In this document: positions 1 to 64,000 of the stretch, one piece after another
Position numbering within the stretch: position 1 is the stretch's first letter
Layout: each line of letters begins with the position of its first letter
DNA from: Christiangramia lutea
Lineage (GTDB): Bacteria; Bacteroidota; Bacteroidia; Flavobacteriales; Flavobacteriaceae
Length of the DNA: 64,000 nucleotides
Reading direction: 5' to 3'
Assembly: GCF_022489035.1 (NCBI RefSeq)
Contig: NZ_JAKVTV010000003.1
Location: 372,001-436,000 of the forward strand
Notes under the pieces: generated by a model
The model's input: the letters and a program-made list of their open reading frames with translations, nothing else
The model's database searches: none
Told to the model about the DNA's origin: nothing
Program-made: the position numbers and the translations under genes

Positions 1-11
1 AATAGTTTTTC

Positions 12-19
12 TACTTTAG
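12..19 (+). promoter_or_regulatory. Candidate -7 box of the ilv operon promoter
   Basis: TACTTTAG matches the Bacteroidetes -7 consensus TAnnTTTG at all but one position. It ends 4 nt before the leader start codon at 24. The -33 element would lie before the window, so it cannot be checked. The closeness to the ATG would place the transcript start at or next to the AUG. Confidence 0.4.
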
Positions 20-23
20 AAGC

Positions 24-95
24 ATGATTACAGCAATCCAGAACATTATCGTATCTATTATTGAGGTCATTTTCATTATTGAAAACCGACCCTGA
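24..95 (+). CDS. Ile/Val-rich leader peptide of the ilv operon
   Basis: This is a 23-codon ORF, ATG at 24 and TGA at 93-95. Nine of its 23 residues are Ile (positions 2, 5, 8, 9, 12, 13, 16, 18, 19) and two are Val (10, 15). It lies directly upstream of a rho-independent terminator (127-152) and the ilvDBNCA genes, the classical arrangement of a ribosome-mediated attenuator. Stalling at Ile codons when charged Ile-tRNA is low would leave 95-101 free to pair with 130-136 (antiterminator). A ribosome that reaches the stop at 93-95 would cover 95-101 and let the terminator form. The peptide is inferred from sequence; the composition and position make chance unlikely. No ribosome-binding site is visible, as usual in this phylum. 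Confidence 0.85.
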   Translation: MITAIQNIIVSIIEVIFIIENRP

Positions 96-126
96 AAGAT
101 GCGCGTTCTTTTTAGTATAAACCAAA

Positions 127-152
127 AGCCATCTTTTTAGATGGCTTTTTTT
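127..152 (+). terminator. ilv attenuator terminator
   Basis: AGCCATCT (127-134) pairs perfectly with AGATGGCT (139-146) across a TTTT loop, followed by a run of seven T. It sits between the Ile-rich leader ORF and ilvD. The competing strand AAAGATG (95-101), overlapping and following the leader stop codon, is exactly complementary to CATCTTT (130-136), giving a 7-bp antiterminator that would break the terminator stem. Confidence 0.88.
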
Positions 153-340
153 ATATCCAGAAATGAATTTTCAACAAATATTTCATTTAGCTATCGTAAT
201 CTAAAACATTTTAAAACTCTGAAAAACAGCACTTTAAATATTTGAAGATTGGTTTGGGATTAATTCATGAACCGGAAACTGGCTAAAACACTATAGTTAA
301 CCAAGTATTTTTAAATCTTATTGAAATCGAAATATATTAA
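153..340 (+). other. Untranslated stretch between ilv attenuator and ilvD
   Basis: About 190 nt of AT-rich sequence follow the attenuator. I see no ORF with a plausible start, no second terminator and no obvious riboswitch. It probably is the ilvD 5' untranslated region. Confidence 0.5.
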
Positions 341-2014
341 ATGAATACCAAATACAGCTCAAAAATAACGCAAAGCGATTCCCAGCCAGCTTCCCAGGCC
401 ATGCTTCACGCCATTGGACTAAGTCGTGAAGATTTAAAAAAACCATTCGTGGGTATTGGAAGCACGGGTTATGAGGGAAATCCTTGCAATATGCATTTGA
501 ATGACCTGGCTAAAGAGGTGAAAAAAGGAACTCAAAAAGCTGGTTTAAACGGACTCATCTTTAATACCATCGGCGTAAGCGACGGGATATCTATGGGAAC
601 CCCGGGAATGCGTTTTTCTTTGCCTTCTCGTGATCTCATCGCAGATTCCATGGAAACGGTGGTAGAAGGAATGTCTTATGACGGTTTGGTAACTGTGGTT
701 GGATGTGACAAAAATATGCCTGGAGCTTTAATGGCGATGTTACGACTGAACCGTCCTTCGGTTTTGGTTTATGGTGGCACCATTTCTTCTGGTTGTCATA
801 ATGGAAAAAAACTGGATGTGGTTTCGGCATTTGAAGCATGGGGTTCCAAGGTTTCGGGAGAAATGCCCGAAGAGGAATACCAGCAGGTGATCGAAAAAGC
901 CTGTCCGGGAGCAGGGGCCTGCGGGGGGATGTATACGGCGAATACGATGGCTTCAGCAATTGAGGCTCTGGGAATGAGTCTGCCGTTTAACAGTTCCAAT
1001 CCGGCAACCGGGCCAGAAAAAGCTCTGGAAAGCGTAAAAGCAGGGGAGGCGATGGAGTTATTATTGGAAAAAGATTTAAAACCAAAGGATATCGTAACGG
1101 CAAAATCCCTGGAAAATGCGATAAGATTATTAACAGTGCTTGGTGGATCGACCAACGCCGTCCTGCATTTTCTTGCCATTGCAAAGGCTGCAGATATTAG
1201 CTTCGGCTTAAAGGATTTTGAAAGAATTTGTGAGGAAACTCCATTCCTGGCTGATCTCAAGCCGAGTGGAAAATATTTAATGGAAGATATTCACAGGATA
1301 GGGGGAATCCCGGCTGTGATGAAGTATATGCTTGAAAAAGGATTGCTTCATGGCGAATGTATGACCGTCACCGGTAAAACCATTGCCGAAAACCTTGAAA
1401 ATGTGAAACCATTGCCCGGCGATCAGGATGTGATACATCCGGTTGAAAAACCTATCAAAGCCACCGGACATATCAGAATACTATACGGTAATCTGGCTTC
1501 TGAAGGTTCCGTAGCGAAAATTACGGGAAAAGAAGGGCTTTATTTTAAAGGAAAAGCGAGGGTTTTTAACGGTGAATTTGAAGCCAACGAAGGGATTTCC
1601 TCCGGGAAGGTTCAAAAAGGAGACGTGGTCGTCATTCGCTATGAGGGGCCTAAAGGCGGCCCCGGAATGCCGGAAATGTTGAAGCCAACTTCAGCGATTA
1701 TGGGTGCAGGATTGGGAAAAGAGGTTGCGCTTATTACCGATGGAAGATTTTCTGGAGGAACTCATGGATTTGTCGTAGGGCATATCACTCCGGAAGCTCA
1801 GCAAGGCGGACTTATAGCTCTTCTTAAAGACGGAGATGAGATCAGCATTAATGCTGAAACCAATACGATTCAAGCCGACCTAAGCGATGAGGAAATTGAA
1901 AAAAGAAGAAAGACCTGGAAAGCTCCAGCTTTTAAGGTTAAAGGAGGAGTTCTCTATAAATACGCGAAAATGGTAGCATCAGCTTCAGAAGGCTGTGTGA
2001 CCGATGAATTTTAA
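341..2014 (+). CDS. ilvD: Dihydroxy-acid dehydratase
   Basis: The 557-residue protein dehydrates 2,3-dihydroxy-isovalerate and 2,3-dihydroxy-3-methylvalerate to the oxo acids, the third shared step of Val/Ile synthesis. The three iron-sulfur ligands of the family are visible: Cys49 (GNPCNMHL), Cys122 (VGCDKNMPG) and Cys194 ([14 protein letters not shown]). The length is normal for the family. It is the first structural gene after the attenuator, and ilvB follows after 11 nt, so it heads the ilvDBNCA operon. The ATG at 341 gives the usual short N-terminus. Confidence 0.97.
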
Positions 2015-2025
2015 TATGGTGAATT

Positions 2026-3759
2026 ATGCAGGTAAAAACAGCAAGTTTCGAAAAGGTAAAAACAAAGAACACCTTGACCGTTTCAGGGGCTGAAGCGGTG
2101 ATCAAATGTTTGCTTGAGGAAGGTGTGGAGACTATTTACGGTTATCCGGGAGGGGCGATTATGCCCGTCTATGATGAACTGTATAAATATCAGAAGGAGA
2201 TTCACCACGTCCTCACCAGGCATGAACAGGGCGCTACCCATGCGGCCCAGGGTTATGCCCGGGTTTCCGGAAAAGTTGGAGTGGCTATTGCTACTTCCGG
2301 TCCAGGAGCAACCAACCTCATTACGGGAATTGCTGATGCCCAGATCGATTCAACACCTATGGTATGCATTACCGGGCAGGTAGGCTCCCATTTACTCGGA
2401 AGTGATGCCTTCCAGGAAACCGATATTGTGGGAATTTCCACGCCAGTTACCAAATGGAACTACCAGATAACTAAAGCCGAAGAGATCCCGGAGGTAATGG
2501 CAAAGGCCTTTTATATTGCCAAATCGGGAAGACCTGGACCTGTATTAATCGATATTACCAAGGATGCGCAATTCGCTTCACTGGAGTTCAGTTATAAAAA
2601 ATGCTCAGGCATAAGAAGCTATAAACCGATTCCGGAATTGAACCTTCTGGAGGTTGAAAGGGCTGCCGATGTCATCAATAATGCGAAAAAACCGATGATT
2701 GTTTGGGGTCAGGGTGTGATCCTTGGAGAAGCTGAAGAGCTTTTCAAACAGGTTGTTGAAAAAGCCGGTATTCCTGCGGCCTGGACTATTCTGGGACTTT
2801 CGGCCTTACCAACAGATCATCCGCTGAATGTAGGAATGGTAGGCATGCATGGTAATTACGCGCCGAATATGCTTACCAACGAATGCGATGTTTTGATCGC
2901 CATAGGGATGCGATTCGATGACCGGGTGACTGGAAACCTTGAAAAATACGCCAAACAGGCTAAAGTGGTCCATTTTGAGATCGATCCAGCCGAAATTAAT
3001 AAGAATGTAAAAGCTGATTTTCCTGTTTTGGGAGATGTAAAGGAAAGCTTGAAAGCACTTCTTGAATTGCTGGAGCCGAATTCTCATAAGGAATGGCATA
3101 ATCAGTTCAAGGAGCTTTACAAGACCGAATATGAAAAAGTGATCAGGAAAGACCTGGATGTCTCTAAAAAAGATCTGGGAATGGCTGAGGTTATTCAGCA
3201 GATCAATAAGCAGTCTAACGGAGATGCGATCATTGTCTCAGATGTTGGCCAGCACCAGATGGCCGCCTGCCGTTATGCCAAATTCAATGGCACCAGAAGT
3301 AATGTGACTTCCGGCGGACTGGGAACTATGGGCTTTGCACTTCCGGCAGCGATCGGCGCGAAAATGGCCAAACCAGAAAGGGATGTTGTCGCTGTGATTG
3401 GTGATGGTGGTTACCAGATGACCATACAGGAACTGGGAACCATTTTTCAGACCAAGGTACCCGTGAAAATTGTGCTTTTAAATAATGGTTTCCTCGGAAT
3501 GGTAAGACAATGGCAGCAATTGTTCTTTGACAAACGCTATGCCTCTACAACCATGATCAATCCCGATTTTATCACGATCGCTAAAGGATATCATGTTGAA
3601 GCAAAACAGGTGACCGAAAGGAGTCAGCTGGCCGATGCCGTGAAAGAAATGATGGAAAGCGAAGAGGCTTATTTCCTTGAAGTTAAAGTTGAACAGGAAG
3701 AAAACGTGTTCCCGATGATCCCAACGGGAGCAGCAGTATCTGACGTATTATTGGAATAA
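2026..3759 (+). CDS. ilvB: Acetolactate synthase large (catalytic) subunit
   Basis: The 577-residue ThDP enzyme condenses pyruvate with pyruvate or 2-oxobutyrate. The catalytic Glu of the ThDP site is Glu67 in RHEQGATHAAQGYAR. The ThDP/Mg motif GDGGYQ followed by NNGFLGMVRQWQ lies near residues 460-490. The three domains (PYR, central, PP) are complete. The gene overlaps the regulatory subunit ilvN by one nucleotide, indicating translational coupling of the two subunits. It is part of the attenuator-controlled ilv operon. Confidence 0.97.
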   Translation: MQVKTASFEKVKTKNTLTVSGAEAVIKCLLEEGVETIYGYPGGAIMPVYDELYKYQKEIHHVLTRHEQGATHAAQGYARVSGKVGVAIATSGPGATNLITGIADAQIDSTPMVCITGQVGSHLLGSDAFQETDIVGISTPVTKWNYQITKAEEIPEVMAKAFYIAKSGRPGPVLIDITKDAQFASLEFSYKKCSGIRSYKPIPELNLLEVERAADVINNAKKPMIVWGQGVILGEAEELFKQVVEKAGIPAAWTILGLSALPTDHPLNVGMVGMHGNYAPNMLTNECDVLIAIGMRFDDRVTGNLEKYAKQAKVVHFEIDPAEINKNVKADFPVLGDVKESLKALLELLEPNSHKEWHNQFKELYKTEYEKVIRKDLDVSKKDLGMAEVIQQINKQSNGDAIIVSDVGQHQMAACRYAKFNGTRSNVTSGGLGTMGFALPAAIGAKMAKPERDVVAVIGDGGYQMTIQELGTIFQTKVPVKIVLLNNGFLGMVRQWQQLFFDKRYASTTMINPDFITIAKGYHVEAKQVTERSQLADAVKEMMESEEAYFLEVKVEQEENVFPMIPTGAAVSDVLLE

Positions 3760-4298
3760 TGGAAAAGAAGAATTATACCGTATCGATATACACCGAGAAC
3801 AATCTTGGATTGCTTTCCAGGATCGCTGCCATTTTTTTGAAAAGGCACATCAATATTGAAAGTATCACCGCTTCGCCAAGCGAGGTGACGGAAGTGATGC
3901 GTTTTATCATCATTGTGAATGTAACCGAGGAACAGATCAAAAAGATTGTGGGTCAGCTTGAAAAACAGATCGAAGTGATCAAGGCATTTTATCATACCGA
4001 TGCTGAGACCATTTACCAGGAAACCGCTCTTTATAAGATCAGGTCTCAGGACTTTTTAGACGATCATAATATCCAGGATTTTATCAAGGAAACCAATGCA
4101 CGCATTGTGACCGTAACCAAGGAATTCTTTGTAATCGAAAAGACTGGAAAACGCAGTGAGGTAGACGCGCTTTATGAAACTTTAAAACCATACGGATTGA
4201 TGCAGTTCGTGAGATCGGGAACCATCGCGGTCACCAAGAACGAAATGCCAATTTCAGGAATATTAGAAAAATTTAATACTACAAATTCATTATCATGA
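3759..4298 (+). CDS. ilvN: Acetolactate synthase small (regulatory) subunit
   Basis: The 179-residue protein has an N-terminal ACT domain (residues about 4-75, [21 protein letters not shown]), the site of valine binding in this family. A second alpha/beta domain follows (residues about 80-160). It activates IlvB and makes it sensitive to valine feedback. It overlaps ilvB by 1 nt and ilvC by 4 nt (ATGA), so it is coupled to both neighbours. Confidence 0.95.
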
Positions 4299-5764
4299 CC
4301 AACTATTTTAACAGCCTTTCATCCAGCGAAAAAAAAGCCCAGTTAGCAACCTGCAGATTTATGGAGCTTGAAGAATTCGATAACGGAGTAGATGCTTTAA
4401 GAGATAAAAAAATAGTCATTGTTGGCTGCGGCGCTCAGGGTCTTAATCAGGGCCTGAATATGCGCGACAGCGGACTCGATATTTCATATGCGCTTAGGGA
4501 AGGCGCGATCAAGGAAAAACGCCAGTCCTGGAAAAATGCTGCGGAAAACGATTTTGCCGTTGGCACTTACGAGGATCTTATCCCGGAAGCCGATCTTGTG
4601 ATCAACCTAACGCCCGATAAGCAGCATACCTCTGTGATCAAGGCAATCCAGCCGTATCTAAAAAAGAATGCCGTGCTTTCATATTCTCACGGTTTCAATA
4701 TCGTGGAGGAAGGTATGAAGATCCGCGAAGATGTGACCGTGATCATGGTCGCGCCGAAATGCCCGGGTTCTGAAGTTCGTGAAGAATACAAACGCGGATT
4801 TGGGGTGCCAACGCTTATCGCGGTACATCCCGAAAATGATCCTCACGGGATTGGCCTTGAATGGGCAAAGGCTTATGCTTATGCTACCGGTGGTCATAGA
4901 GCAGGAGTTCTTGAATCTTCTTTCGTTGCTGAAGTGAAATCAGACCTTATGGGAGAGCAGACCATTCTTTGTGGAGTGCTGCAAACCGGCTCGATCCTCA
5001 CTTTCGATAAAATGGTTGCTGAAGGAGTCGATCCGAATTATGCCGCGAAATTGATTCAGTATGGTTGGGAAACCATTACCGAAGCTTTAAAACACGGTGG
5101 AATTACCCAGATGATGGATCGTCTTTCAGATTCAGCCAAATTAAGAGCCTATGAAATTTCCGAAGACTTAAAGAAAACCATGCGACCACTTTTTCAGAAG
5201 CATATGGACGATATTATTTCCGGGGAATTCAGTAGCCGAATGATGAAAGACTGGGCGAATGATGATAAAGAATTGCATACCTGGAGAGCTGAAACAGAGA
5301 ATACCGCTTTTGAAAAGACCGAAGCGACTTCCGAAGAAATAATCGAACAGGAATATTTTGATAAGGGGGTATTGTTGGTCGCATTTGTGAAATCTGGAGT
5401 TGAACTTGCCTTTGAAACCATGGTAGATGCCGGCATTATTGAGGAATCGGCTTATTACGAGTCACTTCACGAAACTCCGTTGATCGCCAATACCATCGCT
5501 CGTAAAAAGTTATACGAAATGAACCGGGTGATTTCAGATACTGCTGAATATGGCTGCTACCTTTTCGATCACGCGGCCAAGCCACTAATCAAGGATTATG
5601 TGAATTCATTGGAGCCTGAGGTTGCAGGTAAAACCTATGAAGGAAAGGAACCAGATCATCATAAACTGGAAAAAATAAATACTGAAATAAGAAATCATCC
5701 TGTTGAGGAGGTCGGAGCAAAACTAAGATCGGCGATGACCGCAATGAAGAAAATATACGCGTAA
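4295..5764 (+). CDS. ilvC: Ketol-acid reductoisomerase, class II (long form)
   Basis: The 489-residue protein isomerises and reduces acetolactate/acetohydroxybutyrate with NAD(P)H. The Rossmann glycine motif is [10 protein letters not shown] (residues about 44-53). The length of about 490 residues, with a duplicated C-terminal helical knot domain, marks the class II, E. coli-type enzyme rather than the 330-residue class I form. It overlaps ilvN by 4 nt and ilvA by 1 nt. Confidence 0.96.
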
Positions 5765-7038
5765 TGGATACTTTGCTGGAAAAAGATAAAATATACAAAC
5801 CGAGTCACGAAGCTGTTAAACAGGCTGCCGAAAGAATTTCTAAAGTGGTTTTAAGAACACCTTTGGCCGAATCCTTTACCTATTCCAATAGGTTTCAGGC
5901 GAAGGTGATGCTGAAACGGGAGGACCTGCAACAGGTTCGATCCTATAAGATTCGGGGTGCGTATAATAAGATTTCCAGCCTTCCGAAGGTACAGTTAGAA
6001 AAAGGAGTCATCTGCGCCAGTGCGGGGAATCACGCACAGGGTGTGGCTTTCGCATGCAATAAGCTGAAGGTAAAAGGAGTGATCTATATGCCCGGAACTA
6101 CTCCGAAACAGAAGGTGGAGCAAACCGAAATGTTTGGAGGAAAATGGGTTGAGGTCGTCTTGAAAGGTGACACTTACGATGATTCCTTTAAAAGCGCGAT
6201 GAAACATATGGAAACCCATGGTCTTGTATTCATTCATCCATTTGACGATGAAAAAGTGATAGAAGGCCAGGCGACCATCGCTTTGGAAATTCTGGAGCAG
6301 GCAGATGCACCTATCGATTATGTGTTTGCTCCCCTTGGCGGCGGTGGACTGCTTGCGGGCGTTTCATCCATGTTCAAGAAACTGTCTCCAAAAACAAAAA
6401 TTATCGGGATCGAACCCGAGGGCGCTCCTTCGATGAAAACTTCTTTGCGAGCGGGTAAGGTGGTAGAACTCGAGAATATTGAACGTTTTGTAGATGGCGC
6501 CTCTGTTCAGAAAGTGGGATCGAGGAATTTTGCCATCTGTAAGGAAAACCTGGATGAGATGATCACGGTTCCTGAAGGTAAGATCTGCCAAACCATTTTA
6601 GATTTATATAACCAGGATGCGATGGTGGTGGAACCTGCCGGAGCAATGGCGATCTCTGCTTTGGATTTTTATGCTGAAAAGATCAAAGGGAAGAACGTGG
6701 TTTGCATTGTTAGCGGAAGCAATAACGACATTATCAGGATGGCTGAAATCAAGGAAAGAGCATTGCTTTATTCCGGATTGAAACATTATTTCGTGGTGGT
6801 TTTCCCGCAGCGAGCAGGTGCTTTAAAGGAGTTTGTAGCAAAAGTTTTGGGCCCTAATGATGATATTACCCATTTTGAATATTCTAAAAAGCACAACAGG
6901 TCTAATGGTCCCGCAGTAGTGGGGATCGAATTAAAAGATCCTAATGACTTTAAACCACTGGTAGAGAGAATGAAAAAGAAGAATTTCTATGGAGAATATC
7001 TTAACGATAATCCAAATTTATTTCAATTTTTAATCTAG
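5764..7038 (+). CDS. ilvA: Threonine deaminase (threonine ammonia-lyase, biosynthetic)
   Basis: The 424-residue PLP enzyme makes 2-oxobutyrate from threonine, the first step to isoleucine. The PLP lysine is Lys62 in SYKIRGAYNKI, and the phosphate-binding glycine loop is LGGGGLLAG. Residues about 335-424 form one ACT-like regulatory domain (HYFVVVFPQRAGALKEFV), so Ile feedback is likely. E. coli IlvA is longer, with two such subdomains. It is the last gene of the ilv operon. No strong terminator follows; the arg leader begins within 40 nt. Confidence 0.95.
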   Translation: MDTLLEKDKIYKPSHEAVKQAAERISKVVLRTPLAESFTYSNRFQAKVMLKREDLQQVRSYKIRGAYNKISSLPKVQLEKGVICASAGNHAQGVAFACNKLKVKGVIYMPGTTPKQKVEQTEMFGGKWVEVVLKGDTYDDSFKSAMKHMETHGLVFIHPFDDEKVIEGQATIALEILEQADAPIDYVFAPLGGGGLLAGVSSMFKKLSPKTKIIGIEPEGAPSMKTSLRAGKVVELENIERFVDGASVQKVGSRNFAICKENLDEMITVPEGKICQTILDLYNQDAMVVEPAGAMAISALDFYAEKIKGKNVVCIVSGSNNDIIRMAEIKERALLYSGLKHYFVVVFPQRAGALKEFVAKVLGPNDDITHFEYSKKHNRSNGPAVVGIELKDPNDFKPLVERMKKKNFYGEYLNDNPNLFQFLI

Positions 7039-7045
7039 TAAATGC

Positions 7046-7073
7046 TTGTCGTTTAAAATTTTGTATACATTTG
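7046..7073 (+). promoter_or_regulatory. Candidate promoter of the arginine operon
   Basis: TTG at 7046-7048 and TACATTTG at 7066-7073 fit the Bacteroidetes -33 (TTTG) and -7 (TAnnTTTG) elements with a 17-bp spacer. The -7 box ends 4 nt before the ATG of the first Arg-rich mini-ORF. Transcription would therefore start at or just beside that AUG, which points to leaderless translation of the leader peptide. Confidence 0.55.
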
Positions 7074-7077
7074 CAAT

Positions 7078-7140
7078 ATGATTTCGATCAAACAAATAAT
7101 ATTACCCCGCTTTCATTTCAGGCCCCGCCGCCGCTTCTAG
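7078..7140 (+). CDS. Arg-rich leader peptide 1 of the arg operon
   Basis: This is a 20-codon ORF, ATG 7078, TAG 7138-7140. It has five Arg (residues 11, 15, 17, 18, 19) and ends in RPRRRF. Three consecutive CGC codons (7126-7134) lie right before the stop. It sits between ilvA and the arginine genes and immediately after a good promoter. Its codons 6-9 form the left arm of a 12-bp inverted repeat (7093-7104 with 7167-7178), and codons around Arg15 form the left arm of a second stem (7116-7122 with 7150-7156). Ribosome position on the ORF would therefore decide RNA folding. The inferred role is sensing charged Arg-tRNA. Confidence 0.72.
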   Translation: MISIKQIILPRFHFRPRRRF

Positions 7141-7178
7141 GCCGCGACCCCTGAAACCATTTCTTTTAATATTATTTG
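7093..7178 (+). promoter_or_regulatory. Long nested hairpin across leader peptide 1
   Basis: CAAATAATATTA (7093-7104) is the exact reverse complement of TAATATTATTTG (7167-7178). Inside it, TTTCAGG (7116-7122) pairs with CCTGAAA (7150-7156). A short T run follows at 7180-7184, but the outer stem is AT-only, so it could be a weak terminator or a processing/anti-hairpin element. It overlaps the Arg leader ORF. Confidence 0.55.
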
Positions 7179-7253
7179 ATTTTTACCATTTTGAATTACC
7201 CATACAGCATAGAACATAAAATTGAGATCAGAACTTTTTCTGACATTTCCCCT

Positions 7254-7283
7254 ATGCGCCGCCGCTTTCCCCGTCGCACGTAA
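7254..7283 (+). CDS. Arg-rich leader peptide 2 of the arg operon
   Basis: This mini-ORF encodes MRRRFPRRT: five Arg in nine residues, with three CGC codons directly after the ATG and CGT-CGC further on. It repeats the Arg-Arg-Arg-Phe motif of leader 1. The last codons and stop lie in a small hairpin CGCAC-GTAA-GTGCG (7275-7288) with a GNRA-type tetraloop. Downstream are two mutually exclusive stems: GGAAC (7302-7306) with GTTCC (7320-7324), and GGTTC (7319-7323) with GAACC (7333-7337). It ends 94 nt before the first arg gene. It could control read-through or access to the start at 7378. Confidence 0.7.
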   Translation: MRRRFPRRT

Positions 7284-7337
7284 GTGCGTCTATATATCCA
7301 TGGAACTTAGGTGAGTCCGGTTCCGCCCTCGAGAACC
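7275..7337 (+). promoter_or_regulatory. Alternative hairpins after leader peptide 2
   Basis: Stem a is CGCAC/GTGCG (7275-7279/7284-7288, loop GTAA). Stem b is GGAAC/GTTCC (7302-7306/7320-7324). Stem c is GGTTC/GAACC (7319-7323/7333-7337). Stems b and c share 7320-7323 and cannot coexist, as expected of a switch. No long T run follows, so a classical intrinsic terminator is not evident; the mechanism is left open. Confidence 0.5.
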
Positions 7338-7377
7338 CAGATCAAAAACATTGTTTCAAACTTAATTTCTTTAGCAG

Positions 7378-8019
7378 ATGAAAATTCTCATTGCTAATAA
7401 ATCTCATGCTTCGTACGCTGAGATCATTTGTAATACTATCGAAGAGTCGGCAAAGGTCCGCGGGACTGGTATTGCGCGCAGAACTCCTGAATATATCATC
7501 AATAAGATGGAAAAGGGGAATGCCGTGATCGCTCTGGATGGTGAAAAGTTTGCCGGTTTCTGCTATATCGAAACCTGGAGCCATGATAAGTATGTCGCAA
7601 ATTCAGGTTTGATCGTGCATCCAGATTTCAGAAATCAGGGGCTGGCCAAGGATATTAAGAATGTCATTTTTGAGCATTCCAGGAAAAAATATCCCGAGGC
7701 TAAGATCTTCGGAATTACCACCGGCCTGGCTGTGATGAAGATCAATTATGACCTTGGATACCAGCCGGTCACCTTTTCTGAACTTACCGATGATGAAGCA
7801 TTCTGGAAAGGCTGCCAGACCTGTAAAAACTATGACGTGCTTACCAGGACCGATCATAAGATGTGTCTGTGTACCGGCATGTTGTACGATCCGGCGAAAA
7901 AGAAGGATGCTAAAAAAGTTGAAAAACCGAAGAGCAGGTTCAACGAGAAAACATTTCAAAGGTTAAAGCATATCAAGCAAACGCTTTTCTTTAAAAAGGA
8001 AAAGCTGGAAAAAGAGTAG
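7378..8019 (+). CDS. GNAT acyltransferase, probable N-acyl-glutamate synthase of arginine synthesis
   Basis: The 213-residue protein has a GNAT fold; the acyl-CoA binding segment is around residues 78-100 (LIVHPDFRNQGLAKDIKN). Residues about 142-165 carry a Cys-rich segment (GCQTC and MCLCTG), not usual in simple GNAT proteins, that may bind a metal. As the first gene of a complete arg operon lacking any other argA/argJ, it probably acylates glutamate (acetyl or succinyl). It is not related to the long AAK-GNAT ArgA of E. coli. Function rests on context; the family assignment is firm. Confidence 0.75.
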   Translation: MKILIANKSHASYAEIICNTIEESAKVRGTGIARRTPEYIINKMEKGNAVIALDGEKFAGFCYIETWSHDKYVANSGLIVHPDFRNQGLAKDIKNVIFEHSRKKYPEAKIFGITTGLAVMKINYDLGYQPVTFSELTDDEAFWKGCQTCKNYDVLTRTDHKMCLCTGMLYDPAKKKDAKKVEKPKSRFNEKTFQRLKHIKQTLFFKKEKLEKE

Positions 8020-8028
8020 TGAAATTTC

Positions 8029-8084
8029 GTCAAGCTGAACTTGTTTCAGCTTCTCTATAGATCATGAAACAAGTTCAGGATGAC
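8029..8084. repeat. GTCA...TGAC palindromic repeat, type A
   Basis: A 56-bp element starts GTCAAGCTGAACTTGTTTCA and ends AAGTTCAGGATGAC. The two halves are imperfect inverted copies joined near TATAGATC. It fills the gap before argG. Confidence 0.8.
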
Positions 8085-8101
8085 AAAAGCATAAATAAAA
8101 A

Positions 8102-9289
8102 ATGAAAAAAGTAGTCATAGCATACAGCGGAGGATTGGACACCTCATATTGCGCGAAATATTTATCTGAAGAAGAGGGTTTTGAAGTTCACGCGGTGAGT
8201 GTGAACACGGGCGGATTTTCAAATAAGGAAATTCAGAAAATAGGTGAGAATGCCAAAAAGATCGGGGCTAGCAGCTATCAGAACATCGATGCCATTTCTT
8301 CTTTTTATCAAAAAGTGGTGAAGTATCTCATCTTCGGAAATGTATTGAAGAATGATACCTACCCGCTTTCGGTGAGTGCTGAAAGAATCATCCAGGCCAT
8401 TGAGATCGTGAATTATGCAAAAAAGATCAAGGCAAAATATATCGCGCATGGAAGTACCGGAGCCGGAAATGACCAGGTGAGGTTCGATATGATCTTCCAG
8501 ATCATCGCGCCGGAAATTCAGATTATTACACCAATAAGGGATAAACAATTGAGCAGGCAGGAGGAAATAGACTACCTTAAAAGCAAGGGAGTGGAAATGA
8601 ACTGGGAGAAAGCGAAATATTCGGTGAACAAAGGTCTTTGGGGGACCAGTGTTGGTGGTGCCGAAACACTGACTTCAGAAAAAGCTTTACCGGAAGAAGC
8701 CTATCCTTCACAATTAATTGAAAAACAACCAAAACAGGTAAAACTTACTTTTACTAAAGGAGAACTAACTGCCTTTGATGGAAACGAAAATTCACCTGAA
8801 AAGAACATAGAAATCCTGGAAGGAATTGCCTCGAAATATGCTATTGGCAGGGATATTCACGTGGGTGATACGATTATCGGAATTAAAGGTAGGGTCGGTT
8901 TTGAAGCCGCTGCCGCGTTAATCACTATAAAAGCCCACCACCTGCTTGAGAAGCACACTTTGAGCAAATGGCAACTTCAGCATAAGGATTATACCTCCAA
9001 CTGGTACGGCATGCATCTTCATGAAGGTTTATACCTCGACCCGGTAATGCGTGATTTCGAGGCTCAGCTGGAGAGTTCACAGGAAAAAGTGAGTGGTGAC
9101 GTCTTTGTAACGCTTCATCCATACAGGTTCACTTTAGACGGAATTAAATCACCGAACGACCTTATGAACAGCAGTTTCGGGAATTATGGAGAGGAGAACA
9201 AGGCCTGGACGGCAGATGATGCCAAGGGATTCATTAAGATCCTTTCGAATTCCGGGAAGATCTATCAACATGTAAATCAGGATTCATGA
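8102..9289 (+). CDS. argG: Argininosuccinate synthase
   Basis: The 395-residue protein ligates citrulline and aspartate using ATP. The N-terminal PP-loop motif AYSGGLDTSYCAKYL (residues 7-21) is the ATP pyrophosphatase signature. Length agrees with the family, though the C-terminal part is divergent from the proteobacterial form. It overlaps argC by 4 nt (ATGA at 9286-9289). Confidence 0.95.
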   Translation: MKKVVIAYSGGLDTSYCAKYLSEEEGFEVHAVSVNTGGFSNKEIQKIGENAKKIGASSYQNIDAISSFYQKVVKYLIFGNVLKNDTYPLSVSAERIIQAIEIVNYAKKIKAKYIAHGSTGAGNDQVRFDMIFQIIAPEIQIITPIRDKQLSRQEEIDYLKSKGVEMNWEKAKYSVNKGLWGTSVGGAETLTSEKALPEEAYPSQLIEKQPKQVKLTFTKGELTAFDGNENSPEKNIEILEGIASKYAIGRDIHVGDTIIGIKGRVGFEAAAALITIKAHHLLEKHTLSKWQLQHKDYTSNWYGMHLHEGLYLDPVMRDFEAQLESSQEKVSGDVFVTLHPYRFTLDGIKSPNDLMNSSFGNYGEENKAWTADDAKGFIKILSNSGKIYQHVNQDS

Positions 9290-10251
9290 TTGAAGCAGGA
9301 ATTATAGGAGGAGCAGGTTATACCGCTGGGGAATTGATCCGGATTCTTTTGAATCATCCCGAAGTGAATTTGAATTTCGTTTTCAGTACTTCCCAGCCGG
9401 GGAAACCGCTTTACAGCATTCACCAGGATCTCATTGGTGAGACCGAAATTGAATTTACTAACGGGATCAATATAGAAGTTGATGTGGTTTTTCTTTGTCT
9501 CGGCCACGGAAATTCAAAAAAGTTCCTGGCGGAAAATCAATTTTCAGAAACAACAAAAATCGTGGACCTAAGTACTGATTTCAGGCAGAAATCTGATGAA
9601 CATTCGTTTGTTTACGGACTACCGGAATTGAACAAGGAGGCGATCAAAAATGCAAATTTTTTAGCCAATCCAGGTTGTTTTGCTACGGCGATCAGCCTTG
9701 CAATCCTGCCTCTGTCCAAAAACGGACTTCTAAAAGATGAAATTCATGTAAACGCGGTGACCGGAGCGACAGGTGCGGGGACTTCATTGTCTCAAACCAC
9801 ACATTATACCTGGAGGGATAATAACTTTTCAGCCTATAAATCTTTTGAACATCAGCACCTAGATGAGATCGGTCAGAGTCTAAAACAACTTCAGCCAGAT
9901 CATGATTCTGAGATCAATTTTATTCCGAACAGGGGAAATTTTTCAAGAGGAATTCATGCGACGGCTTATACCAAATATGTAGGCACCCTGGAAGAAGCGA
10001 AAGAGTTTTATCACAATTTTTATGAAAATTCGGCCTTTACTTTTTTAACTGATGAAGAACTGCATTTAAAGCAGGTGGTGAATACGAATAAATGCATTCT
10101 AAGATTGCAAAAGTTCGGGAACAAATTACTGGTCACCAGCGTGATCGATAATTTGTTGAAAGGAGCTTCCGGGCAGGCGGTTCAGAATATGAATCTGATG
10201 TTTGGGCTGGAGGAAAGGATGGGGTTGAAATTAAAGGCGAATTATTTTTAA
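9286..10251 (+). CDS. argC: N-acetyl(succinyl)-gamma-glutamyl-phosphate reductase
   Basis: The 321-residue protein reduces the acyl-glutamyl phosphate to the semialdehyde. It has an N-terminal NADP Rossmann motif GGAGYTAGELIRIL, catalytic Cys131 in NPGCFATA, and the GATGAGTSLS loop. It overlaps argG by 4 nt. Whether the acyl group is acetyl or succinyl cannot be read from this sequence; the nearby transcarbamylase hints at succinyl. Confidence 0.93.
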   Translation: MIEAGIIGGAGYTAGELIRILLNHPEVNLNFVFSTSQPGKPLYSIHQDLIGETEIEFTNGINIEVDVVFLCLGHGNSKKFLAENQFSETTKIVDLSTDFRQKSDEHSFVYGLPELNKEAIKNANFLANPGCFATAISLAILPLSKNGLLKDEIHVNAVTGATGAGTSLSQTTHYTWRDNNFSAYKSFEHQHLDEIGQSLKQLQPDHDSEINFIPNRGNFSRGIHATAYTKYVGTLEEAKEFYHNFYENSAFTFLTDEELHLKQVVNTNKCILRLQKFGNKLLVTSVIDNLLKGASGQAVQNMNLMFGLEERMGLKLKANYF

Positions 10252-10390
10252 AGTATTGAGTATTTAGATATTAGAATTAAGACAAGCTTCAGGATGTCAC
10301 CTTGAGCGCAGTCGAAAGGTGGGGTTATGGGAGACCTCGCTGGAATACAAAACCTGTGAGGTTTGAAGCTCGAATAAAATTGAAAACCAG

Positions 10391-10465
10391 GTCACTGCGA
10401 GTGCAGCGAAGCAGTCTCTATAAAAAATAGATTGCGTCGCTTCGTTTCACTCCGCTCGCAATGAC
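10391..10465. repeat. GTCA...TGAC palindromic repeat, type C
   Basis: The element starts GTCACTGCGAGTGCAGCGAA and ends CACTCCGCTCGCAATGAC. The halves are imperfect inverted copies around an AT-rich centre. Just upstream (about 10280-10375) are degraded pieces of further repeats. It occupies the argC-proC gap. Confidence 0.75.
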
Positions 10466-10480
10466 TAAAATTACCAGAAT

Positions 10481-11275
10481 ATGAAAATAGCAATTATCGG
10501 TACCGGGAATCTGGGCGTTTCGATCGCGAAGGGGTTGATCTTCAGCAATGCGTTTACCACGCTGTATCTTACCAAAAGAAAGACGGAGGATATTCAGGAA
10601 TTTTCAGAATATAATGAAGTGAGCATCACTTCAGATAACTTGGAAGCAGTCAAGAGTTCTGATATCCTGATTTTCGCTGTTCAACCCACCCAGCTGGAAA
10701 AAATCCTGCATGAGATCAAAAATGAGCTTACCGATAAGCACGTGCTGATCTCAACCGTTACCGGATTCAAGATTCCGCGTATGGAAAGTATAGTTGGCGA
10801 GCATCATTTCATTATTCGATCTATGCCAAATACGGCCATTGCGGTGGGTAAGTCCATGACCTGCCTATGCTCAAATGAGGCAGGACAAAAAAGGATCAGG
10901 ATCGCCGAGGCTATTTTCAACCGACTTGGAACCAGTATCATTATTCCTGAAAACAAGATGCAGGCAGCCACCGTGATCTGTGCAAGTGGAGTCGCGTTCT
11001 GGATGCGATTAATACGCGCAACAACCCAGGGAGCTGTACAACTAGGATTCGATGCGAAAGATGCTCAGCAGCTTTCAATGCAAACTTGTTTAGGTGCTGC
11101 GAGCCTGTTGATTGAATCGGGAAAACACCCGGAAGAAGAGATCGATAAGGTAACAACCCCTCGAGGCTGTACTATTGAAGGATTGAACGAAATGGAACAT
11201 AACGGACTCAGTTCCTCACTAATTAAAGGAATCCAGGCCTCGTTCAAAAAAATTAATAATATCTCAGACCAGTAA
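10481..11275 (+). CDS. proC: Pyrroline-5-carboxylate reductase
   Basis: The 264-residue NAD(P)H enzyme makes proline from pyrroline-5-carboxylate. The N-terminal motif AIIGTGNLGVSIAKGL is the dinucleotide site, and the C-terminal signature includes TTPRGCTIEGLNEME. It lies between argC and argD with 2 nt to argD. It may drain glutamate semialdehyde or ornithine-derived pyrroline carboxylate, linking Pro and Arg synthesis. Placement in the arg operon means it would share the Arg leader control. Confidence 0.92.
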   Translation: MKIAIIGTGNLGVSIAKGLIFSNAFTTLYLTKRKTEDIQEFSEYNEVSITSDNLEAVKSSDILIFAVQPTQLEKILHEIKNELTDKHVLISTVTGFKIPRMESIVGEHHFIIRSMPNTAIAVGKSMTCLCSNEAGQKRIRIAEAIFNRLGTSIIIPENKMQAATVICASGVAFWMRLIRATTQGAVQLGFDAKDAQQLSMQTCLGAASLLIESGKHPEEEIDKVTTPRGCTIEGLNEMEHNGLSSSLIKGIQASFKKINNISDQ

Positions 11276-11277
11276 TT

Positions 11278-12435
11278 ATGGAATTATTTGATGTTTATCC
11301 ACTTTATGATATCACGCCTGTTAAGGGCGAGGGCTGCTATGTATTTGATGAGAATGGTAAGAAATACCTTGATCTTTATGGCGGACATGCCGTAATCTCT
11401 ATTGGTCATTCGTATCCCGCTTATGTGAATGCCATCCAGAACCAGGTATCAAGACTCGGGTTCTATTCGAATTCTATTAAAAATCCACTTCAAAAGGAAC
11501 TGGCCCATAAGCTGGAAAAGGTATCCGGAGTTAAAGACTATAGTCTCTTTCTATGCAGTTCAGGAGCTGAAGCCAATGAAAATGCTTTAAAAGTTGCCTC
11601 TTTTGAAACCGGGAAGGACAGAATTATATATTTTGAAAATGCCTTCCACGGAAGGACTTCCGGGGTGGTGGCCATTACTGATAATGAGAATATCAAGGCG
11701 CCTTTTAACCTGGGACATAAAGCTACAAAATTAGCTTATAATGATACTGAAGCCTTACAGTCTGAAATTGAAAAAGGCGACGTGGCTGCAGTTATTTTTG
11801 AAGTGATTCAGGGCGTTGGCGGACTCGATGAAGCAACTACCGAATTTTACAGGTCGGCTGCTGAATTATGTAAAGAAAATCAGGTAATGCTGATTGTCGA
11901 TGAGGTGCAGTCGGGTTATGGTAGAACGGGCGATTTCTTCGCTTTTCAGAAGCATGGCATCAGACCCGATATTATAACGATGGCCAAGGGAATGGGAAAT
12001 GGTTTTCCTATCGGCGGAATCCTAATTGATGAAAATATTAAACCAAAATACGGCATGTTAGGAACCACCTTTGGCGGAAATCACCTGGCCTGTGCGGCGG
12101 GAATTTCTGTATTGGATATTATTCAGAAGGAAAATTTGATGGAAAATGCTGTGGAGGTTTCAGAATATGTAAAAACCGAAGCGGCCAGAATTCCGGAAAT
12201 TAAAAAGATCAAAGGAAGAGGCTTGATGATTGGATTGGAATTCGAATTTGAGATCGCTGCTCTAAGGAAAGAACTTTTATTTGAACACCAGATTTTTACC
12301 GGTGCATCTTCAAATAAAAAGTTGCTGCGTATCCTGCCACCATTGAATATTAAAAAAGAACATTTTAAAATCTTTTTTGCTGCATTAAAGCAGGTTTTAA
12401 AAGAACAAAATCATAAAGTTTTAAAGTTATCCTAA
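11278..12435 (+). CDS. argD: Acetyl(succinyl)ornithine aminotransferase
   Basis: This is a 385-residue class III PLP aminotransferase. The PLP lysine is Lys237 in MAKGMGNGFPIGG, and IVDEVQSGYGRTG is the cofactor-binding segment. It sits in the operon 2 nt after proC. Ornithine aminotransferase (rocD) is a close relative, but the position between argC and the transcarbamylase favours the biosynthetic role. Confidence 0.92.
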   Translation: MELFDVYPLYDITPVKGEGCYVFDENGKKYLDLYGGHAVISIGHSYPAYVNAIQNQVSRLGFYSNSIKNPLQKELAHKLEKVSGVKDYSLFLCSSGAEANENALKVASFETGKDRIIYFENAFHGRTSGVVAITDNENIKAPFNLGHKATKLAYNDTEALQSEIEKGDVAAVIFEVIQGVGGLDEATTEFYRSAAELCKENQVMLIVDEVQSGYGRTGDFFAFQKHGIRPDIITMAKGMGNGFPIGGILIDENIKPKYGMLGTTFGGNHLACAAGISVLDIIQKENLMENAVEVSEYVKTEAARIPEIKKIKGRGLMIGLEFEFEIAALRKELLFEHQIFTGASSNKKLLRILPPLNIKKEHFKIFFAALKQVLKEQNHKVLKLS

Positions 12436-12443
12436 ACTTTTTT

Positions 12444-12503
12444 CAGAATCTATGGAGAAGCTGAAATCGAAGATTCAACGTAGTTATACAAGTTCAGCTT
12501 GAC
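12444..12503. repeat. GTCA...TGAC palindromic repeat, type A (inverted, degraded)
   Basis: The right end AAGTTCAGCTTGAC (12490-12503) is a type A end; the left half (from about 12444) is diverged. It lies in the argD-argF' gap. Confidence 0.6.
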
Positions 12504-12524
12504 AATAAAATAAAAGAAAAGAAT

Positions 12525-12584
12525 GTCATTTCGAACGAAGTGAGAAATCTAAAATTCCTCAGGCGTAAACTTTTTCGGAATGAC
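12525..12584. repeat. GTCA...TGAC palindromic repeat, type B
   Basis: It starts GTCATTTCGAACGAAGTGAG and ends TTTTCGGAATGAC, just before the transcarbamylase gene. The left half matches the copies at 13656, 15743 and 33810. Confidence 0.75.
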
Positions 12585-12602
12585 AATTAATACAAAATAA
12601 AA

Positions 12603-13550
12603 ATGAAGAACTACACCAGCATAGCAGATATAGACGATCTGGAAGGAATCATAAGAGAGGCGAGAAGTCTTAAAATTCAGAATCCTGAATCCAAAGTTGG
12701 AACCGGGAAAACTTTAGGGATGCTATTTTTTAATCCGAGTCTGCGTACACGTCTAAGTACCGAAAAAGCTGCAAAACTGCTTGGGATGGAGGTAATGGTG
12801 ATGAACGTTGGAACCGATGGCTGGGCACTGGAATTTGAGGATGGTGCTGTGATGAATTCAGATAAAGCCGAGCATATTAAAGAAGCCGCAGCGGTACTTT
12901 CTCAATATTGCGATATTATCGCGGTACGGGCATTCCCAGAATTGAAGGACCGAAAAAAGGATGAAGCCGAACAAGTGATGAACAGTTTCATGAAATATGC
13001 TTCGGTGCCTATTGTTAACCTGGAAAGTGCTACGGGTCATCCGCTGCAGGCACTGGCAGATGCGATCACAATAAATGAATTCAATACGGCTAAGAAACCA
13101 AAAGTAGTTCTAAGCTGGGCCCCGCATCCAAAAGCATTGCCACAGTCAGTTGCTAATTCGTTCGTGGAGATGATGCAAAGACTAGAAGTGGATCTGGTGA
13201 TCACCAATCCGGAGGGGTATGACCTCGCCCCAAACATCAGGAAAAATACTAAAGTAGAGCATGATCAGGAAAAGGCTTTTGAAGACGCCGATTTCGTGTA
13301 TGTGAAGAACTGGAGCAGTTATGAGAATTACGGTGAGGTTTTGAATATTCAAAAGAACTGGACCGTGAACCAGGAAAAACTGAAAAATTCGAAAAATGTG
13401 AAGGTAATGCACTGCCTTCCGGTAAGGAGAAATGTGGTGATCGCCGATGATGTGCTGGACAGTGAGAAATCAATTGTGATCCAGCAGGCGAATAATAGGA
13501 CCTTCGCAGCGCAGGTGGTGCTGAAAAGGATTTTGGAGTGTGCAAAGTAA
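12603..13550 (+). CDS. argF': N-succinyl/N-acetyl-ornithine carbamoyltransferase
   Basis: This 315-residue transcarbamylase has the carbamoyl-phosphate motif FFNPSLRTRLS (residues 43-52), of the SLRTR type found in acyl-ornithine transcarbamylases rather than the STRTR type of ordinary ArgF. HPLQALADAITI and MHCLPVRRN are the other active-site segments. The residue reported to separate acetyl (Glu) from succinyl (Pro) specificity aligns by my reading with Ala89 in DKAEHIKEA. A small residue there fits succinylornithine better than Glu would, but this is inference. The product would be acyl-citrulline, deacylated by the ArgE-type enzyme downstream. Confidence 0.88.
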   Translation: MKNYTSIADIDDLEGIIREARSLKIQNPESKVGTGKTLGMLFFNPSLRTRLSTEKAAKLLGMEVMVMNVGTDGWALEFEDGAVMNSDKAEHIKEAAAVLSQYCDIIAVRAFPELKDRKKDEAEQVMNSFMKYASVPIVNLESATGHPLQALADAITINEFNTAKKPKVVLSWAPHPKALPQSVANSFVEMMQRLEVDLVITNPEGYDLAPNIRKNTKVEHDQEKAFEDADFVYVKNWSSYENYGEVLNIQKNWTVNQEKLKNSKNVKVMHCLPVRRNVVIADDVLDSEKSIVIQQANNRTFAAQVVLKRILECAK

Positions 13551-13554
13551 GATC

Positions 13555-13632
13555 GTCAAGCTGAACTTGTTTCAGCTTCTCTTGAGATCCTGAAATCGAA
13601 GATCCGACGAAGTCAAACGAGTTCAGGATGAC
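13555..13632. repeat. GTCA...TGAC palindromic repeat, type A
   Basis: It starts GTCAAGCTGAACTTGTTTCA and ends GAGTTCAGGATGAC, with an inserted ATCGAAGATCCGACGAAGTC segment. It begins only 4 nt after the transcarbamylase stop codon. Confidence 0.78.
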
Positions 13633-13655
13633 GAAAAAATAATTAAGAGAATAAG

Positions 13656-13725
13656 GTCATTTCGATCGAAGTGAGAAATCTCATAAAATAGATTGCCACG
13701 CCTGCAAATGCAGACTCGCAATGGC
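13656..13725. repeat. Palindromic repeat, type B/C chimera
   Basis: The left half GTCATTTCGATCGAAGTGAG is type B; the right half (ATTGCCACGCC...CTCGCAATGGC) is type C. The mixture suggests recombination or insertion between families. Confidence 0.6.
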
Positions 13726-13779
13726 CTAAAATATAGCCGAAACGAATATTAGTGTAATTGTGGTAAACAAAATAAAAGA

Positions 13780-14556
13780 ATGAAACCAAGCCTGAAAATC
13801 GTAAAAATAGGAGGGAAGCTCATCGAAAATGAGGCTTTACTGAATTCCTTTTTGGATGATTTTGTTCAATTGAATGGACCAAAGATCCTTTGTCATGGCG
13901 GTGGGAACAAAGCCACGGAAGTTGCCGGCAAACTTGGCAATGAAACCAAAATGGTAGATGGAAGAAGAATTACCGATAAGGATTCCATGGAGGTGATCAC
14001 CATGGTTTACGGCGGACTTTTAAACAAAAATATAGTTGCAAAACTTCAGGCCAAAGGTCAAAATGCGATTGGGCTTTGTGGGGCAGACGGGAATGTTTTG
14101 ATCTCAAAAAGAAGGCCGGTTAAGGAGATCGATTATGGCTTTGTAGGAGACGTGGTAAAAGTGAATTCTGATTTTATTGCTAACTTATTGAGCCCAGGAA
14201 TTGTACCGGTATTTTCGGCTATTTCTTGTACTGAAGAAGGGGTTTTGCTAAATACAAATGGAGATTCGGTGGCTTCTGAAATTGCAATCGCGATGAGTAA
14301 GCTTTATGAAACTCGGCTATATTTCTGTTCAGAAAAGAAGGGAGTTCTAAAGGATATTTCCGATGAAAATTCAGTGATATTAAAGATGGATTCAGAAAAA
14401 TATAAAGAGCTGGTCGAAGCCAAAGTGGTCACAGATGGTATGCTGCCTAAACTCCACAACTGCTTTCAGGCGATCGACAGGGGAGTGAAATCGGTTTTAC
14501 TGGGCGATTCCGGATTATTAAAGAAAAATTCCATTCATACAAAAATTGTAAAATAA
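13780..14556 (+). CDS. argB: N-acetyl(succinyl)glutamate kinase
   Basis: The 258-residue amino-acid kinase fold protein phosphorylates acyl-glutamate. It shows the N-terminal glycine motif KIGGKLIENE, the CHGGGNKATEVAGKLG loop and NTNGDSVASEIAIAMS. It lacks the long N-terminal helix seen in hexameric, arginine-inhibited kinases, so it may be insensitive to Arg (inference). It overlaps argE by 1 nt. Confidence 0.93.
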   Translation: MKPSLKIVKIGGKLIENEALLNSFLDDFVQLNGPKILCHGGGNKATEVAGKLGNETKMVDGRRITDKDSMEVITMVYGGLLNKNIVAKLQAKGQNAIGLCGADGNVLISKRRPVKEIDYGFVGDVVKVNSDFIANLLSPGIVPVFSAISCTEEGVLLNTNGDSVASEIAIAMSKLYETRLYFCSEKKGVLKDISDENSVILKMDSEKYKELVEAKVVTDGMLPKLHNCFQAIDRGVKSVLLGDSGLLKKNSIHTKIVK

Positions 14557-15623
14557 TGCAGCTACAGGAACTTCAGGAACAAGCCGTTGAATTACTTAAA
14601 AATCTGATCGAAACCCAGTCTTTTTCAGGAGAGGAAAACCTTACTGCCGACCTGTTGCAAAACTGGTTCAATGAGCATAAAATTCCACATCACAGGTATT
14701 TAAACAATATCTGGGCAGTAAACGAGCATTTTGATGAAGCAAAACCAACATTATTGTTGAATTCTCATCATGACACGGTGAAGCCTAATTCTGGTTATAC
14801 CAGGGAACCATTCAAAGCAGAGATCGAAAATGGCAAATTATACGGCCTAGGAAGTAATGATGCCGGCGGCTGCCTGGTTTCCCTGTTGGCGACTTTTACC
14901 TACTTGTTTTCTACAGAAAATCTTAGTCATAACCTGTTGTTTGCGGGTACGGCAGAGGAGGAGATCAATGGTGAAAACGGCATCGCAGGACTTTTGCCTG
15001 AAATTCCGAAGATTGACGTGGCTATCGTAGGGGAGCCAACGTTAATGAACCTGGCCGTAGCCGAAAAAGGCCTGATTGTTTTTGATGCGGTAGTCAAGGG
15101 AAAACCATCCCATGCTGCTCATCCAAATGAGGAAAATTCAATCTATAAAACGGCTAAAGTGCTGGAATGGTTCCAAAATTTCAGGCTGAATGAAATTTCT
15201 GAAACGCTTGGAGAGGTTAAAGTTACCGTGACGCAGATCTATGCCGGCAGTCAGCATAATGTCGTGCCGGCAAAAACACACCTGGTGATCGATGTTCGAG
15301 TAAATGATAAGTACAGCAACCAGGAAATTGAAAGTATTCTGAAAGAGAAAGCACCGGTCGATGAGATCAAAGCTCGTAGTCTCAGGCTGAATTCCTCTTC
15401 CATGCCCTTAGATCATGCGCTGGTAAAGGCCGGAATCGACCTTGGAATGGAAACCTATGGATCACCAACGCTTTCAGACCAGGCGATGCTAAGTTGTCCT
15501 TCGGTTAAATTAGGTCCGGGGGATTCTACAAGATCACATTCGGCAGATGAATTTATTTACATTAAGGAAATTGAGGAAGGTATAGGAAAATATATAAAAT
15601 TGCTTGAGAAGGCGCTGAAATAA
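14556..15623 (+). CDS. argE: N-acyl-ornithine/citrulline deacylase (M20 family)
   Basis: The 355-residue M20 metallohydrolase has metal ligands in NSHHDTVKP, LGSNDAGG and GTAEEE, with a dimerisation domain inserted at about residues 170-280. Because the operon uses an acyl-ornithine transcarbamylase, the physiological substrate is likely N-acyl-citrulline rather than N-acyl-ornithine, as known for Xanthomonas. It is coupled to argB by a 1-nt overlap. Confidence 0.88.
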   Translation: MQLQELQEQAVELLKNLIETQSFSGEENLTADLLQNWFNEHKIPHHRYLNNIWAVNEHFDEAKPTLLLNSHHDTVKPNSGYTREPFKAEIENGKLYGLGSNDAGGCLVSLLATFTYLFSTENLSHNLLFAGTAEEEINGENGIAGLLPEIPKIDVAIVGEPTLMNLAVAEKGLIVFDAVVKGKPSHAAHPNEENSIYKTAKVLEWFQNFRLNEISETLGEVKVTVTQIYAGSQHNVVPAKTHLVIDVRVNDKYSNQEIESILKEKAPVDEIKARSLRLNSSSMPLDHALVKAGIDLGMETYGSPTLSDQAMLSCPSVKLGPGDSTRSHSADEFIYIKEIEEGIGKYIKLLEKALK

Positions 15624-15742
15624 TTTGTTGGACTGAGCTTTTAATATATTCAGCCACGGATGCACTAATGATCTATTATTCGTGCATTAGTGGCAACTTA
15701 TAAAAGGCACTTCGACAGGCTCAATGCACCAGTAAATTAACT

Positions 15743-15802
15743 GTCATTTCGAACGCAGTGAGAAATTTGAGATTCCGCAATCGTAAGCTCCTTCGGAATA
15801 AC
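15743..15802. repeat. GTCA...TGAC palindromic repeat, type B (diverged right end)
   Basis: It starts GTCATTTCGAACGCAGTGAG; the right end CTTCGGAATAAC has lost the TGAC. Confidence 0.65.
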
Positions 15803-15817
15803 AATGAAAATTAAACC

Positions 15818-15941
15818 GTCATCCTGAACTTGGTTCAGGATCTTTAGAGCAGCTGAAACTCCCGAAGCTTCGGGACAGCTTAACGAAATTAAAAGGCTTC
15901 TTGCCCCTCGGCTCGGCTCGGGGTGACGCGTTCGAGGTGAC
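15818..15941. repeat. Composite palindromic repeat, type A with inserts
   Basis: It starts GTCATCCTGAACTTGGTTCA. It contains the small palindrome CCCGAAGCTTCGGG (about 15863-15876) and ends GGCTCGGGGTGAC...GAGGTGAC. It abuts the argH start. Confidence 0.6.
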
Positions 15942-15957
15942 ATTAAAACAAGAAAAT

Positions 15958-17235
15958 ATGAAACTCTGGGATAAAGGTATTTCAATAGACAAACAAATAG
16001 AAAATTTCACGGTAGGTAATGACCGTGAGCTGGACATGCACCTGGCTAAATATGATATTCTGGCTTCCAAGGCGCATGCAAAAATGCTGGGGAAAGCAGG
16101 TATTTTGAAAGATGAGGAAGTGGAAGCCATACTTTCAGAACTGGAAATATTAAAGGAACAGTTCGAAAATGGTGAATTTCAAATAGAATCGGACTTTGAA
16201 GATGTCCATTCCAAAATCGAGTTCGAACTGACGAAAAAACTGGGCGATGCAGGGAAAAAAATCCATACGGCTCGTTCCAGGAACGATCAGGTTCTCGTCG
16301 CGCAGCAATTATATTTTAAGGAAAACCTTAAGGAGATCTCAGAAAAAACAAAGGAACTGATTGAAGTGCTTTTAGGACTGGCCGAGAAACATAAGGAAAA
16401 ATTGCTTCCGGGTTATACACATCTACAAGTAGCGATGCCTTCTTCTTTTGGTCTTTGGTTTTCGGCTTATGCCGAATTGCTGATCGATGATCTTTATCTG
16501 CTTGAAGCCGGACTCAGGATCGTGGACCAAAATCCGCTGGGATCGGCGGCCGGCTATGGGTCGTCATTTCCTATAGACAGAGAATTTACCACCGAAATAA
16601 TGGGATTTGCAACTCAGAAATTCAATGTGGTAGCCGCACAGATGAGCCGTGGAAAATGCGAAAGGACGGTCACCTCCAATATCGCTTCTTTAGCCAATAC
16701 TCTTTCAAGATTTGCCATGGACATCTGCCTTTATATGAGCCAGAATTTTGATTTTATCACTTTTCCAGACGAGCTCACCACCGGTTCCAGCATTATGCCG
16801 CATAAAAAAAATCCGGATGTTTTTGAGCTAATTAGGGGAAAATGCAATAAACTTCAGGCGATTGCCAACGAAATGATTCTTATTACCAATAACCTGCCAA
16901 GCGGCTATCACAGGGATTTTCAGCTAATCAAGGAAAACAGCATTTATTCCGTTGAAAATATGAAGGAAATCCTGGATATTTTTACCCATTCCATTGCCCA
17001 GATTAAGGTTAAGGAAATAGACCTGAAAGATGAAAAATACAAATATCTGTTCACGGTAGACAGTATCAACGAACTGGTGATCAATGGGAAATCCTTTAGG
17101 GATGCCTATAAGGTCATTGGCGAGCAGGTGCAGACTGGAAATTATGAAGCTTCAGAAGGGATGAAACATACGCACACCGGGAGCAAGGATAATCTTGCGC
17201 TGAATAGCATCAGGGCAAAATTGCAGCAATTATAA
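15958..17235 (+). CDS. argH: Argininosuccinate lyase
   Basis: The lyase splits argininosuccinate to arginine and fumarate, the last step. The start is placed at ATG 15958 (MKLWDKGISIDKQ), giving about 425 residues. An upstream TTG at 15901 would only add repeat-derived residues. The fumarase/aspartase-superfamily signature GSSIMPHKKNPD is present, with the N-terminal TARSRNDQV segment. It is the last gene of the arg operon and converges on leuB. Confidence 0.95.
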   Translation: MKLWDKGISIDKQIENFTVGNDRELDMHLAKYDILASKAHAKMLGKAGILKDEEVEAILSELEILKEQFENGEFQIESDFEDVHSKIEFELTKKLGDAGKKIHTARSRNDQVLVAQQLYFKENLKEISEKTKELIEVLLGLAEKHKEKLLPGYTHLQVAMPSSFGLWFSAYAELLIDDLYLLEAGLRIVDQNPLGSAAGYGSSFPIDREFTTEIMGFATQKFNVVAAQMSRGKCERTVTSNIASLANTLSRFAMDICLYMSQNFDFITFPDELTTGSSIMPHKKNPDVFELIRGKCNKLQAIANEMILITNNLPSGYHRDFQLIKENSIYSVENMKEILDIFTHSIAQIKVKEIDLKDEKYKYLFTVDSINELVINGKSFRDAYKVIGEQVQTGNYEASEGMKHTHTGSKDNLALNSIRAKLQQL

Positions 17236-17241
17236 AAGCCA

Positions 17242-17273
17242 AACCTCCTGCGAAATAGATCCTGCAGGAGGTT
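17242..17273. terminator. Hairpin between convergent argH and leuB
   Basis: AACCTCCTGC (17242-17251) pairs perfectly with GCAGGAGGTT (17264-17273) across a 12-nt loop. No T run follows on either strand, so it is a terminator candidate by position only. Confidence 0.5.
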
Positions 17274-17298
17274 GCTCCTAAACAAACATGAAATTCTT

Positions 17299-18414
17299 CT
17301 AAATGATGGTCATCTGCCCGAGGTTGAGGTTTTCATTGTTTACAATATGACCTTCGGTATCGCTGATCACACTTTCCAGGAAATCACCCACTCTCTCAGT
17401 AGAATAATGATTATCGGTATTAATATCTTTGGTGCAAACATTCAATTTTATGCTTAATTCCACGGCCATTCTAACTGTTTCTGCCTCTTTTTTCAGACCT
17501 AAATGATCCAGAAGCATGGCTGCGGAAAGTACCGAAGCTACAGGATTGGCAATTCCCTTTCCGGCCGCCTGGGGATATGAGCCATGAATTGGCTCAAAGA
17601 GGGCATTTTCAGTTCCTACCGAAGCCGACTCTAATAATCCTATACTTCCGCCAATCACGCTGGCTTCATCAGATATGATATCTCCGAACATATTTTCAGT
17701 CAGGATCACGTCGAATTGTTTTGGATTCAGGATCATTTGCATCGCGGCATTGTCTACGAACAAATAATCAACTTTAACGCTGGGATATGCTTTAGCGATC
17801 TCAGTCACCGTTTTACGCCATAAGCGCGAAGTTTCCAAAACATTTGCCTTATCAACAAGCGTTAGTTTATTTCTTCTATCTTCAGCAGCTTTGAACGCCA
17901 GATGAGCCACCCGTTCAATCTCCTCTATAGAATAGGTACAAAGGTCTGAAGCGGAACGGCCATCTTCAGCCGTGCTTTTTTCACCGAAATAAATACCACC
18001 TGTAAGTTCACGGAAGATTACCATATCGGCTCCTTCGATATTCTCAGGTTTTAGAGGTGATTTATGAATAAGACTATCATAAGCTCTCACCGGCCGGATA
18101 TTAGCAAAAAGTCCGAGCTCTTTTCTTAATTTTAAAAGACCTTGCTCTGGCCTTACCTTGGCTGAAGGATCATTATCATATTTTGGATCACCAATGGCAC
18201 CAAATAACACAGCATCAGAATTTTTACATAATTCAAGTGTGGCTGCCGGCAAAGGATCCCCCAACTGATCTATTGCAATTGCACCCACTTTAGCTTCTTC
18301 AAATTTGAACTCATGATCAAACCTATCTGCAACGGCCCTCAGCACTTTGACTGACTGCTGTGTTATTTCAGGACCAATCCCGTCTCCGGGCAATACGGCT
18401 ATATTAAATTTCAT
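17299..18414 (-). CDS. leuB: 3-isopropylmalate dehydrogenase
   Basis: The 371-residue NAD enzyme oxidises and decarboxylates 3-isopropylmalate. It shows the N-terminal GDGIGPEI motif, the substrate-binding arginines in the LRKELGLFANIRPVR segment, and the signature NMFGDIISDEASVIGGSIGLL. It is the last gene of the leuACDB cluster, 4 nt after leuD. Confidence 0.96.
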   Translation of the reverse strand: MKFNIAVLPGDGIGPEITQQSVKVLRAVADRFDHEFKFEEAKVGAIAIDQLGDPLPAATLELCKNSDAVLFGAIGDPKYDNDPSAKVRPEQGLLKLRKELGLFANIRPVRAYDSLIHKSPLKPENIEGADMVIFRELTGGIYFGEKSTAEDGRSASDLCTYSIEEIERVAHLAFKAAEDRRNKLTLVDKANVLETSRLWRKTVTEIAKAYPSVKVDYLFVDNAAMQMILNPKQFDVILTENMFGDIISDEASVIGGSIGLLESASVGTENALFEPIHGSYPQAAGKGIANPVASVLSAAMLLDHLGLKKEAETVRMAVELSIKLNVCTKDINTDNHYSTERVGDFLESVISDTEGHIVNNENLNLGQMTII

Positions 18415-18418
18415 ACTT

Positions 18419-19042
18419 TCAGTTTTGTAGGGTTTCTTCTAATTTGTTCAGTTTTTCGAATCGCTTTTGCTCAAATTCCTTGATTTCTTCCAATTTACTA
18501 GTAAGGAAATCTATATCGTCATATCCATTCAGCAGGCAGGTTTTTTTATAGGCATCGATCTCAAAACTTTCGCTCTCAGCTGAACTTTCTATTTCTATTT
18601 TCTGTTCATGCAGGTCGATAATAATCTTTTCATTAGGATCATTTTCAACCGCTTTGAATAATTTATGCAGAAATTCAGCGCTTACCTGTACGGGTAAAAC
18701 CCCATTATTTAAGGCGTTTCCTTTGAAAATATCGGCAAAATAGCTTGATACCACAGCCTTGAATCCGTGGGCTTTTATGGCCCAGGCGGCATGCTCCCGG
18801 CTGGAACCGCAGCCAAAATTATTTCCAGCGATCAATATGGAACCTGAATATTTATCTTGATTCAGAACAAAATCGGGATTTGGTTCTCCATTTTTATCAA
18901 AGCGCCAGTCTCTGAAAAGATTTTCTCCGAATCCTTCCTTATCAGTAGCCTTAAGGAAACGAGCGGGAATGATCTGGTCTGTATCCACATTTTCGGCGTC
19001 CAAAGGAACCGCAGTATCTGTTAATTTTATGAATTTTTCCAT
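18419..19042 (-). CDS. leuD: 3-isopropylmalate dehydratase small subunit
   Basis: The 207-residue protein has the swivel domain of the aconitase family, with [14 protein letters not shown] near the N-terminus and [17 protein letters not shown], the substrate-recognition loop. It partners LeuC, with which it overlaps by 1 nt. Confidence 0.95.
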
Positions 19043-20424
19043 TAGTTCAATGTTTGGGTGTAATCTGAAATTTTTCCTGAAATGGCCGTTGCAGCCGCCG
19101 TTAACGGACTCGCCAGAATAGTCCTGGAACCAGGACCCTGCCTGCCTTCAAAATTTCTATTACTTGTGGAAACACAATATTCTCCTTCCGGGATCTTATC
19201 ATCGTTCATGGCTAAACATGCGGAACAACCGGGTTGTCTTAGTGTAAATCCTGCTTCTTCGAAAACCTTGTCCAGGCCTTCTTCCCTGATCTGAGAAGCG
19301 ACCTGCCGGCTTCCCGGAACGATCAACGCATTCACATTTGCGGCTTTTTTCTTTCCTTTGATATAAGATGCTGCGACCCTGAAATCCTCGATTCTTGAAT
19401 TGGTACAACTGCCGATGAAAATATAATTGATAGGCTTTTCGAGTAGCGTTTCCCCTGGTTTGAAATTCATATAAGCCAGCGCTTTCGCATCGCTCTTATT
19501 TCCTTCCAAAGGAATAGCTCCTGTCAATTTAATACCCATTCCCGGGTTGGTTCCGTAGGTGATCATCGGTTCGATATCTTCAGCATCAAAGGAATATTCC
19601 TGGTCGAATTCAGCTCCTTCATCGGTCTTCAAAGTTTCCCAGTGCGCTTTCATTTTTTCAAATTCAGCTCCTTTGGGCGCGAATTCCCTGCCTTCCACAT
19701 AATGGATAGTAGTCTGGTCTGGAGCGATCAATCCGCCCCGGGCACCCATTTCGATGCTCATATTACAAACAGTCATTCGGCCTTCCATAGACATTTCTTC
19801 GAACACATTTCCGGCGTATTCACAGAAATAACCGGTACCCGAATTGGTTCCCAGTTTACTGATGATATACAGGATCACATCTTTCGGTAACACACCTTTT
19901 TTCAGGTTTCCATTCACATTCACACGCAGCTTTTTCGGTTTTTCAACCAGCAAACACTGGCTAGCAAAAACTTGCGTCACCTGGCTGGTACCAATTCCGA
20001 AGGCAATGGTTCCGAAGGCGCCATGAGTCGAAGTGTGGCTATCCCCGCAAACGATGGTCATCCCGGGTTGAGTGATCCCCAACTCGGGAGCCATCACATG
20101 GACAATACCATTGTAGGGATGGCCGAGTCCGTATAAAGTAATATTGTTCTCTTCACAGTTCAGACTCAGCTCCTTCAGTTGTTTTCTTGACAAAAGATCC
20201 TTCACCGGCAGGTGCTGATCTTTTGTGGGTGTATTATGATCGGCCGTGGCAACGATCTGCTCCGGACGAAAAATTGGAATATTTCTTTCTTTTAATTCAT
20301 TAAATGCCTGCGGACTGGTAACTTCATGGATCAGGTGTTTGTCGATATATAAAATGTCCGGCCCATTAGGTATGCTTTCCACAACATGGGAGTCCCATAT
20401 TTTATCAAATAAGGTTTTCTTCAT
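19042..20424 (-). CDS. leuC: 3-isopropylmalate dehydratase large subunit
   Basis: The 460-residue aconitase-family protein carries the [4Fe-4S] cluster. Its cysteines are in [12 protein letters not shown] and [10 protein letters not shown], and the [13 protein letters not shown] motif is present. It isomerises 2- to 3-isopropylmalate together with LeuD. It is separated by 6 nt from leuA. Confidence 0.96.
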
Positions 20425-20430
20425 AATTCA

Positions 20431-21603
20431 TTAAGCAATTGCTCTTGCACTTTTTTTATAAATATCCATGATGGTATGAATATCGTGATCTGCCACTTCT
20501 TTCTTGGCATCGGCGAAATTCAAAAATTCGGTGTACACGCTATCCAATTCCAGTTTGGTTAGATTGTAACCCATTTTCTTCGCTTTATAAGCCAGGGCGG
20601 CTCTACCGCTACGGGCAGTTAAAACAATAGCCGACTCGGTGACCCCGACATCGGCTGGATTTATAATTTCGTATGTTTCTCGGTTCTTTATGACGCCGTC
20701 CTGGTGTATGCCTGAACTATGGGCAAATGCATTCGCCCCGACGATCGCCTTGTTCGGCTGGACGTACATACCCATTTCCCTCGAGACCATTTTACTGGTA
20801 TCATATAACAATTGAGGATTGATATCAGTGTTCAATTGCAAATATGGGTGTTGCCTCAAGATCATGACGACCTCTTCCAAAGCAGTATTTCCGGCTCTTT
20901 CACCAATCCCGTTGATGGTACATTCGATCTGTCTAGCACCATTGGAAATCCCGGCTATTGCATTCGCGGTAGCTAATCCCAGATCGTTATGACAGTGGCA
21001 TGAAATGATCACATTTTCTATCCCCCGCACATTATCTTTTAAATATTTGATTTTTTTACCGTATTCCTCCGGAAGGCAATATCCGGTAGTGTCCGGAATA
21101 TTTAGTACGGTGGCGCCATTCTTCACAGCTTCAGTGCAAACTTTAGCTAAAAACTCATTTTCGGTCCTTCCTGCGTCTTCGGCATAAAACTCCACATCGT
21201 CTACAAAGCTTTTGGCGTAAGCAACAGCTTCACCGGCTCTTTCGATAATTTCTGGCCTGCTGGCCTTAAACTTGTATTTTATATGGGAATCTGATGTTCC
21301 AATTCCCGTATGAATTCTTGGTTTGCGGGCATATTTTAATGCTTCTGCAGCAACTTTTATGTCATTTTTCACCGCGCGCGTTAGTCCGCAAACGGTCGCA
21401 TTCTTAACGAGTTTTGAAATCTCACTAACCGATTGAAAATCGCCGGGACTTGAAACCGGAAACCCAGCCTCGATCACATCAACACCCAGTTCATCCAGTC
21501 GCGCGGCAATTTTTAATTTTTGTTTTGTATTCAGTTTGCAGCCGGGGACTTGTTCTCCGTCCCTCAACGTAGTGTCAAAAATTTCTACCTTTTCAGTACG
21601 CAT
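20431..21603 (-). CDS. leuA: 2-isopropylmalate synthase, short form without regulatory domain
   Basis: The 390-residue protein has the catalytic HMGL-like barrel: [12 protein letters not shown] (residues about 10-21) and the metal motif [14 protein letters not shown]. Usual bacterial LeuA is about 510-520 residues with a C-terminal leucine-binding domain. Here the chain ends after the linker helices ([14 protein letters not shown]). It is the first gene of leuACDB, so isopropylmalate synthase is the likely role. Homocitrate or citramalate synthases have similar short barrels. Confidence 0.85.
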
Positions 21604-21751
21604 ATGAGATTTATTTTACTTTATCTTTATCTAAAGTATCGGAATGGTTATGCTTTTCCCATTGGTATTTGAAAACTGTTACGATACTGAAGTTAGATTA
21701 GAACACTCTTAACATATTGTTTTACAGGTATTTATAAAATATTGATTTACA

Positions 21752-23296
21752 ATGACCAATGACTTAACCGAAAACCTGTTTTCTTTAATAAAATCTCTTT
21801 CAGCTTCAGAAAAAAGACAGTTTTCTCTGTATGTTGGAAGGGTAGGAGTGAATTCAGATTCCAAATTTCTGAATTTATATAAGGTTATGTCACGCCAAAA
21901 GAAGTATGATGAAGCTGAAATTCTGAAGAGTACCAGGATCACAAAGCTTCAGCTTTCCAACGTAAAAACACATCTTTACAAACAGCTTTTAATTTCGCTT
22001 CGTTTGAATCCGGCTCACCAGAGTGTTCCGGTTCAAATAAGGGAACAGTTGGATTTTGCTTACATTTTATATCACAAGGGGTTGTATCAGCAAAGTCTGA
22101 AGATCCTGGATAAGGTTAAATCTCTCGCTCTAAATTATGAGGAAAAGAACGTGGCTTATGAGATCCTGGAACTTGAAAAGATCATTGAATCTCAATATAT
22201 CACCCGAAGTATGAACAACCGGGCTGATACCCTTATAAAACAGACAGAGGAGCTAAACCGTTTGAACCTTGTCTCAGGAAAACTTTCCAACCTGTCACTG
22301 GAGCTTTATTCAATTTTCCTGAAAATGGGTTATTGCCGTACAGAAGAGGAGGCACAGGGGATTAAGGATTATTTTCAAAAAAAAATACCAGAGTATGATT
22401 TTAAAAAGCTTGGTTTTAAGGAGAAATTATGGCTTTACAAAGCCCATTTATGGTACAGTTTCCTAATCCAAGATTTCCTGGGATGTTACCGATATTCCAT
22501 GAAATGGAAAGATCTTTTTGTAGAATATGAGCATTTGATTCCAATACATCCGGTTTCATACCTAAAGGGTAATCATTATTTATTGGAATCATTGTTCTAT
22601 ATGAGCCATACCGATCTTTTCGAGAAAACTCTCAGGGAACTTGAAAATTCGCTGCGAGACCCGAAAATTCCACATAATGATAATATTTCAGCGCTATCAT
22701 TTTTGTATGTGTATTCCAATAAGTTGAACCTTCGATTCATGAAAGGAGAATTTGGAAATTCAGATGAGCTGGTGGAAAAGATTAATCAAAAGATCACTAA
22801 ATTCAATGGGCGAATCGATGAACATCATATCATGGTTTTCTACTATAAGATCGCCTGTTTGTATTTTGGAGATGGGAATAATCGAAAATGTATCGAATAC
22901 CTTAAGAAGATCATCAATAATAAATCTCTTGAAATGAGGGAAGATCTTATGTGTTTTTCCAGGATATTGAATCTGGTGGCCCATTATGAGGCCGGCCTGG
23001 ATTATCACCTAGATAGCCTGGTGAAGTCTACTTATAAGTTCCTTATTAAAATGGATGATCTTCATGAAGTTCAAAAGGAAATGATCAAGTTCCTGAGAAA
23101 TATGCCTGATGTTTCTCCGCTGAATATTAAAGATGAATTTAGAAAGCTTCATGCAACCTTGAAAAAATTTGAAGACCATCCTTATGAAAGAAGGGCTTTT
23201 CTTTACCTGGATATCATTTCCTGGCTCGAGAGCAATATTGAGAACAGACCGGTACAGGAGATCATTATGGAAAAAAGTAAGGAGTATTCGAGATAA
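21752..23296 (+). CDS. Conserved hypothetical, helical-repeat protein
   Basis: The 514-residue soluble protein is divergent from leuA. I do not recognise a named family. The sequence is helix-rich, with short repeated units (for example QLDFAYILYHKGLYQQSLKILDKVKSLA near residues 95-125 and ACLYFGDGNNRKCIEYLKKI near 370) that look like TPR-type repeats. There is no signal peptide or membrane segment. A scaffold or regulatory role is possible, but nothing nearby fixes it. The next gene follows after 10 nt. Confidence 0.7.
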   Translation: MTNDLTENLFSLIKSLSASEKRQFSLYVGRVGVNSDSKFLNLYKVMSRQKKYDEAEILKSTRITKLQLSNVKTHLYKQLLISLRLNPAHQSVPVQIREQLDFAYILYHKGLYQQSLKILDKVKSLALNYEEKNVAYEILELEKIIESQYITRSMNNRADTLIKQTEELNRLNLVSGKLSNLSLELYSIFLKMGYCRTEEEAQGIKDYFQKKIPEYDFKKLGFKEKLWLYKAHLWYSFLIQDFLGCYRYSMKWKDLFVEYEHLIPIHPVSYLKGNHYLLESLFYMSHTDLFEKTLRELENSLRDPKIPHNDNISALSFLYVYSNKLNLRFMKGEFGNSDELVEKINQKITKFNGRIDEHHIMVFYYKIACLYFGDGNNRKCIEYLKKIINNKSLEMREDLMCFSRILNLVAHYEAGLDYHLDSLVKSTYKFLIKMDDLHEVQKEMIKFLRNMPDVSPLNIKDEFRKLHATLKKFEDHPYERRAFLYLDIISWLESNIENRPVQEIIMEKSKEYSR

Positions 23297-23306
23297 ATAA
23301 CCTGAT

Positions 23307-24176
23307 TTGCCTGTAAAAAACAATCACCTTACCAACATTCTTCAATTAAACCTTGCTGTACTATTAATTAGTACTTCAGGAGCTTTGGGTAGATATATCA
23401 CCTTGTCTCCGATTATTACGATTTTTTATAGATGTTTGCTGGCTGTAATCGTATTTTATCTTTTCTGCAAATGGAAAAGGATCGATCTTAATATTGACAA
23501 TAAGAAAGATTTTTTTAAAATGATCCTTGGAGGACTTTTAATGGGAGCGCACTGGATCACCTATTTTTATTCCCTTCAATACAGCAGCGTAGCAATTGCC
23601 TTATTATCGCTTTTTACATATCCCGTTATAACTGCATTTTTAGAGCCGATCCTTTTCAAAATAAAATTCAATAAAGTGCACATAGGCTTAGGATTGCTGG
23701 TGTTAACTGGGATCTATTTTTTAAGTCCGGAATTTGATCTTGAAAATGACTATTTCCTCGCTATCTTATTTGGGATCGCCTCGGCTGTATTTTATTCGTT
23801 CCGAAACTTGCTGATGAAACGAGAAGTTGAACGATACAATGGAACGGCCTTGATGTTCTACCAGATTCTGGTGATCGCAATATGTCTTTTTCCTGCAATT
23901 TTCTTTGCTGAATTTGAAAGTGTTTTGAAGCAATGGAAACCGCTCCTTATACTTGCTGTTCTTACTACATGTATCGGGCATACTTTATTTCTGAAAAGTT
24001 TCAGGAACTTTAGTGTAACCGCGGCAAGTATCATGAGCAGTATTCAGCCGGTCTACGGAATTGTCCTTGGAGCGATCTTTTTAGCTGAGATCCCTTCCTT
24101 AAAGACGGTAGTAGGGGGAAGCCTAATTATAGGTGCGGTGGTAATTGAAAGCTTGTTATCTGTTAAAAAGAAATAA
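23307..24176 (+). CDS. EamA/DMT-family permease
   Basis: The 289-residue integral membrane protein has about ten transmembrane segments arranged as two EamA repeats (residues about 10-135 and 150-285). The family exports or takes up metabolites; the substrate is unknown. The only usable start is TTG at 23307 (the next Met lies inside a membrane segment). It is 10 nt behind the helical-repeat gene and probably cotranscribed. Confidence 0.85.
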   Translation: MPVKNNHLTNILQLNLAVLLISTSGALGRYITLSPIITIFYRCLLAVIVFYLFCKWKRIDLNIDNKKDFFKMILGGLLMGAHWITYFYSLQYSSVAIALLSLFTYPVITAFLEPILFKIKFNKVHIGLGLLVLTGIYFLSPEFDLENDYFLAILFGIASAVFYSFRNLLMKREVERYNGTALMFYQILVIAICLFPAIFFAEFESVLKQWKPLLILAVLTTCIGHTLFLKSFRNFSVTAASIMSSIQPVYGIVLGAIFLAEIPSLKTVVGGSLIIGAVVIESLLSVKKK

Positions 24177-24192
24177 TGAATACCATAAATAA

Positions 24193-25035
24193 TTAATTCA
24201 GAATTTCTTTAAAAGTATCCCCCAGGCTTAAATCACCAGATTCGTATCCGCGCATAAACCATTTCATACGTTGTTCTGAAGTCCCATGTGTAAAAGAGTC
24301 CGGGTTCACCCTTCCAGTGGTCTGTCTTTGAATAGCGTCATCACCAACAGCATTGGCCGCACTTAAGGCCTCTTCTATATCGCCTTCCTGAAGTAATTCC
24401 TTATTGTAATGTGCCCAGATGCCGGCATAGAAATCGGCCTGTAGTTCCAGGGCAACCGACAATTCATTCGCTTCATTTCGGCCTACCTGTTGTTGCAATC
24501 TTCGAACTTCTGAAGCTGTTCCCAGTAAATTCTGAACATGGTGACCTACTTCATGAGCCATCACGTAAGCGATCGCAAAATCACCTCCTTTAGCGCCAAA
24601 ACGATTCCTTAATTCCTTAAAAAAGTCGAGATCCATATAAACTTTTTGATCACCGGGACAGTAAAAAGGTCCGCTCGCTGAGGAAGCACCTCCACAGGCT
24701 GTTTGAACAGCATCAGAGAAAAGTACCAATCCCGGTTCGCGATACTGAAGGTCATTTCGAGAAAAAATCATGTTCCAGGTATCTTCAGTATAGGCAAGAA
24801 CGGTAGCTGTAAATTCTCCAAGTTCCTTTTCTTCAGGAGTAAGTTCACGTGATTCTGTTGGAGCGGAAGGCTGATCAAGTTGTTCTAATACCGAAATGTC
24901 TCCATCGCTTAGGACGAACTGGGCAATTACGAAGATCAATCCTAAAATTCCCCCGCCAGCTATTAATTTTCCTCTACCGGAAGAACCCCTGCGATCTTCC
25001 ATGTTATCGCTTTGTCTGCCACCTCGCCATTTCAT
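24193..25035 (-). CDS. Putative neutral zinc metallopeptidase (YpfJ family)
   Basis: The 280-residue protein opens with the family signature MKWRGGRQSDNMEDRRG, then one transmembrane anchor (residues about 24-42), then a metallopeptidase domain with HEVGHHVQNLLG (HExxH) near residue 160. Downstream residues such as ELQADFYAGIWAH could supply the third ligand. It is likely an envelope protein facing the periplasm. The in vivo substrate of this family is not known to me. Confidence 0.88.
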   Translation of the reverse strand: MKWRGGRQSDNMEDRRGSSGRGKLIAGGGILGLIFVIAQFVLSDGDISVLEQLDQPSAPTESRELTPEEKELGEFTATVLAYTEDTWNMIFSRNDLQYREPGLVLFSDAVQTACGGASSASGPFYCPGDQKVYMDLDFFKELRNRFGAKGGDFAIAYVMAHEVGHHVQNLLGTASEVRRLQQQVGRNEANELSVALELQADFYAGIWAHYNKELLQEGDIEEALSAANAVGDDAIQRQTTGRVNPDSFTHGTSEQRMKWFMRGYESGDLSLGDTFKEILN

Positions 25036-25090
25036 TTTTAAAAGTTTTAATTAAAAATACTAATTAAAACCTTTAAAGCGATTAATTTTT

Positions 25091-25789
25091 TTAGATAGCG
25101 TCCCAGATTGGGTCTGAAGGAGGTGGGGCGATAATATGGATAGGCTCTTTTTTAACGGGATGCATGAATTTTAATTCCCGGGAATGTAAATGAATACTCG
25201 CATCTTTATTACTGCGGGCAAAACCGTACTTCAGGTCACCCTTAATTGGTGATCCTATCGCGGAAAGCTGACTGCGAATTTGATGGTGTCTTCCAGTGTG
25301 AAGATCAATTTCAAGGAGGTAATAATTGTCCAGCTTTTTTTTCATCCTGTAATCCAGAATTGCTTTTTTACTATCGGGAACTTCCTTTATATGAGCATAA
25401 GATTTATTCTGCTTAGAATTTCTTTTCATCCAATGAATAAGTTCTCCGGAATCGTTTGCTGGTGGATTTTTCACAACAGCCCAGTAAGTTTTTTTTGCCT
25501 TTTTATCCTGGAAAAGTTTATTGAGTCTTGGAAGTGCTTTTGAAGTTTTGGAAAATACTACAATTCCGCTAGTTGGACGGTCTAAACGATGAACAACTCC
25601 CAGGTAAACATTTCCTGGTTTGTTATACTTTTCTTTCAGAAAAGACTTTACTACCTCGCTTAAAGGTTTATCGCCGGTCTTATCGCCTTGTACAATATCT
25701 CCGGGTCTTTTATTTACAATGATGATATGGTTATCCTCATGTAAGACCTGAAGATTATTTTTATTGGAAAGTGTTTTCTCTGAACTCAA
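25091..25789 (-). CDS. RluA-family pseudouridine synthase
   Basis: This 232-residue RNA-modifying enzyme has the catalytic aspartate in VVHRLDRPTSGIVVFSK, and LHTGRHHQIRSQLSAIG is the second family motif. It has no S4 domain, so it resembles the short RluA/RluC-like or TruC-like forms; the target uridine cannot be assigned. The start is TTG (25789). It is 14 nt downstream of panB on the same strand, likely cotranscribed. Confidence 0.88.
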   Translation of the reverse strand: MSSEKTLSNKNNLQVLHEDNHIIIVNKRPGDIVQGDKTGDKPLSEVVKSFLKEKYNKPGNVYLGVVHRLDRPTSGIVVFSKTSKALPRLNKLFQDKKAKKTYWAVVKNPPANDSGELIHWMKRNSKQNKSYAHIKEVPDSKKAILDYRMKKKLDNYYLLEIDLHTGRHHQIRSQLSAIGSPIKGDLKYGFARSNKDASIHLHSRELKFMHPVKKEPIHIIAPPPSDPIWDAI

Positions 25790-25803
25790 CTTTCTAACTT
25801 CAA

Positions 25804-26622
25804 TTAATATTGTTCATTATCTGAGGGGAAAGACTGACTCTTTACGTCATCTCGATAATTTTGGAAAGCTTTGGTCATTTCTCCGTGAAGATCGGCATAG
25901 CGTCTAAGGAATCTTGGATTAAACTCATGAGTCATGCCAAGCATATCATGAACAACCAATACCTGGCCATCAACTCCGTTTCCGGCACCAATTCCGATTA
26001 CAGGAATGGTAATGCTTTCAGCTACTTCCTTGGCGAGTTGCGCCGGCACTTTTTCAAGAACTATGGCAAAACATCCCATTTTCTCTAACATCTTAGCATC
26101 AGATTTCAGCTTTTCAGCTTCCTGTTCTTCTTTTGCTCTTACAGTATAAGTGCCGAATTTATAAATGGATTGCGGAGTAAGGCCCAAATGGCCCATAACC
26201 GGGATTCCGGCATGTAAGATACGCTTTATACTTTCCTTTACTTCCTTACCACCTTCAAGCTTTACAGCATGTCCGCCGCTTTCCTTCATGATCCTGATAG
26301 CAGACCTAAGGGCCTCTTTCGGGTCGCTTTGATAACTTCCGAAGGGTAAGTCTACAACCACTAATGCTCGGTTTATGGCTCTAACCACACTGGTCGCGTG
26401 ATAGATCATCTGGTCCAGGGTGATGGGCAGTGTAGTTTCATGCCCGGCCATGACATTGCTGGCAGAGTCACCCACAAGGATTACATCGATCCCAGCACCA
26501 TCAACAATTTGAGCCATGGTAAAATCGTAAGCAGTTAACATACTTATCTTTTCACCATTGGATTTCATCTCTACAAGTGACTTAACTGTGATTCGCTTGT
26601 ATTCCTTTTTTGCAACAGACAT
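25804..26622 (-). CDS. panB: 3-methyl-2-oxobutanoate hydroxymethyltransferase
   Basis: PanB transfers a hydroxymethyl group to oxoisovalerate, the first step to pantothenate. Its substrate is a product of the ilv pathway in this window. The start at ATG 26622 ([16 protein letters not shown]) gives 272 residues; a longer frame upstream begins with a hydrophobic non-homologous stretch. It shows [38 protein letters not shown] and [22 protein letters not shown], typical metal and substrate segments. Confidence 0.94.
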
Positions 26623-26687
26623 TTGCTTGATTTTAAATTTGAGTAAAAGTAGTAAATTCGTTGGCCACATTCAAAACTACTTTAAGC

Positions 26688-27146
26688 ATGAAGAATTTTA
26701 TTATTGCTTTGCTATTACTTGTAAATACTGCTGTTTTCGCACAAAACAGCTCTGCTGAAAACACTCCTGAACAAATGGTTAAGGATTTCTTTGAAGCTTT
26801 TCACCGGCAGGACACCCTGACTCTAAGTGAAATTGCGTACCCGGGTGCAAAAATGGAATCGGTCTCAAAGGATGCTGATGGAAATACAAAGCTGAGTTCA
26901 AATGGATATTCCGAATTTTTAAAAAGCATAGCTTCAATTCCTGCTGAAGCCAGTTTTGAAGAGAAACTTCTTGGATTTAGGGTAGAAAAGAATGGATTAC
27001 TAGCTACGGTGACTACTCCCTATTCATTTTATTACAATGGGAATTTCAGTCATTGTGGTGTAAATAGTTTTCAACTAGTTAATTTCAACGGGGCGTGGAA
27101 AATCGTTCATTTAATCGATACAAGAACTAAAGAAGGTTGCGATTAA
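26688..27146 (+). CDS. Secreted NTF2/SnoaL-like protein
   Basis: Starting at ATG 26688 gives 152 residues with a clear signal peptide (MKNFIIALLLLVNTAVFA, cleavage before QNS). The mature part resembles NTF2-like folds: PEQMVKDFFEAFHRQD is the first helix and FNGAWKIVHLIDTR the last strand. No catalytic residues are obvious. It is divergent from panB and convergent with the FGE-like gene, whose end overlaps by 4 nt. Confidence 0.75.
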   Translation: MKNFIIALLLLVNTAVFAQNSSAENTPEQMVKDFFEAFHRQDTLTLSEIAYPGAKMESVSKDADGNTKLSSNGYSEFLKSIASIPAEASFEEKLLGFRVEKNGLLATVTTPYSFYYNGNFSHCGVNSFQLVNFNGAWKIVHLIDTRTKEGCD

Positions 27147-28171
27147 ATATCCTTAACGCATCTAAAACCAGTATGTTCAAGTCCGGTATCTGGGGCAGAA
27201 CTCATCCTGGCGGCATTTCTAAAGCCGGTGCAATAACTTTCGCTGCACAAAAATGATCCTCCACGGATAACTTTCTGTTGCTCCATGTTCACAAAATCCC
27301 GGAAATAGCCGTCCACTCTTTCTCCGGTCCTTGAATAGGCGTCTGGATGGTAGGTATCCAGGCACCATTCCCATACATTTCCTGAAGTTTCATAGAGCCC
27401 GAACGGGTTAGCAGGGAAGCTTTTTACCGGAGCGGTTTTTTCAAAATTATCTTCATTTAAGTTTTGCTTAGGAAAGCTACCCTGGAAGAAATTAACCATT
27501 TCCGAGGCTTTTTCATGTTCATTTCCCCAGTTATAAATTAGGGTGTCGTTTCCTGCCCGGTTGAGATATTCAAATTCAGCTTCGGTAGGTAACCTTTTCC
27601 CTGCCCATTTTGCGTAGGCCATGGCATCATACCAGGAAACCTGAACCACGGGATGATCGTCTTTTCCAATTATATCACTATCAGGCCCGGTTGGATTCAT
27701 CCAATTGGCTCCTTTTACAAACTTCCACCACCATTCCGGATTATATGGATCGAAGACCAGGGCTCCCGGTTCATATTTTTTTCCTTTAATTTCAAAAGAA
27801 CGTTCAGCTGTCGTTACATATCCTGTAGCTTCCACGAATTCTCGAAATTGCGCATTAGTCACTTCGGTATCATCAACCCAAATGTCCTTTATCGATTCTT
27901 CATGTTTTGGAAATTCATCTTTTCTAGCCTGATCATTATCGCCACCCATCATAAACTTACCACCAGAAATTCTGGTCATTCCAATGGTAGAAGCTGAATC
28001 CTTCCTGGTTTCTATGTAAGATATCTCTCTTAGATATTGCCGGTGATAATCTGTATATACCGGCTTTGGTTTTTCTTCAATGACGGATATTGGAGCTGAC
28101 TTTTGGCTCTCCTTACAGGAAACAGCCAGAATTACGATCGAAAAAACTAAAAAAATAGATCTGGATGACAT
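27143..28171 (-). CDS. FGE-sulfatase family lipoprotein (SUMF1-like)
   Basis: The 342-residue protein has a lipoprotein signal peptide (lipobox LAVSC, Cys19) and then a full formylglycine-generating-enzyme domain (residues about 60-342): GGKFMMGGDNDQAR, WVDDTEVTNAQFREFV, PVVQVSWYDAMAYAKWAGKRLPTE, and a C-terminal GGSFLCSESYC...GFRCVKD. Both active-site cysteines of oxygen-dependent FGE appear present (CxxxxC). GldJ/GldK/EgtB relatives share the fold but often lack that pair. It could activate sulfatases in the envelope, but no sulfatase is nearby. Confidence 0.82.
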   Translation of the reverse strand: MSSRSIFLVFSIVILAVSCKESQKSAPISVIEEKPKPVYTDYHRQYLREISYIETRKDSASTIGMTRISGGKFMMGGDNDQARKDEFPKHEESIKDIWVDDTEVTNAQFREFVEATGYVTTAERSFEIKGKKYEPGALVFDPYNPEWWWKFVKGANWMNPTGPDSDIIGKDDHPVVQVSWYDAMAYAKWAGKRLPTEAEFEYLNRAGNDTLIYNWGNEHEKASEMVNFFQGSFPKQNLNEDNFEKTAPVKSFPANPFGLYETSGNVWEWCLDTYHPDAYSRTGERVDGYFRDFVNMEQQKVIRGGSFLCSESYCTGFRNAARMSSAPDTGLEHTGFRCVKDI

Positions 28172-28203
28172 AAAATTTGATGATATGCCGGCAAATATAA
28201 TAA

Positions 28204-28241
28204 TAAAAAAACCGGAAAATCAATCGCTCGATCTTCCGGTT
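28204..28241 (-). terminator. Rho-independent terminator after the alcohol dehydrogenase gene
   Basis: On the minus strand AACCGGAA (28241-28234) pairs with TTCCGGTT (28217-28210) across a 16-nt loop, followed by a T run (28211-28204). Confidence 0.75.
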
Positions 28242-28263
28242 CAACAGGCTAGCATTCTAGTTC

Positions 28264-29268
28264 TTATGGTTTTAAAACCACTCTGAATCTTGCCTTATTA
28301 TTCATCATTTTATCAAATGCTTCATTCGCTTTATCCAGTGGAAATTCTTCGATCATGGGTTTGGTACCTGTCATTGCACTGAAATTCAAAGTGTCTTCAG
28401 AATCTATGGCGGTTCCACTAGGCCATCCGGCAGCAGATTTTCTCCCCATCAATAACTGCATGGGAGAAACTTCAATTGGTTCCCCTGTAGCGGCGACCAT
28501 TAAAAGTTTTCCATCTACACCAAGGCCGTCCACCACGGCAGAAATAGCATCACTGTGAGGGGCTGTAGCCAGGATCAGTTTAGCGCCTCCCAGCTTCTGA
28601 AGTTCTTCAACACCATCTTTTTCGCCGGTATTGATGAAGTGATGGGCACCTAGATTCTTCGCCAGATCTTCTTTGTCATTACTATGTGAAATCGCTACTG
28701 TTTTCATTCCCATTTTATTAGCATATTGAATTCCCAGGTGGCCAAGTCCGCCAATTCCCTGTACCGCGACTACATCACCTGCACGAATACCAGAATTTCT
28801 CAAAGCATTATATACGGTAATTCCTGCACAGAGCAAGGGAGCGGCATCAGCTGATGAGAGCTCATCTGGAATTGCGGCGATGGCCTCTTTGGGAGCGACC
28901 ATAAATTCGGCATAACCTCCGTCATAGGAAATACCACTAATTTTTGCATTCTGGCAGTTAATAAAGTCGCCTCTTCGACACGGCTCACATTCAAAACAAT
29001 GTCCTCCATGCCAGCCCACTCCTACACGTTGCCCTTTTTCCCAATTTGACACATTTTTACCAACTGCTTCAACAATACCTACGACTTCGTGGCCAGGAAT
29101 TCTAGGGTATTCAAGTCCCGGAAATCCACCGGCTTTTACGAAATTATCACTGTGGCAAATCCCACAGGCTTCTACCTTAATTAATACTTCATTTTCAGTA
29201 GGACTGGGTTTATCTACGTCTTTTATAATAAAATCGCCTCCGGCTTTTTCAATAACTGCTGCTTTCAT
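28264..29268 (-). CDS. Zinc-dependent alcohol dehydrogenase (MDR family)
   Basis: The 334-residue medium-chain dehydrogenase has the catalytic zinc ligands in CGICHSDNF and GHEVVGIVEAVG. The structural zinc cysteines are in HCFECEPCRRGDFINC. The Rossmann motif is GIGGLGHLGIQYA. It resembles the propanol-preferring AdhP and cinnamyl-alcohol types. Substrate is not predictable. It is a single-gene unit with its own terminator downstream. Confidence 0.9.
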   Translation of the reverse strand: MKAAVIEKAGGDFIIKDVDKPSPTENEVLIKVEACGICHSDNFVKAGGFPGLEYPRIPGHEVVGIVEAVGKNVSNWEKGQRVGVGWHGGHCFECEPCRRGDFINCQNAKISGISYDGGYAEFMVAPKEAIAAIPDELSSADAAPLLCAGITVYNALRNSGIRAGDVVAVQGIGGLGHLGIQYANKMGMKTVAISHSNDKEDLAKNLGAHHFINTGEKDGVEELQKLGGAKLILATAPHSDAISAVVDGLGVDGKLLMVAATGEPIEVSPMQLLMGRKSAAGWPSGTAIDSEDTLNFSAMTGTKPMIEEFPLDKANEAFDKMMNNKARFRVVLKP

Positions 29269-29374
29269 TATTCAATTTATTTGAATTGGTTTTGAAGAGT
29301 TCCAAATTTAGAAACTCTACATAAAATTTTTGCCAGCAGAAGTTACGAAACGAGGAAGCAAAAATGCTTTAAGA

Positions 29375-30073
29375 CTATGTTAAATGGGAAAGGGTAAATG
29401 GTAGAACAAATATTAAAACCATAGAATTATTCATGCTGTGTAGCAAAATTGGCCATAACAGGCTTTTATTCTCCAGTTTCACCTTCCCAAAAAAGTAGCC
29501 GGCGATGATCCTCGGAAATATCATTAGGATCAAAACCAGGTCCAGTTGAAAAGTATCTACATAGTTATAGATGTGTACGAAACCAAATATTATTGCTCCT
29601 CCAATCCAGATAAGAAAATAATACTTGTGTAGCCAGTAACAGATGGTATGATATACTTTAGAAGGGACGAGTTGTCCCAAAGCGTAAAAAATGAAAAGGA
29701 TGGTGCTTAATAAAAGACCAAATTTTAATAGCCAGTGGGCCTCCTCTGGAATGATAAATAAACCAAAAATATAAATTAAAGCGCAGAAAAAAATCCTTAT
29801 GCTTATAGGCGTGGGTTTCAGGATGCTTCTGAAAATACTTTCTTCGATTACTGGTGCGGCGATAGCGGCCAGAAAGATAAATTTTAAAGGATTTTCTTCC
29901 AGGATCTTCAGGATCTCCATTTGTTCATACTTCTGAAGGTCCAGATCAAAGATGAAAAGATCAAGAATTCGGAGGATAAAAAAGAAGGCAAAATAGCACA
30001 GGATCATCAGCGCAAAATTCCTGAAAAGGTTTTTTACTTTAGCCCCCAGATTATTCTCTCTTAATAAATTCAA
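29375..30073 (-). CDS. CPBP-family intramembrane protease-like protein
   Basis: The 232-residue polytopic membrane protein has about seven membrane segments. The family motifs are visible: EESIFR (EExxxR, residues about 77-82), FGFVHIYNY (FxxxH) and LLHSMNNS. These form the metal site in CPBP/Rce1-like proteases. The start is TTG at 30073, with an in-frame stop shortly before it. It lies 15 nt after sdaA and may be cotranscribed. Substrate unknown. Confidence 0.8.
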   Translation of the reverse strand: MNLLRENNLGAKVKNLFRNFALMILCYFAFFFILRILDLFIFDLDLQKYEQMEILKILEENPLKFIFLAAIAAPVIEESIFRSILKPTPISIRIFFCALIYIFGLFIIPEEAHWLLKFGLLLSTILFIFYALGQLVPSKVYHTICYWLHKYYFLIWIGGAIIFGFVHIYNYVDTFQLDLVLILMIFPRIIAGYFFGKVKLENKSLLWPILLHSMNNSMVLIFVLPFTLSHLT

Positions 30074-30088
30074 ATTTTGAATGCGTTT

Positions 30089-31522
30089 TTAGCAATCACT
30101 TAAACTAACCTTAACAGCGAGGCCACCTTCAGATGTTTCCTTGTATTTTTTATTCATATCCTTAGCGGTCTCCCACATGGTTTCTATGACTTTATCTAAA
30201 GGCACTTTAGCACGGCTCGCATCACTTTCCATAGCGATCTCAGCAGCATTGATGGCTTTTATGGCGCCCATGGCATTTCTCTCAATGCAGGGAACCTGAA
30301 CCAGTCCGGCGATAGGATCACAGGTAAGTCCCAAATGATGTTCCATGGCGATTTCGCTGGCCATAAGTACCTGCTCGGGAGTTCCTCCAAGTAATTCAGT
30401 TAAACCTCCGGCAGCCATTGCTGAAGACACTCCAATCTCTGCCTGGCAGCCACCCATCGCGGCAGAAATCGTGGCACCTTTCTTAAACAGACTTCCAATT
30501 TCACCTGCAACCAACATAAATCTTTTTAGATCTTCGAAAGTTGCATCGTGATTTTCGATACACATATAATACATCATCACAGCGGGTACGGTACCAGCGC
30601 TACCATTTGTAGGAGCCGTAACCACACGTCCAAGGGATGCATTTACTTCATTCACACTAAGTGCAAAACAGCTCACCCATTTTAATATTTGACGGAATTT
30701 CACTTCGGTTTGACGAATAGCGGGTATCCAGTCTTCAATTCCGGTATATTTGGTATCGCCGATCAATCTTTGATGCATTTCAAAGGCGCGGCGTTTAACA
30801 TTGAGGCCGCCCGGAAGAGTTCCTTCAGTATGGCAGCCTATATACATCGACTCAAGCATCGTATCCCACACCTGCTTGAAATTAGCTTCAATTTCTTCAT
30901 CAGTCCTTAATGAGCGCTCATTCTCCAGAACAATATCAGAAATTGGTTTATTTTCAGATTTGCAAAAAGCGAGAAGTTCAGTAGCCTTTTCAATAGGAAA
31001 TGGAAATTCCTGGAAATTCTTCATTTTCTTGCTAGCATTCTTTCGTTCCTTTTTAACAACGAATCCGCCACCTATAGAATAAAAAGAAGAGGAGGTTTTT
31101 TTGCCATTTTGAAGACTGGCCCTGAAGGTCATTCCGTTAGGATGAAATTCGAGAAATTTTCGGTTAAATTTCACGTCTTCAGTAAAACTGAAAGCTATAT
31201 CTCTTTCTCCATTAAATCGAAGTTTTCCGGTTTCTTTGATCCTTTCAATCTCAGATTCTAAGATCGAAATTTCCATAGTTACCGGGTCGTGGCCTAATAA
31301 ACCAAGAAGAGTAGCAATATCTGTCGCATGACCTTTTCCGGTTAGACTTAAAGACCCATAAAGATCTACATGAATCCTTTCAACCTCGTCAAAACGACCT
31401 TTCTTTTTGAGTTCTCCAACCCATCGTTGAGCGGCCCTCCACGGGCCAAGAGTATGAGAACTTGAAGGTCCAACTCCAACCTTAAGCATGTCAAAAACGC
31501 TAATGCATTCTATTTTTCGCAT
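30089..31522 (-). CDS. sdaA: L-serine ammonia-lyase (iron-sulfur type)
   Basis: The 477-residue single-chain enzyme deaminates serine to pyruvate. The N-terminal beta domain has [24 protein letters not shown]. The alpha domain has [17 protein letters not shown] and [17 protein letters not shown], which provide the cysteines for the [4Fe-4S] cluster. The free serine-like N-terminal end and full length match the family. It is divergent from dnaK. Confidence 0.95.
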
Positions 31523-31621
31523 TCAGAATAACAATTTGGAAACAAAAATAAGGATTTGTTAATCCTGCCCATGATAATTTGAGAAAATTATATCCTTATT
31601 GTCCCGGGTGAATTGTTCCAA

Positions 31622-31686
31622 TGACAGGCTGTTTAGAAAATTGTGACAGTCTGTCAGAAGAATTGTGCTGGCATAATGATTGACTT
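31622..31686 (+). promoter_or_regulatory. Tandem palindromes and -24/-12-like element upstream of dnaK
   Basis: TGACAG-T-CTGTCA (31644-31656) is a perfect palindrome. An imperfect copy TGACAG-G-CTGTTT (31622-31634) is centred 22 bp earlier, two helical turns. Thirteen bases after the palindrome comes CTGGCATAATGATTGA (31668-31683). It resembles a sigma-54 promoter (TGGC and TTGC at -24/-12) apart from A in place of C in the -12 part. It could be a heat-shock or other stress operator region for dnaK; identity unproven. Confidence 0.5.
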
Positions 31687-31737
31687 CTTGTGACTGTAAA
31701 ATTGATAGACTAACGTAAAAAAACAAGTTATATAGTT

Positions 31738-33663
31738 ATGAGTAAAGTAATTGGAATTGACTTGGGTACCACAAACTCCTGCGTTGCCGTAATGGAAGGT
31801 AGTGAGCCAACGGTGATACCTAATGCCGAAGGAAAAAGAACTACACCTTCTGTAATCGCATTTGTAGAAGGTGGAGAGATAAAGGTTGGTGATCCTGCGA
31901 AACGTCAGGCGGTAACTAACCCACAGAAAACAATTTCCTCTATTAAAAGATTTATGGGGAACAAGTTTTCTGAATCTGAAAGAGAAGCGGGAAGAGTACC
32001 TTATACTGTAAAGAAAGGTGATAATGATACTCCACGTGTAGAAATTGACGGTCGTCTTTATACCCCACAGGAACTTTCAGCAATGGTACTTCAAAAAATG
32101 AAGAAAACTGCTGAAGACTACCTTGGACAGGATGTGACCGAAGCGGTAATTACCGTACCTGCATATTTTAATGACTCTCAGCGTCACGCAACAAAAGAAG
32201 CTGGTGAGATCGCAGGTCTTAAAGTAAGAAGAATTATTAACGAGCCAACCGCAGCAGCACTTGCTTACGGATTGGATAAAAAATCTCAGGATCAGAAGAT
32301 CGCTGTGTATGACCTTGGTGGTGGTACTTTCGATATTTCTATTCTTGAGCTAGGTGATGGTGTATTTGAAGTACTTTCTACTAATGGTGATACTCACCTT
32401 GGTGGGGATGACTTTGATGAAGTACTGATCGATTACCTTGCAGATAATTTCCAGAAAGCTGAAGACATCGATCTTAGAAAAGATCCTATGGCACTTCAGA
32501 GATTGAAAGAAGCTGCTGAGAAAGCGAAGATCGAATTATCTTCTTCTTCTCAAACAGAGATCAATCTTCCATACGTAACTGCTACCGCAAGCGGACCAAA
32601 ACACCTTGTAGAGACTATCACTCGTTCTAAATTTGAGCAATTAGCTTCAGAACTGGTAACAAGATCTATGGAGCCTGTGAAAAAAGCGCTCAGCGATGCA
32701 GGTCTTTCTAAGAGCGATATCGACGAGGTAATTCTTGTGGGTGGATCAACCCGTATTCCTAAGATCCAGGAAGAGGTTGAGTCTTTCTTCGGAAAGAAAC
32801 CTTCTAAAGGAGTGAATCCAGATGAGGTTGTTGCAATTGGTGCAGCTATCCAGGGTGGTGTACTTACCGGAGACGTAAAAGATGTATTGCTTCTTGACGT
32901 TACTCCACTTTCTCTAGGTATTGAAACTATGGGAGGAGTTAACACTAAACTTATCGAAGCTAACACGACAATTCCAACCAAGAAGTCACAGACTTTCTCT
33001 ACAGCGGCAGATAATCAGCCATCTGTTGAGATCCATGTACTTCAGGGAGAGCGTCCAATGGCCGCAGATAACAAGACAATTGGTAGATTCCACTTAGACG
33101 GAATTCCACCAGCACCAAGAGGAACTCCTCAAATTGAAGTGACTTTCGATATTGATGCCAACGGTATCATTAAAGTAAGTGCGACCGATAAAGCAACTGG
33201 TAAGTCTCAGGATATTCGTATTGAAGCTTCTTCAGGATTAACCGAAGAGGAAATCGAGAAAATGAAAAAAGAGGCTGAAGCAAATGCTGAAACTGATAAA
33301 AAAGCAAAAGAGAAAGTTGATAAGCTGAATGAAGCTGATGCAATGATCTTCCAGACTGAAAAGCAGTTGAAAGAATTTGGTGATAAACTTTCTGATGAGA
33401 AAAAGAAGCCAATCGAGGAAGCATTGGAAGAGCTTAAAAAAGCTTACGAAACTAAAGAAGTTGAAACTATTCAGCCTGCTTTAGACAAGATCAACGAAGC
33501 ATGGAAAACTGCTTCAGAAGAAATGTATAAAGCACAGGCAGAAGCTCAGGGCGGAGCAAACGGACAGCCAGGTGGACCGCAACAAGGTGCAACCGGAGCT
33601 GAAGGTGGAGACGCCAAGAGCGGAGATGATGTAGAAGATGTAGATTTTGAGGAGGTAAAATAA
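31738..33663 (+). CDS. dnaK: Chaperone DnaK (Hsp70)
   Basis: The 641-residue ATP-dependent chaperone has the nucleotide-binding domain at residues 1-380 ([39 protein letters not shown]), the substrate-binding domain to about 505, the helical lid to about 605, and the disordered acidic tail ending [12 protein letters not shown]. No dnaJ or grpE is adjacent. The upstream region holds tandem palindromes and a clear terminator follows. Confidence 0.98.
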
Positions 33664-33688
33664 ACTTCAAATCACAATAAGTTAAGAA

Positions 33689-33716
33689 AGCCTCGCAGCA
33701 ATGCGGGGCTTTTTTT
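33689..33716 (+). terminator. dnaK terminator
   Basis: AGCCTCGCA (33689-33697) pairs with TGCGGGGCT (33702-33710), one T-G wobble, GCAA tetraloop, then seven T. Confidence 0.88.
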
Positions 33717-33739
33717 GTTCTGTATGACTCATCTGATCC

Positions 33740-33794
33740 GTCAAGCTGACCTCGTTTCAGCTTCTTTTAGATCCTGAACCAAGTTCAGGATGAC
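33740..33794. repeat. GTCA...TGAC palindromic repeat, type A
   Basis: The 55-bp element starts GTCAAGCTGACCTCGTTTCA and ends AAGTTCAGGATGAC, the same design as the copy at 8029-8084. Confidence 0.8.
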
Positions 33795-33809
33795 GCTTGT
33801 TTTGTTTAA

Positions 33810-33886
33810 GTCATTTCGAAGAAGCAAAGCGATTGAGAAATCTTTTTTTAGAATTTAAAGAGATTTCTCACTTCGTTCGAAATGAC
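33810..33886. repeat. GTCA...TGAC palindromic repeat, type B
   Basis: It starts GTCATTTCGAAGAAGCAAAG and ends CACTTCGTTCGAAATGAC. The right half is an exact reverse complement of the type B left end seen at 12525 (GTCATTTCGAACGAAGTGAG). Confidence 0.82.
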
Positions 33887-33924
33887 ACTAAAATTAATAT
33901 TTGATTTATAATCGTTCTTACTGC

Positions 33925-33980
33925 GTCAAGCTGAACTCGTTTCAGCTTCTCAATAGTTCCTGAAAAAAGTTCAGGATGAC
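33925..33980. repeat. GTCA...TGAC palindromic repeat, type A
   Basis: It starts GTCAAGCTGAACTCGTTTCA and ends AAGTTCAGGATGAC. It abuts the eutC stop codon region. Confidence 0.8.
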
Positions 33981-33987
33981 GAAATAG

Positions 33988-34743
33988 TTATTTTTCAATA
34001 ATTCCTGAATTCCCTGATTTCAATTTCACTCCACTCAATTTTCTTCGGAAAGATTCCTTGATAAAGTATTGAAGTAATTTTGAAGCTCGATCAATACTCA
34101 ATCCATTTTCATGTATATTGGAAATACAGTTTCGTCTTTCATCTGTGATTCCCGGTTTGGGATCATAGGTGGTATAAACTCCCATGCTTTTGGGTGAAGA
34201 TAAACCCGGCCGTTCTCCAATTAAGACTGCTGTAAATATAGCATTAAGAGATGTTGCAATTTCATCCCCAATAGCCACACGGCCATACTTTACCAGGCAT
34301 AATCCAATCTTACGATCATTTTTAAGTTTTGGAATGATCTCCCGAAGCAACGGAATTGCCCCTTCATTTATGGCTTCTGCAGCAAGACCGTCTGTCAGGA
34401 TAAATAGTATATCGAAATTTTCTGATTTCTTAGTATTCCTATTATTTGACAGTTTTTTACCCAGGTCTGGCCGTTGTAAATATTCCTTTCTATTTGAAAC
34501 TTTGGTTTGAAATTGGTAAACTGGTAGATCGAATTCCTTCAGTTGTTCCAGTAATTCTTTTTCTTTTAGTTCTGAATAAATTGCGTCCTTGGTAAACGCA
34601 TGATCTTCCTGAAAGCTCAGTAATTCTTTTGTTGGAAGACTGCCTCCTGAATTTCCCAAAGCGATCCTGGCTTTAGAAAGAGACCTTAAGTTCTCCCAGG
34701 GATCTTTTTGCAGATAGCTTTTATGTGAAATTTCTTTACTCAT
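33988..34743 (-). CDS. eutC: Ethanolamine ammonia-lyase small subunit
   Basis: The 251-residue protein shows the EutC signatures RIALGNSGGSLPTKELLSFQ near the N-terminus and LIGERPGLSSPKSMGVYTTY (residues about 175-194). The two subunits with adenosylcobalamin split ethanolamine into acetaldehyde and ammonia. It overlaps eutB by 4 nt. Confidence 0.94.
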   Translation of the reverse strand: MSKEISHKSYLQKDPWENLRSLSKARIALGNSGGSLPTKELLSFQEDHAFTKDAIYSELKEKELLEQLKEFDLPVYQFQTKVSNRKEYLQRPDLGKKLSNNRNTKKSENFDILFILTDGLAAEAINEGAIPLLREIIPKLKNDRKIGLCLVKYGRVAIGDEIATSLNAIFTAVLIGERPGLSSPKSMGVYTTYDPKPGITDERRNCISNIHENGLSIDRASKLLQYFIKESFRRKLSGVKLKSGNSGIIEK

Positions 34744-36107
34744 GATTTCAGTTTTAGAATTTCTTCCGAAATTTCATTTCGATTTCCCCTTTCATCCATA
34801 ATGCCCATTTTCAGCAGCCATTCTTCAAATTCCGGTGCTGGTCTTTTATGAAGGACTTTCCTGAGGTACATAGCATCATGGAAGGAAGTCGACTGGTAAT
34901 TCAGCATGATATCATCGGCTCCGGGCACTCCCATAAAATAATTACATCCGGCAACACCTAAAAGGGTTAAAAGGGAATCCATATCATCCTGGTCGGCTTC
35001 CGCATGATTGGTATAGCAAACATCGCAACCCATGGGTAATCCAAGCAGTTTTCCGCAGAAATGATCTTCTAATGCAGCACGTGCTATTTGCTTGCCGTCA
35101 TATAAATACTCTGGACCAATAAAACCAACCACAGTATTTACAAGAAAAGGATCAAATTTTCGGGCTACCGCATAGGCACGGGCTTCCAGGGTTTGCTGAT
35201 CTACACCATGATGCGCATTTGCTGAAAGCGAAGAACCCTGTCCCGTTTCAAAATACATCATTTGGTTTCCGATAGTTCCCCGGTTTAATTCTGTTCCAGT
35301 GTCATAAGCTTCCTTAAGCAATTTCAGATCTATTCCGAAAGATGAATTCATTTTTTCGGTGCCACCAATGGATTGAAAAATTAGATCTACCGGCGCTTTA
35401 TCAATAATTTCAAGGGTAGTGGTTAGATGACTTAAAATACAATTCTGGGTAGGGATTTCATAATGTTGCCGGAAATCGTCCAGCTGATTTAATAATTTAG
35501 AAACTTCCTGCGGATTATCGGTTGCCGGATTAATGCCAATCAGCGCGTCACCACAGCCGTACATAAGTCCGTCGATGATGCTGGCGGCTATACCCTTTGG
35601 ATCATCTGAAGGGTTATTGGGTTGAAGACGTATCGAAAAATGCCCTTTTTTACCAACTGTATTTCTGAATTTAGTGACCACTTCAATTTTCTGGGCTACC
35701 GAGATTAGATCTTGGTTTCGCATGATCTTGGAAACCGCTGCCGCCATTTCCGGTGTAATTCCCAAGGCTAATTTTTGTAGAATCTCGCCATCGACCTCAT
35801 AAGAAAGTAAGTAATCCCGAAATTCTCCAACCGTTAAGCCTGAAATCGATTCAAAAGCTTTAGCATTATGATCATCTATAATTAGACGGGTAACTTCATC
35901 ATTCTCATAAGGGATCAGCAAATCTTCGAGAAATTTTTTCAGCGGAATTTCAGAAAGGCAATGCTGCGCAGCAATTCGTTCTTTATTGTCTTCAGCCATG
36001 ATACCTGCAAGAGCGTCACCAGATCTGGCCGGAGTTGCTTTCGCAAGAACCGTTTTAAGATCTTTGAAAGAGTATGTTTTTCCGCTAAGAGTAAACTTGT
36101 ACGCCAT
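34740..36107 (-). CDS. eutB: Ethanolamine ammonia-lyase large subunit
   Basis: The 455-residue TIM-barrel subunit binds ethanolamine and the B12 coenzyme. It shows FRNTVGKKGHFSIRLQPN, YFETGQGSSLSANAHHGVDQQTLEARAYAVAR and GCDVCYTNHAEADQDDMD. It is followed by eutC and preceded by an Nramp-like transporter on the same strand. No eutA reactivase, aldehyde dehydrogenase or microcompartment shell genes are present in the window. The pathway therefore looks minimal. Confidence 0.95.
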   Translation of the reverse strand: MAYKFTLSGKTYSFKDLKTVLAKATPARSGDALAGIMAEDNKERIAAQHCLSEIPLKKFLEDLLIPYENDEVTRLIIDDHNAKAFESISGLTVGEFRDYLLSYEVDGEILQKLALGITPEMAAAVSKIMRNQDLISVAQKIEVVTKFRNTVGKKGHFSIRLQPNNPSDDPKGIAASIIDGLMYGCGDALIGINPATDNPQEVSKLLNQLDDFRQHYEIPTQNCILSHLTTTLEIIDKAPVDLIFQSIGGTEKMNSSFGIDLKLLKEAYDTGTELNRGTIGNQMMYFETGQGSSLSANAHHGVDQQTLEARAYAVARKFDPFLVNTVVGFIGPEYLYDGKQIARAALEDHFCGKLLGLPMGCDVCYTNHAEADQDDMDSLLTLLGVAGCNYFMGVPGADDIMLNYQSTSFHDAMYLRKVLHKRPAPEFEEWLLKMGIMDERGNRNEISEEILKLKS

Positions 36108-36201
36108 AATTCCCTGAACCTGAACTTAATTTACAAAGAATCAGGAACGGAGAGGGGGCAATTATGGCTTTTAAGTTTTATTTAATCCTGGGTAAACCAG
36201 T

Positions 36202-37470
36202 TTAAGCGATTAGGGTATAAATATAAATTCCTGCAAAAACCACTAATATGGCAAAACAGAAGAGGCTGAAAATTCTATAGGTTTTTCCAAGCCTATCGCC
36301 TGGAGGCATTTGGTTTCCGGTTACGATTTTATAGTTGAACCAGGCTATGACCGGGGCCGATAAAAAGGAAATTGCCGTCGCAAAGTCGATCAAGGCAGTA
36401 AAAGAAGTTCCGAAGAAATAGAGGATCAATAGCGCTAATAACGGGATCAGAAAAACATTGATCTTATAGTTTTTCCATCGTCTCTTTTTAGAATGATCAT
36501 CTGTAATTTTGTTTTCAGCAAGGATTTCGGAGATCACTCTTGGGAAAGCATCGGTGACGGCCAGGGTAGTGGAGAACATCGCAATAAAGGCTGCTATTCC
36601 CACAACCGGTCTGCTCCAGTTGCCTAGCGTTTTTCCGTACATGTCTATCAGCTGACCAGAAAACTCTACGCCATTGCTTGAAAAACTGAGTCCGCTTCCA
36701 AACATTATCAAAGCTCCCATGAGCAGAAATAGTATTCCGATAAAGGCAGCTGCAAAAAAGCCAATATTAAAATCGGCAAACGCCTCTTTTACGCTGGTTC
36801 TTTTATTATTTCCTTCAGCTTTTTCCTTAGTCCAGATGGAATGCCATACCGAGGCGTCCAGGGGAATAGGCATCCATCCCATAAACGATATAATAAAGGC
36901 GATCCCTGCTTTATTCCAGATGTCTGGCGCAGGAAAGGAAATAGCATTTTCAAGCCTTCCGTCTCCAAAAGCAAAAATTACGGCAGACAATGTAGCGATG
37001 GCCAGAAGGCTAATAATGATTTTCATCGTTTTGTCTAATACGGAATATTTACCGATTAAAAGCAAGGCGATACAAATTCCCAGAACTATAAAGCTCCAGG
37101 TAAAAATGGACCAGCCCATGCTGAAAAGTACCTCTGCGAGCCCAGCAGAGACAATGGTTACGGCAGCCTGAATGATGAACATGGTTCCTACCGTGACCAC
37201 AATAAAAATTCTATAGGGCCATTTCCCTAATTTTCTATACCCGGTAATTAAATGATCCCCGGTCGCCGCTGCATACCGAGGCCCGAATTCCAGAAAGGGA
37301 TATTTGGTTGCACAAGCCAGGACGAGCACCCATATGAGAAGGAAACCATAATCTGCACCTGCACGGGTAGCTTGCACCAGATGAGAAACGCCAATAGCAG
37401 CACCGGCTAATAAAAATCCGGGGCCCATCGTTTTAAGAATGGATGTTTTTGAGGTTAAATTCTGACTCAT
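36202..37470 (-). CDS. Nramp-superfamily transporter lacking the metal-site motifs
   Basis: With the start at ATG 37470 (MSQNLTSKTSILKTMGPGFLL) the protein has 422 residues and about 11 membrane segments, with Nramp fold features (MGPGFLLAGAAIGVSH in TM1, MGWMPIPLDASVWHSIW in TM6). Canonical metal transporters have DPGN in TM1 and a Met-Pro-His motif in TM6. Both metal-site motifs are absent here. Located 94 nt upstream of eutB on the same strand, it may import ethanolamine or another amine, or a cation. Function is inferred from context only. Confidence 0.75.
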   Translation of the reverse strand: MSQNLTSKTSILKTMGPGFLLAGAAIGVSHLVQATRAGADYGFLLIWVLVLACATKYPFLEFGPRYAAATGDHLITGYRKLGKWPYRIFIVVTVGTMFIIQAAVTIVSAGLAEVLFSMGWSIFTWSFIVLGICIALLLIGKYSVLDKTMKIIISLLAIATLSAVIFAFGDGRLENAISFPAPDIWNKAGIAFIISFMGWMPIPLDASVWHSIWTKEKAEGNNKRTSVKEAFADFNIGFFAAAFIGILFLLMGALIMFGSGLSFSSNGVEFSGQLIDMYGKTLGNWSRPVVGIAAFIAMFSTTLAVTDAFPRVISEILAENKITDDHSKKRRWKNYKINVFLIPLLALLILYFFGTSFTALIDFATAISFLSAPVIAWFNYKIVTGNQMPPGDRLGKTYRIFSLFCFAILVVFAGIYIYTLIA

Positions 37471-37506
37471 ATTTTTATCTAAAGTCTGATTCAATTTTAT
37501 TTCAAA

Positions 37507-37532
37507 AGATTCTGAAACAAGTTCAGAATGAC
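37507..37532. repeat. Half copy of type A palindromic repeat
   Basis: The segment AGATTCTGAAACAAGTTCAG plus AATGAC is the right half of a type A element, with no left half present. It lies between the transporter and the hydrolase genes. Confidence 0.6.
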
Positions 37533-37558
37533 GAAAATTTTATCAGAATTGGGACAAA

Positions 37559-38194
37559 TTAAGCAAATTTTGAGATCAATTCAGTGTTGACCTCATGGCC
37601 ACCATTGAAAGTATGTATCTTTAGATTTTTTGGAAAAATTTTCTTTAGGCGGTCTTCTTCAACCTTCACCACTCCAGATCTTAAATATTCATCTTCAGTT
37701 CCGTAAATAAAATTAAAACTGGTATTCTCTAGAAATTCAAAATCCTCGGTTCTCAACTCCTGGGGCAACTTTCCTGAATGTAAAATGAGATTTTTGCATG
37801 GTATCATTCTCCGGGCAACAAACCTGCTCGCGACAGAAACTCCCTGGGAATAACCCATAATATTTAGATTTTCAACCTCGCGAAGATTTTCATTTTCATA
37901 AATAGCATCCAGATATTTGAGCATATTCTCTATTTCAAGTTCGGTATTTTCCCTGGTAAGCCATGAAGCTCCTACATGTTTATATTCACCATTCAGGTAA
38001 TATTTGGATTGAGCCTGCGGAGCGATGATAAAATTTTCTTCAGGATCCAGATGTTTGAAATATTTCAAAAAGTACCTACTTAGATATCCAATTCCATGAA
38101 AAATCAACCAGACGCATTTCGTCCTGTGGGTGTATTGGTTCAGGGTGTTATAGGTATTAGTTATCTCGTAAGAAATTTGTTTTTCGTTCATCAT
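37559..38194 (-). CDS. Alpha/beta hydrolase, carboxylesterase-like
   Basis: This 211-residue cytoplasmic alpha/beta hydrolase has a nucleophile elbow GYSQGVSVASRF (Ser at about residue 110), with candidate acid in YGTEDEYL and histidine in FNGGHEVN near the C-terminus, a complete triad. It resembles phospholipase/carboxylesterase (YpfH-like) proteins. It has no signal peptide. Substrate unknown. Confidence 0.8.
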   Translation of the reverse strand: MMNEKQISYEITNTYNTLNQYTHRTKCVWLIFHGIGYLSRYFLKYFKHLDPEENFIIAPQAQSKYYLNGEYKHVGASWLTRENTELEIENMLKYLDAIYENENLREVENLNIMGYSQGVSVASRFVARRMIPCKNLILHSGKLPQELRTEDFEFLENTSFNFIYGTEDEYLRSGVVKVEEDRLKKIFPKNLKIHTFNGGHEVNTELISKFA

Positions 38195-38549
38195 GTTGCG
38201 GCTTTAATCAGCAATAATAAAAAAATACGGAAGATTTGACTCAGAAATCCTAACCGTGTGAAAACTATTTCTGCGGAAATCCAGAAAAAGACAGGCTCTT
38301 TAAAGCATTTTTACCATAAATGGGATGCTTTATATAAACTAAGGGTGAAAAGAAATAGGGGATAATACCCATACGATTAAGCTGAATCATTCAATAATTT
38401 TAGATCTTATTCAAATGCCCTTCCCCATTTTTTGAACAATCTGCTGCGCTATATTATTTGATCCCTATTCCCCCCTGATAATTCTTCGATCGAGTCTATA
38501 GATTAAAGAAGGATAAAGATTTTTTTATTAACCATTCAATTAAATTATT
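38195..38549 (+). other. Intergenic region upstream of the first modular lipoprotein
   Basis: The 355-nt region holds the GGGG-CCC motif and -7 box (38358-38402), a 7-bp inverted repeat AAAGCAT/ATGCTTT (38302-38308/38325-38331), and the shared leader motif TTTATTAACCATTC (38524-38537) 12 nt before the start codon. The predicted 5' UTR is about 140 nt and C-rich in places. No small ORF is convincing. Confidence 0.6.
38358..38402 (+). promoter_or_regulatory. Candidate activator site plus -7 box for lipoprotein A
   Basis: GGGGATAATACCC (38358-38370) is centred 31 bp before TAATTTTA (38395-38402). There is no TTG at the -33 position. The same geometry is seen at 40623-40666 and 61778-61822. It probably binds an activator at about -40. 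Confidence 0.55.
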
Positions 38550-40493
38550 ATGAAAAAAATTAGTATTCAAAGAATGCTGGTAGCATTTCTTGTTGCTCTC
38601 GTAGTTTCCTGTAGTAAAGACGACAAGGTAGCACCAGATGATCTGCAAAATCAAAATGTAGCCATGGTTCATCTTGGTCCGGTTTTAAATGAATTTACAA
38701 ACCAGCAAAACAGGCAGTCTCTTGACGGTTTACCAGATTGTAGTGATGAAGCACCTGGGTTTGCACAAATTTCATTGACTTATGGAGATGATGATACACA
38801 AGTAGATGTGATAGTAGAGATTCTTGAAGATGAGAATGGGTTATTCACGGCCTATGATGAAGACCTTGAAATTCCCATTCCTAGCGGATCCAATACAGTA
38901 TCTGTAACCCTGAATGAGTTTTTCGTTTGGACGAATGTTGATGATGCTCCCGGAGAAATTATCTGGGCAGCCCCTATGACCGGAAGCGATTATGCAGGAT
39001 TTTCTGATACACCACTTCCATTTAGCTGGGAGCTTAGGGCAGGATCTAAGAATTATATTAATGTAGATGTTCTGTGTTTCGATGACAGGTTAGTGAATTT
39101 ATACGGTTATCAGTTCTTCGATATTACTCCGGAAGTGATTTATGAGGTTTGTTTCTTCGCTAATTTTTGCTCAGATGAAGGAAGACACTACACTGCTAAT
39201 TACAGCCTTGATATTTATTATGGTTCTTCGGCCAATGGAATTCCGCTTTACACTGGAGAAATTCCTGTAACTGGAGAAGATGGAGATTTCTATGCAGATC
39301 CACTTTGTCTTGCCATACCAGGACCTCAGAATGAAGAAGCAGATGACGCACCATATTTATACTATGAAGCTACATTATTAGATTGGGAAGATAATTATGG
39401 ATCAGCCAGTGGAGAAATGATCAGTGGAACCTGGAGTTTTAACGATATTCAGGCACTATTGAATGAGGACGGTGAGACCTCAGAATACTTCCACGCTTTT
39501 TTTAATTGTGATGATAGCAACATACCGGTAGACTCTGACGGAGACGGTATTCCCGATGCAGATGATAACTGTCCTAACGTGGCCAATCCAGACCAGGAAG
39601 ATTCAGATGATAATGGAGTAGGTGATGCCTGCGAACCTGGTAATGATGATGACGGCGATGGAGTTCCAAATGATGTAGATGAATGTCCAGATACAGATCC
39701 TGGTGTTGAAGTAGATGAAGTAGGTTGTGAGAGCATCCAGGTACCGGGTAGAGATATTGTTGTTTTAAATGATGCCAATATTTTCGATGAGAACTCCATG
39801 CAAGATCCTAATAATGTTCAATTTGTTAAAAATCTCGTGAATTTTACAACTACAGGTAGCAGAAACGATGGAAGAACTATAATGTTCGACCAGGGTAAAA
39901 ATTCTGCCTGCCCTCAATGTGAGGGAATATGGGGAACAATGCGTAACGTGATCCAGGGTGAAGGCTTTTCCATCTTAGATGTTAGCTCAACAAATGGATC
40001 TTTAACAAGCATACCTGAAGATGTGAAGGTGATCATGCTGGTTATGCCTAATTATCATTATACTACTGAAGAGATCAATACCCTGAAAGCATTTGCTTCA
40101 GAAGGAGGAAGAATCATTTTCATGGGAGAACACGAACTTTATTATGGTGGAGGCATTGCCGTAGAAAATCAATTCCTGATTAATATGGGTGCCGTGCTAC
40201 GAAATACAGGAGGTTATGTAGACTGCCTGGAGTTCAATGGTCAGCCACCAATCGTGATACCTTCTGAATCGATTAGAAGTCATCCCATCATGCAAGGTAT
40301 AGACGGATTGTCGATCGCCTGCGCTTCCATTATTGAACCTGGAGAAGGAGACTTCGCTCTTTTCTATGACACGACAAACACTCACGTTCTTGGTGGTGTG
40401 GCCAAGATAGATACAACGCCAATAAGAAGTAGCGTTGAGATAACCAGTAGAAAATGGAGGACCTCCAGTAGTGCGACCCTTTCAGGAAATTAG
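38550..40493 (+). CDS. Modular surface lipoprotein A: shared N-domain, TSP3 repeats, ThuA-like C-domain
   Basis: The 647-residue protein has a lipoprotein signal with Cys21 followed by SKDD, similar to the acidic export signal of surface lipoproteins in this phylum. Residues about 30-325 form the domain shared with the proteins at 40832, 62133 and 63610 (motifs LGPVLNE, PDCSDEAPGFAQISLTYG, LRAGSKNYINVDVLCFDDR, NLYGYQFF, CSDEGRHYTANYS). Residues about 328-395 hold calcium-binding thrombospondin type 3 repeats (DSDGDGIPDADDNCP). Residues about 405-647 resemble a ThuA/amidotransferase-like fold (VMLVMPNYHYTTEEINTL...GGRIIFMGEHELYYGGG). I do not recognise the shared domain. It has its own promoter and terminator. 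Confidence 0.85.
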   Translation: MKKISIQRMLVAFLVALVVSCSKDDKVAPDDLQNQNVAMVHLGPVLNEFTNQQNRQSLDGLPDCSDEAPGFAQISLTYGDDDTQVDVIVEILEDENGLFTAYDEDLEIPIPSGSNTVSVTLNEFFVWTNVDDAPGEIIWAAPMTGSDYAGFSDTPLPFSWELRAGSKNYINVDVLCFDDRLVNLYGYQFFDITPEVIYEVCFFANFCSDEGRHYTANYSLDIYYGSSANGIPLYTGEIPVTGEDGDFYADPLCLAIPGPQNEEADDAPYLYYEATLLDWEDNYGSASGEMISGTWSFNDIQALLNEDGETSEYFHAFFNCDDSNIPVDSDGDGIPDADDNCPNVANPDQEDSDDNGVGDACEPGNDDDGDGVPNDVDECPDTDPGVEVDEVGCESIQVPGRDIVVLNDANIFDENSMQDPNNVQFVKNLVNFTTTGSRNDGRTIMFDQGKNSACPQCEGIWGTMRNVIQGEGFSILDVSSTNGSLTSIPEDVKVIMLVMPNYHYTTEEINTLKAFASEGGRIIFMGEHELYYGGGIAVENQFLINMGAVLRNTGGYVDCLEFNGQPPIVIPSESIRSHPIMQGIDGLSIACASIIEPGEGDFALFYDTTNTHVLGGVAKIDTTPIRSSVEITSRKWRTSSSATLSGN

Positions 40494-40530
40494 ATTTCCA
40501 TTAAATTATAAACCAAACTTAAAAATAAAA

Positions 40531-40556
40531 AAGTCTCCTTCTGGAGGCTTTTTTTT
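40531..40556 (+). terminator. Terminator after lipoprotein A
   Basis: AAGTCTCC (40531-40538) pairs with GGAGGCTT (40543-40550), one wobble pair, loop TTCT, followed by T8. Confidence 0.82.
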
Positions 40557-40622
40557 GTATTCATGATGAAGGATAATCAATTAAAGGGATTTATTTTGTG
40601 CCAAAGAGTTATAAAAATTTGA

Positions 40623-40666
40623 GGGGAAGCCCCCATTCCAATTTAATAACCTATACAATAAATTTG
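40623..40666 (+). promoter_or_regulatory. Candidate activator site plus -7 box for lipoprotein B
   Basis: GGGGAAGCCCCC (40623-40634) is centred about 30.5 bp before a perfect -7 box TAAATTTG (40659-40666). No -33 TTG is present. Confidence 0.6.
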
Positions 40667-40831
40667 CATATATCTTCGAAGATTTAGCCCTTCCCCAATC
40701 TGGTTGAATTGAATTTACTTCCTCCCTTATGGAACCCTTCAACCCTACAACTCCCCCTAATGATCTTTTATGCGTATTCCGGTTGAGAGGAATGCTGTAG
40801 TAGAGTTGTATAACCTATAACCAAATTAATT

Positions 40832-43741
40832 ATGATTTTTTATTTAAAACGCATCGCTGTTTTGGTGATGTGCACACTATTATTTCACTCTTGTAGTAAA
40901 GAAGAAAATACTCCTGTAAGTGAAATTGATGACTCTGTTGGGATAATTTCATTAGGACCAATTCTTAATGATATGAACAACAGTGATGAATTCAGGCAGG
41001 CACTTGATGAATTGCCCTCCTGTTCAGATCAAAAAGCGGCATTTGCCGAGATATCCCTGGTGTATGGAGAAGGTGAAAAGCTAGTAGAATTAGTTGTTGA
41101 AATTCTTGAAGATGAAAATGGCCTTTTTACGGCCTATGATGAAGCTTTGGAAATTCCAATACCAGAAGGTGAAACCTCCGTTTCTGTTACTTTGAATGAG
41201 TTTTTAGTATGGTCTAATGATGGCGGTGCTCCAGGAGAAATCATCTGGGCAGCTCCAATGGCCGGTAGCGATTTTGAGGTTTTTTCGGAAAATCCACTTC
41301 CCTATACCTGGGATCTGAGAGCAGGTTCAAAAACCTATACAGAAATTGAAGTTTTATGTTTCGAAGACAGGCTGGTTAATCTATACGGTTATCAGTTCTT
41401 CGACATTAATCCGGAAGTGATTTACGAGGTTTGCTTCTTTGCAAACTTTTGTAGTGATTCTGGCAGGCATTATACGGCTAATTACAGCCTTGATATTTAT
41501 TATGGCACCAATAATGAAGGAACTCCTCTATATTCCGGAGAAGTGCCTGTAACCGGAGAAGATGGTGAATTCTATGCAGATCCAATATGTCTGGCTATTC
41601 CCGGTCCGCAGAATGACGAAGCAGATGGCGATCCATATCTTTATTACGAAGCAACGCTTCTTGATTGGGAGGCTAATTACGGTTCAGCTAACGGACAAAC
41701 AGTTTCCGGAACCTGGAGTTTGAATGATATTCAAAGTTTAATGAATGAAGATGGAGAGACTTCTGAATATTTCCATGCTTTTATTAATTGCGATGATGAT
41801 GACGGCGGTGAGCCGGTAGATTCAGATGGAGACGGAGCAGATGATTCTCAGGACAATTGCCCGAATGAAGCAAATGCAGACCAGGCAGATACCGATGAAG
41901 ATGGTGTTGGAGATGCCTGCGACAATTGCCCGGAAAATGCGAATCCTGACCAGGCAGATACTGATGAAGATGGAATAGGCGATGCCTGTGATGAACCATC
42001 AGATTCAGATGGAGATGGGACGGTTGACGCTGAAGATAATTGTCCGGATGTGGCTAACGAAGACCAGGCCGATACTGATGAAGATGGAGTTGGTGATGTT
42101 TGTGATAATTGTCCTGAAGTTGCGAACCCAGACCAGGCTGATACCGATGAAAATGGCGTTGGAGATGCATGCGAGGCAGTAGCACCGGATGGCGATGGTG
42201 ATGGAACACCAGATGCAGACGACAATTGTCCGGATGAAGCAAATGAAGACCAGGCTGATGGCGATGAAGATGGAGTTGGTGATGTTTGTGATAATTGTCC
42301 TGAAGTTGCGAACCCAGACCAGGCTGATACCGATGAAAATGGCGTTGGAGATGTATGCGAGGCAGTAGCACCGGATGGCGATGGTGATGGAACACTAGAT
42401 GCAGACGACAATTGTCCGGATGGAGCCAATGCAGACCAGGCTGATGCCGATGAAGATGGGGTTGGAGATGTTTGTGACAATTGTCCTGAAGACGCAAATC
42501 CAGATCAGGCTGATGGCGATGAAGATGGAGTTGGTGATGTATGCGAGGTAATAGCAACGGATGGCGATGGTGATGGAACACCAGATGCCGATGATAATTG
42601 TCCGGATGAAGCAAATCCCGGTCAAGTTGATACCGATGGTGACGGTGTTGGTAATACCTGCGATAATTGTCCAGATGAGGCCAATCCTAACCAGGAAGAT
42701 TCCGATCAAGATGGAATAGGAGATGCCTGTGAAGTTAACAATCCTCCTGGGGATGGTGGAGATTTAATTAATGGTGAAAATCATTATGGTATAATTGAGA
42801 CACCGAATGAACAGCATATTTGGACTTTTTCAGCTACTGAAGGGGACTTTATTCAGCTCAATATGAGCAATGTTTCAGGAGCTCTTGGACCGCAAATGCG
42901 GTTGTTAGGGCCTAATGGTGATGAAGTTGGATTTAGAGGTTCACACGGCGCATCAATAGGACTTGTCATTGAAGATTTACCAGAAACGGGGATTTACCGT
43001 GTTATTGCAGGTGATTACGGAGCTGACAATACGGGAGAATATTTTATCCAACTCGCTCATGCTCCAAAAACTTTTGAAGTTCCTGAAGGGGACGAGGGAG
43101 GCACAATATCTAATGGTGCAAACATTTATGGCAGTATAACTTCAGCAGATATGGATCAGTGGACTTTTATGGCAAATGAAGGAGATTTCATATTGCTAAC
43201 TATGGCAAGGACAGCAGGAAACCTTGGCCCTCAAATTCGATTGCTTTCACCCTCAGGAGATATAATAGGCTTAAGAGGTTCACATGGTGAGACTACAGCT
43301 GTCACAGTCGAAGATGCTCCTATGAGTGGTGCCTACAGAATTATATTGAGTGATTATGGGGCTGATAATACCGGTGATTATGCAATTCGTCTTGCTCATG
43401 CTCCAGAAGATTTTGTGATTCCTGATGGAGATGAGGGCGGGGCAATGACCATTGGTACAAATCATGCCGGTAATTTACCTTTGAGTGATATTGATCAATG
43501 GACATTTACTGCTGCTGAAGGTGATTTTGTACAATTAACCATGGCTCGAATTTCGGGCAATTTTGGCCCACACATTCGATTAATTTCACCGACTGGTGAT
43601 GTAGTGGGTTCCCGTGGTAGCCATGGTGAATCCACGGCGCTTGTTATTGATAATGTGCCGGAAAGTGGTACATATAGAGTTATTGTACACGATTATGGAG
43701 CAGATCATATAGGTGAATACTTACTCACTCTTATAAAATGA
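40832..43741 (+). CDS. Modular surface lipoprotein B: shared N-domain, ten TSP3 units, three PPC-like repeats
   Basis: The 969-residue lipoprotein has Cys21 followed by SKEE. Residues about 30-325 are the shared domain, closely similar to A. Residues about 330-634 are a long calcium-binding TSP3 array with ten DNCP units in five pairs (DxDxDGxxDxxDNCPxxxN, DxDEDGVGDxC). Residues about 640-969 hold three repeats of about 108 residues (WTF...EGDF..L.M...G.LGPQ.RLL.P.G...G.RGSHG...Y.V...DYGADNTG.Y...LAHAP) resembling pre-peptidase C-terminal (PPC) beta-sandwich domains. No enzyme domain is seen; an extended adhesin-like stalk is plausible. A palindromic terminator follows. Confidence 0.87.
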   Translation: MIFYLKRIAVLVMCTLLFHSCSKEENTPVSEIDDSVGIISLGPILNDMNNSDEFRQALDELPSCSDQKAAFAEISLVYGEGEKLVELVVEILEDENGLFTAYDEALEIPIPEGETSVSVTLNEFLVWSNDGGAPGEIIWAAPMAGSDFEVFSENPLPYTWDLRAGSKTYTEIEVLCFEDRLVNLYGYQFFDINPEVIYEVCFFANFCSDSGRHYTANYSLDIYYGTNNEGTPLYSGEVPVTGEDGEFYADPICLAIPGPQNDEADGDPYLYYEATLLDWEANYGSANGQTVSGTWSLNDIQSLMNEDGETSEYFHAFINCDDDDGGEPVDSDGDGADDSQDNCPNEANADQADTDEDGVGDACDNCPENANPDQADTDEDGIGDACDEPSDSDGDGTVDAEDNCPDVANEDQADTDEDGVGDVCDNCPEVANPDQADTDENGVGDACEAVAPDGDGDGTPDADDNCPDEANEDQADGDEDGVGDVCDNCPEVANPDQADTDENGVGDVCEAVAPDGDGDGTLDADDNCPDGANADQADADEDGVGDVCDNCPEDANPDQADGDEDGVGDVCEVIATDGDGDGTPDADDNCPDEANPGQVDTDGDGVGNTCDNCPDEANPNQEDSDQDGIGDACEVNNPPGDGGDLINGENHYGIIETPNEQHIWTFSATEGDFIQLNMSNVSGALGPQMRLLGPNGDEVGFRGSHGASIGLVIEDLPETGIYRVIAGDYGADNTGEYFIQLAHAPKTFEVPEGDEGGTISNGANIYGSITSADMDQWTFMANEGDFILLTMARTAGNLGPQIRLLSPSGDIIGLRGSHGETTAVTVEDAPMSGAYRIILSDYGADNTGDYAIRLAHAPEDFVIPDGDEGGAMTIGTNHAGNLPLSDIDQWTFTAAEGDFVQLTMARISGNFGPHIRLISPTGDVVGSRGSHGESTALVIDNVPESGTYRVIVHDYGADHIGEYLLTLIK
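41821..42735 (+). repeat. Tandem TSP3-coding DNA repeats, about 186-bp period
   Basis: Five paired units of about 61-62 codons are in register. The segment 42101-42286 is nearly identical to 42287-42472 (both start TGTGATAATTGTCCTGAAGT), and a more diverged unit begins at 42473. This is a recent in-frame tandem duplication within the gene. Confidence 0.85.
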
Positions 43742-43770
43742 TGAAATTTATCAACACTAATTAAATGTAG

Positions 43771-43797
43771 AACTGCCCAATATTGGGCAGTTTTTTT
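43771..43797 (+). terminator. Terminator after lipoprotein B
   Basis: AACTGCCCAA (43771-43780) is followed directly by its reverse-complement region ending GGGCAGTT (43792), a perfect 22-bp palindrome, then a T run. Confidence 0.9.
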
Positions 43798-43875
43798 ATT
43801 TGGAAATCTTAAAAATGTAAACGTTATATTTTCTCTGTCGTTTTGTATTTTTATGCTCTAACCAACCAATAAATA

Positions 43876-44295
43876 ATGACGAAAGAAGAAATGCTCGAGC
43901 TTTCCAAAAAAGTATGTAAAAATACTTTGATGGAAACTCTAGAAATTGAATTCACTGAAATAGGCAAAGATTACTTGATCGCAAAAATGCCGGTTAATTC
44001 CAGGGTACATCAACCAGATGGAGTTTTACATGGTGGAGCCAGCGTGGCCCTGGCTGAAAGTGTGGGTAGTATGGCTAGTTATGTTTTTTTAAATACAGAT
44101 GAATTCTTTGTTCGAGGAATTGAAATTTCTGCCAACCATTTAAAAAGTATCAGGGATGGATGGGTTTACGCTAAAGCCACTTTTATCCATAAAGGAAGAA
44201 CTACTCAATTGTTTGAGATCAAGATAACCGATGAAGAAGAGAATTTGATCTCTATTGTGAAACTTACAACCATTGCTCTTCCAAAAGAAAGATAA
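43876..44295 (+). CDS. Hotdog-fold thioesterase, probable DHNA-CoA hydrolase
   Basis: The 139-residue PaaI/YdiI-type thioesterase has the motif VLHGGASVALAESVGSMAS, whose Glu is the usual catalytic residue of the 4-hydroxybenzoyl-CoA thioesterase-like class. It overlaps the isochorismate synthase gene by 1 nt and heads a menaquinone cluster. Hydrolysis of 1,4-dihydroxy-2-naphthoyl-CoA (MenI role) is therefore likely. Confidence 0.85.
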   Translation: MTKEEMLELSKKVCKNTLMETLEIEFTEIGKDYLIAKMPVNSRVHQPDGVLHGGASVALAESVGSMASYVFLNTDEFFVRGIEISANHLKSIRDGWVYAKATFIHKGRTTQLFEIKITDEEENLISIVKLTTIALPKER

Positions 44296-45440
44296 TGACC
44301 AACGCTGAAGAATTCTATAAAAAGCTGAGGGATCAGTTGCAGTCTGATTTTCCATTTGTGGCCTACCGAAAACCTGGAGAAATATTGGTAAAGGCTTTAT
44401 TACAAGAAGAAAAAAAAACCTTTAAAATCGGGGATTATACCGAATGTGGATTCGCTTTTGCGCCTTTCGATGCTAATGCTTCGGTTTATTTAATCCCCTC
44501 GGAATATTCTGAATTTACACAATATCAACCTATTTCCAGAGAGGAGGAAGCTCTTGGCAATCCTTCAGTTTCAGCATTCGATTTTGAATTTTCGGAAATG
44601 GATCAGAAAGATCACGAAAGCCTGGTTCAGAAAGGAATAGACCATATTAGGGATGGAGAATTCAAGAAAGTAGTTCTGTCGCGGTCTGAAGAAGTCATGG
44701 TTCTCGATCCAGATCCACTTCAAATCTTTAAAAAGCTATTGGATAGATACCCTCAAGCGATGGTTTATTTATGGAGTCATCCGGAGACGGGAATCTGGCT
44801 TGGTGCAACACCTGAAACTTTACTGAAGGCAGAAAGAAACAAATTCCAAACTATGGCTCTGGCAGGAACCCAGGTATTTTCGGGGGAGACCGATGTAGAA
44901 TGGGAAAGTAAAGAAGTTGAGGAACAACTTTTTGTTACCGATTTTATCCTGGAGAATCTTGAAAACCTCGAGAATGTAGAAAACATCAAGACCACCAGAC
45001 CATATTCCGCAAGGGCAGGGAATCTACTACATATATGTACAGATATATTAGGAAATTTAAAGGATCCTGAAAATCTTGGCAGTTTAATTAAGACATTGCA
45101 TCCAACTCCGGCAGTATGCGGATTACCAAGGGATAGTGCCTTGCGATTTATTATTCAGAATGAGAATCATTCCCGTGAATTCTATTCAGGTTTTATGGGA
45201 GAATTAAATATCAAAACAGAAAATAAACGAAGCTCTAACCGACGAAACCAGGAAAATCAGCAGTTCAAATCCATTACAAAACAAACCGAACTATACGTAA
45301 ACCTAAGGTGTATGAAACTAAAGGACGGGAAGGCTAACATATTCGTAGGTGGCGGGATTACCAAGGATTCAAATGCAGCAGATGAGTGGATGGAAACGGT
45401 GAATAAATCCCAGACCATGAAATCTGTACTTGTTAAATAA
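44295..45440 (+). CDS. menF: Isochorismate synthase
   Basis: The 381-residue chorismate-binding enzyme has the conserved core (KVVLSRSEEV, LGATPETLLKAERN, MALAGTQ, LHPTPAVCGLPRD, YSGFMGE, VNLRCMKL, VGGGITKDSN), which identifies an isochorismate/anthranilate-type synthase. The shorter, poorly conserved N-terminal part is typical of isochorismate synthases. It lies between the thioesterase and menD, so it supplies isochorismate for menaquinone. Confidence 0.93.
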   Translation: MTNAEEFYKKLRDQLQSDFPFVAYRKPGEILVKALLQEEKKTFKIGDYTECGFAFAPFDANASVYLIPSEYSEFTQYQPISREEEALGNPSVSAFDFEFSEMDQKDHESLVQKGIDHIRDGEFKKVVLSRSEEVMVLDPDPLQIFKKLLDRYPQAMVYLWSHPETGIWLGATPETLLKAERNKFQTMALAGTQVFSGETDVEWESKEVEEQLFVTDFILENLENLENVENIKTTRPYSARAGNLLHICTDILGNLKDPENLGSLIKTLHPTPAVCGLPRDSALRFIIQNENHSREFYSGFMGELNIKTENKRSSNRRNQENQQFKSITKQTELYVNLRCMKLKDGKANIFVGGGITKDSNAADEWMETVNKSQTMKSVLVK

Positions 45441-45490
45441 GCACAAAAACCATGTATTAAATTGCCTGTAAATTGTAATTTTGGGCATCT

Positions 45491-47224
45491 ATGAAGTACT
45501 CGAAAATCCCTGTTGCCCGCTCTGTGGTTGCTCTTTGCGTGGCCAAAGACATCAAACATGTTGTTATTTCTCCCGGATCCAGAAATGCTCCTCTAACTAT
45601 AGGGTTCACCCATCATACCGATATTTCAGCTTATAGTATAGTAGATGAAAGGTGCGCTGCTTTTTTCGCCCTGGGAATGGCCCAGCAATTAAAGAAACCC
45701 GTTGCTTTAGTCTGTACTTCAGGTTCTGCCTTATTGAACTATTACCCGGCTATTGCTGAGGCTTTCTACAGTGATATTCCATTGGTGGTTATTTCGGCAG
45801 ACAGGCCCATAGAACGTATAGATATTGGAGATGGACAGACCATCAGGCAGAAGAATGTCTTTGAGAATCATATTTTATATTCGGCGAACCTGTATTCAGA
45901 ACTTGTATTAGAGCAGGAAACGAGTGATCCTAAGCTTCAGCAAAAGCAGTTCGAAGCGCAGAAACATAACGAAAGAGAAGTGAACCTGGCACTTAATAAA
46001 GCTATTGAAGAGAAGGGGCCAGTGCACATAAACGTACCTTTTTATGAGCCTTTATATGATACTATCGCAGACATAGATGTTAAACCCCTTCAAATTCTAC
46101 CGGAGATAAGGGAAAGACATTATTCGGAAAATCAGCTGGCCAACTATGCCAGTGAATGGAACAGGGCAAAACGGAAAATGCTGATCGTTGGAGTTGCTCA
46201 ACCAAATTTAGTAGAGCAACAATTTTTAGATAAACTGGCCAATGATCCGAGTGTGATTGTTTTAACTGAAACTACTTCGAATTTAGATCAGCCGGAATTT
46301 TTTACTAGGATCGATACACTTATCGGGCCCATTGAAAAAGATGAAAAGAAGGAGGATTTATTCAGGCAATTACAGCCGGATATTCTGCTCACCTTTGGAG
46401 GGATGATTGTTTCAAAGAAGATAAAAGCTTTTTTAAGAAATTATAATCCTCAGCATCACTGGCATATTGATCCTAAAAAGGCGTACAACACATTCTTCTG
46501 TTTGAATAAACATTTTGAAACCAATGTGAATGCATTCTTTTCAGAATTTTTCCCGTTAATAAAAAGTACTGAAAGTGATTATGGAAGCTTCTGGAAAGAC
46601 ATAAGGAATAAAAGACAGGTTAGGCATGAGGAATATATGGCTGAAATACCTTATTCAGATCTTAAGGCTATGCAACAAATTGTACCCGAGGTTCCTGAAC
46701 ACAGCATAGTTCATTTTGGAAATAGCTCCACCATAAGATATGCACAATTATTCCAATGGCACGAAAGCCTAAAAACCTTTTGCAATCGGGGAACCAGCGG
46801 GATTGATGGTAGTGTTTCAACTGCTGTGGGAGCTGCTGTGAGCAGTAAGGAACCAGTTCTATTGATCACCGGGGATCTGAGTTTTTTCTATGATAGCAAT
46901 GCACTCTGGAATAACTATATACCTTCAAATTTCAGGATTATCGTTCTTAATAATAATGGTGGAGGTATTTTCAGAATATTACCCGGAAATAAGAATTCGG
47001 AAAATTTTGACCGCTACTTCGAAACGGTTCATGATTTAAAGGCCGAACCCCTCTGTAATTTATACAACTTTGAATATTATGCGGCAGATTCAGAGAATGC
47101 AATAAGTGAGAATTTGAATGGCTTCTTTAAAGAATCTGAAAGGCCAAAGCTGCTAGAGATCTTTACTCCTCGAAAATTGAATGATGAAGTACTACTTGAA
47201 TATTTCAATTTTATGAAATCTTAA
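45491..47224 (+). CDS. menD: SEPHCHC synthase (menaquinone synthesis)
   Basis: The 577-residue ThDP enzyme adds a succinic semialdehyde unit from oxoglutarate to isochorismate. It shows HVVISPGSRNAPLTIGF at the N-terminus, CTSGSALLNYYPAIAEAF, and the ThDP motif GDLSFFYDSNALWNNY followed by NNNGGGIFRILPG. It lies 50 nt after menF. A -7-like TAATTTTG occurs at 45476-45483, so it may also have its own promoter. Confidence 0.95.
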   Translation: MKYSKIPVARSVVALCVAKDIKHVVISPGSRNAPLTIGFTHHTDISAYSIVDERCAAFFALGMAQQLKKPVALVCTSGSALLNYYPAIAEAFYSDIPLVVISADRPIERIDIGDGQTIRQKNVFENHILYSANLYSELVLEQETSDPKLQQKQFEAQKHNEREVNLALNKAIEEKGPVHINVPFYEPLYDTIADIDVKPLQILPEIRERHYSENQLANYASEWNRAKRKMLIVGVAQPNLVEQQFLDKLANDPSVIVLTETTSNLDQPEFFTRIDTLIGPIEKDEKKEDLFRQLQPDILLTFGGMIVSKKIKAFLRNYNPQHHWHIDPKKAYNTFFCLNKHFETNVNAFFSEFFPLIKSTESDYGSFWKDIRNKRQVRHEEYMAEIPYSDLKAMQQIVPEVPEHSIVHFGNSSTIRYAQLFQWHESLKTFCNRGTSGIDGSVSTAVGAAVSSKEPVLLITGDLSFFYDSNALWNNYIPSNFRIIVLNNNGGGIFRILPGNKNSENFDRYFETVHDLKAEPLCNLYNFEYYAADSENAISENLNGFFKESERPKLLEIFTPRKLNDEVLLEYFNFMKS

Positions 47225-47296
47225 GCATAGTCTAACATTTGTTAAGACTCATTATTCTTATATTCCAGATCATTAACCACTAATAAATATAGAATT

Positions 47297-47641
47297 ATGA
47301 GTAAACTTGATGAAAAAGTAGGACAGTACATAGATGACTTGAAATCTAAAGTAGGCGAATCTAACCCCGACATTGACCTGGTAAGGAAGATCGCGGAATC
47401 TATGGGTCCCAGCATTTATAATGCAGATGCTGAAACTGTGTCTTCTTCCAGTGAATCTGAGGTAGATACCGTAAAAAAGAATTTCGTGATGAAGAAACTT
47501 GGGGTAACCGATGAATCTAAAGTAAATGAGGCGGTTAACCAAGTGCTCGAGAAATATGGGAAATCCAACCGTAATAAATACAGAGTTGTAGTTTACTATT
47601 TGCTAACCAAGCACTTTGGAAAAGAAAGCCTTTATAAATAA
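47297..47641 (+). CDS. DUF2853 family protein
   Basis: The 114-residue small soluble protein is mostly helical, with no signal peptide. The sequence (MSKLDEKVGQYIDDLKSKVG..., ending LLTKHFGKESLYK) matches my memory of the DUF2853 family. Function is unknown. It is a single gene between menD and the S1-domain gene, with a strong terminator after it. Confidence 0.8.
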   Translation: MSKLDEKVGQYIDDLKSKVGESNPDIDLVRKIAESMGPSIYNADAETVSSSSESEVDTVKKNFVMKKLGVTDESKVNEAVNQVLEKYGKSNRNKYRVVVYYLLTKHFGKESLYK

Positions 47642-47663
47642 GGACTTCAAAATTCAGAATTTC

Positions 47664-47700
47664 ATCCGTTTTTGGGATATTCCCTTAAACGGATTTTTTT
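47664..47700 (+). terminator. Terminator after the DUF2853 gene
   Basis: ATCCGTTT (47664-47671) pairs with AAACGGAT (47687-47694), with an inner stem GGGA/TCCC (47674-47677/47681-47684), followed by T7. Confidence 0.85.
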
Positions 47701-47742
47701 ATTTATGATTAAACCTATCTTTGTAGGCTAAAGTTTTACAAT

Positions 47743-48576
47743 ATGATCCAGTTAGGAGAGTTTCATAATTTAATTATTATACGGGAATCAGATCACGGTA
47801 TTTATCTGGAAAATGAAGAAGGTGATGAGGTTTTATTGCCAAACAAATATGTTCCGGAATCATGGATGGTGTACGATAAATTGGATGTTTTTGTTTACCT
47901 GGATCATGAGGAAAGACCGGTGGCTACTACTTTAAAACCGAAGATCAAAAGGGATCAGTTTGGAAATCTTACTTGTGTTGAAGTAAATAAATTCGGGGCC
48001 TTCCTGGATTGGGGACTTGAAAAGCACCTTTTTGTGCCATTTAAAGAACAGGTAATTCCCATGAAAAAAGGAGAGGAATACCTTGTTTTTTGTTACCTGG
48101 ATCTGGAAACCGAAAGGCTGGCTGCATCCTCCAAAGTTCATTCTTTTCTTGACAATGAAGAACTCACAGTTAAGCCTTTTGAAGAGGTGGATTTGTTGGT
48201 TAGCAACGAAACCGAACTTGGTTTTAATGTAATAATCAACCAATTGCATCTGGGGCTTATCTATCATGATGATGTTTTTAAACCATTGCAAATTGGAGAT
48301 TCTCTTAAAGGTTTTATTAAAAAGATCAGGGAGGACCATAAAATAGATGTAAGCCTGCAAAGACCTGGCTACAGGAGTATTGAGCCGAACGCGCAGAAGA
48401 TACTTGATCGACTGAAAATGGCAGGTGGTTTTATGGATATTTCAGACAAGTCTAATCCGGAAGAGATCAAGAACAGACTACAAATGAGTAAGAAAAGCTT
48501 TAAGAAAGCGGCTGGAAATCTATATAAACAGAGGCTGATCGATATTAAACCAGACGGGATTCACCTGAAGGATTAA
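47743..48576 (+). CDS. S1-domain RNA-binding protein, CvfB family
   Basis: The 277-residue protein has several OB/S1-like segments (NKFGAFLDWGLEKHLFVPFKEQ; LGLIYHDDVFKPLQIGDSLKGFIKKIREDHKIDVSLQ) and a C-terminal winged-helix part (SKKSFKKAAGNLYKQRLIDI). This is the layout of CvfB/YitL proteins, which bind RNA. A -7 box TATCTTTG (47716-47723) precedes it. Its end overlaps the convergent gene by 4 nt. Confidence 0.88.
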   Translation: MIQLGEFHNLIIIRESDHGIYLENEEGDEVLLPNKYVPESWMVYDKLDVFVYLDHEERPVATTLKPKIKRDQFGNLTCVEVNKFGAFLDWGLEKHLFVPFKEQVIPMKKGEEYLVFCYLDLETERLAASSKVHSFLDNEELTVKPFEEVDLLVSNETELGFNVIINQLHLGLIYHDDVFKPLQIGDSLKGFIKKIREDHKIDVSLQRPGYRSIEPNAQKILDRLKMAGGFMDISDKSNPEEIKNRLQMSKKSFKKAAGNLYKQRLIDIKPDGIHLKD

Positions 48577-49010
48577 TAATTAAATCGGTAAGGAGAATAT
48601 CTCCTGTAGTTTAATCTACTCTGGTTGTAGGGGCTTGAAAAATAAGGATTCATGAAGTTGTCATTCGGATCCCTGGTTTCAAAATCTCCTGAAATTTCAA
48701 ATATCTTTTTCTCTTTTTTTCTTTGAGGTAGTGGTGAACCTAGATCAATTTTTCGTTCAATCTTATTACGGTTGGTTTTGTCTATAACAGCGAGCATATC
48801 TACCTGATCTTTTTGTATGTCAGGTCTTAAGTGTAAGAAGGAACCATCAGGTAGGTTGAAATTAGATTCGGTTTGCCAACTAAAACCGATCTCTCTCCAT
48901 GAATTTTCAATACTTCGATTGCTGATTTCAAAATCCTCCTTGTCCCAGTATTCCTGAGCCTGGGTAAAATACCCGCACATTAAGAATATAAGAAGTAACC
49001 GAAGTTTCAT
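48573..49010 (-). CDS. Secreted hypothetical protein
   Basis: The 145-residue protein has a signal peptide (MKLRLLLIFLMCGYFTQAQ). The mature part is charged, with a Tyr/Asn/Arg-rich C-terminus (NQSRLNYRRYSPYRFNY). I recognise no family. It converges with the CvfB gene (4-nt overlap). It is likely real because of the clear signal peptide. Confidence 0.6.
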   Translation of the reverse strand: MKLRLLLIFLMCGYFTQAQEYWDKEDFEISNRSIENSWREIGFSWQTESNFNLPDGSFLHLRPDIQKDQVDMLAVIDKTNRNKIERKIDLGSPLPQRKKEKKIFEISGDFETRDPNDNFMNPYFSSPYNQSRLNYRRYSPYRFNY

Positions 49011-49168
49011 TTAAGGCTTTTATTATAAGACATCAAAAACAATGCAAACCTAAATATTTTTCCTTTTTAATTTAAGAAATTCTGCAAAAAGAGGTGGTGC
49101 CTGGGTTTAATAGATTCAGAAAAAGTCTATTTTAGTGATTAATTATTCAAACCAATCCAACTATCATT

Positions 49169-49573
49169 ATGCAAAAAATCACATTTACCCTCTGTTTATT
49201 ATTTATCGGTTTAAGTTCTTTTGGGCAGGAAGCTAACAGTATTGAAGCTAAGGCAGTAAAGTTAATTGAATTAACCGCAGGCCAGCAATTTGAAATAATG
49301 ACCGAACCAATCGTGGAAATGGTTCCTGAAGAGAACAGGGAGGCCTTTAAAAAAGAACTTGCTGAAAGCAGAGGAGGTTTATATAAAAAATTAGCTAGCG
49401 TTTACATTGAAAATTTCACTGAACAGGAGTTGGATGAGATCCTTGCATTTTATGCAACACCGATAGGTGAGAAAATGATCAAGGTTACTCCGGAACTTAC
49501 AAAAAAAGGAATGGAAATTGGTCAGGCCTGGGGAGCAGAACTTCAGCCATTAATGGCAAAATATTTACAATAG
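49169..49573 (+). CDS. DUF2059-like secreted protein
   Basis: The 134-residue protein has a signal peptide (MQKITFTLCLLFIGLSSFGQ). The mature part is helical, with the DUF2059 hallmark FTEQELDEILAFYATPIGEKMIKVTPEL. It is a periplasmic or secreted protein of unknown function. A terminator follows before menB. Confidence 0.82.
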   Translation: MQKITFTLCLLFIGLSSFGQEANSIEAKAVKLIELTAGQQFEIMTEPIVEMVPEENREAFKKELAESRGGLYKKLASVYIENFTEQELDEILAFYATPIGEKMIKVTPELTKKGMEIGQAWGAELQPLMAKYLQ

Positions 49574-49591
49574 TATTCACAACTTAAGCAC

Positions 49592-49623
49592 AAGTCTGTA
49601 AGATCTACTTACAGGCTTTTTTT
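49592..49623 (+). terminator. Terminator after the DUF2059 gene
   Basis: AAGTCTGTAAG (49592-49602) pairs with CTTACAGGCTT (49608-49617), one wobble pair, then a T run. Confidence 0.82.
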
Positions 49624-49677
49624 ATTCAGCTTTCTGAAATGAACGGAAAGCTCTATTTTTACCTTAAAATTATTATC

Positions 49678-50517
49678 ATGTCTAAAATTGACTGGAAAAC
49701 AGCAAAGGAATACGAAGATATTACCTATAAAAAGTATAACGGCGTAGCAAGGATCGCCTTTAATCGGCCAGATGTTAGAAATGCCTTCAGGCCAAAAACC
49801 ACATCCGAATTACTGGATGCATTTCATGATGCACATGAGGATACTTCTATTGGAGCAGTGCTTCTTTCTGCAGAAGGCCCTTCAACTAAAGATGGAAAAT
49901 GGGCATTTTGCAGTGGGGGAGATCAAAAGGCAAGAGGTCACCAGGGGTATGTAGGAGAAGACGGATACCATAGGTTAAATATCCTGGAGGTCCAAAGGCT
50001 TATTAGGTTTATGCCCAAAGCAGTAATTTGTGTAGTTCCTGGTTGGGCAGTTGGTGGCGGACATAGCCTTCATGTAGTATGTGATCTTACCCTGGCCAGT
50101 AAAGAACACGCTATTTTTAAACAAACCGACGCTGATGTTACTAGTTTCGATGCAGGTTATGGCTCGGCTTATCTCGCAAAAATGGTAGGGCAGAAGAAAG
50201 CGAGGGAGATCTTCTTTTTGGGTAGAAATTATTCAGCCCAGGAAGCTTATGAAATGGGCATGGTAAACGCAGTGATCCCACATGATGAGCTTGAAGATAC
50301 TGCCTATGAATGGGCACAGGAGATCCTGGCTAAATCTCCAACTTCTATAAAAATGCTGAAATTCGCTATGAACCTTACCGATGACGGAATGGTGGGGCAG
50401 CAGGTTTTTGCCGGAGAGGTTACCCGGCTTGCTTATATGACCGATGAAGCTAAAGAAGGCAGGGATGCATTTCTGGAGAAAAGAAAGCCGAATTTTGAAA
50501 AAAAATGGATTCCATAA
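49678..50517 (+). CDS. menB: 1,4-Dihydroxy-2-naphthoyl-CoA synthase
   Basis: MenB is a crotonase-fold enzyme that closes the naphthoquinone ring. The start at ATG 49678 (MSKIDWKTAKEYEDITYKKY) gives 279 residues; the upstream ATG at 49639 adds only a hydrophobic non-homologous stretch. It shows the FCSGGDQKARG oxyanion segment, VPGWAVGGGHSLHVVCDLTLAS and DVTSFDAGYGSAYLAKMVGQKKARE, which are typical of MenB. It belongs to the scattered men genes of this region. Confidence 0.95.
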   Translation: MSKIDWKTAKEYEDITYKKYNGVARIAFNRPDVRNAFRPKTTSELLDAFHDAHEDTSIGAVLLSAEGPSTKDGKWAFCSGGDQKARGHQGYVGEDGYHRLNILEVQRLIRFMPKAVICVVPGWAVGGGHSLHVVCDLTLASKEHAIFKQTDADVTSFDAGYGSAYLAKMVGQKKAREIFFLGRNYSAQEAYEMGMVNAVIPHDELEDTAYEWAQEILAKSPTSIKMLKFAMNLTDDGMVGQQVFAGEVTRLAYMTDEAKEGRDAFLEKRKPNFEKKWIP

Positions 50518-50716
50518 ATCGGAATCATCAAAATTTACCTGGAATTATTATTAAACGGTTAAGTGTAAAAAAAATATTGCTTTTTATCAAGATACTTCTA
50601 TCTTTAACTTTTAAAATTCAGATTCTTACTGGTTTTTATCATTAGAAAAAAGGGAATTCGGTTTAGTTAAACCAGGCCCTGGCCCGTAATGATTCATTCA
50701 AATAAATGAACCTGGT

Positions 50717-51264
50717 ATGAAAAAGATCCTGTCTCTTCTATTATTGATCGTATGTATTTCCTGTTCCGATGATTCATCTGAAATCGTTACGGAAGAAAAT
50801 ACAGTTGAAAATTCGGATTTGGTTGAAGATAAAGAAGAAGATGTGGGAGATGAAACTGCCGGGGAGGAGACCGATGAAGAAGATCAGGAAGATGAACAAG
50901 AAGCAGAGATCGAGGTAGATCTTCCTCAAAAGTGGAATTTGTTCAAATATATATGTTGTGCGTCTACAGAAACTTCAGGCGACGATCTGAATTACAGGTG
51001 GCCTATTCCTTTAATAAGGATAAAAGCTTTGAAAGGGTTTTTATTAATTCTGGTGATACAATTGTTGGAGTAGGAGATTTCAAAGTGGTCGAATCAGATA
51101 ATGGGGAGCCGGTTTATAAATTACAATTTGATGAATTTGATCATTCCATACATAGCTGTACTTCAAGAACAGAAGAGAGCCTATATATTTCTGAAGAGAA
51201 TGATGATGTACTGATCAACGATATCAGGGCGTGTGATGGCCCGGCATACTTTTATGAACAATAG
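50717..51264 (+). pseudogene. Lipoprotein gene with an apparent frameshift
   Basis: The first frame (50717 onward) encodes a lipoprotein signal (ISC, Cys16, then SDDSSE), a Glu/Asp-rich linker, and then PQKWNLFKYICCASTETSGDD. From about 50997 the downstream frame continues with a convincing product (ELQVAYSFNKDKSFERVFIN...ending GPAYFYEQ, stop 51262-51264). In the first frame the chain instead turns hydrophobic and ends at 51073. One missing base near 50995-51000 would explain this. It may be a true mutation or an assembly error. Family not recognised; a bidirectional terminator follows. Confidence 0.65.
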
Positions 51265-51283
51265 TTTTAAACAAGAATGAATA

Positions 51284-51315
51284 AAAAAAGCCATGATCCA
51301 GATCATGGCTTTTTC
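51284..51315. terminator. Bidirectional terminator
   Basis: AAAAGCCATGATC (51286-51298) and GATCATGGCTTTT (51301-51313) form a perfect 13-bp stem with a 2-nt spacer. A-run and T-run flanks let it serve both the plus-strand lipoprotein and the minus-strand E1 gene. Confidence 0.9.
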
Positions 51316-51330
51316 TTTAAAACACTTTAT

Positions 51331-53736
51331 TTATCTCAATTTTGGATACTTTCCTGGATTAGATTCATGCATAATGGCATAAACCTTTTCATAAATATCT
51401 TCGGCCGAGGGTTTTGAAAAATAATCTCCATCTGTACCATAAGCAGGTCTATGTTCCTTAGCGGTTAATGTTTGAGGTTTGCTATCTAGATACCTGTATG
51501 CATTTTGTTCGTCAAGGATCTTTTGCAGGATATATGCAGAAGCTCCTCCGGGAACGTCCTCATCGATAACAAGAAGTCTGCTGGTCTTTTCAACACTCTT
51601 TACTATATCCTGATTCAGATCGAAAGGTAATAGAGACTGTACATCGATCACTTCAGCGTGTATATCAACTTCCTGAAGTTCCTTAGCTACTTCCTCTACA
51701 ATTCTTAAGGTAGAGCCGTATGAAACCAGAGTTATATCATCACCTTCCTGAACGGTTTCAGTTACACCTATAGGCGTTTTTAACTCACCCAGGTTATTCG
51801 GTAATTTTTCTTTCAATCTATATCCATTCAAACACTCAATTACCAGAGCTGGAGTATCAAGATCTAGTAAGGTATTATAGAATCCTGCAGCCTTGGTCAT
51901 ATTTCTTGGCACAAGAACATACATTCCCCTAAGCAGGTTTAGGAAACCTCCCATTTGAGAACCACTATGCCAGATACCTTCAAGGCGGTGTCCCCTGGTT
52001 CTAACTATTAGCGGTGCTTTTTGCTTTCCTTTTGTGCGGTAATGAACTGTAGCAAGATCATCACTTAGCCCCTGAAGGCAATACATCACATAGTCAAGAT
52101 ACTGGATCTCGGCAATAGGTCTTAAACCTCTCATGGCCATACCTATTCCCTGACCTAGGATGGTTGCTTCCCTGATCCCTGCATCTGAAACTCTGAATTG
52201 ACCATATTTTTTCTGAAGGCCTTCCAGTCCCTGGTTAACATCACCAATTTCACCTGAATCTTCCCCGAAGATCAATGTTTCCGGTCTGCTATTGAAAATA
52301 TTATCAAAATTGTCCCTAAGAATGATCCGCGCATCTACCTCTTCAGTTTCTTCATCATAGGTAGGTAATACTTCTATCTTAGTGTCTTCCTCTTTATAAA
52401 GATATGCAGCGTAGTCTTCGTAAGCCTGTTCTGCAAATTTATCTAGCCATGCTATCAGAGTATTTTTTTCAGAAGTTTCTTCACCTATAAGATGTCTAAG
52501 ACACTTTCGGGCCGCAGAAACTAAGTCCTTCTTTAAAGGTTCCTTATTTCCACTTATCTCTTTCCTGATAGATTTGATGAAGTTTGAATTAGGGCTAGAG
52601 TTTGCAACGTTATCCAGTATCTTTACAAGTTCTTTCTTTTTTTCTAAGGTAGGCTGAAGATAAGCTGTCCAGGCATTGTGTTTTGCTTTTCTAACTTCTT
52701 TCTTGATATCTTTTTCAAGATCGTCAAGCTGATCAGCCGAAGCAAAATCGTTTTCTATTATCCATTGCCTGAACTTTAGATTACAATCGTTCTCTTTTTC
52801 CCAGGTAAGTCTTTCTTCAGATTTATATCTCTCATGAGAACCTGAAGTTGAATGGCCCTGCGGCTGGGTTAGCTCAATAACATGTATAAGAACGGGGCAA
52901 TGTTCAGTACGAGCGATGGCCGAGGCTTTTTCATAAGTATCTACAAGCTTAGGATAATCCCATCCCTCTACTATAAGGATCTCATATCCATCATTATCTT
53001 CATCTCTTTGAAATCCTTTAAGAATCTCAGAAATATTTTCCTTTGTAGTTTGATGTTTTGCGTGTACAGAAATTCCGTATTCATCATCCCATACATTAAT
53101 TACCATAGGAACCTGTAATACTCCTGCAGCATTGATGGTTTCCCAGAAATGTCCTTCACTGGTACTTGCATTTCCTATGGTTCCCCAGGCAACTTCATTT
53201 CCTTTATCTGAAAACTTTTTTGCCTCGATTCCATCAACATTTCTATATATCTTAGAAGCCTGTGCCAATCCTAATAGTCGGGGCATTTGTCCGGCAGTAG
53301 GGGAGATGTCTGAACTGGAGTTCTTCTGCTCCATCAGGTTTTTCCAATCTCCGTTTTCATCAAGACTGTGGGTCATAAAGTGACCGCCCATCTGGCGACC
53401 TGCAGACATCGGTTCGTTCTCAATATTTGTATCAGCATAAAGGCCGGCAAAGAATTGCTCAGCTGTAAGTTCATTAATAGCCATCATGAAGGTCTGGTCT
53501 CTATAATATCCAGATCTAAAGTCTCCATTTTTAAAGGCTTTTGCCATGGCTAACTGTGGTACTTCCTTTCCGTCTCCAAATATCCCGAACTTCGCTTTCC
53601 CGGTAAGTACTTCCCTTCGTCCTAAAAGACTGCATTCCCTGCTGGTGACAGCAGTTCTGTAATCTTCAAGTACTTGAGACTTGAATTCATCAAATGAAAT
53701 TGAATTTTCAGTTTGTGTTTCGCTTTGCATGAACAT
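51331..53736 (-). CDS. Fused E1 alpha/beta 2-oxo-acid dehydrogenase (branched-chain type)
   Basis: About 801 residues from ATG 53736 (ATG 53730 is also possible; a longer TTG start exists at 53754). The N-terminal half is E1-alpha (GRQMGGHFMTHS, TIGNASTSEGHFWETINAAG..VINVWDDEYGIS for ThDP). The C-terminal half is E1-beta (IFGEDSGEIGDVNQGLEGLQKKYG, QGIGMAMRGLRPIAEIQYLDY, LLVIDEDVPGGASAYI). The two normally separate subunits are one chain. It probably decarboxylates branched-chain oxo acids or pyruvate for an E2/E3 complex not encoded here. Confidence 0.88.
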   Translation of the reverse strand: MFMQSETQTENSISFDEFKSQVLEDYRTAVTSRECSLLGRREVLTGKAKFGIFGDGKEVPQLAMAKAFKNGDFRSGYYRDQTFMMAINELTAEQFFAGLYADTNIENEPMSAGRQMGGHFMTHSLDENGDWKNLMEQKNSSSDISPTAGQMPRLLGLAQASKIYRNVDGIEAKKFSDKGNEVAWGTIGNASTSEGHFWETINAAGVLQVPMVINVWDDEYGISVHAKHQTTKENISEILKGFQRDEDNDGYEILIVEGWDYPKLVDTYEKASAIARTEHCPVLIHVIELTQPQGHSTSGSHERYKSEERLTWEKENDCNLKFRQWIIENDFASADQLDDLEKDIKKEVRKAKHNAWTAYLQPTLEKKKELVKILDNVANSSPNSNFIKSIRKEISGNKEPLKKDLVSAARKCLRHLIGEETSEKNTLIAWLDKFAEQAYEDYAAYLYKEEDTKIEVLPTYDEETEEVDARIILRDNFDNIFNSRPETLIFGEDSGEIGDVNQGLEGLQKKYGQFRVSDAGIREATILGQGIGMAMRGLRPIAEIQYLDYVMYCLQGLSDDLATVHYRTKGKQKAPLIVRTRGHRLEGIWHSGSQMGGFLNLLRGMYVLVPRNMTKAAGFYNTLLDLDTPALVIECLNGYRLKEKLPNNLGELKTPIGVTETVQEGDDITLVSYGSTLRIVEEVAKELQEVDIHAEVIDVQSLLPFDLNQDIVKSVEKTSRLLVIDEDVPGGASAYILQKILDEQNAYRYLDSKPQTLTAKEHRPAYGTDGDYFSKPSAEDIYEKVYAIMHESNPGKYPKLR

Positions 53737-53926
53737 GTTTTTGAATGGTAACAAATGTAGCGAAAAGTATCATTAAATACAATTCAAATTTTTAAGCAAA
53801 AACTGATAATAATGTAATTTTAACCTTTAATTGTTATTTATTCGAGAATTTAAGTCTGTTGTATTATGAATTTGTTGATAATATCGAAATTGAGGTAAGG
53901 ATAATTTAAATATCAGTTAATCAGTA

Positions 53927-56737
53927 TTAATACCAACGCCTGGTGAATAATCTTATAAGGGTATTTATATCCAGGGCTACGATAAATCTTATCTTCTGGT
54001 CATAATTTGGATCGTCAAGTTCCCATCCCAGGCTGGAATATACCGGGAAGAAAAGTTCAAAATAATCCTGGACTAAACTAACCCTAATCCCTGAATCGAA
54101 TAAAAGTTTACCGTTATCACCTTCGTTCGTAACTATTCCCACATCTCCATAGGCATGGATCCATTTCCAGATATTAGTACTTGCATTTGCCGAAATAAGC
54201 CATTCATTGGCGAATTCTGGCTGCAGTTGAGATTTAAAACCACCTTCAGCCACAATTATCTGCTGGCTGAATAGTCCGCTTCCCTGGCTGCGACCATAAT
54301 AATTATAATCGAACAGGTAATCTGTAGGTCTGTCCAGGGCAAAGCTGAAATAGTCATTATCCTTGGCATCATTATAAAGGAATATCCCGGAAAAGAACCT
54401 CAGGTTGATCTGCCTGTTATTTTTGAAAAGCTTACGATACTCGGCAGTGAAGGAAACCTTGCTGAATTTATCTGATAACTGATAATCGAAAGAAGCGGTT
54501 AGATGTTTTAGGAAATTTGGATTGCTGTAGCTGTATTTTACATTGAAGACATTATAGTCGGGTTCCAGTAATGGATCTACCGGATTTTGATCACGTCTTA
54601 CGTTAACATTACGTATTACCAGCCTCTGGCGTTCATTGCTTCTTAAATATGAGTTTCGGAAGGAAAAGATCAGGAATGGACTGAACTTTTCATAAAAAAG
54701 GTCATACCCATAGGAAAATCTTGATCCTCCAATTCCATAAAATATATTGTATAATTCCTTGTTTTCGAATTGATGTGAATTGAAAATAGAGGCAGACCCT
54801 ACCAGGGTTTTACTGTTAAAGCCATATTTTGGAGAAAGAGCAAAATTAAAGGTTCTGCTAAGAATGGTTTTATTATAAAGTTTTGGACCAATAGAAACTC
54901 CATCATACAGGTTATACTCAAATTCAGGCATAAAGAATATCTGGTGATATCTTGGATCTTCCACGTCCTGAAATAGCCGGAATTGAATAGGTTTATCTAA
55001 TAATTTTGATACTCCTTTATAATTGTTCCGTTGATTGAACTCCGGAATTTCCTGGTTATAATTTAAAGCAAGCCTTTCAAAATCATCGTTTGGAATGGTA
55101 ACAGTGGCGGTATCCCGTACATTTTCCACCCAGGTCTTGTAAACAACTTCCTTATCCTTTATACCATAAAGACTTACAGGCATTGAGTTATTTCGTAAAT
55201 TCTGGATTGTAACCTTTAGAGAGTCTTTGCCTTTTTCCAGATCCTTTATTCGGAAATCGATCTTATTGTTGGTGCCTACATAATCCTCAAAGAACCAGCT
55301 AATATCCTTGGATGCATTTTTTTGAAGAACCTCTTTAAAATCCTCATCGGTAACTTTTTTAAGATTGTATTTTGAGTAAAATTCTGAAACAGATTCCTGA
55401 ACTGATTCATCGCCAAGAAAGCTTTCGAGGTATTTTATTCCGGCGCCAGCCTTGTATGCATTGGCGATATTCTTATTAAATTTCACCAAGGAATCCTGAC
55501 TGGTAGTAAGTGGCTGGTCCAGGTTAAGTCTGGCCATATTCATATAAAGGAACTGGTATTGATCATTAAACTCAAGATCAGCAGCATGGAACCAACGAAT
55601 TCCTATGATCTTACTCAGATTCCCAAGAAGTTTCATATTAGGATAGTAGGTGTCTACGTAATCCATCATCAAGGACACCATAATGGCATCGGTCACCCAT
55701 TTTTCCTTTCGGGGATTGATGAAAATGGTATTCTGAAGATAATTGCTGGTGATGGTTTTAAATAATTTAATGTCGTATTGAAAACCATCTGGGAAAGGTC
55801 TAATAAAACTTGGAAGCTGGTTGAGACCATAGATCGGGCTTTTCAGGTAATCTTCCTGGGTTACAAAAATGTTCTCGTGCGGGTAAATGCCTAACCTTTC
55901 ATTCAGGAAGTTTACGCTACGTTCTATAAGGGTGTTTTTAATATCGAAATTGATATCTTCATCTTCAATATTTGTTATAACCTGATTCGAATTTGCGCTT
56001 AAAGATTCGAAGATATAAGACCTGGTGAGGTACATTTTACTTTCTACGCGGTGGTTCCCCCTAAAATTAATGGTTTTATACCCCTGTCTGGTTTGAGTTT
56101 GCACAAGGTTCAATCCAGATGCTGCATAATAGGCTGTAGGAACATCAATAGATATATCAATTTTGTAAGGCTCTACATATTGCAATCCAAGATCCTTATG
56201 GCTATATAGCTTCCAGCCATTGTCAAGCGGGGCTGGAGTCATGTACCAATACCTTAATTTATAATTGCCAAGATCATCTCTTCCAAACCGGGTAAACTTA
56301 TCATCGGGAATTCTCAGGTCGTATTGAAGATCTAGCGTGATAGAGTCACCCGGTGCCAGCGGTTCTTCCAGGTTAAGTCTCAGGAGGTCCACTACTTCGC
56401 CTGGTCGGTCCCAGGCAATCTGGTTGCCATCTTCATTTTTTATCGAATGTATAGTGGTGCGACCTCTTTCTTCATCTTTAGCAAAATGAAAGCGCCTGGC
56501 AAAATCTTCAGCAAAACGTTTTGCCAATGCCGAAGATTTAGAGCTGAAAGCATTATTCCAGTCATTAAGATAGATACTTACTAAATCCCTGTTTTCAGTA
56601 TTTATCAGTTTGATTTTCTGATCGATGGAAATAATGCGTGTGCTGTCGTTAAGACGCGCTTTCACACCGATGACATTCTGAGCAGAAAGACATCCCGAAT
56701 AAATAAGAAGTATCAGGAAAAACTGAAGGTGTCTCAA
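53927..56737 (-). CDS. M1-peptidase-like outer-membrane protein without HExxH
   Basis: The 936-residue protein has a signal peptide (MRHLQFFLILLIYSGCLSAQ). Residues about 25-560 follow the M1 aminopeptidase layout (N-terminal beta domain, gluzincin-like core), but the expected HExxH site reads KTITSNYLQNT, so it is probably not a peptidase. Residues about 600-936 are strand-rich with alternating aromatics and end in TRRWY, typical of an outer-membrane beta-barrel. The role is unknown. The neighbouring E1 and LOG genes give no clue. Confidence 0.75.
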   Translation of the reverse strand: MRHLQFFLILLIYSGCLSAQNVIGVKARLNDSTRIISIDQKIKLINTENRDLVSIYLNDWNNAFSSKSSALAKRFAEDFARRFHFAKDEERGRTTIHSIKNEDGNQIAWDRPGEVVDLLRLNLEEPLAPGDSITLDLQYDLRIPDDKFTRFGRDDLGNYKLRYWYMTPAPLDNGWKLYSHKDLGLQYVEPYKIDISIDVPTAYYAASGLNLVQTQTRQGYKTINFRGNHRVESKMYLTRSYIFESLSANSNQVITNIEDEDINFDIKNTLIERSVNFLNERLGIYPHENIFVTQEDYLKSPIYGLNQLPSFIRPFPDGFQYDIKLFKTITSNYLQNTIFINPRKEKWVTDAIMVSLMMDYVDTYYPNMKLLGNLSKIIGIRWFHAADLEFNDQYQFLYMNMARLNLDQPLTTSQDSLVKFNKNIANAYKAGAGIKYLESFLGDESVQESVSEFYSKYNLKKVTDEDFKEVLQKNASKDISWFFEDYVGTNNKIDFRIKDLEKGKDSLKVTIQNLRNNSMPVSLYGIKDKEVVYKTWVENVRDTATVTIPNDDFERLALNYNQEIPEFNQRNNYKGVSKLLDKPIQFRLFQDVEDPRYHQIFFMPEFEYNLYDGVSIGPKLYNKTILSRTFNFALSPKYGFNSKTLVGSASIFNSHQFENKELYNIFYGIGGSRFSYGYDLFYEKFSPFLIFSFRNSYLRSNERQRLVIRNVNVRRDQNPVDPLLEPDYNVFNVKYSYSNPNFLKHLTASFDYQLSDKFSKVSFTAEYRKLFKNNRQINLRFFSGIFLYNDAKDNDYFSFALDRPTDYLFDYNYYGRSQGSGLFSQQIIVAEGGFKSQLQPEFANEWLISANASTNIWKWIHAYGDVGIVTNEGDNGKLLFDSGIRVSLVQDYFELFFPVYSSLGWELDDPNYDQKIRFIVALDINTLIRLFTRRWY

Positions 56738-56814
56738 TTAGTAATAGATTTAGAACCGAATAGCAATTAGGGCTAAATATAGTCAATCTTTGAAACCTTC
56801 AACAGGCCTGTTAA

Positions 56815-57504
56815 CTAGAAATTAGGACTAAGATTATATTCACCATAGAATTGATCAAGGATCTCGATAACCTCGTCTTCGGTATCCACTACCTGAACAA
56901 GATCAATATCCTCAGCGCTAATATTTTGAAAACTATCCAGTAGCGTACTTTTGATCCAGTCTACCAGGCCACTCCAGAATTCAGTTCCAACAAGAATAAT
57001 AGGGAATTTATCTATCTTATGTGTTTGAATTAAGGTGATCGCTTCGAATAGTTCATCTAGGGTTCCGAAACCTCCTGGCATTACTACAAATCCCTGAGAA
57101 TATTTAACGAACATTACCTTTCGAACGAAGAAATAATCGAAATCCAGGCTTTTGTCATTGTCAATATAAGGATTGTCGTGTTGTTCAAAGGGTAATTCAA
57201 TATTCAATCCTACGGAAGTACCACCAGCCAGGTGAGCACCCTTGTTTCCAGCTTCCATAATTCCGGGACCACCACCGGTTATAACACCATAACCGTGTTC
57301 TACGATCTTTTTGGCAACTTTTTCAGCAAGTTTATAGTATTTCATATCCGGCTTTGTCCTCGCGGAACCGAATATAGAGACACATGGGCCAATCTGGCTA
57401 AGTTTTTCGTAACCGCTTACGAATTCCCCCATGATCTTGAAGATAGCCCAGGAATCATTGGTTTTAATTTCGTTCCAGGCCTTATTCCTATTATGTGTTT
57501 TCAT
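56815..57504 (-). CDS. LOG-family Rossmann-fold protein
   Basis: The 229-residue protein of the TIGR00730/LOG family has the motifs GGGPGIMEAGNKGA and PGGFGTLDELFEA (PGGxGTxxE). These bind nucleoside monophosphate in cytokinin riboside phosphate phosphoribohydrolases; bacterial relatives act as nucleotide 5'-monophosphate nucleosidases. It is 9 nt downstream of uvrA on the same strand and probably cotranscribed. Confidence 0.9.
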   Translation of the reverse strand: MKTHNRNKAWNEIKTNDSWAIFKIMGEFVSGYEKLSQIGPCVSIFGSARTKPDMKYYKLAEKVAKKIVEHGYGVITGGGPGIMEAGNKGAHLAGGTSVGLNIELPFEQHDNPYIDNDKSLDFDYFFVRKVMFVKYSQGFVVMPGGFGTLDELFEAITLIQTHKIDKFPIILVGTEFWSGLVDWIKSTLLDSFQNISAEDIDLVQVVDTEDEVIEILDQFYGEYNLSPNF

Positions 57505-57513
57505 ATTTCTTGA

Positions 57514-60345
57514 TTAGTGCAGTTCCTTTTTAAGGAACCTTGCTGTATAACTTTTTTTCTTTTTGATGAGCTCTTCCGGTGTACCGGTTGCTACAACTTT
57601 TCCACCACCTTTTCCGCCTTCGTATCCAATATCGATTATATGGTCTGCCATTTTTATGACATCCATATTATGTTCAATTATAAGTACGGTATTACCCTTA
57701 TTGGTAAGAGTATTTAATACATCCATTAAAACTCTGATATCTTCAAAATGAAGTCCGGTTGTTGGCTCGTCTAATATATAGAAAGTATTTCCGGTATCAC
57801 GCTTAGAAAGTTCAGTTGCAAGTTTTATTCTTTGCGCCTCACCTCCTGAAAGAGTTGTAGATTGCTGACCGAGACTTATATAGCCTAATCCAACGTCCTG
57901 GATTGTTTTTAATTTTCTGTAGATCTTCGGGATATTTTCGAAGAAAGGAGTAGCCTCATCGATGGTCATTTCGAGAATATCTGCAATAGACTTTCCTTTA
58001 TATCTTATTTCAAGGGTTTCTCTATTGAATCGCTTTCCCTGACAGGTTTCGCATTCTACATAAACATCTGGCAGAAAGTTCATTTCAATAACCCTTAGAC
58101 CACCACCTTTACAGGTTTCGCATCTTCCACCTTTTACATTGAAACTAAACCTTCCGGGTTTGTAACCTCTAATCAGGGCTTCGGGGGTTTTGGCGAAAAG
58201 GCTTCTTATTTCTGAAAAAACCCCGGTATAGGTGGCCGGGTTAGAACGTGGGGTTCTACCTATAGGACTCTGATTAATGTCTATCACTTTATCGATATGG
58301 TCCAGACCTTTGATACTTTTATAGGGTTGTGGTTTTTTAACCCCGTTGAAGTAATGAGCATTCATAATAGGGTAAAGGGTTTCATTGATCAGTGTGGATT
58401 TTCCACTCCCTGATACTCCTGTTACCGCGATCATCTTACCTAAAGGAATGCTGATATTTACATTTTTAAGGTTATTTCCCGTTGCTCCTTTAAGTTCAAT
58501 TTTCTTTCCGTTTCCTTTTCTTCTTTCCTTTGGTACGGGAATTTCCTTTTTTCCGCTTAAATAATCTGCCGTAAGGGTTGCGTGTTTCATAAGTTCGTTT
58601 GGAGTACCTTCACTAATGATCTCACCTCCATGTTTTCCGGCACGTGGCCCTATATCTATCACATGGTCTGCCCTTTCGATCATATCTTTATCATGCTCAA
58701 CTACGATCACCGTATTCCCAATATCACGAAGTGATTCCAAAGAATTGATCAGTTTTTCATTGTCTCTTTGGTGCAACCCTATGCTAGGTTCATCCAGGAT
58801 ATAAAGGACACCAACCAGCTGCGACCCAATTTGGGTAGCCAGTCTGATTCTCTGTGCTTCTCCTCCGGAAAGAGACTTGGAACCACGGTTAAGGTTAAGG
58901 TATGTTAGTCCAACGTCTAATAGAAACTGAAGCCTGGTCCTTATTTCTTTAACAACTTCCTCGGCGATCTGTAGCTGCTTTTCGCTAAGTTTTTTCTCAA
59001 TATTTTCGAACCAATTAAAAAGGTCGGTGATGTCCAGATGGGAGAGTTCAGCAATATTCTTATCATGGATCCTAAAATAGAGTGCCTCTTTTTTCAGCCT
59101 GGAACCTTCACATTTCGGACATATAACTTTGTCCATATATTCCTTGGACCATCTTCTTAAAGAGGAAGAATCGTTATTTCTATAGGTGGTTTCAATAAAA
59201 TTGGCAACGCCTTCAAAATCTATTTTATAATCCCTGGTAATTCCAAGAGCCTTAGATTCCCTGGAAAATTTTTCTTTTCCTCCATGAAGGATCATTTCAA
59301 GTGCTTCTGCCGGAATTTGTTCTATAGGATCTGTCAGTTTAAAATCAAACCTTTCTGCAATAAGTTCAAGTTGAGAAAAAACCCAGTTCTTCTTTTGCGG
59401 TCCGTGAGGTGCAAGCCCTCCATTCTTAATCGATTTTTTCCTGTCTGGGATTATCTTAGACGTATTCACCTGGTAAAGGGTACCTATACCATTACATTTT
59501 GGGCATGCGCCTTTAGGAGAATTAAAAGAAAAGCTATTTGGTTCAGGATTTGGATAACTAATACCGGTGGTGGGACACATAAGATTTCTACTGAAATACC
59601 TTATAGATCCTGTTTCCTGATCCAGAATCATTAAAGTATCATCTCCATGATACATGGCTGTTTTGATACTTTCTGAAAGTCTTTTGTCTGAATCTGGTTT
59701 TTCCTCGATCTTAAGCCGGTCTATAACGATCTCGATATCGTGGGTCTTATATCTATCGAGTTTCATCCCTTTTTCGATATCAACCACTTTTTCATCGGTT
59801 CTTACTTTTATAAAACCCTGTTTGGCAATTTGCTCGAACAGTTCCCGGTAATGCCCTTTTCGACTCCTCACTACAGGCGCAAGGATAATCACTTTCCTTC
59901 CTTTAAAATTTTCCAGGATCAGTTCTTTAATTTGGGAATCTGTATAGCTAACCATTTTCTCTCCTGTGTTATAACTATAGGCTTCGCCAGCCCTGGCAAA
60001 AAGCAAACGTAGAAAATCATAAATTTCGGTAATGGTTCCCACGGTACTTCTGGGATTCTTACTGGTGGTCTTTTGTTCTATAGCAATTACAGGAGATAAA
60101 CCTTCGATCTTATCTACATCTGGCCTTTCCAGACTTCCTAAAAACTGACGGGCATAGGCTGAAAAGGTTTCAATATATCGCCTTTGTCCCTCCGCATAAA
60201 TTGTATCGAATGCTAAGGATGATTTTCCCGATCCGGAAAGACCTGTAATTACTACAAGTTTCTCTCTGGGAATATTAACATCTATATTTTTGAGATTATG
60301 GACGCGGGCGCCTAAAACTTCAATTCTATCTTCACTTTTTGCCAT
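57514..60345 (-). CDS. uvrA: UvrABC system protein A
   Basis: The start at ATG 60345 ([20 protein letters not shown]) gives 943 residues. UvrA is the damage-recognition ATPase of nucleotide excision repair. It has two ABC ATPase modules (Walker [11 protein letters not shown] and [10 protein letters not shown]; signature LSGGEAQRI twice) and the UvrB-binding insertion at about residues 130-230. The C-terminal zinc finger is intact (CETCKGGG...CETCQGKR). The first zinc site reads CPTT...CPKC, one cysteine short. Confidence 0.95.
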
Positions 60346-60723
60346 AGGATTTTTCAAGGGGGCAAAGTTACTTATTCAATTAATATTTAAAAAGTCCATA
60401 GCAAGTTACTGATGTTAAGGTTGGTGTAAATTTTTCGTATGATTTCAGCTTTATTTTGGGATGCTGGAAGAAGATCATAATTTTTTCTATCAAATCGAAA
60501 GAACTTTAAAGTCTTAAATAGAGCCATTAAACTCTTTTTTAAGAATCTGAATGTCAGGATAATACTACTTGTTTTTTTACCGAAAATAAGTGTAATCACC
60601 TATATTTGAAAGTCCGAAAATTTTTTCCCAAATCTCTTCTTACGATTTTTTTACCCTTGGAAAAGTTAAATGTATGCCCCTGCATTTCATTTAAAGTATT
60701 TGAAAATTTAACGCAGATTGATA

Positions 60724-61731
60724 ATGGAAAAAAGACAACTATTAATTGTTAGCAGGAACCAGCATTTTATTGACGCTTTGGAGGAAAAGGTAAGTGTCGA
60801 TTTTGAGGTTAATTCGGAGCAGTCTATTCATGTAGCCTTTAATACAGCTCTTAACTTATTGCCTGATACTATAATATTTGATAAAACTTCCTATACAAAG
60901 GTCTCAGATTTCAGAAACCTTAAAAATTTCAAATCTACTCACTTTCTGAATAAGAGTTATCTGGCCGTTTATGGGAATAAAAATGATATATCATTATTAA
61001 AGAAGCGGTATAAGACTTTTATAGATGAATACCTTGATGAGAGTACCGATCTTGAAAATATCGCCACCAGGATCTTAAAGGTGAAAAGTAATACCAAATG
61101 TAATTACTGGCATGAATGTTTTATGGGGTTATTCAATCTTATGGCCCAGCCAATCGTTCTTCTTCAGCAAAATAATATCATTGAAATGAATGATGCATTT
61201 AAGAAGACCTTTCGTATGGATAATACGAACGGAGTAAGACTGACTGATCTAGTAAACATTGATAATAAGGCAAAGGTTAAAACAGCCCTCAGGAATTTTG
61301 CCCGGGGAAAACACATGAAAGCAGTTACCACAACAACTTTACTGGTTCATAATGACAAATTGCGAAATGCAAAAATAAGCTTCTCTAAGCTCAGCCGTAG
61401 TATTACAGATCAATTCATCATGCTTATTGACTTCTCGGGAGAAGAGTATGCGATTGATGAAAAGGTTGGAACTCATGCAGACCAGGTAGAGAAATGCTTC
61501 AAAGAGAACAGTGAGATGGCAGAATTTAGTTTTACAAATCGGGAAAAGGAAATCATTAGTTTGCTATGCAAAGGATATAAGACTAAAGAGATCTCTGATA
61601 CATTATTCATTTCACCAAAGACCATAGAGAAACATAGATCCAATATTATAAAAAGGACAAACTCTGAAACTATACTGGAAAGTATCATTTATGCCATTAA
61701 CCATAACCTGGTTGATTTTCCAATGTCCTGA
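60724..61731 (+). CDS. LuxR-type regulator with degenerate receiver and PAS-like domains
   Basis: From ATG 60724 the protein has 335 residues. Residues about 4-110 look like a response-regulator receiver: Asp53 is kept in TIIFDKTSY, but the usual acidic pair after strand 1 is missing (IVSRNQ), so phosphorylation is doubtful. Residues about 130-235 resemble a PAS domain (FNLMAQPIVLLQQNNIIEMNDAFKKTF). Residues about 270-335 are a LuxR/GerE helix-turn-helix (FTNREKEIISLLCKGYKTKEISDTLFISPKTIEKHRSNI). It ends 47 nt before a GGGG-CCCCC promoter motif and about 400 nt before a lipoprotein of the family, which makes it the prime candidate for the activator. Confidence 0.85.
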   Translation: MEKRQLLIVSRNQHFIDALEEKVSVDFEVNSEQSIHVAFNTALNLLPDTIIFDKTSYTKVSDFRNLKNFKSTHFLNKSYLAVYGNKNDISLLKKRYKTFIDEYLDESTDLENIATRILKVKSNTKCNYWHECFMGLFNLMAQPIVLLQQNNIIEMNDAFKKTFRMDNTNGVRLTDLVNIDNKAKVKTALRNFARGKHMKAVTTTTLLVHNDKLRNAKISFSKLSRSITDQFIMLIDFSGEEYAIDEKVGTHADQVEKCFKENSEMAEFSFTNREKEIISLLCKGYKTKEISDTLFISPKTIEKHRSNIIKRTNSETILESIIYAINHNLVDFPMS

Positions 61732-61777
61732 ACAAGTTTTAAAAAACTGTTAAACAGTATGTTAATTTAAAAATATA

Positions 61778-61822
61778 GGGGTTTTCCCCCATAAGCGACA
61801 CCATAGCTGTTTCATAAATTTA
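61778..61822 (+). promoter_or_regulatory. Candidate activator site plus -7 box for lipoprotein C
   Basis: GGGGTTTTCCCCC (61778-61790) is centred 31 bp before TAAATTTA (61815-61822); no -33 TTG. The adjacent LuxR-type gene ends 47 nt upstream of the motif. Confidence 0.6.
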
Positions 61823-61986
61823 CAAGGAAATTAGATTACACGAAGTCGCCCCTGATCTTCGGTTATTACCTACAAGTCACCCCAAATCACCTTATTTATT
61901 GAATTGAAAATTATTTCCTGACGGGAATAATCTGTACATATTATTTATTAACCATTCGAAAATATTATTAACCAAAACTATTGAAT

Positions 61987-62050
61987 ATGAAAACTTAGCT
62001 ACTCTCATTAGCTGCATCCATGCAGAAACCCACTTTTAGATTGACACTTT
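61987..62050 (+). pseudogene. Remnant of a lost signal peptide/start
   Basis: ATG AAA ACT is followed at once by TAG. Reading on in the same frame gives LLSLAASMQ..., like the start of a signal peptide, before another stop at about 62052. With the duplicated leader just upstream, this looks like the 5' end of a deleted paralogue. The evidence is thin. Confidence 0.35.
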
Positions 62051-62132
62051 AACTTCATGGAAATTCAATCCATGAACGCACAAATAGTTTATTAACCATT
62101 CTAAATTTTTATTAACCAAAACTTTTGTAATT

Positions 62133-63524
62133 ATGAAAGACTTAAAAAAAATTCTGGCTTTTAGCGCCATTTTTGCGCTCATCTTAGTCGGATGTAGTAA
62201 GGAAGAATCCGGAGGAGTCGATTCTCCAGGTTCTGATACTGCTATTTTACAATTAGGCCCACTCTTAAATGACGGAGCAACAAGGGCAGCCATTAAACAG
62301 GAAGCTCAGGAATTACCTGAATGTTCTGACGAAGAACCTGGATTCGCACAAATTTCTATCGAATATGGACCAGATGATACGGTAAAGGAAGATATTATCG
62401 TGCCAATCTTGTCTGATGACCAGGGTTTGTTTACTGCATATTCTGAAGAACTTGAGTTACCTATTCCGGCAGGTGAAACCACTGTTTCTGTAACGGTAAC
62501 TGAATTTGTTGTCTGGACCAATGATGGAGGTAGCCCCGGTGAAGTGATCTGGGTGGCTCCAATAGAAGGAAGTGATTTTGCTGATTTTGTAGATCAGCCA
62601 GTTGGTCCTAACTTCACTTTTGAGCTACGTGCAGGTTCAAAGAATTATGTTAATGTAGATGTTATTTGTTACGACGATCGTGACGTTAATCTATATGGAT
62701 ATCAATTCTTCACTATTACTCCTATACCATTAATTGAATTCTGTATTTTCGGAAACTATTGTACTCCAGAGGGTAGACATTATGTAGCTTCTTATAGCGT
62801 TAATGTTTGGGAAAGCGTAGATGGCGAAAAAGGAGATCCTATTTATACTGATCTTCAAAACAACGTTGAAGGTGAAGGAAGCGATGCATATGCAGACCCA
62901 CTTTGTTTCTTCGTTCCAGATAGACTTGATGTTGACGATAACGAGGAAGAATATTATGTTGAAATAACTTTACTACCAGATACTCCAGGTTATAATGGAG
63001 GTGGTGAGTTGATCGCTGAAGGACCGATTACCGTTGCAGAGATCAAGTTCTTCTTCGGTGAGAATGGAACTCTTGACTATTATCATTTCCAATATGGTTG
63101 TGATGATGGAGTGCCACCACCATTTGGAAGACCTGAGGCAAAAAGATACAAAGCTTGTCTTAAATATTTAGACAGTGATGATGAGGTAGCTGGTTTCGCA
63201 TATCTTTCTTTAGATGGAACAACTTTACAGGCTGTTACTTCGGTATTTGGATTAACTCCCGGAGAAATGCATCCTCAACATATTCATGAGAACGCTTCTT
63301 GTGGAGATTATGGTGCGGTTGCTCTAGCATTGGATTACAATGAAGGTGGATTCCCTGTATCAGAGATCTTTAATGGGGTACCATTTCTAAATTACGCAGA
63401 AACCATTCCTGATGTATTCTTACCGAATCTTGAAGACCGAACTGTTGTGGTTCATGGTAAGATGGTAGATGGGGAATATGTAGCCAGTGAGCCGGTTGCT
63501 TGTGGTGAATTCGATGAATATTAA
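62133..63524 (+). CDS. Modular surface lipoprotein C: shared N-domain with SOD/CHRD-like C-domain
   Basis: The 463-residue lipoprotein has Cys21 followed by SKEE. Residues about 30-335 are the shared domain (LQLGPLLND, PECSDEEPGFAQISIEYG, LRAGSKNYVNVDVICYDDR, NLYGYQFF, EGRHYVASYS). Residues about 345-463 are a different module with MHPQHIHENASCGDYGAVALALD, reminiscent of Cu/Zn superoxide dismutase-like or CHRD beta-barrels; only some of the copper-binding histidines appear, so catalysis is unlikely. No TSP3 repeats. It sits after the LuxR-type gene and is followed by a terminator and a fourth family member. Confidence 0.83.
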   Translation: MKDLKKILAFSAIFALILVGCSKEESGGVDSPGSDTAILQLGPLLNDGATRAAIKQEAQELPECSDEEPGFAQISIEYGPDDTVKEDIIVPILSDDQGLFTAYSEELELPIPAGETTVSVTVTEFVVWTNDGGSPGEVIWVAPIEGSDFADFVDQPVGPNFTFELRAGSKNYVNVDVICYDDRDVNLYGYQFFTITPIPLIEFCIFGNYCTPEGRHYVASYSVNVWESVDGEKGDPIYTDLQNNVEGEGSDAYADPLCFFVPDRLDVDDNEEEYYVEITLLPDTPGYNGGGELIAEGPITVAEIKFFFGENGTLDYYHFQYGCDDGVPPPFGRPEAKRYKACLKYLDSDDEVAGFAYLSLDGTTLQAVTSVFGLTPGEMHPQHIHENASCGDYGAVALALDYNEGGFPVSEIFNGVPFLNYAETIPDVFLPNLEDRTVVVHGKMVDGEYVASEPVACGEFDEY

Positions 63525-63534
63525 AAGAAAAGTC

Positions 63535-63570
63535 AATCCCGAATCAAATTCAATTTGGTTCGGGATTTTA
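63535..63570 (+). terminator. Terminator after lipoprotein C
   Basis: AATCCCGAATCAAAT (63535-63549) pairs with ATTTGGTTCGGGATT (63553-63567), 15 bp with one wobble, loop TCA, then TTTA. Confidence 0.82.
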
Positions 63571-63609
63571 AATAAAAATTTTATTAACCAATTCTAAATA
63601 CCAATAAAT

Positions 63610-64000
63610 ATGAAAATGTTTAAATATTATGTGGCATATCTAGCCATATTCCTTTTGGTGTTTTCTTCCTGTTCTAAGGATGAAACAACCCAAGGAGGGA
63701 CAGATGTTCCAAATAATGTAGCGAGCCTTTATTTAGGGCCGGTTCTGGACGAGTTCAATAACTCGAATAGGCAACAGGAACAGGATGTTCCGGAATGCTC
63801 AGACGAGGCACCTGCCTACGCGCAAATTAGACTCGAGTATGGAGATGATAACACTGTAGTAGAAACTATTGTGGGAATATCGTCAGATGACCAAGGGCTT
63901 TTCACAGAATATAGTGATGACCTTGAGATTCCTATCCCGTCGGGTGAAACTTCGGTTACAGTTACCTTAACAGATTTTGTTGTCTGGACCGATGATGGAG
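63610..64000 (+). CDS. Modular surface lipoprotein D (partial, cut by window end)
   Basis: The frame is open from ATG 63610 to the window end (130 codons). It has a lipoprotein signal with Cys21 followed by SKDE, then the first part of the shared domain: LGPVLDEFNNSNRQ, VPECSDEAPAYAQIRLEYG, GLFTEYSDDLEIPIPSG. It is closest in the start region to protein A. The leader motif TTTATTAACCAATTC precedes the start. The C-terminal module is outside the window. Confidence 0.85.
   Translation, partial: MKMFKYYVAYLAIFLLVFSSCSKDETTQGGTDVPNNVASLYLGPVLDEFNNSNRQQEQDVPECSDEAPAYAQIRLEYGDDNTVVETIVGISSDDQGLFTEYSDDLEIPIPSGETSVTVTLTDFVVWTDDG

Follow-up and report, generated by a model that had tools for sequence, protein, structure and literature searches.

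A palindrome at a fixed distance from lipoprotein promoters of Christiangramia lutea and its probable reader, a PAS-LuxR protein

VqmA, class II promoters and the LuxR protein of this locus

At class II activator promoters, for example, those with CRP or LuxR sites near -42, the activator site is fixed just upstream of the promoter box, where it replaces the -33/-35 element. Promoters of Flavobacteriia have no classical -35 element and, to our knowledge, few specific activator-operator pairs have been described in these bacteria. Among the known systems closest to the one analysed here is VqmA of Vibrio cholerae and of vibriophage VP882, in which a PAS domain is followed by a GerE helix-turn-helix (HTH) domain; its ligand is DPO, and its operators lie at vqmR and qtip. 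The critical operator of VqmA is printed as AGGGGGGATTTCCCCCCT, a palindrome with the core GGGGATTTCCCC, and the site of the phage VP882 protein as TAGGGGGAAAAATACCCT (PMC8284805).

The window, a stretch of 64,000 nucleotides from Christiangramia lutea (contig NZ_JAKVTV010000003.1, positions 372,001 to 436,000), encodes a protein in which the PAS domain likewise precedes the GerE HTH:

60724..61731, + strand: regulator gene luxR; pseudo-receiver at residues ~2-125, PAS domain at ~127-240, LuxR/GerE HTH at 269-323

The GerE domain is above the Pfam cut-off and PAS_8 is below it (E 0.0019), and both the PAS fold and a receiver fold are seen in a structure model of the regulator. The best solved match of this protein in a Foldseek search is VqmA (PAS plus LuxR HTH, E 3.4e-10), and the top eight matches are all VqmA chains. 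In sequence, the regulator is not closer to VqmA than to other GerE proteins, the HTH being nearest to VraR/LiaR, with VqmA at E ~0.4; the likeness to VqmA is one of domain folds and operator, not of close sequence. VqmA lacks the N-terminal pseudo-receiver, targets a small RNA and qtip rather than the lipoprotein genes predicted as targets here, and acts at promoters unlike the TAnnTTTR type of this locus. From response regulators of the NarL/FixJ type (VraR, LiaR, NarL), the regulator differs by the PAS domain between receiver and HTH and, although D53 of the receiver is invariant, by the lack of their acidic pair: in an alignment read by eye, strand 1 is not followed by such a pair, and the conserved Lys is not evident. 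The complete phosphorylation pocket of response regulators (acidic pair, Asp, Thr/Ser, Lys) is apparently not present. No Pfam match up to E 1 was listed for the autoinducer-binding domain of the acyl-homoserine-lactone LuxR family, and there is no kinase among the three scanned neighbours of luxR (ORF 56815-57504 left out).

Palindromes and promoter boxes ahead of the lipoprotein genes

The earlier note on this DNA, made from the sequence alone, had described three GGGG-n-CCC sites with TAnnTTTR boxes upstream of lipoprotein genes, and all three are present in the window:

38358..38402, + strand: site 1, GGGGATAATACCCAT at 38358-38372 and -7 box TAATTTTA at 38395-38402
38550..40493, + strand: lipoprotein of 647 aa, family N-domain and TSP_3 repeats
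40623..40666, + strand: site 2, GGGGAAGCCCCCAT at 40623-40636 and -7 box TAAATTTG at 40659-40666
40832..43741, + strand: lipoprotein of 969 aa, family N-domain, TSP_3 repeats and PPC domain
61778..61822, + strand: site 3, GGGGTTTTCCCCCAT at 61778-61792 and -7 box TAAATTTA at 61815-61822
62133..63524, + strand: lipoprotein of 463 aa, family N-domain and Cu/Zn-SOD-like C-terminal fold
63610..64000, + strand: start of the next family gene, the rest of which is cut by the window end

Two further family genes lie downstream on the contig (C23:437687 and 438790).

At all three sites, the TAnnTTTR box starts 36-37 nt from the first G. When the gap between motif and box is left free at 15-35 nt, the combination occurs 3 times in the window, with 0.31 expected, and none of 100 shuffles reaches 3; the observation reported in the earlier note is real. 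What matters is the fixed spacing of motif and box, not the bare GGGG-n-CCC, which is not enriched in the window (11 found, 16.2 expected). In a genome-wide scan of the kind proposed in that note, with a gap of 15-30 nt, the 8 loose matches equal the 8 of the reversed control, but in 6 of these loose matches the box lies at 36-37 nt. Summed over 24 genomes of the genus, a gap of 22-28 nt yields 133 matches versus 73 with the reversed pattern, so that many single matches are noise. With at most two mismatches, a refined 45-nt pattern matches six places in the C. lutea genome, four of them lipoprotein-family promoters and the other two inside ORFs. Site 3 has no mismatches to this genus pattern, site 2 has one and site 1 has two.

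To score family promoters away from luxR, we trained a matrix on the luxR-adjacent palindromes and applied it to 27 upstream regions of lipoprotein-family genes that are not adjacent to luxR. The controls were regions ahead of ORFs in the same loci, many of which overlap coding DNA. An initial set of 158 controls contained the upstream regions of luxR and uvrA, and the 12 best printed were all luxR or uvrA; these regions were removed because the two genes have one intergenic region in common on their upstream sides, and this region holds the motif. The sources of the final 96 controls differ slightly (L192 was added), and the 27 test scores were kept from the first run. Altogether, 20 of the 27 family regions score higher than the highest of the 96 controls (Mann-Whitney p 2.8e-10), including sites 1 and 2 (20.6 and 16.5, respectively), and all 20 also exceed the best of their own 40 shuffles. 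The strict box is found in 17 of these 20; in L143, L144 and L188, the palindrome passes and the strict box is absent. The remaining seven regions (L128, L130, L132, L134, L146, L186 and L191) fall below the control maximum.

Conservation across genera and co-occurrence with luxR

In Christiangramia, Gillisia and Salinimicrobium, orthologous loci have the palindrome GGGGAtttCCCCyAT directly 3' of luxR. Among 30 luxR loci (31 were fetched, and L043, where the contig ends at the gene, was left out), the left half with at least three G, as read from the aligned loci, is kept at 29, and the strict TAnnTTTR box lies at 37-39 nt in 26. The luxR stop codon ends 46 nt upstream of site 3, where GGGG-n4-CCCC could fold as a short hairpin, and a run of five T in L032 and of four T in L041 follows the palindrome, as might be seen if this element were the intrinsic terminator of luxR. 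This interpretation is very improbable: it is rejected for the other 28 of the 30 loci, which have no run of at least four T within 12 nt, and the same element, at the same distance from the box, precedes unlinked genes of the lipoprotein family.

Among the 79 genomes examined, the lipoprotein family is present in all 24 genomes with luxR, and the only three other carriers yield weak matches. With at most one mismatch, a relaxed pattern is found in 24 of 24 genomes with luxR and in 4 of the 55 without it, with 72 matches versus four for the reversed pattern. Together with the matrix test, this co-occurrence supports, computationally, the proposal of a dedicated regulon in the earlier note, here a small one centred on one lipoprotein family. 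Some genomes contain further matches ahead of seemingly unrelated genes; inspection of 11 such regions by eye revealed one family lipoprotein (L266) and no common target among the rest. The lipoprotein family grew by duplication, so its promoters could resemble each other by descent, and the motif, unenriched in its bare form, could be a functionless product of chance and common ancestry. We find this hardly credible, given that flanks and leaders have diverged while three genera retain both the palindrome and the box, and that the pattern is almost restricted to luxR-bearing genomes.

The identity of the reader has to be weighed separately. Locus L013 encodes a NarL-like response regulator (17380-18063) with a recognition helix similar to that of LuxR (SPKTIE in common, 28% identity over 60 residues), and its gene adjoins GGGG-N6-CCCC sites, which are likewise spaced at 37 nt; thus, palindromes of this kind may have more than one reader here. 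It is conceivable, if rather unlikely, that another regulator binds the palindrome and activates the lipoprotein promoters from it in class II fashion, with luxR being merely a neighbour or a target. However, the sites near the L013 regulator have a 6-nt spacer and the flank CCCCTT instead of CCCCYAT; luxR and the lipoprotein family are found together with the N4 pattern in more than one genus, whereas a small RNA that the N6 sites serve was detected in Christiangramia alone; and the palindrome is also present at the promoter of luxR itself. The link between the sites and the neighbouring LuxR protein, suggested in the earlier note and supported by these computations, gains further support from VqmA, a PAS-LuxR protein with a published operator of the same core. 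The GGGGATTTCCCC core printed for VqmA, whose operator is a GG-N6-CC palindrome, is present in the consensus of the candidate operator here, and the phage VP882 site resembles site 1 (38358). These parallels suggest that PAS-LuxR proteins of two distant phyla recognise a GGGG-CCCC operator.

Predicted regulation, the luxR promoter and the leader

The luxR gene carries its own copy of the site, which the earlier note had missed:

60589..60608, + strand: degenerate copy AGTG-TAAT-CACC abutting the luxR -7 box (TATATTTG), candidate autorepression site

In the C. lutea genome, the right half of this copy is intact and the left half has decayed; fuller forms occur in other species. The copy abuts the luxR -7 box in 22 of 32 loci, in 13 of which the left half has at least three G, and is missing in the other 10. 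This position suggests autorepression.

We consider it likely that the LuxR protein binds the palindrome, activates this one family of outer-surface lipoproteins in a class II-type manner and represses its own gene. The protein of 60724-61731 would bind GGGGAtttCCCCyAT, probably as a dimer. If the box occupies -12 to -5, as published for Flavobacterium psychrophilum, the site at the lipoprotein promoters would extend from about -49 to -38 (centre ~-43.5), replacing the -33 element, and the protein would be an activator of the class II type; the geometry is that of class II promoters, at a Bacteroidota promoter and with activation as a prediction. At the luxR promoter, the protein, once bound, would stand in the way of RNA polymerase and keep its own level down; binding itself would be set by a signal to the PAS domain.

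Spacing alone is no proof of activation and, with the same motif in a repressor position at the luxR promoter, the protein could also repress the lipoprotein promoters from -43 and be released by the signal. This seems improbable because the distance between site and box is nearly constant, a pattern that contact with RNA polymerase would produce, and because most of the sites lack a -33 TTG. The activator-type position claimed in the earlier note is thus supported computationally. The claim of that note that a -33 TTG is absent holds for the site at 61778, for 24 of the 30 luxR-adjacent sites and for 19 of the 20 passing further sites at lipoprotein promoters, but not for six luxR-adjacent Salinimicrobium sites and L188, which have a -33-like TTG with a 20-nt spacer. 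The proposed class II-type activation by LuxR can be tested directly in each of its parts: the protein is named, the operator has a consensus, the geometry is fixed, and both the target family and a site of self-regulation are specified.

Between site 3 and its lipoprotein gene lie two further features:

61823..62132, + strand: long 5' leader, C-rich in places, in which a segment ahead of the start is duplicated
61987..61998, + strand: micro-ORF ATG AAA ACT TAG (M-K-T-stop), conserved in the genus

The ATG at 61987, previously taken for a remnant start codon, belongs instead to a conserved micro-ORF of 2-3 codons, and Met-Lys-x-stop is kept across most of the genus. The similar distances from motif to start codon given in the earlier note, the third of them counted to this ATG, do not hold up: from the first G, they are 192, 209 and 355 nt in the window. 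A conserved distance is also rejected by the 26 luxR loci measured, that of the window among them, in which it varies from 120 to 493 nt. Among the matches listed from the open-access literature, no description of the regulator, the operator, the micro-ORF or the small RNA was found.

A more elaborate, tentative possibility is a two-level circuit, in which the pseudo-receiver-PAS-LuxR protein would activate the family and repress itself through a VqmA-like operator, while the micro-ORF of the first target would tune translation; if so, a VqmA-like operator would be in use in a phylum far from Vibrio. The idea, judged by eye, that the C-rich leaders pair with loops of the small RNA that are rich in G was set aside, since leaders in Salinimicrobium have C-tracts as well, whereas the RNA was detected in Christiangramia alone. 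With the operator masked, C-tracts are present in the leaders of 15 of 26 loci (17 of 26 unmasked).

Palindrome and box in the window and beside luxR

The three sites reported for the window (38358, 40623 and 61778) are present, each a GGGG-n-CCCC palindrome (the putative operator) with its TAnnTTTR -7 box 36-37 nt from the first G. Motif plus box was observed 3 times in the window versus 0.31 expected; the bare GGGG-n-CCC motif shows no excess there. The own-genome scan proposed earlier was less clear-cut: with loose spacing, it gave 8 matches, as many as the reversed control; in 6 of these 8, the box lies at 36-37 nt, which argues that exact spacing is what divides signal from noise. Two of the six belong to a second class, GGGG-N6-CCCC, beyond the window. 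Across the 24 genomes of the genus, Christiangramia (Gramella), a gap of 22-28 nt yields 133 matches in sum versus 73 for the reversed pattern. The refined 45-nt genus pattern (≤2 mismatches) occurs at six places in the own genome, two within ORFs and four at promoters of the lipoprotein family (contig C23 holds the window, at 372001-436000):

C1:597119, family promoter
C23:410358, family promoter
C23:412622, family promoter
C23:433778, family promoter

Relatives of luxR (60724-61731, +), which encodes a PAS/LuxR-type regulator, were located in Christiangramia (Gramella), Gillisia, Salinimicrobium and one unplaced Flavobacteriaceae MAG. We sampled 31 luxR loci of named genomes, of which one (L043) stops at the gene; all 30 usable loci, related by kinship and equivalent to a weighted count of 11.5, contain the element, its first G 13-50 nt past the matched luxR coding stretch. 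On reading these sites, we found at least three G in the left half of 29/30 (the exception is L033) and a strict box at 37-39 nt in 26/30; L030 lacks one there, and L036-L038 have TACATTGA. The consensus is aGGGGAtttCCCCcAt, followed after ~23 nt by TAcaTTTA. If the box position of Flavobacterium psychrophilum, printed as -12 to -5 (PMC9723704), applies here, the palindrome would lie at about -49 to -38.

The lipoprotein family and its promoters

The family lipoproteins share an N-domain, which has no Pfam family, and differ behind it, with TSP_3 repeats, PPC or a Cu/Zn-SOD-like fold; they may have a surface role, in adhesion or protection. The SOD-like fold forms the C-terminus of the 62133-63524 protein (Foldseek 1.5e-5; Pfam Sod_Cu only at E 0.094), and, by eye, its metal ligands look incomplete. 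The N-domain occurs at 8 places in the own genome and in 23/24 genus genomes.

As an independent set, we scored 27 family genes away from luxR (19 from the genus, 6 from Salinimicrobium, 2 from the window) with a matrix trained on the luxR-adjacent sites. Twenty of the 27 upstream regions score above 13.2, the highest value reached by 96 control regions; many of these controls overlap coding DNA, which weakens the comparison. All 20 exceed their own 40 shuffles, and 17 have a strict box, every one at 36-37 nt. The seven below that maximum are L128, L130, L134, L186, L191, L132 (10.1, a weak though visible copy) and L146, a distant relative.

Among 79 genomes (≤1 mismatch), the pattern matched 72 times versus 4 for its reverse. 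Genomes with luxR (24) account for 64 of the 72; the other 8 fall in 4 of the 55 genomes without luxR. A single sequence, GGGGATACCACCTATTT..., recurs 11 times among the 64; these matches are probably not sites because its own-genome counterpart lies within an ORF. The family is found in 27/79 genomes, namely, all 24 luxR carriers and 3 with weak matches only. The earlier note had proposed a dedicated regulon; the comparison supports well a conserved, largely dedicated one, its mechanism being what we infer. Genomes G061 and G072, from one genus of another family, have 3 matches each to a related form, in most cases AGTGAwwTCACCYAT, whose box lies at 37 nt; a luxR orthologue was not found in either, and the matches perhaps represent a sister regulon.

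A second class of sites and a candidate small RNA

Some 5-6 kb to the left of the window, as well as in other Christiangramia genomes, GGGG-N6-CCCC with (mostly) TAyATTTG at 37 nt lies upstream of a conserved ~113-nt RNA with a terminator-like end. At locus L013, the arrangement comprises:

13602-13714 and 15048-15158, (-) strand, candidate new small RNA, ~113 nt, behind GGGG-N6-CCCC promoters
13849-18063, gene group beside the RNA: small 119-127 aa proteins, membrane-like 245-250 aa proteins without clear family, HisKA_3 kinase, NarL-type regulator

A covariance search, run with the stricter filters meant for large searches, retrieved 33 copies in 23/24 genus genomes and none in 55 non-genus genomes; at Rfam thresholds the RNA has no match, and the weak Rfam matches are unrelated. 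Thus, the geometry is used at least twice, at family and RNA sites, and this repeated use favours its interpretation as an activator position. By eye, a third use of GGGG-N6-CCCC (~37 nt; L002, where the copy is degenerate, L159, L168, L171, L176, L181, L182) precedes a very short membrane-peptide-like ORF adjoining a retropepsin-like gene.

The luxR promoter and the leaders

Among the initial control regions listed, the 12 with top matrix scores lie upstream of luxR and the divergent uvrA. In front of luxR, the element runs directly into the box, for example, GGGG-AAAT-CACC-TATATTTG. Such a copy, 0-1 nt from the luxR box, is present in 22/32 loci, window included (13 of the 22 with at least three G in the left half), and was not found in ten (L026, L027, L035-L040, L043, L045); the L033 promoter has a poor box, and the left half of the window copy (60589-60608) is decayed. 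A bound site touching the -7 box would occupy a repressor position, suggesting self-regulation.

The ATG at 61987, previously taken for a remnant start, is no decayed start; it opens an early-stop micro-ORF (61987-61998, MKT-stop) kept in most Christiangramia luxR loci. By script, ATG-AAR-(NNN)-stop lies 157-209 nt past the box in 18 of 21 luxR-adjacent genus leaders, a count that leaves out L064, Salinimicrobium L068 (no row) and a 22nd row (window site 40623). Further cases are the window's own MKT-stop and, by eye, the leaders of L060 (MRN-stop) and L064 (MK-stop), whereas none is present in L061 or L062. Start, Lys codon and early stop are constant; the codon in third place may be ACN, AAN, GCG or GAA, or be missing. 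Because TTATTAACCATTCTAAATATTATTAACCAA, or a near-identical segment, precedes both this ATG and the real start, the pre-start segment was probably tandemly duplicated and then retained. With the operator masked, CCCCC occurs in 15/26 unlinked family leaders versus 6/96 controls; C-tracts were noted in the window leader 61823-62132 as well.
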